From Acidobacteria bacterium RIFCSPLOWO2_02_FULL_65_29 (GTDB taxonomy: Bacteria > Acidobacteriota > Vicinamibacteria > Vicinamibacterales > CAVVIG01), in NCBI GenBank assembly GCA_001767435.1, contig MEKT01000191.1:13111-77110 (forward strand): 64,000 nucleotides of DNA, written 5' to 3'. Numbering within the stretch: position 1 is the stretch's first letter; every line of letters starts with the position of its first letter. Below the pieces are notes generated by a model. It searched no databases. It saw only the letters and a list, made by a program, of their open reading frames with translations, and was not told the origin of the DNA. This document shows positions 1 through 64,000 of this stretch, piece after piece. A program made the position numbers and the translations under genes.

Positions 1-997
1 GGAAGATCACCGTGCCGAGCGACTGGCTGCGGAAGGCGTCGCGGTAGATCGGCGTGAGGGCGATCGTCGCGCCGGGCCGCCGTCTCACGACGAGCGACCG
101 GCCCTCCACGGCCGTCGTGAGTGTCGTTTCCGCTTCATCCGAGTGGTACACGCCTTCGAGCGCCTTCAGCTCGTCGGCGGAAGGCGCGGCCGGCGGGACC
201 TTCTCGAAGGCATCTAGCCCGCCGTTGCCGTGCACGTCCTCGAACGGCATCAGGGTGTGGAAGCCGTCTTTCTCCTCCGAATACGCGATCGCGCGATCCG
301 TCACGACACGCGTGTGGTCGTCGCGCCAGGACGTGCGCGTCATGCCGGGTGCAGCGAACAGTCGCGCGCGGGTGAATTCCGCCAGCGACATCCCGCTCAC
401 GCGAGACACGATGATCGCCGCCAGATTGAAGCCCGTGTTGCTGTACGACCAGCGCGTGCCCGGCGTGAAGTTGAGGTCCTTCTGGCGCGAGACGATGTCG
501 AGCACGTGCGCGTGCGTGTAGGCACGCGTGGTGCGCGGCCAACCGGCGATGCCGGCGACGCTGCCCCAGTCGCGCAGGCCGCTCGTGTGCGTGAGCATGT
601 GTCGGATCGTCGGCGGCGGGCGGTAGTCGGGAAGCTCGGGGATGTACGTCCGCGCTGAATCGTCGAGTGAGAGCTTGCCGTCGCGCGCAAGGAGCAGGAC
701 GGCCGCCGCCGTGAACTGCTTCGACACGGACCCGGCCTCGAAGATCGTGTCGGGCCTGTTCGGCACGCCGTGTTCGAGGTCGGCCATGCCGTAGGCCTTG
801 CTCAACACCGTCCTGCCGTCCTGGGCCACGCCCACCGCGCAGCCCGGCGTGGAGGAGGTCCATTTCGCGAAGAGCGCGTCGACCCTGCGTTCGCGCGCAT
901 CGGGCGCCTGCGCCCCGGCCGGCGCCGGACTCGAGGCCATCCACACCAGGGCGGCAAGTACCGCCGCAGAGAGCGCAATCGAACGGTAGCTCATCAT
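1..997 (-). CDS. Serine hydrolase, beta-lactamase/class C penicillin-binding family (3' end outside window)
   Basis: My own minus-strand reading gives MMSYRSIALSAAVLAALVWMASSPAPAGAQA...FEAGSVSKQFTAAAVLLLARDGKLSLDD...HMLTHTSGL; SVSK matches the SxxK motif. The 135..1010 ORF in the track is a different frame. Confidence 0.85.
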   Translation of the reverse strand, partial: MMSYRSIALSAAVLAALVWMASSPAPAGAQAPDARERRVDALFAKWTSSTPGCAVGVAQDGRTVLSKAYGMADLEHGVPNRPDTIFEAGSVSKQFTAAAVLLLARDGKLSLDDSARTYIPELPDYRPPPTIRHMLTHTSGLRDWGSVAGIAGWPRTTRAYTHAHVLDIVSRQKDLNFTPGTRWSYSNTGFNLAAIIVSRVSGMSLAEFTRARLFAAPGMTRTSWRDDHTRVVTDRAIAYSEEKDGFHTLMPFEDVHGNGGLDAFEKVPPAAPSADELKALEGVYHSDEAETTLTTAVEGRSLVVRRRPGATIALTPIYRDAFRSQSLGTVIF

Positions 998-1071
998 GAC
1001 GCGCCTCCATCGTCTGAACATAGGCCGGGTCTTTTCGGACCGGCTCGGAAGCGGGGCCAGGCCCGGCCGCG

Positions 1072-2379
1072 TCAGGCCGGCAGGCCGTTCTTCAACACGC
1101 CCTGCATCGCCTCGACAAACGTATCGATCTCTTCGAGCGGCGTGTAGATATTCGGCGTCACGCGCAACCCTCGGTAGCTGAGGCTGGGCGTCTTGACATT
1201 CTCGTGACCCACGGTGTTGATGACGATACGGTACTTGTCCCACAGGTGCGGGACGAGCCTGTTCGAGTCGACGCCATCGATCGACACGACCGCGAGACCC
1301 CACGTCTGGCCCGGCTCGAGGCTGGAGTGCAGCTTGATCCGCGGGTTCTTCTTCAGCTCGTTGGCCCAGCGCAGCGTCAGGTGGCGCAGACGCGCCGCCT
1401 TGCGATCGATGCCGATCGCCTGCTGGAACGCGACGGCCTCGTTGATGGCGGCTTTCGTGGCCGCGGGGCTCGTGCCGATTTCTTCGAACTTCCGGATGTC
1501 ACTCGCGCGTCGCTCCGGCGCGGCCTGCATCGGCCAGGTCGAGGCAATACGATCCCGCCGCACGTAGAGGAGTCCCGTGCCGAGCGGCGCCAGCAGCCAC
1601 TTGTGCAGGCTGACGCCGTAGAAGTCCATCTCCAGGTCGCGCAGCTTGAACGGGAAATGTCCGAGCGCGTGCGCGCCGTCGACAATCGTCGTGATGCCGC
1701 GCTGCCGCGCCATCCGGCTGAGCTCGCGAACGGGAAAAAGCTGCCCCGACTGGTTGGTGATGTGGCAGAAGTGCAGCACTTTCGTCCGCGGTGTGATCGC
1801 GCGCTCGAAACGCTCGACCAGATCGGCCTGCGTGGTCGGGCACGGAAAATCCAGCCGCGTCACCCTGATCCTGTCGCGCCGTGCGCGCTGGTCCCACGTC
1901 GTCAGCATCCGGCCGTAGTCCTGCTCGGTCGTGACGATCTCGTCGCCGGCCTCGAGGTCGAGACCGTTCTGCGCGATCTGGAGCGACTCGCTCGCGTTGC
2001 GCGTGATGGCCAGCTCTTCGGGATCGGCCCCGAACTCGGCTGCGAGCCGCCGGCGAGCCGTTTCGATGTTCCGCTCGATCAAGCCGCGATGGTAGGCGGG
2101 CGCCTGGTTCGAGATGTCCATGTACCGCTTGCACGCCTCGTGCACGACCGTCGGACTGGGGCACTGATTGCCGTTGTTGAGATTGATCAGCGTGCGATCG
2201 AGAGAGAACGCAAACTGGATCTCGCGCCAGTACGTCTCGTCGGCCGCGATCTCCTCGGGTGAACGGTCGTCGACCGCCGCGGTGGCGGCCGCGACCTCTT
2301 CGATCCCGTAGCTGCGCGTGGCAAACGCCGCCCCCGCCGCAGCGCCGGCCAGCCGTAGGACAGAACGTCGGCTCAACAT
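1072..2379 (-). CDS. PLP-dependent class V aminotransferase (cysteine desulfurase / isopenicillin N epimerase-like) with Tat-like signal
   Basis: Start [31 protein letters not shown]...SLHKWLLAPLGTGLLY typical of class V aminotransferases. Confidence 0.85.
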   Translation of the reverse strand: MLSRRSVLRLAGAAAGAAFATRSYGIEEVAAATAAVDDRSPEEIAADETYWREIQFAFSLDRTLINLNNGNQCPSPTVVHEACKRYMDISNQAPAYHRGLIERNIETARRRLAAEFGADPEELAITRNASESLQIAQNGLDLEAGDEIVTTEQDYGRMLTTWDQRARRDRIRVTRLDFPCPTTQADLVERFERAITPRTKVLHFCHITNQSGQLFPVRELSRMARQRGITTIVDGAHALGHFPFKLRDLEMDFYGVSLHKWLLAPLGTGLLYVRRDRIASTWPMQAAPERRASDIRKFEEIGTSPAATKAAINEAVAFQQAIGIDRKAARLRHLTLRWANELKKNPRIKLHSSLEPGQTWGLAVVSIDGVDSNRLVPHLWDKYRIVINTVGHENVKTPSLSYRGLRVTPNIYTPLEEIDTFVEAMQGVLKNGLPA

Positions 2380-2432
2380 GGTGACCTCCTCGGAACGTCG
2401 ATTGTCAGTGGGCAGTGTAGCAGGGCCGGGGC

Positions 2433-3950
2433 CTACGCGCCGATCGTCTCCAGCCGCTTCCCCGATTCCTGCTCGAGGTCCTTGTGCAGGCTGTTGCCGT
2501 GCGCGTCCATCGTGACGATGGCGGGAAAGTCTTTCACGGTGAGGTGCCACATGGCTTCCGGCGTGCCGAACTCCAAGAGCGACACGCCGTCGACGCCGGT
2601 GATCGCGCGCGCGTAGAACTGCGCCGCGCCGCCGATGGCGTTGAGATACACGGCACCGTGCTCCTCGAGCGCGGCGAGGGTCTTCGCGCCCATGCCCCCC
2701 TTGCCGATGACCGCGCGGACGCCGTAGCGCCTGATGATCTCGCCCTGGTACGGCTCCTCGCGGATGCTCGTCGTGGGCCCCGCGGCGGTGATGCGCCAGC
2801 GGTCGCCATCTTTGACGACCACGGGTCCGCAGTGGTAGAGGACGCCGCCGCGCAGATCGACCGGCGGGTCGTTCTTCATGAGGTGCGAATGCACGGCGTC
2901 GCGGCCCGTGAACATCGGACCCGACAGCATCACGACGTCGCCGACCTTGAGCGATCGGATCTGTTGCTCGCTCAATGGCGCCTCGAGCGCGATCTCGCGG
3001 CCGGTGCGCACGAAGCCAGCCTGATCGAGCATCGGAATAATTGGATGCGCGGGATCGCGGTAGAGCCACCTGGTGATCGCGCCGGTCGACGCGTCGAGCA
3101 CGACGCCAAGTCTGCGGAAGGCCCAGCAGTCGTAGGCGACCGACACGAAAAAGCTTGCCGGCAGGCGGTTGAGCGCGCCGACCTTGCAGCCGATGAGCGT
3201 GACTTTGCCGCCGAAGCCCATCGCGCCGATCTCGAGGTCGTTGACCGACCCCATGATCGAGGCCTCGAGCTCGGCCAGCCGCGAATCAGCGTTCACGTCG
3301 TCCAGCGTGCGGAAGAGCTGTTCCTTGGCGTGCGCGTAGCCCGACGTGCGATCGCCGCCGATGCACACGCCGACCGCGCCGGGGCTGCACCCCTTGCCCT
3401 GCGCCGCCCACACGGCGTGCAGGATGCATTTCTTCACGCCGTCGAGCGTGCGGTCGGCGCGGCCGAGATGAGGCAGCTCGACCGGCAGCGAGTACTGTGC
3501 GTTGGTATTCTCGCACCCGCCGCCCTTGAGAATGAGCTTGACCTCGATGTCGCCGCGCTCCCATTGATCGAAATGAATGATCGGCGTGCCTGGTCCGAGG
3601 TTGTCGCCGGAGTTCTTCCCGGTGATCGAATCGACCGAGTTCGGCCTGAGCTTTCCCCGGCGTGTCGCCTCGGCGACCGCGGCCCGAATCTGCTCGCGCA
3701 TCCGGATCTGGTTCGCGCCAGGGGGCACGTGCACCTCGAAGGTCGGCATGCCGGTGTCCTGGCAGATCGCGCCCTCGTTGTCGGATGCCAGGTCAATGTT
3801 CTGCGCAATGATGGTCAGCGCCTGCGACGCGCGCGTGCCGGCCGGCTCGGCCGCGACCGATGTCCTCATCGCGGCGCGCACGTCGGGCGGAAGATCGGTC
3901 GACGTCGTCACGATCAGTTGGAGCACGCTGTCGAAAAAGTGGGGAAGCAT
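2433..3950 (-). CDS. Class I fumarate hydratase (Fe-S, single chain)
   Basis: 505 aa; QDTGMPTFEVHVPPGANQ, GGGCENTNAQYSLP, GKGGMGAKTLAALEEHGAVYLNAIGGAAQFYARAI are fumarase class I motifs. Confidence 0.9.
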   Translation of the reverse strand: MLPHFFDSVLQLIVTTSTDLPPDVRAAMRTSVAAEPAGTRASQALTIIAQNIDLASDNEGAICQDTGMPTFEVHVPPGANQIRMREQIRAAVAEATRRGKLRPNSVDSITGKNSGDNLGPGTPIIHFDQWERGDIEVKLILKGGGCENTNAQYSLPVELPHLGRADRTLDGVKKCILHAVWAAQGKGCSPGAVGVCIGGDRTSGYAHAKEQLFRTLDDVNADSRLAELEASIMGSVNDLEIGAMGFGGKVTLIGCKVGALNRLPASFFVSVAYDCWAFRRLGVVLDASTGAITRWLYRDPAHPIIPMLDQAGFVRTGREIALEAPLSEQQIRSLKVGDVVMLSGPMFTGRDAVHSHLMKNDPPVDLRGGVLYHCGPVVVKDGDRWRITAAGPTTSIREEPYQGEIIRRYGVRAVIGKGGMGAKTLAALEEHGAVYLNAIGGAAQFYARAITGVDGVSLLEFGTPEAMWHLTVKDFPAIVTMDAHGNSLHKDLEQESGKRLETIGA

Positions 3951-3967
3951 AATGTTGTAGTGCAGGT

Positions 3968-3985
3968 CTTTAGACCTGCCTGCGC
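3968..3985. repeat. Palindrome GCAGGTCT-TT-AGACCTGC upstream of aspA
   Basis: Approximate coordinates; 8-bp perfect arms read in the sequence; a related form is near 63709-63758. Confidence 0.6.
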
Positions 3986-4014
3986 CTGCCTACTATAATC
4001 GTACATTGCCCGCC

Positions 4015-5424
4015 ATGAATTACCGCACCGAACGCGACACGCTGGGCGAGCTGCAGGTGCCCGCCGAGGCGTACTACGGCGTGCAGACCGCGCGGGCCGT
4101 CGAGAACTTCCCCATCAGCGGGCTCACCGCCCCCGCCGATCTCGTCATCGCAACGATCCTTGTCAAGAAGGCCGCCGCGGAGGCCAATGCGGCCCTCGGC
4201 CGGCTGTCGCACGACGTCGCCTCTGCCATCGTCTCGGCGGCCGACGACATTCTCGGCGGCCGGCTGCGCGACCAGTTCGTCGTGGACGTGTACCAGGCGG
4301 GCGCCGGGACCTCGCACAACATGAACGCCAACGAGGTGCTGGCCAACCGCGCGGGCGAGGTGCTGGGCGAGCCGCGAGGCACCTACGCGCGCGTGCATCC
4401 GAACGATCACGTCAACATGAGCCAGTCGACCAACGACGTGTTCCCGACGTCGACTCGCCTGGCACTGCTCCTGGGCGCGGGCGGCCTGGTGCAGGCGGCG
4501 CTCGATTTGACTGCGAGCCTCGAAGAAAAGTCCCGCGCCTTTGCCGGCATCCTCAAGACGGGGCGCACGCACCTGCAGGACGCCGTGCCGATGACGCTCG
4601 GTCAGGAATTCGGCGGCTACGCGGCCTGCCTTCGGCGCGGCGCCGATGACGTGGCGCGGGCCTCAGAACAACTGCTGGAGCTGAACCTCGGCGCAACCGC
4701 CGTGGGCACGGGACTCAACGCCGGCGAAGACTATCGGCGGCTCGCGGTGGACAACCTGCGGCGGTACACGAATCTCGCGGTCAGGCCGGCCGACAATCTT
4801 TTCCGCGTCACCCAGAGCATGGGCGACGTGCTGGCGTACTCGGGCGCGATGCGCAGACTGGCGGTGGAGCTCAACAAGATCGCCAGCGACTTGCGCCTGT
4901 TGAGCATGGGACCGCGCGCCGGTCTCTCCGAGATCTCGCTTCCCGCTGTGCAGCCCGGATCATCGATCATGCCCGGCAAGGTGAACCCCTCCGTGCCCGA
5001 GATGGTCAACCAGGTGTGCTTCCAAGTGATCGGCTGCGACACGACGGTCGCGCTTGCCTGCGATGCGGGCCAGCTCGAGCTCAACGTGATGATGCCCGTG
5101 ATTGCCTGGAACGCCCTGCACGCCTCCTCGATCCTGCGCGAATCCATGAAAGCCCTGCGCGGTCGGACCGTCGAAGGCATCGTCGCCCACGCAGAGCGGG
5201 CGTGCGAGCTGCTCGATAGAAGCACAGCCGTGGCCACCGCGCTCAGTCCCTACATCGGGTATGCCCTGACGGCGGAGGTTGCGAAAGAATCGGTTCGAAC
5301 CGGGAAGTCGATTCGAGAGATCGTTCTCGAGCGTGCTCTGCTGGAGAAGACGCGGCTGGACGAGATTCTGTCGGCCGACGCCATGACGCGTGGGGGGATC
5401 ATGGGCGGGAAGAAGGACGTATGA
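4015..5424 (+). CDS. aspA: Aspartate ammonia-lyase (aspartase/fumarase superfamily)
   Basis: MNYRTERDTLGELQVPAEAYYGVQTARAVENFPIS; VDVYQAGAGTS; LQDAVPMTLGQEF; GSSIMPGKVNP; GKSIREIVLERALL matches AspA better than FumC. Confidence 0.85.
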   Translation: MNYRTERDTLGELQVPAEAYYGVQTARAVENFPISGLTAPADLVIATILVKKAAAEANAALGRLSHDVASAIVSAADDILGGRLRDQFVVDVYQAGAGTSHNMNANEVLANRAGEVLGEPRGTYARVHPNDHVNMSQSTNDVFPTSTRLALLLGAGGLVQAALDLTASLEEKSRAFAGILKTGRTHLQDAVPMTLGQEFGGYAACLRRGADDVARASEQLLELNLGATAVGTGLNAGEDYRRLAVDNLRRYTNLAVRPADNLFRVTQSMGDVLAYSGAMRRLAVELNKIASDLRLLSMGPRAGLSEISLPAVQPGSSIMPGKVNPSVPEMVNQVCFQVIGCDTTVALACDAGQLELNVMMPVIAWNALHASSILRESMKALRGRTVEGIVAHAERACELLDRSTAVATALSPYIGYALTAEVAKESVRTGKSIREIVLERALLEKTRLDEILSADAMTRGGIMGGKKDV

Positions 5425-5521
5425 GTGGGCAGGCGACAGGCTGGGCAGGCTAGCCAGGAGATCGGGCAGGCGGGCCAGACAAGGCGAGCGGGGACGAAGA
5501 GCGCGACGAGAGGAAAGATTC

Positions 5522-6325
5522 GTGACCAGGCATGCGACGTGGGTTCTTGTGTGCGTCTTTGTCGGAGCAGGCATTCCCCTGCCGGCCCCGCCAGCCCTTT
5601 TCGCACTGCCCGCCCTTTTCGCCCTGCCTGCCCTGCCTGCCCTTTCCGCCCTGCCTGCCCTGCCTGCCCTTTCCGCCCTGCCAGCCCTTTCGTCGCAGCA
5701 ATCCCCGAGCGGCCGCCTCTTCCCTCCGCAGGATCTCAGCCTGCTCGAGGCGCCCGATCGCGACGAGTGGCAGAAGCCCGACCTCATCATGGACGAGCTC
5801 CAGATCGCGGACGGGTCGCGTGTGGCCGATCTGGGAGCCGGCGGCGGCTGGTTCACGATCCGGCTCGCGCGGCGCGTGGGGCCGAACGGTCTTGTGTACG
5901 CACAGGACATTCAGCCGCTGATGATCGAAGCCATGAGCCGGCGCGTCGAGCGAGAGGGATTGCGGAACGTCGTGCCCGTGCTGGGAACGGCCACCGATCC
6001 GAAGCTCCCCCAAACCGGGGAGCTCGACGCGGTGCTCATCGTCGGCGCGTTTCACGAGATGGACGATCCGGCGCGGCCCGAGATCATTCTCACATTGCTC
6101 GACTCGGTGGCGCGAGCGCTCAAGCCGCAAGGCCGGCTGGGCATCGTCGACTTCACGCCCGGCGGAGGCGGCCCCGGCCCGGCGGCCGACGAGCGTGTCG
6201 ATCCCGAGACGGTGACCAAGGCAGCGGCCCGAGCCGGGTTCAGGCTGCAGAAACGCGAGACGATCCCGCCTTTCATCTTCCTGCTGGTCTTCGGCAAGAG
6301 CGGCGCGCCGCCGACCGCACGCTGA
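5522..6325 (+). CDS. SAM-dependent methyltransferase with repeat-expanded N-terminal signal region
   Basis: VADLGAGGGWFTIRLARRVGPNGLVYAQD is a class I MTase motif; GTG start with (AL)PALPALSALPALPALSALPAL near the N-terminus. Confidence 0.75.
   Translation: MTRHATWVLVCVFVGAGIPLPAPPALFALPALFALPALPALSALPALPALSALPALSSQQSPSGRLFPPQDLSLLEAPDRDEWQKPDLIMDELQIADGSRVADLGAGGGWFTIRLARRVGPNGLVYAQDIQPLMIEAMSRRVEREGLRNVVPVLGTATDPKLPQTGELDAVLIVGAFHEMDDPARPEIILTLLDSVARALKPQGRLGIVDFTPGGGGPGPAADERVDPETVTKAAARAGFRLQKRETIPPFIFLLVFGKSGAPPTAR
5580..5696 (+). repeat. CCTGCC / CCCTTTCCGCC tandem word array inside coding sequence
   Basis: ccctgcctgccctgcctgccctttccgccctgcctgccctgcctgccctttccgcc. Confidence 0.9.
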
Positions 6326-6341
6326 CACGCGCCCGACTGCC

Positions 6342-7148
6342 ATGCGTTCCGCACTGACCATTGCCGGCAGCGATTCGGGCGGAGGCGCCGGCATTCAGGC
6401 GGATCTCAAGACGTTTGCCGCATTCGGCGTCTACGGTACGAGCGCCGTCGCGGCCATCACCGCGCAGAACACCATGGGCGTCACCGCGGTCATGGCGGTG
6501 TCGGCGGATCTGGTGACCGCGCAGATCGCGGCCGTCGCTTCAGACATCGAGCTGCACGCGACGAAGACCGGCATGCTGGCCACCGCAGCCATTGTCGAAG
6601 CCGTGGCGGCGGCGATCGAAGAGCTGGATCTCCCCAACGTGGTCGTCGACCCTGTCATGGTGGCGAAGAGCGGCGAACGGCTGCTCGACAACGAGGGCAT
6701 TCAGGCGCTGCGCATGGAGCTGCTGCCGAGAGCACTCGTCGTGACGCCGAACATCCCCGAGGCCGAAGTCTTGAGCGGCCTTCGCATCAGCTCACTGGAC
6801 AGCGCGCGCGACGCCGCGCGCAGGATTCAGGAGCTCGGGCCCGCCGCCGTCGTGATCAAGGGCGGGCACGGCACGGGCGACGAAATCATCGACCTGTTGT
6901 TCGACGGCGAGCAGTTTCACGAATATCGAACACCGCGTCTCGCCACGCGCCACACGCACGGGACCGGCTGTACCTTTGCGTCCGCGATTGCCGCGTCGCT
7001 CGCGCACGGCCATCCCCTGACCGAAGCCACCCGCCGCGCCCAAGCCTACGTGGCCGGCGCCATCCGCCACGGCCTGGCGATCGGCCACGGTCATGGGCCG
7101 CTCGATCATTTCTGGCAGACGCGAGCGCGAGAGAGCCCGCCGATGTGA
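6342..7148 (+). CDS. thiD: Hydroxymethylpyrimidine/phosphomethylpyrimidine kinase
   Basis: ALTIAGSDSGGGAGIQADLKTFAAFGVYG...THGTGCTFASAIAA ThiD signatures. Confidence 0.92.
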   Translation: MRSALTIAGSDSGGGAGIQADLKTFAAFGVYGTSAVAAITAQNTMGVTAVMAVSADLVTAQIAAVASDIELHATKTGMLATAAIVEAVAAAIEELDLPNVVVDPVMVAKSGERLLDNEGIQALRMELLPRALVVTPNIPEAEVLSGLRISSLDSARDAARRIQELGPAAVVIKGGHGTGDEIIDLLFDGEQFHEYRTPRLATRHTHGTGCTFASAIAASLAHGHPLTEATRRAQAYVAGAIRHGLAIGHGHGPLDHFWQTRARESPPM

Positions 7149-7195
7149 CAGGCGGTTAAGCTGCCTGGGTGAGAACCCGTTCTATACTGAAGAGG

Positions 7196-7687
7196 ATGAT
7201 TCCGCTTCTGGCGATCGGGCGCGAACCGCTTGTGCTGGCGCTGCTTGTGGCCGCCGTGACCGATCGACAGGGGGATGCAGCCGGCGCCGACGGCGGCGTG
7301 GCGGCGTTTCTGGGCGTGGTCCGCAACCATAACGCCGGCAGAAGCGTCCGATATCTCGAGTACGAAGCCTACGAGCCGCTGGCCGTGCGCTCGTTCGAGC
7401 GGATTGCGGGCGAGGTGGCGGCGCGCTGGCCGGGCGTGCGTCTCGCGCTGCATCACCGGATCGGACGGCTCGAGATCGGCGAAGCCAGCGTCGCGATCGC
7501 CGCCGCGTCGGCCCATCGTGCCGACGCGTTTGCCTCCTGCCGGTACACGATCGAGCGTGTCAAGCAGATCGCGCCGATCTGGAAGCGGGAGTTCTTCGAC
7601 GGCGGCGACGTGTGGATTGAAGGCGCCGCGGCCGACCCAGACGATGAGGTCGCGAGGGCGAAGGCCGAGCGTGCCGCATGCGCGTGA
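7196..7687 (+). CDS. moaE: Molybdopterin synthase catalytic subunit
   Basis: GGVAAFLGVVRNHNAGRSVRYLEYEAYEPLA...HHRIGRLEIGEASVAIAAASAHR...PIWKREFF MoaE motifs. Confidence 0.9.
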   Translation: MIPLLAIGREPLVLALLVAAVTDRQGDAAGADGGVAAFLGVVRNHNAGRSVRYLEYEAYEPLAVRSFERIAGEVAARWPGVRLALHHRIGRLEIGEASVAIAAASAHRADAFASCRYTIERVKQIAPIWKREFFDGGDVWIEGAAADPDDEVARAKAERAACA

Positions 7688-7923
7688 CGGTTCGCCTCTT
7701 CGCTCGGCTTCGAGATATCACCGGAGCGTCCGAGATCGGCCGCGACGTGGCGCCTGGCGCGACCATCGGATCGATCTGGCGGGGCCTGGTCGCGGAGTTT
7801 CCCGATCTCGCCGGGTACGAGCGGTCGATCTCGAGCGCCGTGAACACCGACTACGCGCGGATGGACCATCCGGTCGATGACGGCGACGAGGTGGCGTTTT
7901 TACCACCCGTTTCTGGAGGATAA
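7678..7923 (+). CDS. moaD: MoaD/ThiS family sulfur carrier
   Basis: MRVTVRLFARLRDITGASE...DGDEVAFLPPVSGG, C-terminal GG; overlaps moaE. Confidence 0.9.
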   Translation: MRVTVRLFARLRDITGASEIGRDVAPGATIGSIWRGLVAEFPDLAGYERSISSAVNTDYARMDHPVDDGDEVAFLPPVSGG

Positions 7924-7927
7924 GACG

Positions 7928-8001
7928 ATCAACGCAGAGGCCGCAGCGATCGCAGAGAATCGGAAGTCACATTCTGTGAAGTCTGCGTGCTCTGCGTTGA
8001 T
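7928..8001. repeat. Inverted word repeat ATCAACGCAGAG ... CTCTGCGTTGAT
   Basis: Exact 12-nt arms at 7928-7939 and 7990-8001, with further GCAGAG words between. Confidence 0.9.
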
Positions 8002-8012
8002 GTCGTAGCGTG

Positions 8013-9086
8013 ATGTTTGACAAGCTGTCGGCGACCGAACGCCAATACGACGAGGTGCTCGCGAAGCTCGGCTCGGCCGAGATCCAGAGCGATCCGTCCG
8101 AATACCGCAGGCAGGCCAAGCTCCTCTCGGAGATCGAGCCGCTCGTGGCGCGGTTCCGCGAGTACCAGACCGTCACGCGCGACATCGCGCAGACAGAAGA
8201 GCTCGCCGCCAGCGCCGACGCCGACATGCGCGAGCTGGCCCAGGAGGAGCTCAAGGGGCTCGTGGCCCGGCGCGAGACGCTCGTCGCCGAGATGAAGCAG
8301 CTCCTGGTACCCAGAGATCCCAACGACGAAAAGAACGTCGTCCTCGAAATCCGCGCGGGCGCCGGCGGCGACGAGGCCGCTCTGTTCGGCGCGGAGCTCT
8401 TCCGGATGTACAGCAAGTTCGCCGAGCGCCAGGGCTGGAAGGTCGACGTGATGTCGATGAACGAGACCGGTGTGGGCGGCATCAAGGAAGTCATCGCCAC
8501 GATCGAGGGCCGCGGCGTCTACAGCAAGCTGAAGTACGAGAGCGGCACGCACCGCGTGCAGCGCGTGCCGGCGACCGAAGCCAGCGGCCGCATTCACACC
8601 TCCGCCGCCACCGTCGCCGTGCTCCCGGAAGCCGAGGAGGTCGACGTCCAGATCAACGAAAAGGACCTCCGGGTCGACACCTTCTGCTCGAGCGGGCCCG
8701 GCGGCCAGAGCGTCAACACGACGTACTCCGCCGTCCGCATCACGCACATTCCCACCGGCGTCGTCGTCTCCCAGCAGGATGAAAAATCGCAGATCAAGAA
8801 CCGCGCGAAAGCCATGAAAGTGCTGCGGTCGCGCCTGTACGAAATGGAGCTGCGCAAGCAGCAAGAAGCCATCGCGAAGGATCGGCGCAGCCAGGTGGGC
8901 AGCGGAGACCGATCCGAGAAGATCAGGACCTACAACTTTCGCGACAACCGGATCACCGATCACCGCGTGAACTTCAGCACGCATCAGCTCACCAACGTGC
9001 TGAACGGCGACCTTGGCGAACTGCTCGACCACGTCATCACGTTCTTCCAGTCCGAGAAGCTCAAGGACGCGACCACAGTATCCTGA
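8013..9086 (+). CDS. prfA: Peptide chain release factor 1
   Basis: [55 protein letters not shown] motif. Confidence 0.95.
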
Positions 9087-9092
9087 GGGCTG

Positions 9093-9152
9093 GCATGGCA
9101 GGCGGGCCTGGCAGGGCGGGCGGGGCAGGCAGGCCGGGCACGGCAAAATCCC
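9093..9152 (+). repeat. GGCAGGC-type word array
   Basis: ggctggcatggcaggcgggcctggcagggcgggcggggcaggcaggccgggcacggca. Confidence 0.75.
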
Positions 9153-9187
9153 GACGACCGGCGCGAACCCACCTCCAGGTCACGCCA

Positions 9188-10090
9188 ATGAGCAGCATCC
9201 AGGAACGCGTCGCCGCAGCGCGTCACCGTCTGCGCGAAGCCGGCATTCCCTCCGACGAGGCCGATCTCGACGCGCGCCTCCTCGCGCAGCGCGCCCTCGG
9301 ATGGGATGCGGCGCGGTTGCTCACGCGCGCGAATGAGCAGGAGCCTGCTGGCTTCCTCGACGAGTACGGCACGCTCGTCACCAGGCGCGCCGCGCGGGAG
9401 CCGATGGCGTACGTCCTCGGGCGGCAGGAGTTCTGGGGCCTCGAGTTCGAGGTATCGGCCGCCGTGCTGATTCCGCGGCCCGAAACCGAGCTCATCGTCG
9501 ACGCCGCACTCGAGACGTTCGCGGATCCGATCGCCACGATCGACATCGCCGACATTGGGACGGGCAGCGGATGCCTGGCGGTGACGCTCGCCCACGAACG
9601 CCCGAATGCCCGCGTCGTGGCCAGCGACGTCTCGGGAGCCGCGCTCGGGGTTGCGCAACGGAACGCCGCGCGACACGGTGTCTCCTCGCGGGTTCAATTT
9701 CTCGAGGCGGATCTTCTTGGAGGGACCGCGCAACCTTTCGATCTGATCGTATCGAATCCGCCGTACGTGCCCGAACGCGACCGGGCGACGCTTCAGCCCG
9801 AAGTTCGCGATTACGAGCCGCCGGCGGCCCTCTTCGCTGGAGACGATGGCCTCTCGGTGATCCGGCGGCTGGTGGACGAGGCCGCGCCACGGCTCAAGCC
9901 GAAGGGCTTCGTGATCTTCGAGTTCGGTTTCGGCCAGGCTGACGCCGTGCGGACGTTGGTCGCGCGCGCGCTGGACCTGAGTCTGCTCGAGGTGCGCAAT
10001 GATCTACAAGGCATTCCGAGAGTGGCGATCGCACGGAGAAGTTCACAGTCGACAGTTCAGTTAACAGGACTGTCAACTGTCAACTGTTGA
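9188..10090 (+). CDS. prmC: Peptide chain release factor N5-glutamine methyltransferase
   Basis: DIADIGTGSGCLAVTLAHERPNARVVASD...DLIVSNPPYVPERD; follows prfA. Confidence 0.93.
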   Translation: MSSIQERVAAARHRLREAGIPSDEADLDARLLAQRALGWDAARLLTRANEQEPAGFLDEYGTLVTRRAAREPMAYVLGRQEFWGLEFEVSAAVLIPRPETELIVDAALETFADPIATIDIADIGTGSGCLAVTLAHERPNARVVASDVSGAALGVAQRNAARHGVSSRVQFLEADLLGGTAQPFDLIVSNPPYVPERDRATLQPEVRDYEPPAALFAGDDGLSVIRRLVDEAAPRLKPKGFVIFEFGFGQADAVRTLVARALDLSLLEVRNDLQGIPRVAIARRSSQSTVQLTGLSTVNC

Positions 10091-10101
10091 CTGTAAACTT
10101 C
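10038..10101. repeat. Imperfect inverted repeat built from CAGTTGAC/GTCAACTG words, covering the prmC stop
   Basis: gaagttcacagtcgacagtt (10038-10057) against aactgttgactgtaaacttc (10082-10101): 18/20 complementary. Confidence 0.9.
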
Positions 10102-10106
10102 GGCGC

Positions 10107-10448
10107 ATGAACTGCCTGTTCTGCAAGATCATCAACCGCGAGATTCCGAGCTCCATTGTCTACGAGGACGATCGCCTGCTCGCCTTCAACGACATCAATC
10201 CCCAGGCGCCAACCCACGTGCTCGTGATTCCGAAGAAACACGTCGAGTCGCTGAACGACCTTCAGCCGGGAGACGATGAGCTGATCGGCGAGCTCGTTCG
10301 CCGCGCGGCGGCAATCGCGGGCGAACGCGGCATCGCGGCCGGCGGTTTCCGGACCGTGTTCAACACGAATCGCGATGCGGGACAGACAGTGTTCCACGTC
10401 CACTTGCACCTGCTCGGCGGACGAAACATGGCGTGGCCGCCGGGATGA
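10107..10448 (+). CDS. HIT family (histidine triad) protein
   Basis: MNCLFCKIINREIPSSIVYEDDRLLAFNDINPQAPTHVLVIPKKH...FHVHLHLLGGRNMAWPPG. Confidence 0.93.
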   Translation: MNCLFCKIINREIPSSIVYEDDRLLAFNDINPQAPTHVLVIPKKHVESLNDLQPGDDELIGELVRRAAAIAGERGIAAGGFRTVFNTNRDAGQTVFHVHLHLLGGRNMAWPPG

Positions 10449-10456
10449 GCGTGGAA

Positions 10457-10504
10457 TTTGAGGATTTGAGGATTTGAGGATTTGAGGATTTGAGGATTTG
10501 AGGA
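10457..10504 (+). repeat. Six perfect tandem copies of the 8-mer TTTGAGGA
   Basis: Read directly; period 8. Confidence 0.97.
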
Positions 10505-10526
10505 CTTAGAGAGATTTGACGATTTG

Positions 10527-11954
10527 TTACCGTTTTATCAGCGTGGGCCAGTTGACCACGACGCTCAGCGGTTCCGAACCTTCGTCTGGAATGGCCACCA
10601 GAAAGCGCTGGGCATCGCGCGAGATGACGAATTGATCCTCGACGGCGACGGTGCGGATACTTGTCTGGAAGAGCGGCTTGACCACTCCCACCTCAAACTC
10701 AGCCGACTGATGAGCTTCCGCCGACATCATCGTGCCGTCGAGTGCCAGATACAGAATTTCGTTCCCATCCGCGCGCCAGCGCGGCTGCCCACCGCCGTTA
10801 ATCGACACACGCGTTCGGCGCCCCGGGCCGGCAAACGGCTGGACGTACACTTCGAATCGACCGGACTCGCTCGAGATGTACGCCAACCATCGCCCGTCAG
10901 GCGACAGCTGCGGTTCGTCCTCGGGGAAGCGCGTCTCTCGCCACCGAAACGGCTTCCCATCGGCGAGCGGGAGGATCCAGATATCTGGCGGATTGCCCTC
11001 GATGTAGACGACCAAGCGTCCGTCGCGCGAGACATCTTCCACGAACGTGCTGTTCGGCGTCTTCAGAAGAAGCTCATCGGTTCCTCCGTCTCGTGAGACG
11101 CGATACACGTCGTACGCCCCGCCACGATTGGAGCGGTAGAACACATCACGCCCATCGGCCGACCATATCGGTATGCCCCCGCCTTCGGACGTCAGGCGCG
11201 AGGCAACGCCGCGCGCGATGTCCATCAGCCAGATGTCTGAGGTTCCGGTCTGAGAGTCGATACTAGTCGATACGTTGAAAGGCCAGCTGCTTCTCGTCAG
11301 GTGAAACCGAAAACTGCGAGTACATGTCTGGCTCGCCGACGGCGCCGAGCCGCCGACCGCTTCTGTCGAACCAATGGAGGCGGCTCGTCCTGACAGCGCC
11401 TGCTCGGTACACGAGGACGCCGTTGCTGGACGCCGAAAATGCCGCGTTACCGCCCGAAGCAGCGATGATGTTCTCGGCGATCGCGATGGGCGCGCCGGTC
11501 AGCTCGCCGGTAAGGATGTCGAAGGTCTGTGCGCTCAATGTGAAGCCGCGAACGAACAGCAGAAATCCCTGGGCGTAGACGGGTTTAGAGATTGCTCCAG
11601 CCACAAGACGACGAGCCTGCCCGGATTCGAGCGACGTCTGGTAGAGGCCGTCCGGCTGGTGAAAAACAATGGACTTACCGTCAGCTCCAGCACCAGCGCT
11701 CGAATGCCGTTGCTCTCTTCGAGTCCGTGAATGGCTGCGATGTTCTGATGATTCAGCGAGGCGAGCACCTGCGCTTCGCGCTGAAATCGCGCCAGTCGAT
11801 CGGGATCCGAGGCAACGATCTCCGGTAGAATTTTCAGCGCGACGTCGCGACCGAGCTTCGTGTCGCGCGCGCGGTACACCTCGCCCATGCCGCCCGCGCC
11901 AATCAGCGCGAGGACTTCATACGGGCCGAGACTGGATCCAATGGCGAGCGGCAT
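10527..11954 (-). pseudogene. Decayed Ser/Thr protein kinase fused to PD40/WD40-like propeller
   Basis: GPYEVLALIGAGGMGEVYRARDTKLGRDVALKILPE kinase N-lobe runs out of frame into PD40 sequence (GKSIVFHQPDGLYQTSLESGQARRL; LSPDGRWLAYISSESGRFEVYVQPF); much of the kinase domain is missing and there is a second frame break near 11255. Confidence 0.8.
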
Positions 11955-11964
11955 GGGCTCGGGG

Positions 11965-12140
11965 TCAGCTTTCTTGCAATGCCGGCGGGGCCCCACCCCC
12001 GCCGGGTTCTGACGCTGATGCCTCGGCTCCCGCCTCGGCATGGCCGCCGGCGCTCATGCCGCCCACGCCGATCAGCGCGAGGACTTCATACGGGCCGAAA
12101 CTGGATCCGATGACGAGCGGTATGGGCTCGGGGTCCAGAT
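11965..12140 (-). pseudogene. Partial duplicate of the kinase N-terminus
   Basis: PIPLVIGSSFGPYEVLALIGVGGM repeats MPLAIGSSLGPYEVLALIGAGGM; ATG replaced by ATA. Confidence 0.75.
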
Positions 12141-12146
12141 TATAGG

Positions 12147-12260
12147 GATCTTTTCGTGCTTTCGTGTTTTCGTGGCCAATGAGTGTCCGTGGGGCTCGAC
12201 AATTCTCAACTCCTCGCCAAATCCTCAACTCTTCAAATCCTCAATTCCTCAAATTCCAGT
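12147..12260 (-). repeat. CACGAA word array followed by TTTGAGGA-like words (minus orientation)
   Basis: cttttcgtgctttcgtgttttcgtggcc ... ccaaatcctcaactcttcaaatcctcaattcctcaaattcc. Confidence 0.85.
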
Positions 12261-13538
12261 GTCTTCCGTGTATGGCCCGGCAACGACGATGGTGGCGCGC
12301 GCCGGGTCAAGGGCTTCCTTCGCCGCCTCGTGCACCTCGTCCAGCGTGACCGCGCCCAGGATTCCCGGGAGCCGGCGGTCGTAGTCCAGGCCGAGGCCGA
12401 AGAACTCCATCGCTTGCAAAAAGTTCGCGATGCCCGCGTTGGCCTCGAGCGCCCGCGGCATCGATCCGACCAGATACTGCTTCATCTCCCGCAATTCCTT
12501 GTCGAAGAGGCCGTCGATTCGCAGCCGCGTGAGCTCGTCGTCGATCGAGCTGATGGCGCGTTCGACGTTGGCCGAGCTGACGCCGGCGCGGATGACGAGC
12601 GGCCCTTCGAGAACGTTCGCGTCGAGCGCGCTCGACACGTGGTACGCCATGCCTTGCCGCTCGCGAATGCTGTCGCCCAGCCGTCCACCAAGCGCGTACT
12701 GGCCGAGCGCGACGTTCATCAGCCAGTAGGCATAGTAGGCAGGGTCGGTCCGGGCAATCGTCGTGAAGCCGTACGCGATCTCTGTTTGCGCCTTGTTCAT
12801 CATCGGGATCACGTGGCGCCGGCGAGCCGCCGATCGCGCCACCGGGGGAAGCGGCACGGGCGCGGGCCTGGCGGCACGCCATCCTCCGAACACGCGGTCG
12901 GCCGCGTCGAGCGCACGGCCCGCGTCGACGTCGCCGACGATCACGGCCGAGAGCTCGCTCGGCGCGAACCGCGCCGCGTGCAAGGCCAGGAGCCGCTCGC
13001 GCGTGAGCCCCTCGACGATCTCGACACTGCCCTTCGTCCGTCGTCCGTACGGATGCTGCTCTCCGTACAGCAGTGCCATCAGGCCCTCGGTGGCGCGCAC
13101 CGCAGGGCTGTCGTCGTCCTGCTTGATAGCGGAGACGACTTCACCCTTGCGCGTGGCCAGCTCGTGTTCGGGCACCGTCGGCGCCATCAGCACGTCGCCG
13201 AGGAGCGCGAGGATGTCCTCGAAATCCTTCGCCAGGCACGTGCACACGACCGAGAACAGGTGGCGTGTAACGTTGATGGTGAGCGAGATGCCGCGGCCGT
13301 CGATTTCCTCGGCAAGGGCGTCGGCGCTGCGGCGGGCGGTGCCCCGATCGATCACACGCGCGAGCAAATACGACGCGCCCGGCGCGTCCGGCGGATCGCA
13401 GATTGATCCCGCGCGCACGGCGAGGTTGAGGGCCACTGCTGGGGTCTTGCGCGTCTCCTTGGCGAGGACGACGACGCCATTGTCGAGCGTCGAGCGGACG
13501 GGTGTGAGCCCGGAACCTTCCTGGGGGGCCGGGGGCAT
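12249..13538 (-). CDS. M16 family peptidase-like protein (apparently non-catalytic partner)
   Basis: MPPAPQEGSGLTPVRSTLDNGVVVLAKETRKTPAVALNLAVRAGS...; start overlaps the stop of the upstream M16 gene; HxxEH not seen. Confidence 0.82.
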   Translation of the reverse strand: MPPAPQEGSGLTPVRSTLDNGVVVLAKETRKTPAVALNLAVRAGSICDPPDAPGASYLLARVIDRGTARRSADALAEEIDGRGISLTINVTRHLFSVVCTCLAKDFEDILALLGDVLMAPTVPEHELATRKGEVVSAIKQDDDSPAVRATEGLMALLYGEQHPYGRRTKGSVEIVEGLTRERLLALHAARFAPSELSAVIVGDVDAGRALDAADRVFGGWRAARPAPVPLPPVARSAARRRHVIPMMNKAQTEIAYGFTTIARTDPAYYAYWLMNVALGQYALGGRLGDSIRERQGMAYHVSSALDANVLEGPLVIRAGVSSANVERAISSIDDELTRLRIDGLFDKELREMKQYLVGSMPRALEANAGIANFLQAMEFFGLGLDYDRRLPGILGAVTLDEVHEAAKEALDPARATIVVAGPYTEDTGI

Positions 13539-14833
13539 CACGCGCTCGCGACGGGGAGCGGAACGAACGCGCCGATCGTGCGGTTCGAATCCAACAGCAG
13601 TTCTCGTGCGGTGCCAGCGACCTGGTCGAGCGTCACCGCGTCGATGCGCGACGGCAGCTCGGTGAAGACGTCCACGCTGGCGATGGTCTCGAAGTACCCG
13701 AGCTGATGCGCGATGTTGGTCACGCTGTCGTTGTCGAAGACCAGCCGGGCCTGGAGCTGCGCGCGGGCCCGATCGAGCTCGGCGGGCGTGATGCCCTCGC
13801 GCCGCACGCGATCGAGCTCGCCGAGCAGCGCCTCCTCGACAGCCGAGAGCGGCGTCCCGTCCGTCGCGGTCGCAGAAACCGTGTAGAGGAACGGCTGCGC
13901 GGTCGGCACGAGCTGGCCCGACACCGAAGAGGCAAGGCCGCGTTCGACCAAGGTACGATACAGGCGCGCCTTCCGCTGCGGCGGCGCCACGCGGAAGCTC
14001 GACCACAGGTTCACGCCCTTCGCGCTCGTCAGCACGGCGTCGAGCACGAGCGCCGGAACAAACCCGGCGTCGGCAACCGCCGGCGCATGGTACGCCACCT
14101 TCAGGTACGCCGTGGTGCCTTCCTTTCGAATCGTGAGCCGCCGCTCGCCGGTTTGTTCCGGCTCGATCGTCGTCTTGCGGACGGGCTGAGGGCCGGCCGC
14201 GACACCGCCGAAGTGGGCCTCGACCTTCCGGAACACGTCATCCGGCTCCACGTCGCCGACGATCACCAGGGTCGCGTTGTTGGGCACGTAGTGGCTGCGA
14301 TAGTAGCCGTACAGATCCTCACGGGTCATCGATTGCAAGTCGGAGAGCCAGCCGATGGTCGGATGGCGGTAGGGATGCGCCTTGAACGCCGTCGCCGTCA
14401 GCTCCTGGTCGAGCAGTTGATCGGGATCGTTCTCGCCGCCGTGGAGCTCGGAGATGATGACGGTCCGCTCCGACTCGCAGTCGTCCGGATGGTACAGGCA
14501 GCGCGCCATCCGCTCCGACTCGATGAAGAGCATGCGATCGAGCGCGTCGCGCGTCGCCGTCTCGAGGTACGTCGTCTGATCGATCCAGGTGTAGCCGTTC
14601 CAGGCGCCGCCGAACTGCTCGATGATGCCCTTCACCTGGTCGCGGGGGATGTTCGTCGTCCCCTTGAAGTTCATGTGCTCCACCCAGTGCGACACGCCGG
14701 TCAGGCCCGGTCGCTCGTCCCTGGAGCCGACCTTGTACCAGCACCAGACCGAGGCGAGCGGGGCCGTGTGTTCCTCCCGGACCAGAACCTTTAGTCCATT
14801 GTCGAGGGTGTGGGAGCGATGCGAAGGACTCAT
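13538..14833 (-). CDS. M16 family zinc metallopeptidase
   Basis: HTLDNGLKVLVREEHTAPLASVWCWYKVGSRDERPGLTGVSHWVEHMNFKGT; HWVEH inverted zinc motif. Confidence 0.9.
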   Translation of the reverse strand: MSPSHRSHTLDNGLKVLVREEHTAPLASVWCWYKVGSRDERPGLTGVSHWVEHMNFKGTTNIPRDQVKGIIEQFGGAWNGYTWIDQTTYLETATRDALDRMLFIESERMARCLYHPDDCESERTVIISELHGGENDPDQLLDQELTATAFKAHPYRHPTIGWLSDLQSMTREDLYGYYRSHYVPNNATLVIVGDVEPDDVFRKVEAHFGGVAAGPQPVRKTTIEPEQTGERRLTIRKEGTTAYLKVAYHAPAVADAGFVPALVLDAVLTSAKGVNLWSSFRVAPPQRKARLYRTLVERGLASSVSGQLVPTAQPFLYTVSATATDGTPLSAVEEALLGELDRVRREGITPAELDRARAQLQARLVFDNDSVTNIAHQLGYFETIASVDVFTELPSRIDAVTLDQVAGTARELLLDSNRTIGAFVPLPVASA

Positions 14834-14863
14834 CGATTCTCATTATAAAATCGTTGGATACCC

Positions 14864-17815
14864 ATGCCTGAGTGGAAAGACACGGTCAACCTGCCGCGGA
14901 CGGACTTTCCCATGAAGGCGAATCTGCCGACGAGCGAGCCCCAGACGCTCGCGCGGTGGACCGCCATGGACCTCTACGGAAAGATCCGCGAGAGCCGGAA
15001 GGACGCGCCGAAATTCGTCCTGCACGACGGACCGCCGTACGCCAACGGCAACATCCACCTCGGCACGGCCCTCAACAAGATTCTGAAAGACCTCGTCGTG
15101 AAATCTCGATCGATGGCGGGCTTCGACGCGCCGTACGTCGTGGGCTACGACTGCCACGGCCTGCCGATCGAGCTGAAGGTCGACCGCGAGCTCGGCCCCA
15201 AGAAGCGCCAGATGTCGGCGGCCGACTTCTGTCGCGCCTGCCGCGCGTACGCCGAGCGGTTCATCGGGACGATGACGGAACAGTTCCAGCGCCTGGGCAT
15301 TCTCGGAACCTGGGACGATCCGTACTTGACGATGAACTTCAAGTATCAGGCGGCGATCGCGAGAGCCTTCGGCAAGTTCGTCGAGCAGGATCTTGTCTAC
15401 AAGGGCAAGAAGCCCGTGCATTGGTGCATTCACTGCCGCACGGCGCTCGCCGAAGCCGAAGTCGAGTACGAGGATCACGCATCGCCGTCGATCTACGTGG
15501 AGTTCCCGCTCCCGCCTGAACACGCCGCGGTGCTGGCCTCGCGCGTGCCGGCACTGGCCGGCCGCCAGGTCTCGGTCCTCATCTGGACGACGACGCCGTG
15601 GACGATTCCGTCGAATCTGGCGATCGCGTTTCATCCCGAGTTCGACTACGCGGCGTACGAGGTGGACGGGCGCGCGGTGATCGTCGCCGAGGCGCTCGCC
15701 CCTGCCGTCGCGGCGGCGACCGGCCGCGCGTTTGGCGCCCCCGTGGCGCGGATGAAGGGCGAGGTCTTCGAGCACATCCGTTTTCGACACCCGCTCTACG
15801 AGCGCGATTCGGTGGGCGTGCTCGGCGAGTACGTGACGCTCGAGGCCGGCACGGGCGCCGTGCACACGGCGCCGGGCCACGGCGCCGACGACTTCGCCGC
15901 CGGCATGAAGTACGGCCTGGAGATCTACGCGCCGGTCGGGCCGGCGGGCCACTTTCTCGAGACGGTCGAGCTCTTTGCCGGCCAGCGCGTCTTCGACGCG
16001 AACCCGAAGATCGAAGAAGCGCTGCACGCACGCGGCAGGCTCTGGCATCGTCAGTCGTTCGCGCACCAGTACCCGCATTGCTGGCGCTGCCACCACCCGG
16101 TGATCTTCCTGGCCACGAGCCAGTGGTTCATCAGGATGGACGGCGTGCTCGCGGGCGAGGAAAGGGCAGCGGGCGGAGGGCAAAGGGCGGAGGGCGGAGG
16201 GCAAAGGGCAAAGGGCGAAGGGCAAAGGGCAGAGGGCAAGGGGCTGGTAGCTGAGCGCCGAGAGCTGCAAGCCGACAGCGTCCGAACACTCCGCCAGGCT
16301 GCGCTCGATGCGATCGATCACCAGGTGAAGTGGATCCCGGCGTGGGGGCACGACCGTATCTACAACATGGTGGCGAACCGCCCCGACTGGTGCATCTCGC
16401 GGCAGCGCGCGTGGGGCGTCCCGATTCCCGCGCTCGATTGCACAGCGTGCGGCGAGGCGGTGGTGACGCCCGCGATCGTCGAGCAGGCGGCGCACGTGTT
16501 CGAACAATACGGCGCCGACGCCTGGTACGAACGGCCGACCGAAGAGTTCGTGCCGAAGGGCGTGACGTGCCCGACATGCGGCGGGACCGTCTTCGAGCGC
16601 GAGATGAACATCCTCGACGTGTGGTTCGATTCCGGGTCGAGCCACGAGGCGGTGCTCTCGGTGCGTCCCGAGCTGACGTGGCCCGCCGACATGTACCTCG
16701 AGGGCAGCGACCAGCACCGCGGCTGGTTTCAGAGCTCGCTGTTCGTCGGCCTCGGCACGCGCGGCCGCCCGCCGTTCCGCGAAGTGGTGACCCACGGGTT
16801 CCTCATCAACGTCGACGGGACGAAGATGTCCAAGTCGCTCGGGAACGCCATCGAGCCGGGCGACGTCATCAAGGAGAGCGGCGCCGACATCCTGCGGCTT
16901 TGGGTGTCGATGAGCGACTACCGGGAAGAAATCCGCGTCGGCAAGGAAATCCTGGCGCGGGCGGTCGAAGCGTACCGGAAGATTCGGAACACGCTCAGAT
17001 ACCTGCTGGCGAATCTGTACGACTTCGATCCGCGCGCCGATCAGGTCGATCGCGGCCGGCTCGAGGAGGTCGACCGCTACATCCTGGCGCGCTACAGCGA
17101 GGTGTCACGGAAGATCCTGGACGCGTACGAAGAGTACGATTACGGAACCATCTTTCAGACGCTGAACGCGTTCACGACCGTGGATCTGAGCGCGTTCTAC
17201 GCCGACGTCTCGAAGGATCGGGTGTACACTTTCGCCGCCCGCTCGATCGAGCGCCGATCGGCTCAGACGGCGATGTACATCATGGCCGATGGGCTGACGC
17301 GACTGGTCGCGCCTATTCTGTCGTTCACGGCCGACGAGCTCTGGCGGTTTCTGCCTGGCTCGCGCGAGGAATCGGTGCATATCGCCGTCTTCCCAACGCG
17401 GACCGATCTCGACCAGCTGGCCGACCCGGAGGTTCTCGAGCGGTGGAGCCTTTTCACGGCGTTGCGCGAGCGGGTGCTGGCCGAGATCGAGCCGCTGCGC
17501 AAGGACAAGCGGATTGGCAGCTCGCTCCAGGCCAAGGTGGTCCTGTCTGCCGCTGCCCGGGATTTCGAGTTCCTGAAGCAGTACGAGCGCCTCCTGCCGA
17601 TGCTGTTCATTGTCTCGGAGGTTGAGCTGCACGTGGGCCACGCTGGATCAGCGGACGTTCCGGAGTCCGGCAAGCCTGCCATTGCGATTGAGCGCGCCGC
17701 CGGCGTGAAATGCGATCGCTGCTGGCGGTACGTGAAGCATGTGTCAGCCGAGCCGGCCTGGGCGGGCCTGTGCGATCGGTGCCAGCAGGTCCTCGCGGAA
17801 CCCATCCATGGCTGA
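14864..17815 (+). CDS. ileS: Isoleucine--tRNA ligase
   Basis: [52 protein letters not shown]-terminal [10 protein letters not shown]...CDRC zinc site. Confidence 0.96.
16156..16280 (+). repeat. GGGCAAA/GGGCGGA word array inserted in frame within ileS
   Basis: gaaagggcagcgggcggagggcaaagggcggagggcggagggcaaagggcaaagggcgaagggcaaagggcagagggc; encodes [28 protein letters not shown]. Confidence 0.93.
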
Positions 17816-18341
17816 CGCGACCGCGGCAGAATCCTTTCAACCCGTTTCGGCCGCCTCGGGGCGCCGCCGGCTCGAGATCTGGCTGCCGCTGGCCGTCGTC
17901 GCGATCGACCAGATCACCAAGGCGCTCGTTCGCCAGATGCTCCCGCTTCACGAAAGCGTCTCGATCGTCCCGGGACTGCTGGACCTCACGCACGTGCGCA
18001 ATACCGGGGCGGCGTTCGGACTGCTCAATGCGGTCGATTTCCCGTTCAAGGCCGTGCTGATCCCCCTCGTCGCCGCCGCCGCGCTCGTTGCGGTGGGCCT
18101 GTACTCGGCGAGCCTCGCGCATCACCAGATGCTGGCCCGCATCGGACTGGCGCTCATCATCGGCGGCGCCGCGGGCAACCTGCTCGACCGCGTGGTCGTG
18201 GGATCGGTCGTGGACTTCGTCGATGTCTACTGGCGGGCATGGCATTTCTGGGCGTTCAACGCCGCCGATTCCGCCATCACGATAGGCGTGGCCGTGATGA
18301 TTCTCGATATGATCGGTCCTAGACATCTTCCAAGGCCATGA
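17808..18341 (+). CDS. lspA: Lipoprotein signal peptidase (signal peptidase II)
   Basis: [12 protein letters not shown]...TGAAFGLL...[24 protein letters not shown]...[12 protein letters not shown]. Confidence 0.93.
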
Positions 18342-18393
18342 TCGTGACACATGAAGCACGTTTCTGTCGGCGAGCCTTGGAAGCTGTCTTAGG
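18318..18393. repeat. Imperfect inverted repeat spanning lspA 3' end and lspA-lgt gap
   Basis: cctagacatcttccaaggc (18318-18336) pairs with gccttggaagctgtcttagg (18374-18393). Confidence 0.85.
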
Positions 18394-18413
18394 CGGGGGC
18401 TTCGTGACCACCC

Positions 18414-19217
18414 ATGTATCCAAGGCTGTTTGAGCTCGGGCCGATCACCGTCTACACGTACGGGGTCCTGCTGGCCGCGGCGTATCTCTTTGGCCTGAAG
18501 CTTGCGATGGTCCGCGCGAAGGCGCGCCAGCTCGACGAAGCGCGGGTGCTCGACCTCGGCATCTACATCATCATCAGCGCGCTCGTGGGCGCAAAGCTCC
18601 TGCTGCTGGTCCTCGATTTCCGGACGTATGTTTCCAACCCTCGCGAGCTGCTGACCCTCGTGCGGGTCGCCGGCGTGTTCTACGGCGGCCTCATCCTGGC
18701 GGTCGTCGTCTCGCTCTGGTACATCCGCCGCGTCGGCCTTCCGCTCTGGACGACCTGCGACGTGTTTGCGCCGGGCATCGCGCTCGGGCACGTGGTCGGG
18801 CGCCTGGGGTGCCTGTTCGCCGGCTGCTGCTTCGGCAAGCCGACCGATCTGCCCTGGGGGATCACGTTCACCGATCCGTTTGCGGCCTCCAACACGGGCA
18901 CGCCGCTCAACGTGCCGCTCCATCCCACACAGCTCTACGAAGCGGGCGCCGAAGCGCTCATCCTGCTCGTGCTGCTCGCCACCGAATCGCGCGGTCGCCG
19001 CTATGCCGGCCGGACCTTCTGGCTTTACATGCTGCTCTACGCCATCTCGCGCTACATCGTGGAGATCTACCGCGGCGATCCGGGGCGCGGCACGATCGGC
19101 GTATTCTCGACGTCGCAGTTCATTTCGCTGCTCCTCGTGCCGCTGGCCGTCGTCATGCTGCTCTATCTGCGGCGAACCATCTCGCCGGAACCCAGGCAGG
19201 TTCGAAAGGCTGCGTGA
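18414..19217 (+). CDS. lgt: Prolipoprotein diacylglyceryl transferase
   Basis: MYPRLFELGPITVYTYGVLLAAAYLFGL...GHVVGRLGCLFAGCCFGKPTDLPWGITF...HPTQLYEA. Confidence 0.93.
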   Translation: MYPRLFELGPITVYTYGVLLAAAYLFGLKLAMVRAKARQLDEARVLDLGIYIIISALVGAKLLLLVLDFRTYVSNPRELLTLVRVAGVFYGGLILAVVVSLWYIRRVGLPLWTTCDVFAPGIALGHVVGRLGCLFAGCCFGKPTDLPWGITFTDPFAASNTGTPLNVPLHPTQLYEAGAEALILLVLLATESRGRRYAGRTFWLYMLLYAISRYIVEIYRGDPGRGTIGVFSTSQFISLLLVPLAVVMLLYLRRTISPEPRQVRKAA

Positions 19218-20209
19218 CACCGTTTACGGCGATCACGGTTCCGGGCGACAGCGACGGCGACCGTCTCGATCTCTTCCTCGTCTCGACGCTTCCGGGACAG
19301 TCGCGATCGCAGATTCAACGGCTCATCAAGGACGGCCACGTCCAGGTCGCCGGCCGAGCCGCGAAGCCGAACCACCCCGTCAAGACGGGGCAACTGATCG
19401 AGGTCGACGTCCCCGAGCCGGTCGACGCCGCACCGGCGCCTGAGGCGCTGCCCCTCGAGATCCTCTATCAGGACCACGACCTGATCGTCGTCGACAAGCC
19501 CGCGGGGATGGTCGTGCATCCGGCGGCGGGGCACGCCGGCGGCACACTGGTCAACGCGCTCCTGCATCACGTGGAGGATTTGAGCGGCATCGGGGGCGAG
19601 AAACGGCCGGGCATCGTCCATCGGCTCGACCGAGGCACATCGGGGCTGATGGTGGTCGCCAAACACGACGCCGCGCACGAGGAGCTGTCACGGCAGTTTC
19701 GCGAGCGCGAGGTCGAGAAGGTGTATGTCGCGCTCGTGTGGGGCGAGGTGCACGCAGGACGGCGGATCGACGAGCCCATCGGCCGCGATCCCGTGAATCG
19801 CAAGAAGATGTCGGCCGCCGGGAAAGGGCCACCCGAGCGCGCACGAGTACGCCGCAGCCGCGAAGCCGTCACGCGCATCGTCGGGGCCGAGCACTTCGGG
19901 CGCGTGTTGACCCTTGCCGAGATCGCGATTTTGACCGGCCGCACGCATCAGATTCGTGTGCACCTGAGCGCCATCGGCCATCCCGTGGTCGGGGATCCGT
20001 TGTACGGAGGCGTCCATCGGAGGGTGCTGGGCGACGTGCGCGCCGTCACCCGCCTCGAGCGCCCGTTTCTCCACGCGGCGCGGCTGTCATTCACGCACCC
20101 GACCGACGGCCGGCCCATGGCGTTCGAAAGCGAACTGCCCGAGGACCTGCAGCGCGTGCTCGACGATCTCCGCGAGCGATTCGACGATGACGCCGACTCT
20201 CAGCGCTGA
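19214..20209 (+). CDS. rluD: RluA/RluD family 23S rRNA pseudouridine synthase
   Basis: S4-like N-terminus, VDKPAGMVVHPAAGH, PGIVHRLDRGTSGLMVVAK, TGRTHQIRVHL. Confidence 0.88.
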   Translation: MTPFTAITVPGDSDGDRLDLFLVSTLPGQSRSQIQRLIKDGHVQVAGRAAKPNHPVKTGQLIEVDVPEPVDAAPAPEALPLEILYQDHDLIVVDKPAGMVVHPAAGHAGGTLVNALLHHVEDLSGIGGEKRPGIVHRLDRGTSGLMVVAKHDAAHEELSRQFREREVEKVYVALVWGEVHAGRRIDEPIGRDPVNRKKMSAAGKGPPERARVRRSREAVTRIVGAEHFGRVLTLAEIAILTGRTHQIRVHLSAIGHPVVGDPLYGGVHRRVLGDVRAVTRLERPFLHAARLSFTHPTDGRPMAFESELPEDLQRVLDDLRERFDDDADSQR

Positions 20210-20353
20210 ATCTGAAATCCGACACTGGCACTACTTGTCACTTCAGGTGAGGCCGAACGGACACATGCTGCCCGGCGAACGGCTCGACGGCGCGGGAACC
20301 CCATCGACGCCTTATACGAACTCTCTGAACTCTGACATTTCAGGATCGTATCT

Positions 20354-20857
20354 ATGTCCTTTGTCTATACAGGCCGTGTCTTCTCGGTGGAGGTCGATCG
20401 GATCCGCTTCCCGAACGGGCGGGAGCACGAAGTCGCCGCCGTGCGGCATCCTCCATCGGTTGTCCTCATCCCGATGAGCGACGCCGACCACGTCATCCTG
20501 ATTCGCCAGTTTCGCGCCGTGGTCGGCCGCGAGCTCTGGGAGTTGCCGGCGGGCACGACCGATCCAGGCGAGCCGCCCGAGGCCGCGGCCATTCGCGAAT
20601 GCGAAGAAGAGATTGCTCTCGTCCCGAGGACGCTCGAGCGGCTGGGCGGCTTCTTTCCGGCACCCGGCTTCTGCGACGAGGAGCTGATCTTCTTCCGTGT
20701 CTCGGACTTTCAACCACCGGCGCCCGATTCACCGCACAAGCCCGACGAGGACGAAGACATCGAAGCGAGGGTGGTGACGATCGCGGATGCGAGGGCAATG
20801 GTGGCGCGCGGCGAGATCGTCGATCTGAAGACCGCGTACGGGTTGACGCTCATCTAG
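20354..20857 (+). CDS. NUDIX hydrolase (ADP-ribose pyrophosphatase-like)
   Basis: GTTDPGEPPEAAAIRECEEEIAL Nudix box. Confidence 0.88.
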   Translation: MSFVYTGRVFSVEVDRIRFPNGREHEVAAVRHPPSVVLIPMSDADHVILIRQFRAVVGRELWELPAGTTDPGEPPEAAAIRECEEEIALVPRTLERLGGFFPAPGFCDEELIFFRVSDFQPPAPDSPHKPDEDEDIEARVVTIADARAMVARGEIVDLKTAYGLTLI

Positions 20858-21027
20858 CCACGAAAACACGAAGGCACGAAGAAAGCCCCCGGACACTCGG
20901 TGGCCACGAAAACACGAAAGCACGAAAGAAGGCCACCAGAAAAGAGGCCACGAAAGCACGAAGACACGAAGACACGAAGAAGACCACCCGAAGAACCGCC
21001 ACGAAAACACGAGAACACGAACAAAGA
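20858..21027 (+). repeat. CACGAAAACACGAAGGCACGAAG word array
   Basis: Irregular tandem copies of CACGAA(A/G)A/GCACGAAG; spurious ORF TKARRHEDTKKTTRRTATKTREHE. Confidence 0.95.
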
Positions 21028-21031
21028 CCCA

Positions 21032-21037
21032 TATAAT
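21032..21037 (+). promoter_or_regulatory. Candidate -10 box TATAAT upstream of kinase
   Basis: acccatataatccccc 24 nt before ATG; same arrangement upstream of the other kinase copy (12139-12144, minus). Confidence 0.5.
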
Positions 21038-21060
21038 CCCCCCGTGTTGACAGTGAGCCC

Positions 21061-22750
21061 ATGCCGCTCGTAATCGGAACACTCCTCGGCACGTACGAAA
21101 TTGTCGCCGCGATCGGCGCCGGCGGCATGGGCGAGGTCTACCGCGCGCGCGACACCCGGTTGAATCGCGATGTCGCGATCAAGGTCCTGCCGGATTCGTT
21201 CGCGACCGATCCCGAGCCTCTCGCGCGCTTCGAGCGTGAAGCGCAGGTTCTGGCTTCGCTCAACCATCCCAACATCGCGCACATCCACGGCCTCGAGGAG
21301 AGCGGCGGCCTCCGCGCGCTCGTCATGGAGCTGGTGGAAGGCGAGGACCTCTCGCGACGGATCGCGCGTGGGGCGGTCCCGATCGACGAGGCATTGCCGA
21401 TCGCGAAGCAGATCGCCGAGGCGCTCGAAGCCGCACACGAACACGGGATCGTCCATCGAGACCTGAAGCCCGCCAACGTGAAGGTGACGCCGGACGGCAC
21501 GGTAAAAGTGCTCGACTTTGGCCTGGCGAAAGCGCTCGGCGAAGAAGGAGGCGGCGCGTCATTCACACCGTTGTCGCACTCGCCAACGATGACCAACCCA
21601 GGCGGGATGACTGGGGCAGGCGTGATCCTTGGAACGGCGGCCTACATGTCGCCGGAACAGGCCAAAGGCAAGCCGGTCGACAAGCGTGCCGATATTTGGG
21701 CATTCGGGTGCGTGCTGTACGAAATGCTGGCCGGCCGGCGCGCGTTCGACGGCGAGAATGTGACCGACATCATCGTCGCCGTCGTCAGCAAGGAACCGGA
21801 CCTGGCGGCGCTGCCGCCAGGCACGCCCGCTTCAATTCATCGCCTGCTGCGACGTGCTCTCTCAAAAGATCGGAAGGGCCGTCTACCTGACATCGGCGTG
21901 GCGCGCCTGGAGATCGCGGACTCGATGGGCGAGAGCTCGGCCACTGCGAACGACCGCAGGGAGACCCATGCTCGTGCAACCGCCGGGATACGACGCGAGC
22001 GGATCGCCTGGATATCGGCGGCTGTCTGCGTGATTGTGGCCGTTGCCGTAGTCGTTGCACGCTACCTCGAGCCGACTCCGGCTTCTCATGGTGTTGTCCG
22101 GTTTGACGTCGAACTGCCCGAGCGCTCGGGCTTGGGCTCCAACGAAGTCGCGATCTCTCCTGACGGTCGACAACTCGTGTTTCGAGTGCAGCTTGGATCG
22201 GGCGTTCCCAGGTTGTGGGTGCGCGCACTCGATTCGCCGGCAACACAGCCGCTGCAGGGCGCAGAAGGCGCGTCGAATGTGTTCTGGGCGCCCGACAGTC
22301 GCTCTATCGGATTCTTTGCCGACGGCAAGCTCAAGAGGGATCGATGTGTCGGGCGGAAGTCCTCAAACGTTGTGCGACGCGAACCCTGTCGGCGGGGCGG
22401 GGACGTGGAATCGCGACGGTATCGTCCTGTTCGGGGACGAAGTCATCTACCGTGTGCCAGCCGCCGGCGGCGTCCGCACTCCCGTGACGGCGCTTGACAA
22501 AGGTCGCGGAGATCTGGGCCACAGCGCTCCACGGTTTCTCCCTGACGGGCGCCACTTCCTCTTCCGGATATTGAACCGCGACCCCGAACAATCAGCCGTC
22601 TATCTTGGCGCGCTCGATTCCAGCGACACGCAGCTCCTCGATCGGATCAATTCGAGAGCGGAATACGCGCCGCCCGGGTCCCTGCTGTTCGCCCGAGACG
22701 GCACGCTGATGGCCCGCCCGTTCGATCCCGGCCGGCGGCAATGGACCGGT
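21061..22750 (+). pseudogene. Ser/Thr protein kinase-PD40, frameshifted near 22333 and truncated at a repeat array
   Basis: Kinase domain (HRDLKPANVKVTPDG, DFGLAKALG), TM segment, PD40 start; DGKLKR then continues as IDVSGGSPQTLCDANPVGGAGTWNRDG in another frame; ends MARPFDPGRRQWTG just before the repeat. Confidence 0.8.
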
Positions 22751-22751
22751 T

Positions 22752-22880
22752 GTGCTTTCGTGCTTTCGTGGCCTATCGTTCGTCTTCTTCGTGACTTCGT
22801 GACTTCGTGACTTCGTGGTCGATCGATCGCTCCGTCCTTTTAACTTCTAAGTTCTAACTTCTAACTTCTAACTTCCTCTA
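22752..22880 (-). repeat. Inverted CACGAA array (tttcgtgctttcgtgg, cttcgtgacttcgtgac) followed by GAAGTTA array (minus sense)
   Basis: tgctttcgtgctttcgtggcc...cttcgtgacttcgtgacttcgtgg...taacttctaagttctaacttctaacttctaacttcc. Confidence 0.93.
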
Positions 22881-25343
22881 CGGTCTCGCCGCAATCGGGC
22901 CTCCCCGCTTCGGCTCTTTCGGCTCCTTGGGATCGGCCTTCACGGGGCGCGCGTCAGACGAGACCGGCTGCAAGGCCAGCGCGAGCACTTCGTCGATGGA
23001 CGACACGAGGTGCACCGTCAGGCCTTTCCGCAATTCGGGCGTCAGGTCCTCGTTGACGTTCTTCTCGTTCTGCTTGGGCAGAATCACTTGGTTGACGCCC
23101 GCGCGCCGCGCGGCCAGCACCTTCTCCTTGACGCCGCCGACGGGCAGGACGCGGCCCGACAGCGTGATCTCGCCCGTCATCGCGATGTCGCCCCGGACCG
23201 GCCGCCCGGTGAGCTCCGACGCCATCGCCGCCGCCATCGTGACGCCCGCCGACGGGCCGTCTTTTGGAATCGCACCCGACGGCACGTGCACGTGGATCTC
23301 GGCGTTCTTGAAGAAATCGGGGTCGATGCCGTACTCCTTTGCGTGCGCGCGCAGCCATGACAGCGCGGCGCGCGTCGACTCCTTCATCACCTCGCCAAGC
23401 TGGCCGGTCAGCGTCAGCGACCCGGCGCCCGCCATGCGGGACGCCTCGATGAACAACACCTCGCCGCCAACCGGCGTCCACGCCAGGCCGATCGCCACGC
23501 CGGGCTCCTTGGTGCGCTCCTCCATTTCCTCCTCGAGGAACCTGGGCGCCCCGAGCATCTGCACGACCACGTCCGGCGTGATCTCGAGTGGGGTCTCGTC
23601 GCCTTCCGCCCGGCGCCGCGCCGCCTTCCGGCAGAGCGCGCCGATTTCCCGCTCGAGGTTCCGCACGCCCGCCTCGCGGGTATATCCGCGAATGACCTGG
23701 CCGATCGCCGCGGGCGTGAACCGGATCGACTCCGGCGTCAGGCCGTGGTTCTTCACCTGTTTCTCGACCAGGTGCTCGGTGGCGATCGCCAGCTTCTCCT
23801 CCTCGGTGTAGCCGGCAAGCTCGAGCACCTCCATCCGGTCTCGCAGCGCCGGCGGAACGGGATCGAGGACGTTGGCCGTGGTGATGAACAGCACCTCGGA
23901 CAAATCGAACGGGACATCAAGATAATGATCGCGAAAGGTGTTGTTCTGCTCCGGGTCCAGCACTTCCAGTAGCGCGGAGGACGGATCGCCGCGAAAGTCG
24001 GCGCCGAGCTTGTCGATCTCGTCGAGGATGAACACCGGGTTCTTCGACTCGGCCCGGCGCAGCCCCTGAACGATCTGGCCCGGCAGCGCGCCAATGTAGG
24101 TGCGCCGGTGGCCGCGGATCTCGGCTTCGTCGCGCATGCCGCCGAGTGACACGCGGACGAACTTTCGACCGAGCGATTCGGCGATCGATCGCGCGAGCGA
24201 GGTCTTCCCCACGCCGGGAGGGCCGACGAAACACAGGATCGGTCCTTTGACGTTCGGGTTCAGCTTGCGCACGGCCAGGTACTCGAGGATACGGTCCTTC
24301 GCCTTTTCGAGCCCCGAGTGATCCGCGTCGAGCACCTGTTTGGTGCGCGGCAGATCGATCACCTCGTCGGTCCGCTTCGCCCAGGGGAGCGCGATCAGCC
24401 AGTCGAGATACGTCCGTGCCACGGTGTACTCGGCGGCGGCCACCGGCATCTTCGACAGGCGGTCCAGCTCGCGGAGCGCTTCCTTCTTCACGCCGTCGGG
24501 CATGCCGGCCGCATCGATTTTTGCGGCCAGCTCCTCGTTTTCCCTCGTCTGGTCGTCGCCTTCGCCGAGCTCCTTCTGAATCGCCTTCATCTGCTCGCGC
24601 AGGAAATATTCGCGCTGGTTCCGGCCGACTTCCGACTGCACTTGCGACTGGATCTTCGAGCCGAGCTCGAGCACCTCGAGCTCCTTGATGAGGATCCGGT
24701 TCAGGTTGTCCATCCGCGCCCGGATGTCCAGCGTCTCGAGCACCTCCTGCTTCACGGCGGTGCTGATGGTCGTGAGGCTCGAGGCGATGAAATCCGCCAG
24801 CCGGCCCGGTTCGGCGATATTGCTGGCGAGCGTCTGGAGATCGTCGGACAGGAGCGGCGACAGCGACACCACCTGCTGGAAGTTCGTCTTGATGTTGCGC
24901 GCCAGGGCGTCGATCTCCAGACGATCGGCGTCGCGAGCGCCTTCCGGTGCGGGACTGACCCGCGCGCGCAGGTAGGGCGCGCTCGCCACGACCGACTCGA
25001 GCGTGAGCCGTGTCAGGCCCTGCACGATCAGGCGCAGGCTGCCGTCGGGCAGCTTGAACATCTTGTGAATGTGCGTCGCGGTGCCCACTGCGTACAGATC
25101 GGCCTGGCCGGGCTCCTCGACGGTCGCGTCGCGCTGCGTGAAGGCCGCGATGAGCTTGCCGTTCGCAATCGCGTCGTCGATCAGGCGGACCGAGCTCTCC
25201 CGCGCGACCGCGAGCGGCATGAACGAGTTGGGAAAGAGCACCGTGTCGCGCAGCGGCAACACCGGCAACTCGGACGGGATCGCGAGCGGGCGATCCCCGA
25301 CCGCCAATTCGTCGGGTTTCTGAGCCTCAGGTTGGTCGATCAT
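22878..25343 (-). CDS. lon: Lon ATP-dependent protease (alternative start 25364)
   Basis: [73 protein letters not shown] catalytic Ser region. Confidence 0.95.
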
Positions 25344-25375
25344 GGCGACCTCATTATTTTTCATGGCACATCGCA

Positions 25376-25420
25376 AATCGCAGATCGCAAATTGAGATGC
25401 GCGATTGCCGATTGTCGACG
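25376..25420. repeat. CGCAAATCGCAGATCGCAAATTG word cluster
   Basis: cgcaaatcgcagatcgcaaattgagatgcgcgattgccgattg in the lon/dksA gap. Confidence 0.7.
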
Positions 25421-25502
25421 TTCAATCCCCGGAAAGGGGTCGGCAGGTGGGGAGGGGATGGGCTCCGCCACCGGCGGAGCCCCTATCTGGGACGCCGGAT
25501 GT

Positions 25503-25958
25503 TTACACGTCGAAGAACAGGGAAGCGCCGCCACGCCGGGCCGCAAGTTGACGCTCGCGTCGCTCGGCGACCTCGCGGGCCTCCTCGCAGTCCTTGCAGC
25601 GGACCGCGAAGGGCAGAGCCCGGAGGCGCTTCTCGGCGATCTCCTCGCCGCATTCGAAGCAGTTGCCGTAATGGCCCTGCTCGAGCCGGCTGAGCGCGTC
25701 GTCGATCTTGTTGAGCGTCTCCGACTTCATCTGGATCAGCGCGAACTCGATGTCGTCCTGGATGTCGGCTTCTGAGCTCTCGCCGGCGTCCAACACTTCC
25801 GTCTGTTTCGCACCCCAGCTGGCCTCTTCGCGAACACCACGAATCTTACCCTGGACCTCGGCGCGAATCTCACGCCGCCGAGCGTCCAGCATCCGCTTCA
25901 GATCCGAATAGCGGGACTGAGATAGCTCGCCGTTCCCCGCTTTCATTGTGCTTTTCAT
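25503..25958 (-). CDS. TraR/DksA family C4 zinc-finger transcriptional regulator
   Basis: YGNCFECGEEIAEKRLRALPFAVRCKDCEEA; CxxC...CxxC with upstream coiled coil. Confidence 0.87.
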   Translation of the reverse strand: MKSTMKAGNGELSQSRYSDLKRMLDARRREIRAEVQGKIRGVREEASWGAKQTEVLDAGESSEADIQDDIEFALIQMKSETLNKIDDALSRLEQGHYGNCFECGEEIAEKRLRALPFAVRCKDCEEAREVAERRERQLAARRGGASLFFDV

Positions 25959-26392
25959 GTCGCCGCTCCTTAACATCCCGGAACGCCGGGCCGCCGCTTC
26001 TATGATTGCCGTCTGCTATGCAAATTAACTGCCAGATATAACATGAACTAGAGTCATATCGCAAGCCTACTTGAACCTGACGATCCAGGGCCGCCTAAGC
26101 CTCCTGTCGCGGCTGCGAAGAACATCGGTCGATCGTTGTCCAAACGTTATTATGTATGTAACTAACAGTATACAAATGATTTACTAATCACGTCATATTC
26201 GAGTCGACCGTTCGTTCAAATTAATATGATGCATTAGACGCCGAAACAATTCCGATGGTTCGGCCCACGGGACGTCGAAATTGTCCTCTTTAGGAGATCC
26301 CCAGACGTCGAAGAATCGTCGACCTGTGCCCACTGCGCAACAATTTGTTGAAGTCCGGAGCACACACCGACAACTTTGGTAGGCGGGTGGGC

Positions 26393-26575
26393 CAAGCGAC
26401 CGAGCCGCCGCCTGCGCCGAAGGCTTCGCGAGCCTCGCCGGAGCTCGAAGAGCGGAGGCGGGGGGTGTGGGGCGGAGCCCCAGTGTTAGGCGCGCACGGC
26501 GCACCTGCGAGGGAGCGGCGCGGGGCGTAGGGGTCCCCGCAAGCGACCGAGCCGGGGTGTGGGGCGGAGCCCCAC
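26393..26575. repeat. GC-rich REP-like cluster (direct 15-mer CAAGCGACCGAGCCG; GTGGGGC-GGA-GCCCCA(C) hairpins)
   Basis: 15-mers at 26393-26407 and 26540-26554; hairpins at 26467-26482 and 26559-26575. Confidence 0.8.
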
Positions 26576-26592
26576 GGTAGAATGACGCCGCG

Positions 26593-27234
26593 ATGCGGTG
26601 TCCCCTCTGCGGCCAGCGAACGGCGCGGCGCGCCTGCCCTGCCTTGGGCCACCGAATCTGTGCCGTGTGCTGCGGCACCAAGCGGCTCACCGAGATCCGG
26701 TGCCCGAGCGACTGCGGGTATTTGGCTTCGGCCCGCGAGCATCCGCCTGCCGTGTTGGCCCGCCGGCAGCAGCAGGACGTCGGCTGGCTCGTGCAGGTCA
26801 TGCGCGACTTCAACGAGCGCCAGTCACAGATCTTCGCGACAGTCTGCACGTCATTCAGGGGTTACGACGCGCCCGCGCTGCAGCCGCTCCTCGACTCGGA
26901 CGTCGTGGCCGCCGCCTCGGCCCTTGCCGCGACGTTCGAGACCGCGTCCCGAGGGGTCATCTACGAGCATCGCGCCGCGTCGGTCCCGGCCGAGCGCCTG
27001 GCGGCCGCGATGCGCTCAGTGCTCGTCGACGCCGGCAGGAGCGGAGGGTCCGCCTTCGAACGAGACACCGCGGTCGTCCTGCGGCGGTTGGCTGAAGCCG
27101 TCGAGGCTCTGAATACGGCTCTTCCAGGAAACCGACGCGGGTTCCTCGATCTTCTGGACCGCACGTTCCGACAGCCCGATCAGGGTGTCAACGCCGACAC
27201 GCCGCCAGACGCTCGACGCTTGATAGTGCCCTAG
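26593..27234 (+). CDS. Conserved hypothetical protein with N-terminal cysteine-rich zinc-binding-like domain
   Basis: MRCPLCGQRTARRACPALGHRICAVCCGTKRLTEIRCPSDCGYL; CxxC...CxxCC...C...C. Confidence 0.75.
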   Translation: MRCPLCGQRTARRACPALGHRICAVCCGTKRLTEIRCPSDCGYLASAREHPPAVLARRQQQDVGWLVQVMRDFNERQSQIFATVCTSFRGYDAPALQPLLDSDVVAAASALAATFETASRGVIYEHRAASVPAERLAAAMRSVLVDAGRSGGSAFERDTAVVLRRLAEAVEALNTALPGNRRGFLDLLDRTFRQPDQGVNADTPPDARRLIVP

Positions 27235-27259
27235 CGATATATACTTGGTGGCTCGGGAA

Positions 27260-27327
27260 TTTGAGGATTTGAGGATTTGAGGATTTGAGGATTTGGGGAT
27301 TTGGGGATTTGGGGATTTGAGGATTTA
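27260..27327 (+). repeat. TTTGAGGA / TTTGGGGA 8-mer array upstream of rpmB
   Basis: About 8.5 units, three with an A-to-G change; last GAGG lies at SD distance from rpmB ATG. Confidence 0.95.
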
Positions 27328-27329
27328 GA

Positions 27330-27521
27330 ATGGCGAGAGCGTGTGAAATCTGCGGAAAAGGCCCGGTCGTTGGACGGCAGAAGAGCCACGCGAACAACGT
27401 GAGCGCGCGCCGCTTCTTGCCCAACCTGCAGACGGTCAGAGCCCTGATTGGTGGCGGCGTGAAACGGATTCGGATCTGTACGAGCTGCCTGCGCTCGGGC
27501 AAGATCACCAAGGCGGCGTAG
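27330..27521 (+). CDS. rpmB: 50S ribosomal protein L28
   Basis: [59 protein letters not shown]. Confidence 0.95.
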
Positions 27522-27556
27522 AACCGTTCGACGTTCGACGTTCTCGGAAGCTCGCA

Positions 27557-27943
27557 ATGTCCAAACAGGCGATCTCCAGTCCGAGCGCGGCCAAGCCCGT
27601 CGGCCCCTACTCGGCGGCGCTGCGCGCGGGCCAGCTGCTCTTTGTCTCGGGCCAGGTGCCCATCGACCCGGCGACCGGCGCGATGGTCGGGGGCGATATC
27701 GCCGCGCAAGCCCGGCGCGCGCTCGACAACGTGGGACTGCTCCTCAGCGCCGCCGGATTGTCCTCGGCGGACGTCGTCCGGACGACCGTGTTTCTGGCCG
27801 ACATGAGCGACTTCGCGGCGATGAACGCGATTTACGCCACGTACTTCAGCGAGCCGTACCCCGCGCGCTCGACCGTGCAGGCCGCGCGGCTGCCGCGCGA
27901 CGCCCGCATCGAAATCGACGCCATCGCGACGTTCGACACGTAG
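27557..27943 (+). CDS. ridA: RidA family (imine/enamine deaminase)
   Basis: GPYSAALRAGQLLFVSGQVPIDPATG...VRTTVFLADMSDFAAMN...YPARSTVQAARLPRDARIEIDAIA. Confidence 0.93.
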   Translation: MSKQAISSPSAAKPVGPYSAALRAGQLLFVSGQVPIDPATGAMVGGDIAAQARRALDNVGLLLSAAGLSSADVVRTTVFLADMSDFAAMNAIYATYFSEPYPARSTVQAARLPRDARIEIDAIATFDT

Positions 27944-27986
27944 TCACCACAAAGGACACGAAGGACACGTGGCGGATCAGCGCGGA

Positions 27987-30146
27987 CTAGCGCGCGGTCC
28001 GTTCCACGTCCAGCACCCCGTCGACGCCGCGCAGCGATTTCATCACCTTCTCGAGGTGCTTCAGGTCGCTGATCTCGAGCGTGACGTCGATTCGGGCGCG
28101 TCGATCTTCGTCGGTGTGCGCCTCCATGTTCTTGATATTGGTGTTGATGTCGGCGATTCTCGCGCTCACCGCGGCCAGCAGACCCTTCCGATCCTCGACC
28201 TCCATCGTCAGCTTCACCGTGTAGTTGGCGGCCGCGTCGCCCTTGTCCCACTCGACGTCGATTCTGCGCTCGGCGTCGTAGAGCAGATTGACGACGTTCG
28301 GGCAGGTGACGGAGTGGACCGACACGCCCTTACCGCGCGTGATGTAGCCGACGATTTTCTCGCCGCGAATTGGGTTGCAGCACCTGGCGCGGAACACCAG
28401 CACATCGTCGAAGCCGCCGCGCACCGTGATCTTCTCCTCGGTGCCGCCGAGCACGCGGCGGACGACCGCCGCCACCGCGCCCTCGGGCGGCTTCTCGCGC
28501 AGCTGATCGATCGGCACGAACTTCGCCAGGAACTGCTTGGGCGAGAGCGTGCCGTATCCGACGAGCGCGTACAAGTCCTCGATGGTCTTCGCGCTCGATT
28601 CCGACAGCGCCTTCTGAAACGCCTCCGACTCGACGAACGACTTGACCGGCAGATCGCAGCGGCGGAGCTCCTTTTCGAAGACCTTGCGCCCGAGGTCCAC
28701 GGCGCGCGTGCGCTCCTCGAGCCGGATGAGGTGCTTGATCTTGTAGCGGGCGTGCGAGGTCACCACGAAGTTGAGCCAGTCTCGGCTCGGTTTGCGTCCC
28801 GTCTGCGTGACGATCTCGACGATATCGCCGTTCTTGAGCCTGGCGCGGAGCGGCACCATCTTGCCGTTCACGCGCGCGCCGACGCACTGATGTCCGACGT
28901 CGGTGTGGATCGAGTACGCGAAGTCGATTGGCGTGGCGCCCTGCGGAAACGCCTTCACCTGACCCTTGGGCGTGAAGGCGTAGACTTCGTCGGGGTACAG
29001 CTCCACCTTCAAGTTCTGGATGAACTCCTGCGGATCGCGCACCTCCCGCTGAATGTCGAGCAGCTGCCGCATCCACTGGAAGTACCGGTCGTCCTTGTGG
29101 TCGCCAACGCGGCCCTCCTTGTACTTCCAGTGCGCCGCGATGCCTTCCTCCGCCATGCGGTGCATCTCCATCGTGCGGATCTGCACCTCGAACGGCGTGC
29201 CGTACTCGCTGATGACCGACGTGTGGAGCGACTGGTAGCCGTTCGGCCTCGGCATCGCGATGAAGTCCTTGATTCTGCCGGGAACGGGCGACCAGGTCTG
29301 GTGGATGATGCCGAGGGCCGCGTAACAGTCCTTCACGCTGCCGGTGACGACGCGAAGCGCGATGAAGTCGTAGACCTGCTCGATCTCGATCTTCTGTTTC
29401 TTGAGCTTCTGGCTGATGCTCCACAGGCGTTTGATGCGGCCGTCGATCTCGAGCACCGGCACCAAGGCGTCCGCGAGCTTGGTGGCGATGGTCGTTTTCA
29501 GCTTCTCGATGAGGCCTTCGGTGGCGCGCCGCCGCGCGTCCACACGCGCCCGGAGCGCCTCGTAGGCCTGGGGATCCAAATAGCGAAACGACAGCTCTTC
29601 GAGCTCGTTCTTCACCTTGCTCATGCCGAGGCGGTTGGCGATCGGCGCGTAGATGTCGCGCGTTTCCTGGGCGATCACCGCGCGCCGGTCTTCCGGCAGG
29701 TGGCTGAGCGTCCGCATGTTGTGCAGGCGATCGGCGAGCTTCACCAGGATGACCCGGATGTCGTCGACCATCGCGAGCAGCATCTTGCGGAAGTTCTCCG
29801 CCTGCCGCTCCTCGCTCGACAAGAACTTGATCGCGCTGATTTTCGTCACGCCTTCGACGAGGTGGGCGACCTCGGGGCCGAACAGCTCACGGATCCGCTC
29901 GATCGTGGTCAGGGTGTCTTCGACCACGTCGTGCAGCAGTCCGGCCGCGATGGCCGCGGCGTCGAGTTTCAGGTCTGTCAGAATCTCGGCGACCGCCAGC
30001 GGATGAATCAGGTAGGGCTCGCCCGAATGGCGGACCTGCCCCCGGTGCTCCGAGGCCGAGAACACGTAGGCCCGGCGAAGCAGCTCCACATCGGCGTCGG
30101 GGCTGTAGGCCCGGACTTTTTCGAGCAAATCCTCGAAGCGAATCAT
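27987..30146 (-). CDS. spoT: Bifunctional (p)ppGpp synthetase/hydrolase (RelA/SpoT)
   Basis: HD domain (HPLAVAEILTDLKLDAAAIAAGLLHDVVEDT), synthetase (YQSLHTSVISEYGTPFEVQIRT), TGS and ACT domains. Confidence 0.95.
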   Translation of the reverse strand: MIRFEDLLEKVRAYSPDADVELLRRAYVFSASEHRGQVRHSGEPYLIHPLAVAEILTDLKLDAAAIAAGLLHDVVEDTLTTIERIRELFGPEVAHLVEGVTKISAIKFLSSEERQAENFRKMLLAMVDDIRVILVKLADRLHNMRTLSHLPEDRRAVIAQETRDIYAPIANRLGMSKVKNELEELSFRYLDPQAYEALRARVDARRRATEGLIEKLKTTIATKLADALVPVLEIDGRIKRLWSISQKLKKQKIEIEQVYDFIALRVVTGSVKDCYAALGIIHQTWSPVPGRIKDFIAMPRPNGYQSLHTSVISEYGTPFEVQIRTMEMHRMAEEGIAAHWKYKEGRVGDHKDDRYFQWMRQLLDIQREVRDPQEFIQNLKVELYPDEVYAFTPKGQVKAFPQGATPIDFAYSIHTDVGHQCVGARVNGKMVPLRARLKNGDIVEIVTQTGRKPSRDWLNFVVTSHARYKIKHLIRLEERTRAVDLGRKVFEKELRRCDLPVKSFVESEAFQKALSESSAKTIEDLYALVGYGTLSPKQFLAKFVPIDQLREKPPEGAVAAVVRRVLGGTEEKITVRGGFDDVLVFRARCCNPIRGEKIVGYITRGKGVSVHSVTCPNVVNLLYDAERRIDVEWDKGDAAANYTVKLTMEVEDRKGLLAAVSARIADINTNIKNMEAHTDEDRRARIDVTLEISDLKHLEKVMKSLRGVDGVLDVERTAR

Positions 30147-30290
30147 GAATCCCGGTGTCTAACCTCGTGTTTGGCGGTCGGGTTCGAGGCTTGGACCATA
30201 ATAGAGAGCCTCTTGCCGGTCGAGCAAGAAGTTCACTATACTGGCTCGGTTTTGGCCACGGAAATCTCTCCTCAGGGCAGGACTTGAATT

Positions 30291-31271
30291 ATGTGGAATC
30301 GCGATGTGAAACGGGGCTTGTCGGGCGTGTCGCTGGTGGTCGTCGCTCTGCTCACGGTGGCCTCGGCCGCCGGATGCGCCCGAATCCGGGAGCTGCAGGC
30401 GATGCGGGCGTTCAAGGCCGCCAACCAGGCGTACTCCGCCCAGGACTACCCAGCCGCGTCGAAGCTGTACGAGGAAGCGGTCGCGCAGAACCCCGATCTC
30501 GCCTACGCCTACTTCTATCTGGGCAACAGCTACGACAACCAGTACAGGCCGAGCCGCAAGGGCGAGCCAGAGAACGACGCCCTGCTCGACAAGGCCGTGC
30601 AAAATTACCAGCTGGGCGCCGACAAGCTCTCGGTGTCGGAAAAGCCCGAAGACAGGAACCTGGCCAACCTCTCGCTCAAGTACCTGGTGGCTTCGTATGG
30701 CGTCGACAAGTTGAACGATCCGAGTAAGTCCGAGCCGGTGCTGATCAAGATGATTCAGCTGGACCCGACGGACACGGAACCCTACTTCATGCTCGCCAAC
30801 GTGTACGAGCAAGCCGCCGAGTACGACCACGCCGAGCGGCTGCTCAACCTTGCGAAAGACGCCAGGCCCGCCGACCCCTCGGTGTACCTCCAGCTCGCCG
30901 GCTACTACAACCGCCAGGGTCTGTTCGACAAGACCATCGCGGCGCTCGAGCAGAGGGCCGACAAGGAGCCGACCAATCCCGAGGCCTACCAGATGATCGC
31001 GGGCTACTATTACGAGGAAGCCAACGGGGACGCGCGCCTGCAGGACGCCGAGAAGCGCGATTACATTCAAAAGGGCCTGGTGGCCGTCGACAAGGCAATC
31101 CAGCTGAAATCGGACTACGCGACGGCCATGACGTTCCGCGGTCTCCTGCTTCGTCAGCAGGCGCGGCTGGAGAAGGATCAGGCCAAGATCAAGCAGTTGC
31201 TCGAGGAGGCGCAGGAGCTGGCCGATCAAGCCAACGCGCTCGTCAAGAAGCAGGCGGCCGGAGACAAGTAA
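30291..31271 (+). CDS. TPR-repeat protein, probable lipoprotein
   Basis: VASAAGCARIRELQ lipobox-like; YFYLGNSYDNQY, EPYFMLANVYEQAAEYDHAERLLNLAKDARPADPSVYLQLAGYY TPRs. Confidence 0.82.
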   Translation: MWNRDVKRGLSGVSLVVVALLTVASAAGCARIRELQAMRAFKAANQAYSAQDYPAASKLYEEAVAQNPDLAYAYFYLGNSYDNQYRPSRKGEPENDALLDKAVQNYQLGADKLSVSEKPEDRNLANLSLKYLVASYGVDKLNDPSKSEPVLIKMIQLDPTDTEPYFMLANVYEQAAEYDHAERLLNLAKDARPADPSVYLQLAGYYNRQGLFDKTIAALEQRADKEPTNPEAYQMIAGYYYEEANGDARLQDAEKRDYIQKGLVAVDKAIQLKSDYATAMTFRGLLLRQQARLEKDQAKIKQLLEEAQELADQANALVKKQAAGDK

Positions 31272-31308
31272 GGCCTGCCATTCGCTGGTTCGGCCGATTG
31301 GATCGGAG

Positions 31309-31341
31309 GCCGCCGGACGCACGTCCGGCGGCGTTTCTTTT
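31309..31341 (+). terminator. Intrinsic terminator after the TPR gene
   Basis: GCCGCCGGACG-CA-CGTCCGGCGGC-G-TTTCTTTT, perfect 11-bp stem. Confidence 0.85.
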
Positions 31342-31511
31342 GTACGGCCTGGCGATTCTTGCTCGCGGTGAGCCTACGGTTCGACGAGGAAGCGCGCGTC
31401 TTACTGGTGTCGCGCGCGGATCAGGGCTGGACGATCGGCGACAGGAAGGAGGCCGTGCGAACCCGGTCGCTGGTTCGCGCGGCTTTCGAAAGCGCCGGGG
31501 AGGCTCGCCCG

Positions 31512-34500
31512 CTAGAACCGAACGCGGGCGCCGAACTGTGCCTGCCAGCGAGAGCGCAGGTTGTCGATCGTGAACTTGCGGAACGACGACGACGCGAGCG
31601 TCGCGATGTTGTAGATGGGCTTTCCGGACGCGGCGTCAATCCCGCCGTACGCCAACGCGTTCAGCGTCTGGAAGTCGAGGAACTCATAGCGCCCCCAATC
31701 CCCGTTCAGCATGTTCAGGAAATTGAGGATGTCCATCGTGACTTCGACCTTCGCACGCTGGATCGGCAGGCCGACCGCGAACTTCGCGTCGACGATATTC
31801 GTGAACGGCTGGCGACTGCAATTGCGCTCGGTGATCGCGCCTCGGCTGTCGTTGAGGCATTTGTCGTTTGCGATGAAATCCTCGAACTGCGCCGCCGTCC
31901 CGTTGGTGTAGACGAGGTCGTTCACGTTCGCCGGTACGAACAACAGATCGTTGAAGAACTGCGCGTCGCCGTTGAAGTCGTTGTTGTTGTAGCTGATCGA
32001 GTAGGGCCGCCCGGTCTGTCCGTTGTAGAACATCGAGGCGGTCACGCTCACTCTGCGCGGCAGTTGAAGCATGTAGGACGCCGCTAGATTGACGCGGTGA
32101 CCGACGTCGAAATTCGAGCGGGCCAGCGGCACGTTGTTCGGATTGCCGGGCGTCCGCGCGTTGCCCCAGTTCGATGCTGCCTGCGACGACGTGGCATCGA
32201 GCGACGACCGCGTGCGGCCATAGGCGTACGAGCCCGACGCGAACCAGTTGTTGCGGAACGGCCGTTCGAGCTTGAAGCTCAGGTTCCATTGATTACCCAG
32301 GTCCGTGTTCGTCAGCAGGATGGCGTTGCTGATGGCCGTCGAAACGCGGCCCCCTGCACTGGCGTCGTAGAATGGTCGACCGTCGAAGCGGGTGCCGGTT
32401 TGTCGCAAGTTGACGTTTTCATACTTGACGTCGTTGACGGTCTTCGAGGCCAGGAATTCGAGCGACGCGATCAGGCCCCAGACGCCGAGGTCGCGGTCGT
32501 ATCCGACGTTGCCGCGCCACAGCGACGGGAACTCGTAGTCGGGATCGATGACGTCGATCTCGTTGCCGAGCACGCGGGCACCAGGCACGGTCTTCGGCTG
32601 GTTGGTCGGGTCGGCGACGAACGGAATGCGGTTGTTCGCGTTGTTGGTGACGCTGACGCGCTGGAACTCGTTCCCAGTGTTGCCATACTGATTCGAGAGC
32701 CAGACATACGGCGTACGCCCGGTGAACAGCCCGGCACCGCCCCGAACCTGCGCCTTACCATCCCCCCGCACGTCGTAATTGAGACCCACGCGAGGCGACC
32801 ACAGCTTGCTCTCCGGCACGACGTCGGTGCGGAACCCGAACGTCGTTTCCGAGAACTCGTTGCGCGACGGCTTGTCGGGGAAGATCGGCAAATCGACGCG
32901 GACCCCGTAGGTGACCGTCAAGTTCCGAGCAGCGTGCCATTGGTCGCCGGCATAGAGCCCGAACTGTCGCACGTTGAAATCGGCCGATTCAAGCGGGTTG
33001 CTGGTGACCGAGATACTGTAATCGTACGACTGCGCGAGGCCTTGTTCGAACAGATCGAGGTTCGAGAACTGGTAGTTCCCGAAGTTGTCGCGGATGAACA
33101 GGTTGTCGAACTTGAAGAGCTCGTTGTGCGTGCCGAACGTCAGCGTGTGCTGCCCGGCGAGCATCGTGAAGTCGTTCGTCAGCTCGACGACGTCCTGATC
33201 GAGGGCGTTGCGCGTCGAGAAGTTCTCGGTGCCGGCGCGCATCGATGAACCGCCTGGCAGGAACACGCGCACGAACGGGAAGTCGGTGGCGTTCGTCCGG
33301 CGATCGCGGATACGCTGGTACGTGACCCGGAACTCGTTGAACGACTTGCCGAACGTGCTGTTCAGCTGGCCGACGGTGGAGTTCTGCTTGTTGCTGATAC
33401 GATAGAAATTGTCGGGGAAGTAATACAGGATGTTGGTCGGGAAGCCGACGTCGTTCTTCGCGTCAATGTAATTGTGGCGAACGGTCAAACGGTGATTGGC
33501 GGCCAGATTGAAGTCCGACCGAACGAACACCTTGTTGTTGTCGGTGGTGCGGTCGAACTCCGCCAGCGGATCCTCGCCGACGCCCGGATCGTAGCCGTAC
33601 CGACTCCGCAGGATGCTCACGAACCGTTGCGCCTCCGCTTGATGGCCCCAGGCCTGTCCGGTGCCGGCGACCGAGAACCCCGAAGGCGTGTTGCGCCGAC
33701 CTATGTCGACGTTTCCAAAAAAGAACGCGCGGTTCTGGATCATCGGCCCGCTGATGCTGGCCCCCGACTGCTTGTCGCTGAATCCGCCGAGGGGAACGAC
33801 CCTGCCGCGATCCGACAGCTCGCCAACCAGGCCGTCGTCGCGGCCGAAATAGTAGCCCGTGCCGTGAAACAGGTTTTCACCGCTCTTCGTGATCGCGTTG
33901 ATGCCGCCGCCCGTAAAGCCTCCCTGACGAACATCGTATGGCGACACGACGAGCTGGAATTCCTGGATCGCGTCAAGGCTGATCGGCTGCGTCTCGGCGG
34001 CCCCCCCTGGAGCACTCGCCTCCGAGATCGCGAACAGGTCGTTGTTCACGGCGCCGTCGATCTGTATGTTGTTATAGCGGTTGTTGCGGCCCGCGACCGA
34101 GAGAATGGTCGCGCCCTGACCCTGAGAGGTGGTCACGAAGTTCGGATCGAGGCGGGCAAAGTCCGTGATGCTGCGCGAGACCGTAGGCAGCGTCTCAACG
34201 GCTTCGGCGCGCACGTTCGACGCCGTGCCGGCGCGCAACGCGTTGATAATCAGCACTTCGGCGACGACCGTTACGCGCTCATCGACGGTGGCGAGCTCCA
34301 GCCGCAAATCGACCGTCCGGTCTTCGCCGAGCGGCACGTTCACGTCCGACACGATCCGATCGCGGAACCCCGAGAGTCTGGCGGTCACGGTATAGGGCCC
34401 GCCGACGCGGGCGTTCAGAATCTGGTAGCGGCCGTTCGCCTCGGTCGTGACCTCATAGGTCGTTCCGGTCGGCGTGTGCACCGCGACGACGGCTGCACCC

Positions 34501-34643
34501 GGAAGGACGGCTGCCTGCGGGTCGGTGACTTCGCCACTCATCGAGCCGGTTGTCACGGTCTGAGCGAACGTGAGGCGCGGTGTCGTCACGGCGAGCACCG
34601 CGGCCAGACACAAACGCGCCGATCTCTTGCGCACAACGTTCAT
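31512..34643 (-). CDS. TonB-dependent receptor with N-terminal carboxypeptidase-regulatory-like domain (Oar-like)
   Basis: GSMSGEVTDPQAAVLPGAAVVAVHTPTGTTYEVTTEANGRYQILNARVGGPYTVTARLSGF; plug/barrel features over 1000 aa. Confidence 0.88.
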   Translation of the reverse strand: MNVVRKRSARLCLAAVLAVTTPRLTFAQTVTTGSMSGEVTDPQAAVLPGAAVVAVHTPTGTTYEVTTEANGRYQILNARVGGPYTVTARLSGFRDRIVSDVNVPLGEDRTVDLRLELATVDERVTVVAEVLIINALRAGTASNVRAEAVETLPTVSRSITDFARLDPNFVTTSQGQGATILSVAGRNNRYNNIQIDGAVNNDLFAISEASAPGGAAETQPISLDAIQEFQLVVSPYDVRQGGFTGGGINAITKSGENLFHGTGYYFGRDDGLVGELSDRGRVVPLGGFSDKQSGASISGPMIQNRAFFFGNVDIGRRNTPSGFSVAGTGQAWGHQAEAQRFVSILRSRYGYDPGVGEDPLAEFDRTTDNNKVFVRSDFNLAANHRLTVRHNYIDAKNDVGFPTNILYYFPDNFYRISNKQNSTVGQLNSTFGKSFNEFRVTYQRIRDRRTNATDFPFVRVFLPGGSSMRAGTENFSTRNALDQDVVELTNDFTMLAGQHTLTFGTHNELFKFDNLFIRDNFGNYQFSNLDLFEQGLAQSYDYSISVTSNPLESADFNVRQFGLYAGDQWHAARNLTVTYGVRVDLPIFPDKPSRNEFSETTFGFRTDVVPESKLWSPRVGLNYDVRGDGKAQVRGGAGLFTGRTPYVWLSNQYGNTGNEFQRVSVTNNANNRIPFVADPTNQPKTVPGARVLGNEIDVIDPDYEFPSLWRGNVGYDRDLGVWGLIASLEFLASKTVNDVKYENVNLRQTGTRFDGRPFYDASAGGRVSTAISNAILLTNTDLGNQWNLSFKLERPFRNNWFASGSYAYGRTRSSLDATSSQAASNWGNARTPGNPNNVPLARSNFDVGHRVNLAASYMLQLPRRVSVTASMFYNGQTGRPYSISYNNNDFNGDAQFFNDLLFVPANVNDLVYTNGTAAQFEDFIANDKCLNDSRGAITERNCSRQPFTNIVDAKFAVGLPIQRAKVEVTMDILNFLNMLNGDWGRYEFLDFQTLNALAYGGIDAASGKPIYNIATLASSSFRKFTIDNLRSRWQAQFGARVRF

Positions 34644-34817
34644 CGATCTTGCCTCCAAGAAACGTGGTTTGCGGCTTCGAGAAAGTGTAGTGCGCTATTG
34701 TATCGACGGTGAAACAAAAAACACGCCTTTCTGGGGGCGGGCGATCCGACCAAGCGCCGTCGCGCCCTACGGCCGCTTTTTTTGCTCGAGCGAGCTGTCG
34801 GACGCGGTCGATAACAT

Positions 34818-35420
34818 GTGGAGCCGGTCATACACTCGGAAGAGGCGTGCGTGAACTCAGAGCTCGAGGGCTACCAGGATCAGCTGCTGTCGATCAATCA
34901 AGATGCGCCGGGCATCGTCGCCGGGCTGTCGAACGATCAGTTCAACTGGCGGCCCGGGTCCGACCGGTGGTCGATCGCGGAATGCCTGGGGCACCTGAAC
35001 ATCGCGGCCCGGCTGTTCATGCCGACCTTCGACGAGGCGATCGCTCGAGGACGCAGGCGCGGCATGACCGCGGGCGGCCCGTTCGCATATCCGCTGCTGC
35101 AGCGATCCTTCGTCAGGCTGATGGAGCCCCCGCCGGTCATTCGCGTGCGCACGCCAGGGGCCTTTGCGCCCGTGTACGGGGCGACCTCGGTGACAGTCAT
35201 GACCGATTTCTTCGCCTGGCAGGCCGAGTTTCTGGAGCGGTTGAAGAGCGCCGACGGCCTGGACCTCCGTCGGATACGCGCCCGGTCTCCCGTCCTGCCG
35301 TGGCTGCGGTACGGCCTCGGCATCGCCTTCGCGGCCTACCTGGCGCACCAACGGCGCCATCTCTGGCAGGCACGGCAGGTGAGGTTAGTCGTTGGTCGCT
35401 GGTCGAAGCTGGAACTTTGA
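34818..35420 (+). CDS. DinB superfamily protein (start may be GTG 34851)
   Basis: GLSNDQFNWRPGSDRWSIAECLGHLNIAARLFMPTFDEAI...HQRRHLWQARQV. Confidence 0.8.
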   Translation: MEPVIHSEEACVNSELEGYQDQLLSINQDAPGIVAGLSNDQFNWRPGSDRWSIAECLGHLNIAARLFMPTFDEAIARGRRRGMTAGGPFAYPLLQRSFVRLMEPPPVIRVRTPGAFAPVYGATSVTVMTDFFAWQAEFLERLKSADGLDLRRIRARSPVLPWLRYGLGIAFAAYLAHQRRHLWQARQVRLVVGRWSKLEL

Positions 35421-35527
35421 AGGGTGACGGCGGAGCGCCGAAAAAAAAGGCGGCGGTCATAGCCTCGACCGCCGCCCGATTGAGGACTCGCGACTGACAA
35501 CTATCGACTATCGACTAACGACTAATT
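35384..35527. repeat. TAGTCGT-type words inverted across the DinB/exbD convergent junction
   Basis: gttagtcgttggtcgctggtcg at the DinB 3' end; cgactatcgactaacgactaa at the exbD 3' end. Confidence 0.88.
35441..35476 (-). terminator. Intrinsic terminator for the tonB-exbB-exbD-exbD operon
   Basis: Minus-strand GGCGGCGGTC-gaggctat-GACCGCCGCC-TTTTTTTT; perfect 10-bp stem. Confidence 0.88.
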
Positions 35528-35992
35528 TGTCTGCACTCCCGCCGCCTTCCTCATGCCCGCCGTCACGATGCCGACCTTCAGGACGCCGGCGCCCCTGGCC
35601 GCATCGATGACCTCGACGATGTCCTTGTAACGGAGCGTTTCCGCGCCGGCGATGAACATCGTCTTGTCCTTGCGCTGCTCGTAAATCGTGCGGAGCCTGC
35701 CTTCGAGCTCGGCCATCGTCACGTCCTGGTGGTTCACGGAGATCTTCCGGTCGGCCGAGTAGTCCAGCATGATCTGGCTGATGTCGATCTCCTGCTGCTG
35801 CTGCGCGGTCCTGGTCTCGGCCGGCAGGTTGATGTCCACGCCGCGCTGTCCGAGGGGCAGCGTCGCCATGAAGATCACGAGCAGCACGAGGAGCACGTCG
35901 ATGAGCGGCGTGACGTTCATGTCGCAGCTGGCCTGCAGCGCGGCCCCCGTGACGACCTTGTCTGCGCCGAGGTGATGGTGATGGTGTGCCAT
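35522..35992 (-). CDS. exbD: ExbD/TolR biopolymer transport protein
   Basis: MNVTPLIDVLLVLLVIFMATLPLGQRGVDINLPAE. Confidence 0.9.
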   Translation of the reverse strand: MAHHHHHLGADKVVTGAALQASCDMNVTPLIDVLLVLLVIFMATLPLGQRGVDINLPAETRTAQQQQEIDISQIMLDYSADRKISVNHQDVTMAELEGRLRTIYEQRKDKTMFIAGAETLRYKDIVEVIDAARGAGVLKVGIVTAGMRKAAGVQTN

Positions 35993-35994
35993 GG

Positions 35995-36435
35995 TTACTG
36001 CCCCCCCGCCGATCCGCCGCCGCCCGACCTCGGCCTCGTCACGAGACCGACGTCCTCGACGCCGGCCTGCCGCAGCTGGTCCATCGCGGCCATGACGGCG
36101 CCGTACTCGACGTCTTCATCGGCCCTGATGAGCACGGTCCTCGCCGTCTTGCCTTCGAGCGCTTCGTTCACCTTGGTCGCCAATTCCCCTTCCTGAACCT
36201 GTTTGGCGTTCAGATAGACCAAGCGGTTCGAGGAAATCGCGACGATGGTCTGTTCCTGGCTCTGCGGCTTCTCTTCGCTGTTGACGGCATTGGGCAGCGT
36301 GACCGCGACGCCCTGCTCGAGCATGGGCGCCACGAGCATCATGATGATGAGCAGCACGAGCATGACGTCGACGAGCGGCGTGACGTTGATGTCCGCTTTG
36401 ACGCCGCCTTTTGCGCCGCCAAGATCCATTGACAT
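35995..36435 (-). CDS. exbD: ExbD/TolR biopolymer transport protein (second copy)
   Basis: DINVTPLVDVMLVLLIIMMLVAPMLEQGVAVTLP. Confidence 0.9.
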   Translation of the reverse strand: MSMDLGGAKGGVKADINVTPLVDVMLVLLIIMMLVAPMLEQGVAVTLPNAVNSEEKPQSQEQTIVAISSNRLVYLNAKQVQEGELATKVNEALEGKTARTVLIRADEDVEYGAVMAAMDQLRQAGVEDVGLVTRPRSGGGGSAGGQ

Positions 36436-36527
36436 AGCGATTTCTCCAGAAAACTACAGGCTCTAGGCTTTAGACTTCGGGCCCTTGCCAAAGCCTAAAG
36501 TCCAAAGCCCAATCCGAGTGCTGTCCC

Positions 36528-37199
36528 CTACGCCGTCTTCCTGATGAAGTAATCGATGAGCTCCGACGAGGAGTTGTCCATCTCGACGTTGAAATATTCG
36601 ATGCGCGACGTGAGGTAGTTGTAAATCCACACGGCGGGAATCGCGACCACGAGCCCGAGCGCGGTCTCGACGAGCGCTTCAGAAATACCGATCGAGACGG
36701 CGCCAATGCCGGCCGATCCGCTGTTGCCGATGCCCTGGAACGCGTTGATGACGCCGACCACCGTGCCGAGCAGCCCGACGAAGGGGGCCGTCGATCCGAT
36801 GGTCGCGAGCGCCGAGACGCCCTTCTTCAGGTCCGACGCCGTCAGCGCGGAGGCGCGCTGGATGGAGCGGCGCGTGGTGTCCATCAGGTCCTCACGGCTC
36901 ATCGCGCCGCCCGATTCCTGCTGGAATTGATACTCCTGCAGCCCGGCGAGCACGACCTTTGCCAGGTGGCTGTACCGGTAGCTCTTGGAGGACGACATCG
37001 CGATGGCTTCCTTCAGCCGGCCGTCCTTGAGGTGCTTCGCCACCTGCGGCGCAAACAGCTTGGACTGCGTGCGCGCCTGCTGGTACGTGAAGAACCGCTC
37101 GATGCCCACGCCGAGCGACCACATGGACATGATAAGGAGCACAATGGCCACCGCCTTGGCCACATATCCCATCTGTTCGTACATCACCATTAAATCCAC
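36528..37199 (-). CDS. exbB: MotA/TolQ/ExbB proton channel protein
   Basis: LATIGSTAPFVGLLGTVVGVINAFQGIG...GISEALVETALGLVVAIPAVWIYNYL. Confidence 0.92.
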   Translation of the reverse strand: MDLMVMYEQMGYVAKAVAIVLLIMSMWSLGVGIERFFTYQQARTQSKLFAPQVAKHLKDGRLKEAIAMSSSKSYRYSHLAKVVLAGLQEYQFQQESGGAMSREDLMDTTRRSIQRASALTASDLKKGVSALATIGSTAPFVGLLGTVVGVINAFQGIGNSGSAGIGAVSIGISEALVETALGLVVAIPAVWIYNYLTSRIEYFNVEMDNSSSELIDYFIRKTA

Positions 37200-37251
37200 A
37201 GTCCATCCTCCATCAAAAAACCGAAGGTCCGAATCGTCCGAATCGTCTGCT

Positions 37252-37980
37252 CTACTGTAGGGTGAAATTCACCGTGACCGTCATGATGACGGGCACCGGC
37301 ACGCCGTTGAGCATCGTCGGGGTGAACGTCCACTGCTTGACCGCGTCGAGCGCAGCCGCGTCGAGCAGCGGAATCGATCGCAGCACCTTGGCTTCCTGCA
37401 CCTGGCCGTTGGGCCCGATGGTCGCCTCGATGATGACGATGCCCTGCACGCGGGCCGACTGCGCGATGGCCGGATAGACCGGCCTCACGTCCCTGATCTT
37501 CTGCGGGGCGCGTATCTGGCCGCCGACGCGCACCGGGGCCGGAGGCGGCGGGGGCGGAGGCGGGGGAGGCGCGGCTTCGAGCCCGCCCACGACGCCGCCG
37601 GTGACGCCGCCGATGATCCCGCCTTCGACGCCGCCCGAGTTGGCCAGGCCCGCTTCGATCCCCGTCTCGGGTCTGATTTCCGCGGGAGCCTCGACCGGCG
37701 CGGCGGTCGGGCTGACGTCCATCTTTGGCACCGGCGCCTGCGCCGCCGCCTGTGGGGGCGGCGGGGGCGGAGGCGGCGGGGGCGGAGGCGGCGGGGCCGC
37801 CACAAACGCCGACATCGAGTCCGGCACGCCGGGGAGCAACGGAGCCGCCATCAACGGGATGATGATGACTGCCAGGATCGTCCCCGTATGCGCCGCGATC
37901 GACAGCGGCACCGTGTACCAGCTCCGGCTGCCCACCTTCACCGACGGGTTGACGATGTCGACGAACAAATCACGTGGCAC
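37252..37980 (-). CDS. tonB: TonB family energy transducer
   Basis: Single N-terminal TM, polyproline stretch, C-terminal PVYPAIAQSARVQGIVIIEATIGPNGQVQEAKVLRSIPLLDAAALDAVKQWTFTP. Confidence 0.9.
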   Translation of the reverse strand: MPRDLFVDIVNPSVKVGSRSWYTVPLSIAAHTGTILAVIIIPLMAAPLLPGVPDSMSAFVAAPPPPPPPPPPPPPPQAAAQAPVPKMDVSPTAAPVEAPAEIRPETGIEAGLANSGGVEGGIIGGVTGGVVGGLEAAPPPPPPPPPPAPVRVGGQIRAPQKIRDVRPVYPAIAQSARVQGIVIIEATIGPNGQVQEAKVLRSIPLLDAAALDAVKQWTFTPTMLNGVPVPVIMTVTVNFTLQ

Positions 37981-38195
37981 TGACGTCTCCTCTTCTGTCT
38001 GCTCTTCCCCGCGTGGAGTGCCGCCGGCTGGATCGGAGCCCGCTCGCAGATGGCCATATCTCGGCTCGCCTGCCGAAGGCGGCGATTATAGTAACTGGAA
38101 AAACCGCACGTCAACCAAAGTCTTTTGACGACGCGTGGGAGTCCCTCGCGGTCCCTCGCGGCTTGTTCTCCCGTTTAGACACCGGCCGGCGTCAA

Positions 38196-38220
38196 ATGGC
38201 CCGGCGCCACGCCGGGCCAT
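38196..38220. repeat. Perfect hairpin ATGGCCCGGCG-CCA-CGCCGGGCCAT downstream of hppA
   Basis: 11-bp perfect arms; no obvious U tract. Confidence 0.8.
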
Positions 38221-38248
38221 ACCCTGGCCCGCGTAAGTCCTGCACCAG

Positions 38249-40756
<2,508 letters not shown>

Positions 40757-40766
40757 CACACCTCGC

Positions 40767-40890
40767 AAGCCGTGCTTGCACGGCCGAAACCATGTACGAA
40801 TGTGTCAACTGCCCCGTGCAAGCCCGGCTTAGGGCGCGGCCGCCTATGCGGCCGCGCCGCTCGTCTAGTAACGAAGCGAAGCTTCGTTAC
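40767..40890. repeat. Three consecutive hairpins in the hppA upstream region
   Basis: Arms 40767-40783/40814-40830 (16/17), 40833-40843/40848-40858 (11/11), 40868-40877/40881-40890 (10/10). Confidence 0.88.
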
Positions 40891-41024
40891 ACAAAACGTC
40901 GGATTATACCTGGAAGTCGGCAGCGAAGCTTGGCCTCGACAGACAGCTGCTCAGGCTGACCGGGGCTCACCGACAGAACTTTGCTTCATGTCTCACGATC
41001 ATGGCCTGAGAAGAGGTTTAGCAG

Positions 41025-41630
41025 CTAGGGGCGGTCGTCCCCGGGCCCCGCCCGGAGCCGGGCCGGCATGCCCGATCCCCCGGTGAGAAAGATCCTGATG
41101 CCGTCCTCGACGCTCACGTCGGGAAACCACGCCCGATCGCGACGGCACACGACGATGTCGCCGAGGTAGAGATGGTTCGTCGGCACGTACACCGCCACCA
41201 TGGGTTCTGGACCGCTGCCGCGATCGACGGTGAATTCCTTCGTGAGGAAGCCGAGCGCATAGCCGCGCGTGTCTTCGACGAGCGCAACCCTCTTGAAGCC
41301 CGATGCATTGTCTGGTGAGAACGCGGCGACGAGCTCCTTCACCGGCGCGTAGATCGTGCGAAACACCGGAACACGCAGCAGGATACTTTCGCCGCGCTGC
41401 AGGACGCGCTTGCCGAGCACGTTGGTCGCGACCGCACCGACGAGCAGAATGCCGGCCGCCGTGGCCGCAATGCCCAAGCCGGGCACGTGGCGGCCCAACA
41501 CCCGCTCCGACATGGGCGTCGTGAGTCCGTCGACGACGCGAAACGTCCAGACGAAGGCCGCCACGCTGACGAAGAGCGGGACCGTGACGAAAAGACCAGC
41601 GATGAAACTCCGTCGGAGCCAGGGAAGCAT
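41025..41630 (-). CDS. DUF502 family membrane protein
   Basis: FIAGLFVTVPLFVSVAAFVW...ILLRVPVFRTIYAPVKELVAAF...VAVYVPTNHLYLGDIVV. Confidence 0.85.
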   Translation of the reverse strand: MLPWLRRSFIAGLFVTVPLFVSVAAFVWTFRVVDGLTTPMSERVLGRHVPGLGIAATAAGILLVGAVATNVLGKRVLQRGESILLRVPVFRTIYAPVKELVAAFSPDNASGFKRVALVEDTRGYALGFLTKEFTVDRGSGPEPMVAVYVPTNHLYLGDIVVCRRDRAWFPDVSVEDGIRIFLTGGSGMPARLRAGPGDDRP

Positions 41631-41633
41631 GAA

Positions 41634-41668
41634 TAGTCGTTAGTCGTTAGTCGATAGTCGTTAGTCGG
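41634..41668 (+). repeat. Five tandem 7-mers TAGTCG(T/A/G)
   Basis: tagtcgt tagtcgt tagtcga tagtcgt tagtcgg. Confidence 0.95.
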
Positions 41669-41703
41669 CGGTGATCAACGCCGAGTCCCGAGTCCCGGCG
41701 CGC

Positions 41704-42507
41704 TCATAACCTACCGGCGGCCACTCCGCCGGCGATCGCGAGGCCGGCGACGATGCGGTACCACGCATACGGCGCGAATCCCGACCGGCCCACGGAATTC
41801 AGAAACGGCTTCACGACGACGAGCGCCGCAAAGAAGGCCATCACGAACCCCACGGCAATCTCCAGCGCCTGCCCGGGGACCAGCGAGTGCCTGATGTCGA
41901 CGAGCTTGTAAACGAACGCCCCGACCATGGTCGGCATCGCGAGAAAGAACGAGAACTCGACAGCGGCGCGGCGATCGAGCCCCAGGAGCAGGCCCCCGAC
42001 GATGGTCGCGCCCGATCGCGAGACACCGGGAATCAACGCCATGGTCTGGAAAATCCCGACGCCGATCGCTCGGGCCACGGGAATGCGACCGGCTTCGCTC
42101 ACGATCGAGCGTACCCGGAAACGCTCGACGAGCAGCATCACGATGCCGCCAATGACGAACGCTGCCGCAATGACCTGCGGGTTCTGATGAAGCACGCCCT
42201 CGACGTAATCGGCCGCGAGGGCCCCGACCACCATGGCCGGAAGGAACCCCGCGACCACGATCAGCGCGAAGCGGCGCGCATCCGGACTGGACGGCAGGCC
42301 CCGCGCCACCTCCACGATCCGCGTTCGGTAGAGCCACATCACCGCCAGAATCGAGCCCAGCTGAATCATTTCGGTGAAGGCGCTGCCCGGATCGACGTAA
42401 CCCAGCAGCCGTTGGCCGACCAACAAATGGGCGGTCGAGGAAATCGGCAGAAACTCGGTCAACCCTTGAACAACGCCGAGGAGCGCCGCGTGCAGGACGG
42501 AAGACAT
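41704..42507 (-). CDS. uppP: Undecaprenyl-diphosphatase
   Basis: MSSVLHAALLGVVQGLTEFLPISSTAHLLVGQRLLGY...LIPGVSRSGATIVGGLLLGLDRRAAVEFSFFLAMPTM. Confidence 0.93.
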   Translation of the reverse strand: MSSVLHAALLGVVQGLTEFLPISSTAHLLVGQRLLGYVDPGSAFTEMIQLGSILAVMWLYRTRIVEVARGLPSSPDARRFALIVVAGFLPAMVVGALAADYVEGVLHQNPQVIAAAFVIGGIVMLLVERFRVRSIVSEAGRIPVARAIGVGIFQTMALIPGVSRSGATIVGGLLLGLDRRAAVEFSFFLAMPTMVGAFVYKLVDIRHSLVPGQALEIAVGFVMAFFAALVVVKPFLNSVGRSGFAPYAWYRIVAGLAIAGGVAAGRL

Positions 42508-42533
42508 CAGCTGAGCTGACAGCTGATAGCCCT

Positions 42534-43532
42534 CTAGGACGCCTTGGCCTTGCGCTGAGGCTTCGATTTCCGTGTCGGCTGTTGCGGCGCGGCCGCCCCT
42601 TCCGAAACCGCGGCCGCCGGAGCTCGAGCCACCACCGTCGTGCCGCTCATCATGATCGCGAGCGACGGCGCGATGAACCACCCGGAATACGTCGTCGCGA
42701 GCGTGCCGACGAGCATCGTGAAGGCAAAACCCTTCAGAACGTCTCCCCCGAACAGGTAGAGCGCGAGCACGGCCATGAAGACCGTGCCCGACGTGATGAC
42801 CGTTCGCGCGAGCGTCTGGTTCAGGCTCGTATTGATCATGGTCTCGAGCGGCTCACGCTTCTTCGAACGCGCGTTTTCGCGGACACGGTCGAAGATGACG
42901 ATCATGTCGTTCATCGAATAGCCGACCATCGTCAGCATCGCGGCGATCACGTTCAGCGACATCTCGTAGTTGAACAGGACGAGACAGGAGAGCGTCACGA
43001 GCACGTCGTGGAACGTGGCCGCAATCGAGCCGAGGGCGAAGCTGACGCGGAACCGGAAGGCCATCCAGGCCGTGATGCCGATCATCGACAGCAGCGTCGC
43101 GGAGATCCCCCGGCGTCTCAGCTCGGCCCCAACGGTGGGACCGACGATTTCCGTGCTGACGTCGACGATCTTGGGCAGGCCGGCGGCCTGCAGCGCCTTG
43201 ATGACCTGATCGGCGCCTTCCGACAGACTCGAGCCCTGCTCGGTCAGATCGGTCTGAGGCAGCCGAATGAGCCACTGGTTGGCCGCCGCGTCGTCGAACC
43301 GTTGGACCTGCTCCTCGCCCGGAAGACTCTCGACAGCGCGGCGGACCTGGTCTTCGGACACCGAGCTCTCAAATCTGGCGATGACGATGGTCCCGCCCGA
43401 GAACTCGACGCCCAACGGAATGCCCTGGGTCGCCATCATGAAGATGCCGCCGGCGATGACGAGCGCCGACAGCGCCAGCGCGTGCCAGCGCCAACGGAGG
43501 AAGTTGAAGTGGGAGTCCTTGAAGATATGCAT
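42534..43532 (-). CDS. secF: Protein translocase subunit SecF
   Basis: GVEFSGGTIVIARFE...VGYSMNDMIVIFDRVRENAR...MVGTLATTYSGWFIA. Confidence 0.93.
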   Translation of the reverse strand: MHIFKDSHFNFLRWRWHALALSALVIAGGIFMMATQGIPLGVEFSGGTIVIARFESSVSEDQVRRAVESLPGEEQVQRFDDAAANQWLIRLPQTDLTEQGSSLSEGADQVIKALQAAGLPKIVDVSTEIVGPTVGAELRRRGISATLLSMIGITAWMAFRFRVSFALGSIAATFHDVLVTLSCLVLFNYEMSLNVIAAMLTMVGYSMNDMIVIFDRVRENARSKKREPLETMINTSLNQTLARTVITSGTVFMAVLALYLFGGDVLKGFAFTMLVGTLATTYSGWFIAPSLAIMMSGTTVVARAPAAAVSEGAAAPQQPTRKSKPQRKAKAS

Positions 43533-45122
43533 CTAGATACTCAGCGTCGCCACCTGCGAGCGGCGCGCGAGCGCCATCTCGAAGAGCGTCTTCGACACGA
43601 AGGTCGACGTGAAGAGATTGGCTGCCAGGCCGACCGACAGCGTCACGGCGAACCCGCGAATCGGACCGGTGCCGAACTGAAACAGAAAGGCCGCCGCGAT
43701 GAAACCGGCCAGGTGGGTGTCGACGAGCGTCAAGAACACGCGGCTGAAGCCCGCGTTGATCGCCGAGCGGACGCCGCGTTGCGCGTCGAGCTCTTCCTTG
43801 ATCCGCTCGAAGATCAGCACGTTCGAATCGACGCCCAGGCCGATGGTCAGGATGAAGCCGGCGATCCCGGGGAGCGTCATCACGGCGCCGACGTACGCCA
43901 TGAGCCCCAGGAGGATGACGAGATTGAACACGAGCGCAATGACGGCGTTGACGCCGGACAGCCTGTAGTACGACAGCATGAAGAGGATAATCAGGACGAG
44001 GCCCACGAGCGACGCCAACACACCCGACCGGATGGAATCGGCGCCAAGGCTGGGCCCAATCGTGCGCTCTTCGAGGTAGGTCAGGTCCGCCGGCAGCGCG
44101 CCGGTGCGCAGGATGAGCGAGAGGTTCTGCACTTCCTCCGGTGTGAAGCTGCCAAAGATCTGCCCGTCGGTCGTGATGCGGCCGTCGATCCGGGGGGCCG
44201 ACTGCACGCGGCCGTCCAGCACGATCGCCAGCTGGCGGCCGATGTTGGCGCTCGTCACCGCGCCGAACTTCCTCCCACCTTCGGGATTGAGGGTGAAGCT
44301 CACGGCCGGCCGGTTGTTCTGATCGATCGAGGGCCGCGCGTTTCGCAGATCGCGGCCCGTGACTGCCGCCGCCTTTCGGAGCTGGTAGTACGCCGCCGGC
44401 TCGCCCGGCACGCCGCTCGTGCCAGGCACAATGTCCATCCCGGCCGGCACTTGCCCGTTGACGAGCATCTCCTCGCGCGTGGCGCCGACTCGTTCCACAA
44501 TCTTCAGCTCGAGGAAGCCCGTCGAGCCCATGATCTGTTTCGCCTTCGCGATGTCGGTGACGCCCGGCAGCTGCACCAGAATCTGGTCGCCGTTGGCCCC
44601 CTGCTGCGCGATCTGCGGCTCGGCGACGCCCAGCTCGTTGACGCGCCGCTCGAGGGTCTGCCGCGCCTGCACGACGGCGTCTTCGCGCAGCTGGATTTCG
44701 ATGTTCGGCTTCATCGTGAACGTGAAGGTCCCGTTCGCGCCGGGACTCCGGTTGAAGACCGCGTCGAGATCAACGGCCGCGTCGCGAAACGCGCCTTCCT
44801 GCCCGGCCGGCACACCCTCGACCCGGAACGCGGTCGGGCCGGTCGACGCGACGTTGGTGACCGGAATGTTCCGCTCGGTCAGCAGCTGGCGAAGCCGCTC
44901 CAGGTCCGACTCGGTTTCAGCCAGGAGCGCCTTGTCGGTCTGCACGCGGAGCACCAGGTGCACCCCGCCCTTGAGATCGAGGCCGAGCTTCAACGCTCGG
45001 CTCATGAGCCAGCTTGGCTGGGTCACGCCGAAGCGGGCCGCGACGATCGGGTACACGCCGACGGCGAAGAACACGAAGAAGACGGCAAGAATCGTGACGA
45101 CTTTCGAGTTGAGGTTTGACAT
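43533..45122 (-). CDS. secD: Protein translocase subunit SecD
   Basis: LGLDLKGGVHLVLRVQTD...LPGIAGFILTIGLGVDSNVLIFERIKEEL. Confidence 0.94.
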   Translation of the reverse strand: MSNLNSKVVTILAVFFVFFAVGVYPIVAARFGVTQPSWLMSRALKLGLDLKGGVHLVLRVQTDKALLAETESDLERLRQLLTERNIPVTNVASTGPTAFRVEGVPAGQEGAFRDAAVDLDAVFNRSPGANGTFTFTMKPNIEIQLREDAVVQARQTLERRVNELGVAEPQIAQQGANGDQILVQLPGVTDIAKAKQIMGSTGFLELKIVERVGATREEMLVNGQVPAGMDIVPGTSGVPGEPAAYYQLRKAAAVTGRDLRNARPSIDQNNRPAVSFTLNPEGGRKFGAVTSANIGRQLAIVLDGRVQSAPRIDGRITTDGQIFGSFTPEEVQNLSLILRTGALPADLTYLEERTIGPSLGADSIRSGVLASLVGLVLIILFMLSYYRLSGVNAVIALVFNLVILLGLMAYVGAVMTLPGIAGFILTIGLGVDSNVLIFERIKEELDAQRGVRSAINAGFSRVFLTLVDTHLAGFIAAAFLFQFGTGPIRGFAVTLSVGLAANLFTSTFVSKTLFEMALARRSQVATLSI

Positions 45123-45125
45123 GCA

Positions 45126-45464
45126 CTACTCGCCTTGCGGCTCGACCACGGGCGCCTGCCCCTGGTAGCCGCCAATCGATGCCCGCGCCACTTCAATCCG
45201 GATCTTGTCGGCAATCTGGAGCTGCACGCTCTGATCGCCCGTCCGTGTAATCTGCCCGTAGATGCCGCCGGTCGTAATCACCTTGTCGTTGACCTTCAAA
45301 CCGTCCAGAAACGTCTGCACCTTCTGCTGCTTCCGCTTCATCGGCAGCACGATGATGAAGTAGAAGATCGCAACCACGAGCGCGAGCGGCACGAACTGTA
45401 CCAGGAGGTTTTGGCCCTCCGGCGGCGCCGCCATCGCGAACACCAAGCCTCTAAGCATACTCAT
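45126..45464 (-). CDS. yajC: Preprotein translocase subunit YajC
   Basis: VAIFYFIIVLPMKRKQQKVQTFLDGLKVNDKVITTGGIYGQI. Confidence 0.92.
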   Translation of the reverse strand: MSMLRGLVFAMAAPPEGQNLLVQFVPLALVVAIFYFIIVLPMKRKQQKVQTFLDGLKVNDKVITTGGIYGQITRTGDQSVQLQIADKIRIEVARASIGGYQGQAPVVEPQGE

Positions 45465-46627
45465 GAATCATGCGGCTGGACAGACAGGCGATCGCGGAAC
45501 GTCCTACGGAAACTTTCCAACCGCCCGAACCTGATAGCCTCCCTGATACGCCGGATCGTGTCAAGGTAAAAGTGTAGATTATGCAACGTGTTAAGGGTGG
45601 CTGCGCTCATTTCGCGCGCGACGGACAGGTGGCGCAAATACGCCCGCGAGAACCTCCGGCAGGTGGAGCAGCGGCACGCTGGATCGGGCGGCGAGTCGTC
45701 TTCTGCGTAGCGCGCGTTCCTGATATTGAGCCGGCCCTGGCTCGTGAACAACTGACCATTGCGTGCGTTTCTCGTCGGGAGCACGCAGTCGAACAGATCG
45801 ATCCCCCGCGCCACCGACTCCACGAGATCCTCGGGCGTGCCGGTCCCCATCAGATACCGCGGCCGATCCGCGGGCAGCCATCTCGTCGCACGCGCGACGA
45901 TGTCGTACATGACGTCGATGGGCTCCCCGACGCTCAGTCCGCCAATCGCGAGCCCTTCGAAGCCGAGCGCCACCGTCGATTGCGCGCTTTCGTCCCGCAG
46001 CTCGGGAAACACGCCGCCCTGCACAATGCCAAACTGCGCCTGGCGAGCATTGCTCACCTGGACCCCGCCGACCGGCCCGGCGCGCAGCTCCAGCAGACGG
46101 TCGCGCGCGCGGCTCGCCCACCGAAGCGTGCGCGCCATCGACAGGCGCGCCTCTTCCTGACTCGACGGATGCGCCAAGCACTCGTCGAGCACCATCGCGA
46201 TGTCCGACCCCAGCTGCGCCTGAATGTCGGTGGTCCGTTCCGGCGTCAGCAGATGCGCTGAGCCGTCGACGTGCGACCGGAAATGGGCGCCCTCTTCGGC
46301 GATCGTCCGCCGCTCGGCCAGGCTGAAGATCTGAAAGCCGCCGCTGTCGGTCAGCATCGGCTTGGTCCAGCCGATGAAGCGGTGCAGCCCGCCGCGCCGC
46401 GCGATGAGATCGTCTCCAGGCCGCAAGAAGAGGTGATAGGTGTTGCTCAGCAGAATCTCGACGCCGAGATCCTCGAGATCGCGATGCGTCACGCCCTTCA
46501 CCGCGCCTTGCGTGCCGACAGGCATGAACGCCGGCGTCTCGACGTCGCCGTGCGCGGTCGTCATCACACCGCACCGGGCATCGCCGTCGGTGGCAGTCAG
46601 ACGGAAATCGAAGAGTGGTCCAGACAT
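45461..46627 (-). CDS. tgt: tRNA-guanine transglycosylase
   Basis: FMPVGTQGAVKGVTHRDLEDLGVEILLSNTYHLFLRPG...TDSGGFQIFSLA...PRYLMGTGTPEDLVESVARGIDLFDCVLPTRNARNGQLFT. Confidence 0.95.
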   Translation of the reverse strand: MSGPLFDFRLTATDGDARCGVMTTAHGDVETPAFMPVGTQGAVKGVTHRDLEDLGVEILLSNTYHLFLRPGDDLIARRGGLHRFIGWTKPMLTDSGGFQIFSLAERRTIAEEGAHFRSHVDGSAHLLTPERTTDIQAQLGSDIAMVLDECLAHPSSQEEARLSMARTLRWASRARDRLLELRAGPVGGVQVSNARQAQFGIVQGGVFPELRDESAQSTVALGFEGLAIGGLSVGEPIDVMYDIVARATRWLPADRPRYLMGTGTPEDLVESVARGIDLFDCVLPTRNARNGQLFTSQGRLNIRNARYAEDDSPPDPACRCSTCRRFSRAYLRHLSVAREMSAATLNTLHNLHFYLDTIRRIREAIRFGRLESFRRTFRDRLSVQPHDS

Positions 46628-46684
46628 GAAGGCACGACAGTTTATTTGCGTTGTAAACTTTCGACAAATAGACCACGTTTGTGC

Positions 46685-46712
46685 TTGACAATGATCTTTT
46701 TTCCACCATAAT
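46685..46712 (+). promoter_or_regulatory. Candidate sigma70-like promoter TTGACA-N16-CATAAT
   Basis: ttgacaatgatcttttttccaccataattcc. Confidence 0.45.
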
Positions 46713-46902
46713 TCCTATATCTGGTATGAGGGTGGTGAACTAAGGCCATTCCTTGTGCACACGATCGAGCTGGTTCTCATCGGTAGTTCGCAGCGGAATG
46801 ACGCCGACGGGCTGGTGAGCGTGCCAGGCGGCAGCCACCACAGAGCTGGTCGCAAGCGTCGCCGCGGGCGCAAAACCCACACGAAGGGGGGGATAAGAGA
46901 CA

Positions 46903-46953
46903 ATGGCGAAGAAAGCCAAGGGCGGGAAGAAGAAGGCTGGCAAGAAACGTTAG
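46903..46953 (+). CDS. Possible 16-aa Lys/Arg-rich micro-ORF (MAKKAKGGKKKAGKKR)
   Basis: ATG to TAG, purine-rich upstream stretch, intrinsic terminator 18 nt after the stop. Confidence 0.35.
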   Translation: MAKKAKGGKKKAGKKR

Positions 46954-46971
46954 GCCAACCTCCACCGTCAT

Positions 46972-47003
46972 AAAAAAAGGGGGCGACCGCCGCCCCCTTT
47001 TTT
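46972..47003. terminator. Strong bidirectional intrinsic terminator
   Basis: AAAAAAAGGGGGCG-ACCGC-CGCCCCCTTTTTT. Confidence 0.9.
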
Positions 47004-47030
47004 GATCCCTTCTGTAATTCCAAACTCTTC

Positions 47031-49169
47031 TCACTGCAAGCTTTCACCGTCCCAGACAATCACCCGCCGAATGACGTCCCACGGCTGAATCTGGTCGATG
47101 ATCTCCATGCCTCCCGTCACGCGTCCAAAGACCGTATAGCGGCCATCGAGGTGCGGCTGCGGTGAATGGGTGATGAAGAACTGGCTGCCGCCTGTGTCGG
47201 CCCAGTCGAGCGCCATGCCGACGGCTCCGCGCAGGTAGGGCCGTCCATTCAACTCGTCACGAATCGTGTAGCCCGGACCGCCCTCGCCATCGCTGCGCGG
47301 GTCGCCGCCCTGGATCACGAAATCGGGCACGACGCGATGAAAGGTGACCCCGTCGAAGAATTTCTTGCGCGCCAGGGTGATGAAGTTCGCGACCGTCAGT
47401 GGCGCGTCGAGCATGGCGAGCTCGATCTGGATGAGGCCGCGATCGGTTTCGATGTAGACCTGGGTGGATACGGGCGGATTGACCAGCCAGGGCGACGCGT
47501 AGTAATCGGCCGTGTGCCCGGTCGGGGCGGGCCGAATGCGGGTGTCGGCCCCGCCGGCCGGATCGAACGCGTCGAGCAGCGTGGCCGCCCGCACTCGCAC
47601 GGCCCAGTCTTTGTCGCCCAGGGCGGCGGTGAGCACCGGCGTCGCGCTCGCCGCGCCGTAGGCCGCAAGCGCGCCGAGCGCGGCCGCTCGCGCCACGTAT
47701 GTCACGTCGCGCTGTCCCGACTTGTAGGCATCGGCAAGGGCCGCCTGCGCGTTGGGCGGCTTCAGCTCGCCCAGGGCCCTGGCGGCGGCCGCACGAATCA
47801 CGGGATCGTCGTTTTTCAGGTGTTCGAGCAGCAACGCCGCCACGTCGGGTGCGCGCAGGCGGGCAATGGAGGCCAGCACGGCGGGAATCACGCGCGAGTC
47901 GCTGTCGCCGACGAGCGTGCGCAGGCGCGGCAGGCCCGTCTCAGCCGACAGTGTGCCGAGCACCGACGCCAGCGCGGCCCGTACGCTCCAATGCTTGTCC
48001 GGGTCGAGCCCCGAGAGCACCGTGACGAACCCTTCCGGATCGAGCCGGGCCAGCGAGCGAATGGCGGCCGAGCGAACGGCGGGGCTCGGATCGGCGAGCA
48101 TGTCGAGCAGCGTGTCCATCACGCCGTCGGCGCGGATGCCGCCGAGAGCCGCCACCGCTTCCACGCGGACATGCGGATCGCTCTTGGCGCTCTGCGCGAT
48201 CTTCAGGAGCACAGGCCCGGCCGCCGGCCCGCCCAGACGGCCCACCGATCGAATCGCTTCGATGGCGACCGAGCGATCGGCGCTCGTGACCATCGGCAGA
48301 AGCACCTCCAGTGCCGCGCGGTCCTCCAGGGGTCCGAGGCCCTTGGCGGCGAACGCGCGCGTGTAGGGATGCGGATCCTTGGCAAGCGTCATGAGCGCGC
48401 CGAGCGCGCGCCGGTCTTCTACGCGCTGCAGCGCGTACGCGATCGGCCACCACCGGGCGCGCGGCTGCCCGGACCGGTCGAGCGCGGCGGAGGCGAGCGG
48501 CTCGTAGGCCTTGAGTCGAGCGAGCGCATACAGGCCGAGTCGGTACGCCGCCGCGAGCGTGTCGCGCCGCGCGTCTTCCGCGTCCGGCGGCGGCTCGGCG
48601 AGCACGCCGGCATCGGCGATCGACGCCGCCATCGCGGCAATCGCGTCCGCCGCCGTCAGGTCGCCAAGCAGGCCGAGCGCTTCGGCAGCGGCGCCTTTCA
48701 CGAGCGGCGACGCGTTGCCGAGCGCCGCGACGAGCGGATCGCGCGCGCGTCTGTCGCCAATCAGCCCGAGCGCGAACGCCGCCATCTGGCGAACCTCGGG
48801 TTCGACATCGGTGAGCAGCGCCGCCAGCGACGGCACGCCCTCGCGCAAGCCGACGCGGCCCACGGCGAGCGCGGCGCGGCGGCGGATACGCCCCTCGCTG
48901 TCGGTCAGCAGCCGCAGCAGATCGGGCGGCGGCGCCGGCGGCGTGACCACAGGCGCGCCGCCGCGGCGCGTCGGGGGCGGCGGCGCCGGCGGTACGGCTG
49001 GCGCAGGATCGCGCAGCACGCGCTGGTCCTCGAGCCACAGAATCCAGGCGAGCTTCTGCTCGTAGGGCGGCGTCACCGGCTTGGGCGGCGCCAGCGGCGC
49101 ACTGGCACACGCCGACATGACGAGCGCACACGCGGTCGTGATCAGAGCGCCGGAGCTCGTACGTCTCAC
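47031..49169 (-). CDS. HEAT-repeat protein with C-terminal cyclophilin-type peptidyl-prolyl isomerase domain; probable lipoprotein
   Basis: LVMSACAS lipobox; repeated RRRAALAVGRVG / VRQMAAFALGLIGD motifs; C-terminal FDGVTFHRVVPDFVIQGGDP...GAVGMALDWADTGGSQFFITHSPQPHLDGRYTVFGRV. Confidence 0.9.
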   Translation of the reverse strand: MRRTSSGALITTACALVMSACASAPLAPPKPVTPPYEQKLAWILWLEDQRVLRDPAPAVPPAPPPPTRRGGAPVVTPPAPPPDLLRLLTDSEGRIRRRAALAVGRVGLREGVPSLAALLTDVEPEVRQMAAFALGLIGDRRARDPLVAALGNASPLVKGAAAEALGLLGDLTAADAIAAMAASIADAGVLAEPPPDAEDARRDTLAAAYRLGLYALARLKAYEPLASAALDRSGQPRARWWPIAYALQRVEDRRALGALMTLAKDPHPYTRAFAAKGLGPLEDRAALEVLLPMVTSADRSVAIEAIRSVGRLGGPAAGPVLLKIAQSAKSDPHVRVEAVAALGGIRADGVMDTLLDMLADPSPAVRSAAIRSLARLDPEGFVTVLSGLDPDKHWSVRAALASVLGTLSAETGLPRLRTLVGDSDSRVIPAVLASIARLRAPDVAALLLEHLKNDDPVIRAAAARALGELKPPNAQAALADAYKSGQRDVTYVARAAALGALAAYGAASATPVLTAALGDKDWAVRVRAATLLDAFDPAGGADTRIRPAPTGHTADYYASPWLVNPPVSTQVYIETDRGLIQIELAMLDAPLTVANFITLARKKFFDGVTFHRVVPDFVIQGGDPRSDGEGGPGYTIRDELNGRPYLRGAVGMALDWADTGGSQFFITHSPQPHLDGRYTVFGRVTGGMEIIDQIQPWDVIRRVIVWDGESLQ

Positions 49170-49194
49170 GTCGCGATGATATCATCGGGTCGTC

Positions 49195-49836
49195 GTGCTC
49201 TTCCGCTACATCGCGGTCGAAGGACCGATTGGCGCGGGCAAAACCACGCTGGCCGAGCGGTTGGGCACGCGTCTCGACGCAACGCTCGTGCTCGAGGAAA
49301 CCGAAAACCCGTTCCTCGCCGACTTCTACGCCGACCGACCGGGCGCCGCGCTGCAGGCGCAACTCTTCTACCTCCTCAGCCGCCATCGTCAACAGACCGC
49401 GCTGCGCCAGGCGAGCCTGTTCAACCAGGTGACGATCTGCGATTACCTCTTCGACAAGGACAAGATCTTCGCGTATCTCAACCTGGACGACAACGAGCTC
49501 TTCATCTATCAGCGCTTGTACGACCTGCTCGCGCGCGACGTGCCGGCGCCAGACCTCGTCGTGTACCTGCAGGCGCCGACCGATGTGCTGCTGAGACGAC
49601 TGCACGAACGCCCCCCCGATCCGGAGGCGGCGGCGTTCGATCCGGACCCGGCGTATCTCCGCGAGCTCAACGAGGCGTACCATCATTTCTTCTTTCACTA
49701 CAACACCACGCCGCTTCTCGTCGTCGAGACGTCGGAGCTCGACTCCGACGCGAGCGACGAAGCGCTCGACGATCTCGTGAAGCAGATCAGACACATGGGC
49801 GCCGGCACGCGCTACTACGTGCCGAGGACGAAATAG
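49195..49836 (+). CDS. Deoxynucleoside kinase family protein
   Basis: YIAVEGPIGAGKTTLAERLG P-loop; TICDYLFDKDKIFAYLNLDDNEL; VVYLQAPTDVLLRRL. Confidence 0.88.
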   Translation: MLFRYIAVEGPIGAGKTTLAERLGTRLDATLVLEETENPFLADFYADRPGAALQAQLFYLLSRHRQQTALRQASLFNQVTICDYLFDKDKIFAYLNLDDNELFIYQRLYDLLARDVPAPDLVVYLQAPTDVLLRRLHERPPDPEAAAFDPDPAYLRELNEAYHHFFFHYNTTPLLVVETSELDSDASDEALDDLVKQIRHMGAGTRYYVPRTK

Positions 49837-49854
49837 TTTCGACGTTCGAGATCT

Positions 49855-49926
49855 ACAATTCATTTTCTTCAATCTCTTCAATCTGAAATCCTCTTCAATC
49901 TGAAATCTGAGTTCTGAAATCTGAAG
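49855..49926 (+). repeat. CTTCAATCTGAAATC word array
   Basis: cttcaatctcttcaatctgaaatcctcttcaatctgaaatctgagttctgaaatctgaag. Confidence 0.88.
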
Positions 49927-49941
49927 TAAGCTTGATCCCCC

Positions 49942-50868
49942 ATGGCGTGGTTCAAGAAGACCCGCAAGCCGATCGCCGCGACCAAGGAGAAGTCCAGTCG
50001 CGTCCCTGAAGGGCTGTGGCTCAAGTGTCCGGGCTGTGCGCAGGTCATCTACAACAAGGATCTCTCGACCAATCTCAACGTCTGCCCAAAGTGCGTCCAC
50101 CACTTCCGGATTGGCGCCGCCGAGCGTCTGCGCACGTTATTCGACGCCGAGTGGACCGAACACGACGTCGACCTGGCGTCGACCGATCCGCTCGAGTTCA
50201 CCGACACGAAGCCCTATAAGGCCCGGCTCCAGGCGAGCCGCGCCGCCACCGGCCTCAAGGACGCGATCATCGTCGGCACCGGCGGCATCGAAGGCATCTG
50301 CACGGTGGTGGCGGCGATGGAGTACGACTTCATCGGCGGCAGCATGGGCGTGGTCGTCGGGGAAAAGATTACGCGCGCCATTGAACGCGCCCTCGACCTT
50401 CGGTGCCCGCTGGTCATCGTGTGCTGTTCGGGCGGCGCCCGAATGATGGAAGGGGCGCTGTCGTTGATGCAGATGGCCAAGATCTGCGGCGCGCTCGCCC
50501 ACTTCGACAAGGCGCGCCTGCCGTACATCTCGGTCCTCACCGATCCGACGACGGGCGGCGTGACCGCGAGCTTCGCGATGCTCGGCGATCTGAACATCGC
50601 CGAGCCAATGGCGCTCATCGGGTTTGCCGGGCCGCGCGTGATCGAGCAGACGATTCGCCAAAAACTCCCCGAAGGGTTCCAGCGGTCCGAGTTTCTGCTC
50701 GAAAAGGGCATGATCGATTTCATCATCGACCGGCGCGAGATGAAGGCGGCCATCGCCAGGGCCCTGCGCTTCATGGGCGCGCGCGCCACGCTGCCGGCGC
50801 CCGCGCCTGCCTCCCCTGCCGTCGAGCCCGAATTGAGTCATCTGGCCATTGAGTCTTCCCGTCAATGA
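49942..50868 (+). CDS. accD: Acetyl-CoA carboxylase carboxyltransferase subunit beta
   Basis: LWLKCPGCAQVIYNKDLSTNLNVCPKCVHHFRI zinc ribbon; GGARMMEGALSLMQMAKI. Confidence 0.95.
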   Translation: MAWFKKTRKPIAATKEKSSRVPEGLWLKCPGCAQVIYNKDLSTNLNVCPKCVHHFRIGAAERLRTLFDAEWTEHDVDLASTDPLEFTDTKPYKARLQASRAATGLKDAIIVGTGGIEGICTVVAAMEYDFIGGSMGVVVGEKITRAIERALDLRCPLVIVCCSGGARMMEGALSLMQMAKICGALAHFDKARLPYISVLTDPTTGGVTASFAMLGDLNIAEPMALIGFAGPRVIEQTIRQKLPEGFQRSEFLLEKGMIDFIIDRREMKAAIARALRFMGARATLPAPAPASPAVEPELSHLAIESSRQ

Positions 50869-52090
50869 ATTGACTCCCGCTCTAGAGTGGCTGCACGGTC
50901 TCGAGCAGTTCGGCATCAAGCTCGGCCTCGACAGCATCACGGCCATCGTCGAGGCGCTTGGTCATCCTGAGCGCGCGTTCCGATCCGTCCACGTCGCCGG
51001 AACCAACGGCAAGGGCTCGGTCACGGCCATGGTCGAATCGGCCTTGCGCGCGGCCGGACACGCCTCAGCCCGTTACACATCGCCACACCTCTTCGACCTC
51101 TCGGAGCGTTTCTGCATCGGGGGCCGACCCGTCGAGCCCGAGACGCTCGACCGGGCGGTCGCCGACGTCCGCCGGATCGTCGAGCGACTGCGCCTGAGCG
51201 GGCGACTGGTCGTGCACCCGACGTTCTTCGAAGTGACGACCGCCGTCGCCTTCGAGCTGTTTCGCCGCGCCGGCGTGCAGACGGCCGTCTGCGAGGTCGG
51301 GATGGGCGGACGGCTCGACGCGACCAACGTGCTCCAGCCTGCCGTCTGTGCGGTGACGTCGATTGGATTCGATCACACACTGCATCTGGGGCGAACGCTC
51401 CATGAGATTGCCGTCGAGAAGGCCGGGATCATCAAGCCGGGCGTTCCCGTGGTCGTCGGCCGGCTCGATCCGGAGGCGTTCGCCGCTGTCGAGGCGATCG
51501 CGCGGGCACGAGGCGCACCGATCGTCGACGCCTCGGACGTGGCGCTCGTGAAGGATCGGGGGTTCACGGTTGGACTCCGTGGCGCGCACCAGGTGGAGAA
51601 CGCCGCGGTGGCGGTGAAGGTGCTCGAGACGCTCGACGTTCCGCGAGGGGCCATCGCCGACGGGCTGGCGCGGGTCTCGTGGCCGGGCCGCCTGGACCTG
51701 CGCCGCCTGCCGGACGGGCGCGAAGCGCTGCTCGACGCCGCTCACAATCCCCAGGGCGCCTCCCGGCTCGCGGCGTACCTTCGGGATTCGCCGTTTGCCG
51801 GAGCGCCGCTCGTGTTCGCCGCGATGCGCGACAAGGACGTCGACGGCATGCTGCGCGAGCTCGCGCCGGAGGTCGGCGCGATCGTGTTCACGCGCACCTC
51901 GAGCACCCGCTCGGCTGAGCCGGCCGAGCTGGCGGCGCGCTTGCGCGCGCTCGCGCCCCGACACGCCGCAGACGAGGCGGCCTCGCCTGCAGACGCGCTC
52001 GCCACCGCCTGGCGGATCTCCCCTCGCATCGTGGTGGCCGGCTCGATATTTCTGCTGAGCGACGTGATGAAGGAAGCCGGCTGGTCGTGA
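50849..52090 (+). CDS. folC: Folylpolyglutamate synthase/dihydrofolate synthase
   Basis: VHVAGTNGKGSVTAMVESALRAAG...YTSPHLFDLSERFCI...EVGMGGRLDATNV. Confidence 0.93.
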   Translation: MSLPVNELTPALEWLHGLEQFGIKLGLDSITAIVEALGHPERAFRSVHVAGTNGKGSVTAMVESALRAAGHASARYTSPHLFDLSERFCIGGRPVEPETLDRAVADVRRIVERLRLSGRLVVHPTFFEVTTAVAFELFRRAGVQTAVCEVGMGGRLDATNVLQPAVCAVTSIGFDHTLHLGRTLHEIAVEKAGIIKPGVPVVVGRLDPEAFAAVEAIARARGAPIVDASDVALVKDRGFTVGLRGAHQVENAAVAVKVLETLDVPRGAIADGLARVSWPGRLDLRRLPDGREALLDAAHNPQGASRLAAYLRDSPFAGAPLVFAAMRDKDVDGMLRELAPEVGAIVFTRTSSTRSAEPAELAARLRALAPRHAADEAASPADALATAWRISPRIVVAGSIFLLSDVMKEAGWS

Positions 52091-52105
52091 TAGGCTCGCT
52101 GAACA

Positions 52106-54433
52106 GTGCGAAGAATCCTGCGAGCCTCGCTCTCCGTGCTGATCCTGCTCGCGTTCTCGGTGGCCACGGTGAACGCCCAACAGGCCGGCCCGCCTGTCGA
52201 GGACTCCACCTTCAGCAAGAGCCGGCTCTACGATCGCCAGAAGAATTACTGGCACTTTGTCGGCGAGGTCGAGCTCGAGAGCGGCGATACGAAGATCTAT
52301 GCCGACGACATCGAGGCGTGGGTCGACGAGGACCGGGTCGCCGCCTCGGGAAACGTGCTGTTCGTTCAGGGCAACAACCGCGTCGCCGCCGACCGCGCGA
52401 CGTTCAACACGAAGACGCGGCTCGGCACGTTCTACAACGCCTTCGGTATCGCGAACCTGCAGCCGCGCCGGCAAATCCCGCAGGCGGGCGCCGTGGCGGC
52501 GCCGCAGATGACTGGGCAGGACACCGACGTGTACTTCTTCGGCGACGAAGTCGAGAAGATTGGGCCCAAGAAGTACCGGATCAAGAACGGCGGCTTCTCG
52601 ACCTGCGTGCAGCCGACGCCGCGCTGGGATCTGAGCGCCGAGACGATCGTCTTGAACATCGACCACTACACGCTGCTCAGGCAGGCCATCCTGAAAGTGA
52701 AGGGCGTGCCGATGCTGTACCTGCCCGTGCTGTACTACCCAACCACTGAAGACGACCGCGCGACGGGCTTTCTCATCCCGACCTACAGTGCGACGACCAT
52801 CCGCGGCCAGTCGATCCAGGTCCCGTTCTTCTGGGCCATCAACCGGAGCCAGGATGCCACCGTCGCCTACGAATGGTTCTCGAAGTCTGGGCGCGGATTC
52901 GACGGCGAGTACCGTTACGACATGGGCCTGGGCACCAACGGCAGCATCCGGTCGCACACGCTCGACCAGCAGCAGGCGACTTACGTCCTCGAGGACGGGT
53001 CGACGAGCGTCGTGCCGGCCAGCCGCAGCTTCGAGCTGCGCGGCGGCGCGAACCAGGCGCTGCCGTACAACCTCCGGGCGCGCGGCCGCGTGGACTACTT
53101 CTCCAGCGTCGAGACGATGCAGCAGTCCAACACGAACATCTACGACGCGTCGCGAAGCCAGCGGAGCTTCGGAGGCAACGTGGTCGGTTCGTGGCGCACG
53201 TACTCGCTGAACGCCACAGCGGACTGGAGCGAAAACTTCTACAACACGACCGAGTCGGTGGTGAACGGGGGCGCGCCGCGCGTGGCGCTCAGCCGCAACG
53301 AGCGGCCGCTGTACGGCGGGTCGTACGTCTCGGCGACGAGCGAGTTCGTGCACCTCGTCCGACAGACCAAAACCGGCGACGTCACGCTCGATTCGGGTCT
53401 GAGCCGGTTGGATGTCGCCCCGCAGGTTCGCTTTCCGTTCCGGCGCTGGCAGTGGCTCACGGTGAATTCCACCGTCGCCTGGCGCGAAACGTTCTACACG
53501 CGCAGTCTGGATCCGGCGACGATCGACCCCACCACAGGCCGGGCGAGGATCGTCGGCAACAGCCTGAACCGTCGGCACTTCACGCTGCAGGCTCAGGCTG
53601 TGGGGCCGATCTTCAACCGCGTCTTCGACACGCCGAGCAACGGCTACGCGGAGCGCTTCAAGCACTCCGTCGAGCCCTTCCTGAACGTCACGCGCACCTC
53701 GTCGATCGACAACTTCAGTCAGATCGTGCAGACAGACGGCGTCGACGGCATCGTGGGCAACGCGACCAGCTACACCTACGGTCTCAACAACCGGTTCTAC
53801 GCGAAGCGTAGGACGGGCAGCCTCAGTCAGGCACAGGAGATCGCGACCGTCTCGCTGTCGCAGTCGTACTACTCCGACGAGCGGCAGTCTCTCTACGATC
53901 GACAGTACGCGACGAGCACGAGCGGCGCGCCGCCGAGCCATTTCTCGCCGATCGTTCTCGGCGTCCGCGTGTCGCCGACACGCGAGATCGAAGGGCGCCT
54001 GAACGCCGAGGTCGACAGCCAGTCTCTCGAGCTTCGAACGCTGTCGGCGAGCGGGAGCTACAACTGGACGAGCCGGGTTCAGACGTCGGCGACCTGGAGC
54101 CAGCGGTACTTCATCGAAGGCGTGTCGGGCTTCGACAATCCGAGCTACCTCGATCACTACTTGAGCATGTCGACCAACGCGCACACGCGCGACAACCGGT
54201 ACGGCGGGCTGTATTCGTTCAACTACAACATCCTGCGCTCGACGATCTTGCAACAGCGGATCACGGCCTTCTACAACGCGCAGTGTTGCGGCATCGCCTT
54301 CGACTACCAGACCTACAACTTCACCTACGGATCGACGCTGCCAGCCGACCACCGATTCTTCCTGTCGTTCACGCTCGCCGGGTTGGGCAATTTCTCGCCC
54401 TTCAGCGGCGGCCTGACCGGAGTGCCGCGATAG
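52106..54433 (+). CDS. lptD: LPS-assembly protein LptD
   Basis: OstA-like N-domain (KIYADDIEAWVDEDRVAASGNVLFVQGNNRVAADRATFNTKTRLGTFYNAFG) plus beta-barrel; YLPVLYYPTTEDDRATGFLIPTYS. Confidence 0.87.
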   Translation: MRRILRASLSVLILLAFSVATVNAQQAGPPVEDSTFSKSRLYDRQKNYWHFVGEVELESGDTKIYADDIEAWVDEDRVAASGNVLFVQGNNRVAADRATFNTKTRLGTFYNAFGIANLQPRRQIPQAGAVAAPQMTGQDTDVYFFGDEVEKIGPKKYRIKNGGFSTCVQPTPRWDLSAETIVLNIDHYTLLRQAILKVKGVPMLYLPVLYYPTTEDDRATGFLIPTYSATTIRGQSIQVPFFWAINRSQDATVAYEWFSKSGRGFDGEYRYDMGLGTNGSIRSHTLDQQQATYVLEDGSTSVVPASRSFELRGGANQALPYNLRARGRVDYFSSVETMQQSNTNIYDASRSQRSFGGNVVGSWRTYSLNATADWSENFYNTTESVVNGGAPRVALSRNERPLYGGSYVSATSEFVHLVRQTKTGDVTLDSGLSRLDVAPQVRFPFRRWQWLTVNSTVAWRETFYTRSLDPATIDPTTGRARIVGNSLNRRHFTLQAQAVGPIFNRVFDTPSNGYAERFKHSVEPFLNVTRTSSIDNFSQIVQTDGVDGIVGNATSYTYGLNNRFYAKRRTGSLSQAQEIATVSLSQSYYSDERQSLYDRQYATSTSGAPPSHFSPIVLGVRVSPTREIEGRLNAEVDSQSLELRTLSASGSYNWTSRVQTSATWSQRYFIEGVSGFDNPSYLDHYLSMSTNAHTRDNRYGGLYSFNYNILRSTILQQRITAFYNAQCCGIAFDYQTYNFTYGSTLPADHRFFLSFTLAGLGNFSPFSGGLTGVPR

Positions 54434-54444
54434 CCCCCACCGCG

Positions 54445-55380
54445 ATGTCGCCGGCGCTCGTCACGGGCGCGGCCGGCTTTGCCGGCGGCCATCTCGTCGA
54501 TCTGCTGATCGGCGATGGAATCGACATTGTCGCCTGGCAGCGCCCCGGCGGCGCAGTGCCCTCGGCCGCCGCCGCCAGGGGGCGCGTCCGGTGGGAAGGG
54601 GTCGACCTGCTCGACCGATCGGCCGTCCGTGCCGCGCTCGATCGCACACGGCCGGCCGCCATCTACCATTGTGCCGGGGCGGCGCACGTCGGCCGGTCGT
54701 GGGAGCACACCGAGTCGACCCTGGCCGTGAACGTTCGCGGGACTCATCATGTGATCGAAGGCCTCCGCGATCTTCGACTCGAGGCGCGGGTGTTGGTCCC
54801 GAGCTCGGCGATGGTCTATCGGGCGGCTGACGAGCCGCTTCGAGAGGATCACGCTCTCGCGCCGGCAAGCCCCTACGCGCTCAGCAAGCTCGCGCAGGAA
54901 CTGGTCGGCAGCGGCAATCCCGGCGGACCGCACGTGATGATCGCGCGCGCGTTCAATCACTTCGGACCGCGTCAGGATCCGGGATTCGTCGCGTCCGCGT
55001 TCGCCCGCCGCATCGCGGATATCGAGGCGGGCCGCTGGCCGCCCGAGATTGCCGTCGGCAACCTCGAGTCGCGCCGCGACCTGACCGATGTGCGCGACAC
55101 GGTGCGCGCGTATCGATCAATCCTCGAGCGCGGCTCCCCAGGCCGTCCCTACAACGTCTGCACCGGACGCGCGGTGGCGATTCACGACCTGCTCGACCTG
55201 ATGCTGTCGCGGGCGACGGTGCCCATCACGGTGAGGATTGATCCGGCGCGGTACCGTCCAAACGATCTTCCGCTCGTCCTGGGCGATCCTGGCCGCATCG
55301 AGCTCGAGCTCGGCTGGCGCGCGGAGATTCCACTCGAGCGGACGATCGACGATCTGCTCGCATACTGGCGCAACCGGTGA
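54445..55380 (+). CDS. NAD-dependent epimerase/dehydratase (GDP-6-deoxy-mannose reductase-like)
   Basis: ALVTGAAGFAGGHLVDLL; YALSKLAQELVG; ARAFNHFGPRQDPGFVASAFARRIA. Confidence 0.85.
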   Translation: MSPALVTGAAGFAGGHLVDLLIGDGIDIVAWQRPGGAVPSAAAARGRVRWEGVDLLDRSAVRAALDRTRPAAIYHCAGAAHVGRSWEHTESTLAVNVRGTHHVIEGLRDLRLEARVLVPSSAMVYRAADEPLREDHALAPASPYALSKLAQELVGSGNPGGPHVMIARAFNHFGPRQDPGFVASAFARRIADIEAGRWPPEIAVGNLESRRDLTDVRDTVRAYRSILERGSPGRPYNVCTGRAVAIHDLLDLMLSRATVPITVRIDPARYRPNDLPLVLGDPGRIELELGWRAEIPLERTIDDLLAYWRNR

Positions 55381-57020
55381 TGAGCGGTTGGCGCCGCGGT
55401 GTTCCGGCATGGGCCGCCCCCGGCCTGGTCATCGTCCTTCTGACGGCAACGGTGACCTGGCCGCAGGGCTTTCACCTGTCGACGCGGATCGCCGCCCACA
55501 ACGATGCGTTGTTCAGCATCTGGCGCCTCGCGTGGGTCGCTCAGGGGCTGGCCACCGACCCGCGGCATCTGTTCGACGCCAACATCTTTCATCCCGCCGC
55601 CAATACGCTGAGCTTCTCGGACGCCATGCTGCTCCAGGGCGTCCTCGCCGCACCGCTCTTCTGGGCCGGCGTGTCTCCGATCCTGATCTACAACGTGCTA
55701 CTCGTCGGCGGCATCGCGCTCTCCGGATTCGCCATGTTCGTGCTCGCCAGGCACGTCACCGGCTCGCACCGTGCAGCGCTGGTTTCAGGGGTGATCTTCA
55801 CCGTGGCGCCGTACCGCATCGAGCACTTCATGCACCTCGAGCTGCAGTGGGCGATGTGGATGCCGCTCGCGTTCTGGGCCATCCATCGGACGTTCGAGAC
55901 ACGAGCGTGGCGCTTCGGACTGCTCGCGGGACTGTTCGTCTGGCTGCAGCTGCTGTCGTCGGTGTACTACGGCGTCTTCCTGGCGGCGGCCTGCGTGGCG
56001 CTGGTCCTGCTGCTGTCGGCGACGCGCCCCGGCGATGCGTTGGGCGCGCTTCCGACGCTGGTGGCCGGCGGCATCGTCGCGGCCATGGGCGCCGCGCCCT
56101 ACGCCTGGCCCTACCTCCAAGCCGCGCGAACGATGGCGCGCACACCGGCCGAGGTCGCCGCCTACAGCGCCACGTGGTGGAGCTACCTCGCGAGCCCGCC
56201 GCAGAGCCTCCTCTGGTCGTGGACGTCGAGCCTCGGCGGTCCCGAGCTCAGACTCTTTCCGGGCGCCGTCGCCATTCTCCTGGCACTCACGGCCGTGCTC
56301 CTTCGTCCACGACGGATCGTCGCCGTTTACGCGGTTCTGGCGCTCGTCGCTATCGATCTGTCGCTCGGTTCGAATGGCTACACGTACAGCTGGCTGTTGG
56401 ATCGTGTGGACGTGCTCCACGGGCTCCGCGCACCAGCCCGCTTCGGCATCATCGCGTGCTCGGCAGTCGCGATACTCGCAGGGTTCGGAGCGCAGGCTGT
56501 GGAGGAGCGGCTGCGCGCCGCCGGCTCGCGTGCCGCAGTCTCGATGGCCGAGGCGCTCACGATTCTGGTGGCCATCGACGGCGCGACGAGCGGCATGTGG
56601 ATCATGAACGCGCCGTATCAACCGGCTAGCGTCTTCAATGTGTACAAGTCCATACGCGCGCTCGGCCCTGGCCCCGTTCTCGAGCTGCCGCTGCCGCGCC
56701 TGGACGCCCTGCCGGGTCACGAAGCCACGTTCATGCTGTGGTCCACGGCGCATTGGCATCCGCTTGTGAACGGCTACAGTGGATACTATCCACACGAGTA
56801 TTCCCAGACCGTGTCGCGCATCGAACGCTTTCCCGATGATCAGTCGATCGCTCAGCTGACCAACATCGGCGTCCGTTACATCGTCGTGCACCGCGTGTAC
56901 TACGACGAGCAGGAGTACGGCGCGCTGATAGAGAAAATGGACGCGCGTCCGGAGCTTCGTTCGCAGGGCACGTACGACGACCCGCTCGGCGAGTGCCACC
57001 TGTTCGTGCTCGGCCATTGA
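55377..57020 (+). CDS. Polytopic membrane protein, possibly glycosyltransferase-like
   Basis: 547 aa with many hydrophobic segments; overlaps the epimerase gene. Confidence 0.65.
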   Translation: MMSGWRRGVPAWAAPGLVIVLLTATVTWPQGFHLSTRIAAHNDALFSIWRLAWVAQGLATDPRHLFDANIFHPAANTLSFSDAMLLQGVLAAPLFWAGVSPILIYNVLLVGGIALSGFAMFVLARHVTGSHRAALVSGVIFTVAPYRIEHFMHLELQWAMWMPLAFWAIHRTFETRAWRFGLLAGLFVWLQLLSSVYYGVFLAAACVALVLLLSATRPGDALGALPTLVAGGIVAAMGAAPYAWPYLQAARTMARTPAEVAAYSATWWSYLASPPQSLLWSWTSSLGGPELRLFPGAVAILLALTAVLLRPRRIVAVYAVLALVAIDLSLGSNGYTYSWLLDRVDVLHGLRAPARFGIIACSAVAILAGFGAQAVEERLRAAGSRAAVSMAEALTILVAIDGATSGMWIMNAPYQPASVFNVYKSIRALGPGPVLELPLPRLDALPGHEATFMLWSTAHWHPLVNGYSGYYPHEYSQTVSRIERFPDDQSIAQLTNIGVRYIVVHRVYYDEQEYGALIEKMDARPELRSQGTYDDPLGECHLFVLGH

Positions 57021-57094
57021 CGGGCCAGTGAGCGGCCACTTGACAGCGCCGCGTCGACACTGGATGATGGGCGAACAAACAGCGAATCCCGCTC

Positions 57095-58132
57095 ATGTCC
57101 CGATTCCCGGTTCTCTTTGATCTCGGAGCGCAGCGGCCCACCACCAGAGACGTCGCGTCGCTCGTCAAGGAAGGTGGCACCGCGGCGCTGACGGAAGCCG
57201 AGCGCCGCGCCGACCAGGCGCGGTATCAGGAAGTCGTGTGCCGTTCGGCGCTCAACCGCGTCAAGGGCATGCCGTTCAACTGGACGCTGAACCCGTATCG
57301 CGGCTGCACCCATGGCTGCCACTACTGCTTCGCGCGCCGCTATCACGTGCAGTTCGAGATGAACGCCAGCGACGAGTTTGCGTCGGTGATCCTCGTCAAG
57401 CGCAATTTCGTGGAGGTGCTTCGCCGCGAGCTCGACCGTCCCTCGTGGGCTCGCGAAATGGTTGCGTTCGGAACGGCCACCGATCCGTATCAGCCCATCG
57501 AGGGACACTATCGCCTCACGCGCGGTGCGATCGAGTCGCTGGCGCGCGGGCGCACGCCGATTGGCCTCATCACCAAGGGCCCGATGGTCGTGCGCGACAG
57601 GGACGTGCTGGCCGACTTGTCGCGCGCGGCCGCGTGCACGGTCTACATGAGCGTGCCGACGGTCGACGAAGACGCATGGCGCGCCCTCGAGCCTGGCACG
57701 GCGCATCCCCTCCAGCGTCTGCGGGCAGTGCGCGAGCTGGCCGACGCCGGCATCGACGCCGGTGTCCTCATGGCGCCGGTCGTACCTGGCTTCACTTCGT
57801 CCCGCTCGAAGGTGGAACGAACCATCAAGGCCATTGCCGATTACGGAGCACGCTTCGTCGGCTGCAACGTGATGCACCTCGAGGACGGCACGCGGACGCA
57901 TTTCATGGCGTTCATCGAGCGCGAGTTTCCGGCGCTGCATCCGCGATTCGAGAGGCTCTACGCCGGGAAGTATGCGCCGGAGACCTATCGGAAACAGGTG
58001 AAGGCGATGGTCCGGGTGCTTCAGGAGCGCCACGGCCTGACGCGGCGCGAGGATGCTGGAGGCCAGGGACGCTCGAGGCGCCCCGACGACCGCCACGGGC
58101 ACGACGCCACGCAAGTCGGATTCGCGTGGTAA
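57095..58132 (+). CDS. Radical SAM protein (SplB/Rv2578c-like)
   Basis: LNPYRGCTHGCHYCFARRYH: CxxxCxxC cluster motif; FGTATDPYQPIEGHYRLTR. Confidence 0.87.
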   Translation: MSRFPVLFDLGAQRPTTRDVASLVKEGGTAALTEAERRADQARYQEVVCRSALNRVKGMPFNWTLNPYRGCTHGCHYCFARRYHVQFEMNASDEFASVILVKRNFVEVLRRELDRPSWAREMVAFGTATDPYQPIEGHYRLTRGAIESLARGRTPIGLITKGPMVVRDRDVLADLSRAAACTVYMSVPTVDEDAWRALEPGTAHPLQRLRAVRELADAGIDAGVLMAPVVPGFTSSRSKVERTIKAIADYGARFVGCNVMHLEDGTRTHFMAFIEREFPALHPRFERLYAGKYAPETYRKQVKAMVRVLQERHGLTRREDAGGQGRSRRPDDRHGHDATQVGFAW

Positions 58133-58179
58133 TGGGGTCAGAGTGGGGTCAGAGTGGGGTCAGACACCACTCTGACCCC
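58133..58179. repeat. Three TGGGGTCAGAG 11-mers plus inverted CCACTCTGACCCC
   Basis: tggggtcagagtggggtcagagtggggtcagacaccactctgacccc. Confidence 0.97.
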
Positions 58180-59002
58180 CGAGAAGAGCCTGAATTCGCT
58201 TTTCGGTCGGCGGGTGGGTGCTGAACAGCGACAGCATCCCCCTTCCTGAGAACGGTTTGATGATGAACATGTGCGCAGTCGCTGGATTGGCGTCGAGCGG
58301 CACCATCCGCGACCCCGCTTCGATCTTTCTCAGCGCGTTGACCAGCCCTGTCGGCCCACCCGCAATGGCTGCCCCACCGGCATCCGCCTCGTACTCGCGC
58401 GAGCGCGACACGGCGGCCTGAATGAGCATCGCGGCAATGGGCGCCAGGATGATCGTCGCGAGGAGCGCGATCGGATTCTGCCCTTCGCGGTCATCGCGCG
58501 ACCCGCCGAAAAACATCGCGAAGCGGGACACCATCATGATGGCCGCCGCCAGGGTCGCGGCGATCGAGCTGATCAGGATGTCGCGATGCTTCACGTGTGC
58601 GAGCTCGTGCGCGATCACGCCTTCGAGCTCGCGATCGTTCAGGATCTGCAGGATGCCTTCGGTAGCCGCAACGGCCGCGTGCTCGGGATCGCGTCCCGTC
58701 GCGAACGCGTTGGGCGACGCCTGCGAAATCAGGTAGACGCGCGGGCGCGGCAGCGCGGCGCGCCCCGCCAGCCGCTCGACGATGTCGTACAAGCGGTGGC
58801 CGGGACCGACCTCCTTCGCGCCGTACATCTTGAGCACGATCTTGTCCGAAAACCAGTACGAGACGAAGTTCATGCCGGCCGCGAACACGAAACCCATCAT
58901 CAACCCTTGGGCGCCCCCGAGGGCCTCGCCGAGAAACAACAGTAACGCGCTCAGGGCGCCGAGCAGTAACGCCGTCTTCACCGCATTGGACATGGTTTTC
59001 AT
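58160..59002 (-). CDS. htpX: Membrane zinc metalloprotease HtpX
   Basis: [30 protein letters not shown] HExx[15 protein letters not shown]. Confidence 0.94.
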
Positions 59003-59110
59003 TGTAGTCGAGCGCTGAAAAAGTGACGCGCACCGACTGCTGATCATTTTGACGCCTCAGAGCCGCCGAAGGTTCCGCACTGGTGCGTCAAACGGGCGGC
59101 CGTCACGTCG

Positions 59111-59116
59111 TATAAT
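59111..59116 (+). promoter_or_regulatory. Candidate -10 box TATAAT
   Basis: cgtataattg 9 nt before the ATG at 59125. Confidence 0.35.
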
Positions 59117-59124
59117 TGTTGGCG

Positions 59125-59838
59125 ATGCAGGCGTTAGCCTTCTTGCTCGCCGCGGCTTTAGCAGCCCGCGGTGAAAGTCTGGCTGCATTCGACGGGCGAT
59201 GCATCCCCGCCGGCTGCGTTGCTCCTCGCTCACATACTCCCGGTATGCTCGGTCGTCGCGCCTTGCCGGCGGGGCGCCTCGCCCGTCTCGGTGCGACGCC
59301 AGACTTTCACCACGGGCTGCTCGCCCAGCAGCAACCACCTGTGCCGAAGCCCTTTCCGCAACCCGGGGCGACACAGCCGGTCAAGCCGGCGGCGCCGCCT
59401 GCCAAGCCGTCGCAGCCGCCAACCGCCCAGCCGGCGCCCCCGCCCGGCGCCACGCCGCCCGCCGCTCCGCCGGCCGATGGCGCGCCGACGGAAGCCGCGT
59501 TGGGCGTCCCGATCTACCCCGGCGCGCAGTTCCTGAGGGCGTACGACGCCGGGCGCGGGCAGCGGTTCTATCTGTTCGGCACAACCGCGTCATTCGTCGA
59601 TCTCGTCAGCTACTATCGCGGACGACTGAAGCAGCGTGGCGAGGTGGTCTTCGAAACGCCGGCGACGCACGAGTTCCTGGTGGGCCGCTTCCGCGAGGAG
59701 ACGATGGCGTTTCCGCCAGGGGTGACGATCAAGGATTTCCAGTCCGAAGTGTCGCAGGGCTATCCCAACCCGAAGGTCGGGGCCCAGCCGGCGCGGTTTC
59801 CGACGGTGATTCAGATTGTCGCTGTCACGGAACGCTGA
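59125..59838 (+). CDS. Secreted Pro-rich hypothetical protein carrying an in-frame palindromic insertion
   Basis: MQALAFLLAAAL...; Pro/Ala linker then LGVPIYPGAQFLRAYDAGRGQRFYLFGTTASFVDLVSYYRGRLKQRGEVVFETPATHEFLVGRF. Confidence 0.75.
   Translation: MQALAFLLAAALAARGESLAAFDGRCIPAGCVAPRSHTPGMLGRRALPAGRLARLGATPDFHHGLLAQQQPPVPKPFPQPGATQPVKPAAPPAKPSQPPTAQPAPPPGATPPAAPPADGAPTEAALGVPIYPGAQFLRAYDAGRGQRFYLFGTTASFVDLVSYYRGRLKQRGEVVFETPATHEFLVGRFREETMAFPPGVTIKDFQSEVSQGYPNPKVGAQPARFPTVIQIVAVTER
59160..59321. repeat. 162-bp nested palindrome inside coding sequence (MITE/REP-like)
   Basis: Outer arms 59160-59183/59298-59321 23/24; inner GACGGGCG/CGCCCGTC, CCCCGCCGGC/GCCGGCGGGG and CATAC/GTATG share nearly one axis (about 59240). 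Confidence 0.93.
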
Positions 59839-59846
59839 AACCTGAA

Positions 59847-60078
59847 ATTGAGGATTTGAGGATTTGAGGATTTGAGGATTTGAGGATTTGAGGATTTGAG
59901 GATTTGAGGATTTGAGGATCTGAGAATTTGGCGTCAGGAGCCTGTTGCCCTGAGCGCAGCGTGACGAGATCCCGACACGAAATCCTCAAATTCGCGGTTC
60001 CAAATCCTCAAGTTCTCAAATCCTCAAGTTCTCAAATCCTCAAATCCTCAAATCCTCAAATCCTCAAATCCTCAAATT
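59847..60078. repeat. Giant inverted 8-mer array: (TTTGAGGA)9 ... (TCCTCAAA)n
   Basis: Left arm 59847-59918 about 9 units; right arm 59980-60078 about 10 units, some TCCTCAAG/TTCTCAAA. Confidence 0.97.
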
Positions 60079-60082
60079 CAGA

Positions 60083-61785
<1,703 letters not shown>

Positions 61786-61809
61786 TGAGACTATAACCTG
61801 AATCGCGAA

Positions 61810-61841
61810 TTTGAGGATTTGAGGATTTGAGGATTTGAGGA
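61810..61841 (+). repeat. Four TTTGAGGA units with degenerate continuation to about 61900
   Basis: tttgaggatttgaggatttgaggatttgagga then atttggcgagaatttgaagagttgaggatc. Confidence 0.95.
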
Positions 61842-61905
61842 TTTGGCGAGAATTTGAAGAGTTGAGGATCTTGGCGAAGATTTTTCAGAATTTGAGAAGT
61901 TGATG

Positions 61906-63066
61906 TCATGCGACTTTCCGCAAGATGAAGCATTTCAGGTAGTACGTCTCGGGCACGCCCAGTAGCACCGGGTGATCGCGCCCCTGCATCCGTTTTTCGA
62001 CGACCGTGACATGGACGCCCGCATCGATCGACGCGTCGTACACGATCTCGGCAAACGCCGCCTCGTGCACGTGGTACGAACAGCTGCAGGTGACGAGCGT
62101 CCCGCCGGGATTGAGGAGCTTCAGCGCACGGAGATTGATTTCCTTGTAGCCGGCGGTGGCCTTGGGTACGGCGGTCTTGCTCTTGGCGAACGCCGGCGGG
62201 TCGAGGACGATGGTGTCGAACCGTTCCTTCAACCGCTCGAGTCCTCTGAGCTCGTCGAACACGTTGCCGACGCGCGCGTCGATGGTGACACCGTTCCGCT
62301 CGGCGTTCTGTCGCAGGCGGCCGACGGCATCCGCGGAGATCTCGATGGCGATGGTTTCCTGGCAATGCCGTGCCAGCTTGAGCGCGAAGCCGCCGTTGTA
62401 GCTGAAGCAGTCGAGCAGCCGGCCCCGGGCGTACGCCGCCGCCGCTTCACGGTTCTCACGCTGGTCGAGAAAGAGACCCGTCTTCTGGCCGCGCCGGGGA
62501 TCGACGCGGTACTCGATCCCGCTTTCGACGACGGTCACCTCCTCCGGAACCTCTCCCGACAGCACGTCGACACGCTGTTCCAGACCCTCGAGCTGGCGGG
62601 ACCGGGGATCGTTTCGGCCGAGGATGCCCTTCGGCGCCAAGAGATCGTTCAGCGTCGCCACGATGAAAGGCGTCAGCCGATCCATTCCCTGGCAGAGCGC
62701 CTGGAGGACGAGATAATCTCCGTACCGGTCGACGATGAGCGAGGGGAGGAGATCGGCTTCGCCGTGGACCAGACGGTAGGCCGACGCGTCGATGGTCAGC
62801 GCCTGCCGGAAGCCGATTGCCGCCTCCAGCCGCCTTCTGAGCAACCCCTCGTCGGCGACGGCCTCGCCGTCTGTGAGCATCCGCAGGACGATTTGCGAGC
62901 GGTCGCTGTACAGCGCCTGTCCGAGGACGTGACCGCGCGGCCCGCGGACCGAGACGCGGTCGCCGCCCGTCGCGCGCACGTCTGCGATGTCACTGCGATA
63001 GATCCAGGGATGGCCGCTCGCAACGCGTTCGGCTCCTCGCGCGGAAACGATGACGGTCGGAAACAT
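61906..63066 (-). CDS. PUA-domain class I 23S rRNA cytosine methyltransferase (RlmI/RlmK-like)
   Basis: VSARGAERVASGHPWIYRSDIADV; KTGLFLDQRENR; LLDCFSYNGGFAL; FDTIVLDPPAFAKSKTAV. Confidence 0.9.
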   Translation of the reverse strand: MFPTVIVSARGAERVASGHPWIYRSDIADVRATGGDRVSVRGPRGHVLGQALYSDRSQIVLRMLTDGEAVADEGLLRRRLEAAIGFRQALTIDASAYRLVHGEADLLPSLIVDRYGDYLVLQALCQGMDRLTPFIVATLNDLLAPKGILGRNDPRSRQLEGLEQRVDVLSGEVPEEVTVVESGIEYRVDPRRGQKTGLFLDQRENREAAAAYARGRLLDCFSYNGGFALKLARHCQETIAIEISADAVGRLRQNAERNGVTIDARVGNVFDELRGLERLKERFDTIVLDPPAFAKSKTAVPKATAGYKEINLRALKLLNPGGTLVTCSCSYHVHEAAFAEIVYDASIDAGVHVTVVEKRMQGRDHPVLLGVPETYYLKCFILRKVA

Positions 63067-63076
63067 GAGTGCCGTG

Positions 63077-63203
63077 CTGCGTTCTCCGTGCGTCGTGCAA
63101 CGTTCTCTCGTTCGGCGTTCGAAGTGCTGTGTTCCCGTCGCGCCCGGCTCCGAACGACGAGCGCCGAACGACGAACGAACAGCACGTCGCACGGAGAACG
63201 CAG
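63077..63203. repeat. Long palindrome in the rlmI/rpiB divergent spacer
   Basis: CTGCGTTCTCCGTGCGTCGTGC (63077-63098) against GCACGTCGCACGGAGAACGCAG (63182-63203): 21/22 complementary; inner CGTTCGGCGTTCG-type words also inverted. Confidence 0.92.
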
Positions 63204-63241
63204 AACTTCGAACCGCAAGGAACATAGTACAATTGTCCGCT

Positions 63242-63685
63242 GTGCGAATCGCGATCGGCGCCGATCACGCCGGTTTTCTCCTCAAAGAGCATCTGAAAGG
63301 CACGCTCGAGCGGCTCGGCCACGCAGTTGCCGACCACGGGACGACGAGTGAGGAGTCCACCGACTATCCCCCGATCTGCTTCGCCGTGGCGCGGGCCGTC
63401 GTCGAGGGCCGTGCCGATCGCGGCATCGTCGTCGGCGGCAGCGGGCAGGGCGAGCAAATGGCCGCCAACAAGATCGCGGGCGCGCGCGCGGCGCTGTGCC
63501 ACGACCTCTTGACGGCGCGGCTGTCGCGCCAACACAACGATGCCAACGTGCTCTCGATGGGCGGACGCATCGTCGCCTTCGGACTCGCGGACGAGATTGT
63601 CGCCCTATGGCTGGAGACCCCGTTCGACGGCGGGCGCCATCAGCGGCGCATCGATCAGATTACGGCCGCTGAGCGGCGGAACTAG
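63242..63685 (+). CDS. rpiB: Ribose-5-phosphate isomerase B
   Basis: VRIAIGADHAGFLLKEHLKGTLERLGHAVADHGT...GIVVGGSGQGEQMAANKIAGARAALCHD...SRQHNDANVLSMGGRI. Confidence 0.92.
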   Translation: MRIAIGADHAGFLLKEHLKGTLERLGHAVADHGTTSEESTDYPPICFAVARAVVEGRADRGIVVGGSGQGEQMAANKIAGARAALCHDLLTARLSRQHNDANVLSMGGRIVAFGLADEIVALWLETPFDGGRHQRRIDQITAAERRN

Positions 63686-63789
63686 AGCGCTCTTGTGCCG
63701 GCCTGTGGTGCAGGGCTTCAGTCCTGCCTACGACGGCGCGCGTGCAGGTCTGAAGACACCGTTTGGAAAACTGCTGTAGAACACAATTC

Positions 63790-64000
63790 ATGGGCACCGA
63801 TACGATCAACACCTCCATCTGGCGCGCGCTCGCCGACACCGATCCCGAGATCGCCCGGGCCATCGACGAAGAGCGCCACCGGCAGAACACCGGCCTCGAG
63901 CTCATCGCCTCGGAAAATTTCGTGAGCCGCGCCGTGCTCGAAGCCGCCGGCTCGGTGCTGACGAACAAGTACGCCGAAGGCTACCCGGGAAGGCGCTACT
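63790..64000 (+). CDS. glyA: Serine hydroxymethyltransferase (3' end outside window)
   Basis: [44 protein letters not shown]. Confidence 0.95.

Follow-up and report, generated by a model that had tools for sequence, protein, structure and literature searches.

The window, a stretch of 64,000 nucleotides (64 kb) from an acidobacterial draft genome of 239 contigs, was found to contain tandem arrays of short words in and around genes such as prmC, ileS, lon, relA/spoT and thiC (Table 1). The initial annotation had described arrays with periods of about 7–11 bp, and nearly all of those listed were found in their places. Short-period arrays were real, but periods 7 and 8 were dominant in this genome; GGCAGGC and GCAGAG were weak repeats of the 9-bp type, and TGGGGTCAGAG (58133) was an 11-mer of a different kind from the 7/8-bp words. 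The arrays had also been described as filling intergenic gaps. This was mostly so, but the CAGTTGAC hairpin in the prmC end and the 5' arm of the TAGTCG pair in an ORF end were partly coding. The strong AAAGGGC array of ileS was absent from the earlier list. It encoded 29 residues, which lay in an insert of about 47 residues relative to solved IleRS. The TTTGAGGA/TCCTCAAA pair between convergent genes formed a near-perfect long stem with a folding z of -22. A GC-rich hairpin separated the arms of the TAGTCGN/NCGACTA pair.

Table 1. Word arrays and inverted array pairs in the 64-kb window.
Feature	Position	Strand	Context
ACAGTYN (5' arm) / NRACTGT (3' arm) hairpin, CAGTTGAC	10035..10101		overlaps prmC 3' end (9188-10090)
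TTTGAGGA array	10456..10526	+	directly 3' of stop, gene 10107-10448
CACGAANN array	12152..12174	-	word read on minus strand
TTTGAGGA-family array	12201..12254	-	reads out of 3' end, gene 12249-13538
AAAGGGC/AGGGCAR array, 84 bp (12 x 7)	16161..16244	+	inside ileS (14864-17815)
Four CACGAANN blocks, 51-bp supra-repeat	20859..21021	+	stop codon immediately before
Two CACGAANN blocks	22752..22817	-	
AGAAGTT array	22837..22875	-	follows lon stop codon directly (lon 22878-25364, minus)
GCAAATC array	25366..25392		
TTTGAGGA array	27259..27326	+	
CGTTCGA array	27525..27543		
Short CACGAAGGA array	27948..27969	+	convergent gap; relA/spoT stop 17 nt away
TAGTCGN (5') / NCGACTA (3') inverted pair	35384..35525		5' arm overlaps ORF end
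GGCTTTA / TAAAGCC inverted pair	36460..36512		
TAGTCGN array	41634..41667	+	
Composite array TCTTCAATC / ATCTGAA	49866..49925		
Inverted pair (TTTGAGGA)n - 70 bp spacer - (TCCTCAAA)n	59848..60077		between convergent genes
TTTGAGGA array	61809..61845	+	upstream of thiC TPP riboswitch
CGAACGA/GTTCGNC inverted pair	63077..63178		

The statistics of the own genome were obtained from 839 kb of its 5.5 Mb, with gene calls from a simple codon-usage model. At a TRF threshold of at least 36 and periods of 6–12, 456 kb contained 147 arrays in 106 of 266 gaps, whereas dinucleotide shuffles gave 2–5. For periods 7 and 8, the 839 kb contained 243 arrays in 172 of 465 gaps. Over one third of the gaps of at least 20 bp carried an array, and the rate per kb was 12-fold lower in coding DNA. 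Head-to-tail 7-bp units were present between genes above chance and at many loci of one genome, as in STRRs and long heptamer simple-sequence repeats (SSRs).

Positions were tabulated relative to stop codons, as the initial annotation had proposed, and arrays mostly lay close behind them, with a median of 11.5 nt to the stop against 34.5 nt to the start. The highest share of array-bearing gaps was found in convergent gaps (50%), followed by codirectional (33%) and divergent gaps (20%); the preference for convergent and codirectional gaps is shared with REP/REPIN elements. Arrays were also present in coding DNA, in frame within genes, above all in ileS. The trpG-trpD gap with its array was 72 bp here against 0–18 bp in the comparison genomes, and the array gap of an opp-type permease pair was 177 bp against 0–9 bp; in array-poor relatives these gene pairs were retained and their gaps were short. 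Words reading out of gene 3' ends were richer in G than in C by 95:40 here and by 37:13 in relatives of the same family, whereas G and C were about even in array-free gaps. The skew failed as a universal rule in one relative, G029 (25:22). A supply of stop codons in all frames was rejected, as by inspection only some words carried outgoing stops.

The words belonged to about 14 families, octamers included, each recurring genome-wide, and the suggestion of a different word in each gap was not borne out; that the arrays do not represent the spread of one mobile repeat was supported. TTTGAGGATTTGAGGA was found at 344 sites genome-wide, against 0 for the reversed control and 0–10 in same-family relatives, and three-unit ACAGTYN sites numbered 251 here and 0–47 in relatives. 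Distinct 7-mers were joined by 54 one-step links where 16 were expected, and the same word was present in 43% of array pairs within one gap but in 5.8% between different gaps. Each unit of 7–8 nt contained a constrained core of about 5–6 nt and 1–2 free positions, and variation was limited to these 1–2 fixed positions. GGG was present in words C, G, L and M only and absent from A, B, D, E, F, J and K.

Inverted partner arrays were frequent, as first described: 111 of 228 arrays had a significant partner, where about 8 were expected. The polarity of the pairs was fixed, the word facing away from the flanking gene, at 58:1 in the own genome, 9:0 in relatives and 14:0 for TTTGAGGA in other phyla. 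The words of single arrays pointed away from the gene 3' end by 77:18, and those of TTTGAGGA in other phyla by 26:5. Outer edges were constant among the ACAGTYN pairs. Loops and flanks were mostly non-homologous between sites, which argues against a simply transposed unit, and internal sequences were unrelated in nearly all pairs. Common loops or flanks as the mark of such a unit were rejected, with only one pair of ACAGTYN hairpins sharing a loop. The free positions of the ACAGTYN arms showed no covariation (0.172 against 0.212 shuffled), which speaks against template-switch hairpin copying, one of three processes first suggested, as the maintaining process.

The replacement of words at orthologous gaps, which the initial annotation had proposed to look for, was confirmed: sister genera contained either another word or an empty gap shorter by about 100 bp. 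Among 17 array pairs in orthologous gaps, compared at gap level in relatives too distant for base-by-base alignment, the identical word was found in 0/17 and a word one base apart in 3/17. The gap excess here had a median of 102 bp where only the own genome had an array and of 0 where neither had one. Arrays co-occurred in orthologous gaps with an odds ratio of 15, or 4.9 (p = 0.03) when one dominating site was left out.

Our main reading, to which we give a probability of about 0.45, is that these are multi-word, STRR/REP-like dispersed short arrays, inserted and copied within the genome without a RAYT and tolerated mainly after stops. The array excess, the sharing and relatedness of words, the different words at one and the same gap, the gains of about 100 bp, the operon and ileS positions, the proximity to stops, the fixed polarity, the lack of neighbour similarity in several words and the confinement of variation to 1–2 positions were counted in its favour. 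Units or arrays would be copied from site to site by ectopic copying, newer words would overwrite older ones by concerted evolution, and arrays would persist where insertion harms least, just 3' of stop codons. Some arrays, such as those of TTTGAGGA, may be lengthened by local slippage. The inserted unit is probably the inverted pair; this would account for the rule of polarity, and single arrays would be halves or decayed pairs. The constrained cores could alternatively reflect selection for the binding of a factor.

Selection of the arrays as 3'-end elements (terminator, insulator, Rho loading or mRNA 3' protection), in which little about the word apart from its base skew and its periodicity would be important, is in our view unlikely. 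The post-stop position, the convergent excess, the long stems, the partly conserved sites and the outward G excess in this family are consistent with it. Rho was found in all genomes searched, but its presence in array-rich and array-poor genomes alike is not discriminating. Rut sites are unstructured RNA richer in C than in G, with a C every 11–13 nt (PMC6407284), whereas the words here had a C spacing of 7–8 nt and a skew that was present in the own family and missing in G029. The arrays inside conserved operons (trpGD, opp permeases) and ileS argue against such elements, as do the short gaps of these gene pairs in array-poor relatives; the operon-internal arrays also argue against an intrinsic bidirectional terminator. 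Selection for an RNA hairpin was rejected: G.U over A.C arm mismatches were 37:29 in codirectional gaps, which was not significant, and the arms did not covary.

It is doubtful, though conceivable, that a widespread machinery writes or copies degenerate words (a core with 1–2 free nt) into gaps, with the same gap-centred polarity in Acidobacteriota and Bacteroidota, the word sets being replaced over genus-level time and the sites partly persisting.

Ordinary long SSRs, in which slippage makes and lengthens neutral 7–8-mers that are tolerated in gaps, are a poorer candidate. As cited in two reports (PMC4679880, PMC4692102), long SSRs of most prokaryotic genomes have period 7 more often than any other, and for prokaryotic LSSRs it has been proposed that polymerase slippage favours units of 7–8 nt. 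The non-coding excess also fits. Neighbouring units were clearly more alike than genome-wide draws only in TTTGAGGA (word A), however, and no more alike in words D, E, G and M, so that slippage, also named in the initial annotation, is not supported as the general engine. One word in dozens to hundreds of gaps, variation at fixed positions, fixed polarity and gains of whole segments of about 100 bp are further points against it.

Equally hard to sustain are classical non-autonomous transposable palindromes (REP/REPIN or MITE) with one cognate transposase per word family. Fixed-polarity pairs, the constant ACAGTYN edges, genome-specific vocabularies and a REP-like genomic distribution (PMC3733652) agree with them. 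A RAYT engine was rejected, as the own genome had no PF01797 (RAYT/Y1 transposase) match, and matches in some relatives occurred in array-rich and array-poor genomes alike. Loops were not conserved, unit numbers were variable, the elements were word arrays rather than a single palindrome, and inspection revealed no constant GTAG or CGTC tag.

In telomerase-like reiterative template copying, an enzyme would add a short templated word to the 3' ends of breaks; two such ends, once joined, would have the form (w)n-(rc w)n, in which the polarity is fixed and the free positions depend on the template. It would suit the inward polarity at both edges of the gap in several phyla, units independent of their neighbours, misincorporation-like free positions and genome-specific words, but it is very improbable given the many words per genome and the long unrelated spacers between arms. 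No RVT_1 match was found in the array-rich relatives G026, G016, G010, G049 and G029 and the own genome had only one reverse transcriptase, on which grounds an RT engine was rejected; the RT-type form of the element-encoded polymerase first suggested is not supported. An assembly artefact, despite the draft state of the genome, is contradicted by a relative in a single 7.48-Mb contig with 95 arrays in 216 gaps (shuffles 1–4) and by array words in isolates, and can practically be set aside.

Short tandem words are commonly dismissed as noise from slippage. Arrays in more than a third of gaps, an orientation rule that crosses phyla, sites that are partly kept while their sequence changes and entry into operons and an essential enzyme gene mean that cultured relatives offer a direct test of how intergenic repeats of bacteria arise. 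The different words of related species at the same sites and the orientation rule of one word in other phyla point to an uncharacterised dispersal of short repeats, and gene calling and terminator prediction are affected in a poorly studied soil phylum, the Acidobacteriota.

Among known systems, CRISPR, with repeats of 21–40 bp and unique spacers of similar length, was rejected, as the units here were 7–8 bp without spacers. The terminal inverted repeats with conserved interior of MITEs were not found. Rickettsia palindromic elements occur in intergenic DNA as well as in frame within protein-coding genes; the placement is the same, but those are palindromic families and these are tandem word arrays. 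REP/BIME elements (PMC3733652) are likewise short inverted repeats of convergent and codirectional gaps, also within operons, whereas the arrays here had tandem-word arms and lacked RAYT, GTAG tag and conserved loops. TAACTGA direct repeats of Beggiatoaceae, Cyanobacteria and Bacteroidetes (PMC4679880) are likewise heptamer gap arrays with a word common to distant phyla and without a known mechanism, but with one word per genome, mostly just 5' of start codons in the Beggiatoa genome, in contrast to the many, post-stop and paired words here. Xanthomonas GGGAATC and Nostoc GGGGATT (PMC4692102) are likewise heptamers, separated by a short stretch of about 28 nt from the ORF on their 5' side, and likewise vary in length and sequence between relatives at shared sites; they are single G-quadruplex-forming words, whereas most words here had no GGG. 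Searches of the open-access literature yielded no account of multi-word arrays from Acidobacteriota. The initial annotation knew of no named class for such arrays, which is too strong: dispersed heptamer gap arrays are known as cyanobacterial STRRs, as TAACTGA repeats (PMC4679880) and as GGGAATC/GGGGATT repeats (PMC4692102). The STRRs and long SSRs of Calothrix and Nostoc are also dispersed intergenic tandem heptamers with several words per genome and a phylogenetically patchy distribution, but here there were about 14 families with octamers, frequent fixed-polarity inverted partners, word replacement at orthologous gaps and a constrained core with free positions. What is new relative to known heptamer arrays is the many words per genome, the fixed inverted polarity and the documented turnover of words.

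The host genome, whose contig C191 contains the window at 13111-77110, is a draft of 5.5 Mb in 239 contigs and is 97% complete. Genes were called with a codon-usage model, and dinucleotide-shuffled gaps served as the array background. Many Oar-like outer-membrane proteins were found in the window. The short-word arrays reported by the initial annotation were present at their sites in the window gaps, both by TRF and by reading of the sequence. In 266 gaps (456 kb), 147 arrays (TRF score >=36, period 6–12) were found, compared with 2–5 in the shuffles; periods of 7 (n = 83) and 8 (n = 37) were the commonest. The array rate per kb of coding DNA was 12-fold below that of gaps. In 839 kb of the host genome, 243 arrays of period 7 or 8 were present in 172 of the 465 gaps.

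A different word had been proposed for each gap, but the same words were found to recur across gaps of the host genome: TTTGAGGA, CACGAANN, AATYGGGT, ACAGTYN, TAGTCGN, AGAAGTN, AGGGCAR, AGTTCAG, TCAGCTN, AATTNAG, ATTGCAGA, GGGAYTC, GGGGCTA, and CCCTTCGA. The words are related to each other, since one-mismatch links among 42 distinct 7-mers numbered 54, whereas random sets matched in composition gave 16 (maximum 25). With units set by the TRF consensus and no core demanded, variation was mostly confined to one or two positions (ACAGT-YN, CACGAA-NN, TCAGCT-N, TAGTCG-N). In the gaps of two loci (L146 and L149), the ATTGCAGA arrays had the common longer tail GGAAGGATCTCACGG and the AGAAGTT arrays the common tail AGAAGGAC; some families may therefore have elements with fixed ends.

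Arrays within one gap often had the same word in common, and the inverted partner arrays described earlier were significant in the same gap for 49% of arrays. The word preceded its inverted copy in 58:1 pairs in the host genome, 9:0 in relatives, and 14:0 for TTTGAGGA pairs in other phyla (mainly Bacteroidota). Single arrays by gene 3' ends pointed away from the gene (77:18, host genome), as did TTTGAGGA in other phyla, both within 60 nt of 3' ends (26:5) and near 5' ends (19:4). The orientation rule is centred on the gap, not on transcription. The words had an outward excess of G over C in the host genome (95:40) and in same-family relatives (37:13), and array-free gaps were near even; the ratio was 25:22 in one relative (G029), so the skew is not universal.

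Arrays were present in half of the convergent gaps, a third of the codirectional and a fifth of the divergent ones, and relatives followed the same order. In codirectional gaps, the array started at a median of 11.5 nt past the stop codon and ended 34.5 nt before the next start. Arrays were present within conserved operons (trpG-trpD, an opp-type permease pair, prephenate dehydrogenase/DAHP synthase, and mannose-1-phosphate guanylyltransferase/phosphomannomutase). The same words also formed in-frame arrays within genes. The ileS array lies inside an insertion of ~47 residues (residues 424 to 472) compared with solved IleRS structures without it, and an ACAGTYN hairpin encodes the last residues of prmC. 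AGGGCAR was in frame in three further genes of the host genome.

Arrays and other elements located in the window
Feature	Position	Strand	Description
ileS array	16161-16244		12 AGGGCAR units, heptamers, coding
Inverted pair	59848-60077		near-perfect stem on folding
TPP riboswitch	61687-61785	minus	Rfam RF00059, 72 bits; upstream of thiC (60083-61696)
REP-like palindromes	3951-4014 and 63690-63780		AGTGCAGGTCTTYAGACCTGC type
11-mer array	58133-58164		TGGGGTCAGAG

Palindromes of the AGTGCAGGTCTTYAGACCTGC type, which differ from the word arrays, and GGGGTCTGACCCC-type sequences were also found in further gaps of the host genome. The TGGGGTCAGAG array seems to be an element separate from the word arrays.

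Word replacement and differences in array presence were found on comparing orthologous gaps of relatives. Across 24 genomes of the family, the gap that precedes the phosphomannomutase gene contained ACAGTTG in the host genome and GCACCNA, TGATCCC, AGCCCTC, TCAGCTA, ATTGCTA, AGCCACC, AGCCATC and others elsewhere, and was short and array-free in several further genomes. Word or array presence still differed between congeners at ~85% nucleotide identity. Among 52 conserved gene pairs, the host gap was a median of 102 bp longer where the array was host-only, and the difference was 0 where neither genome had an array. Array presence was correlated across orthologous gaps, with an odds ratio of 15 that fell to 4.9 (p = 0.03) once the best site was removed. 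An identical word was shared by none of the orthologous array pairs. TTTGAGGATTTGAGGA was found at 344 sites in the host genome against 0–10 in relatives, and the ACAGTYN pattern at 251, with 47 in one relative and at most 5 in the others.

The findings fit dispersal by insertion within one genome: arrays, presumably spread by copying, may then be lengthened and overwritten at their sites, and would be kept where insertion does least harm. The constrained core and shared polarity are least well explained by dispersal; a core-recognising factor or an inverted-pair intermediate would account for both. Slippage, one of the sources suggested initially, holds for one family at most, because only TTTGAGGA had a clear local excess of neighbour similarity; neighbouring units of word families D, E, G and M were no more alike than draws from the genome-wide pool. 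Selection for RNA pairing and template-switch hairpin copying were not supported, since the free dinucleotides of ACAGTYN hairpin arms matched at 0.172 compared with 0.212 for shuffled partners and the excess of G.U over A.C mismatches was not clear. Known engines were rejected: no Y1 transposase was found in the host genome, and RVT_1, which would mark an RT-type form of the suggested element-encoded polymerase, matched once there and was absent from five array-rich relatives. The single reverse transcriptase (contig C152:719-1342) scored 140 bits in a 554-codon frame. Rho was present in all genomes searched; Rho genes with the RNA-binding domain numbered two in the host (C101:93291 and C216:10273) and in nearly all relatives searched. 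An assembly artefact is ruled out by a one-contig relative (7,480,314 bp), where 95 arrays in 216 gaps, against 1–4 in shuffles, carried words of their own (AACGCCG, ACCTGAG, ACCCGGT and others).

Across 557 kb, loci fetched by three copies of TTTGAGGA (L002-L079), mostly from Bacteroidota, contained 163 arrays of octamers and 82 of heptamers; being rich in other 7–8-mer arrays, they show that the multi-word style is not confined to Acidobacteriota. A survey of prokaryotic satellites reported heptamer families including (GATAGRA)n in Chloroflexus (PMC6749651). The closest named kinds are the STRRs/LSSRs, the TAACTGA repeats (PMC4679880), the Xanthomonas and Nostoc heptamers (PMC4692102), and REPs (PMC3733652). 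Compared with these kinds, the host arrays are new in how many words one genome uses, in having inverted pairs of fixed polarity, in the replacement of words at orthologous gaps, and in units built of a core plus free positions.
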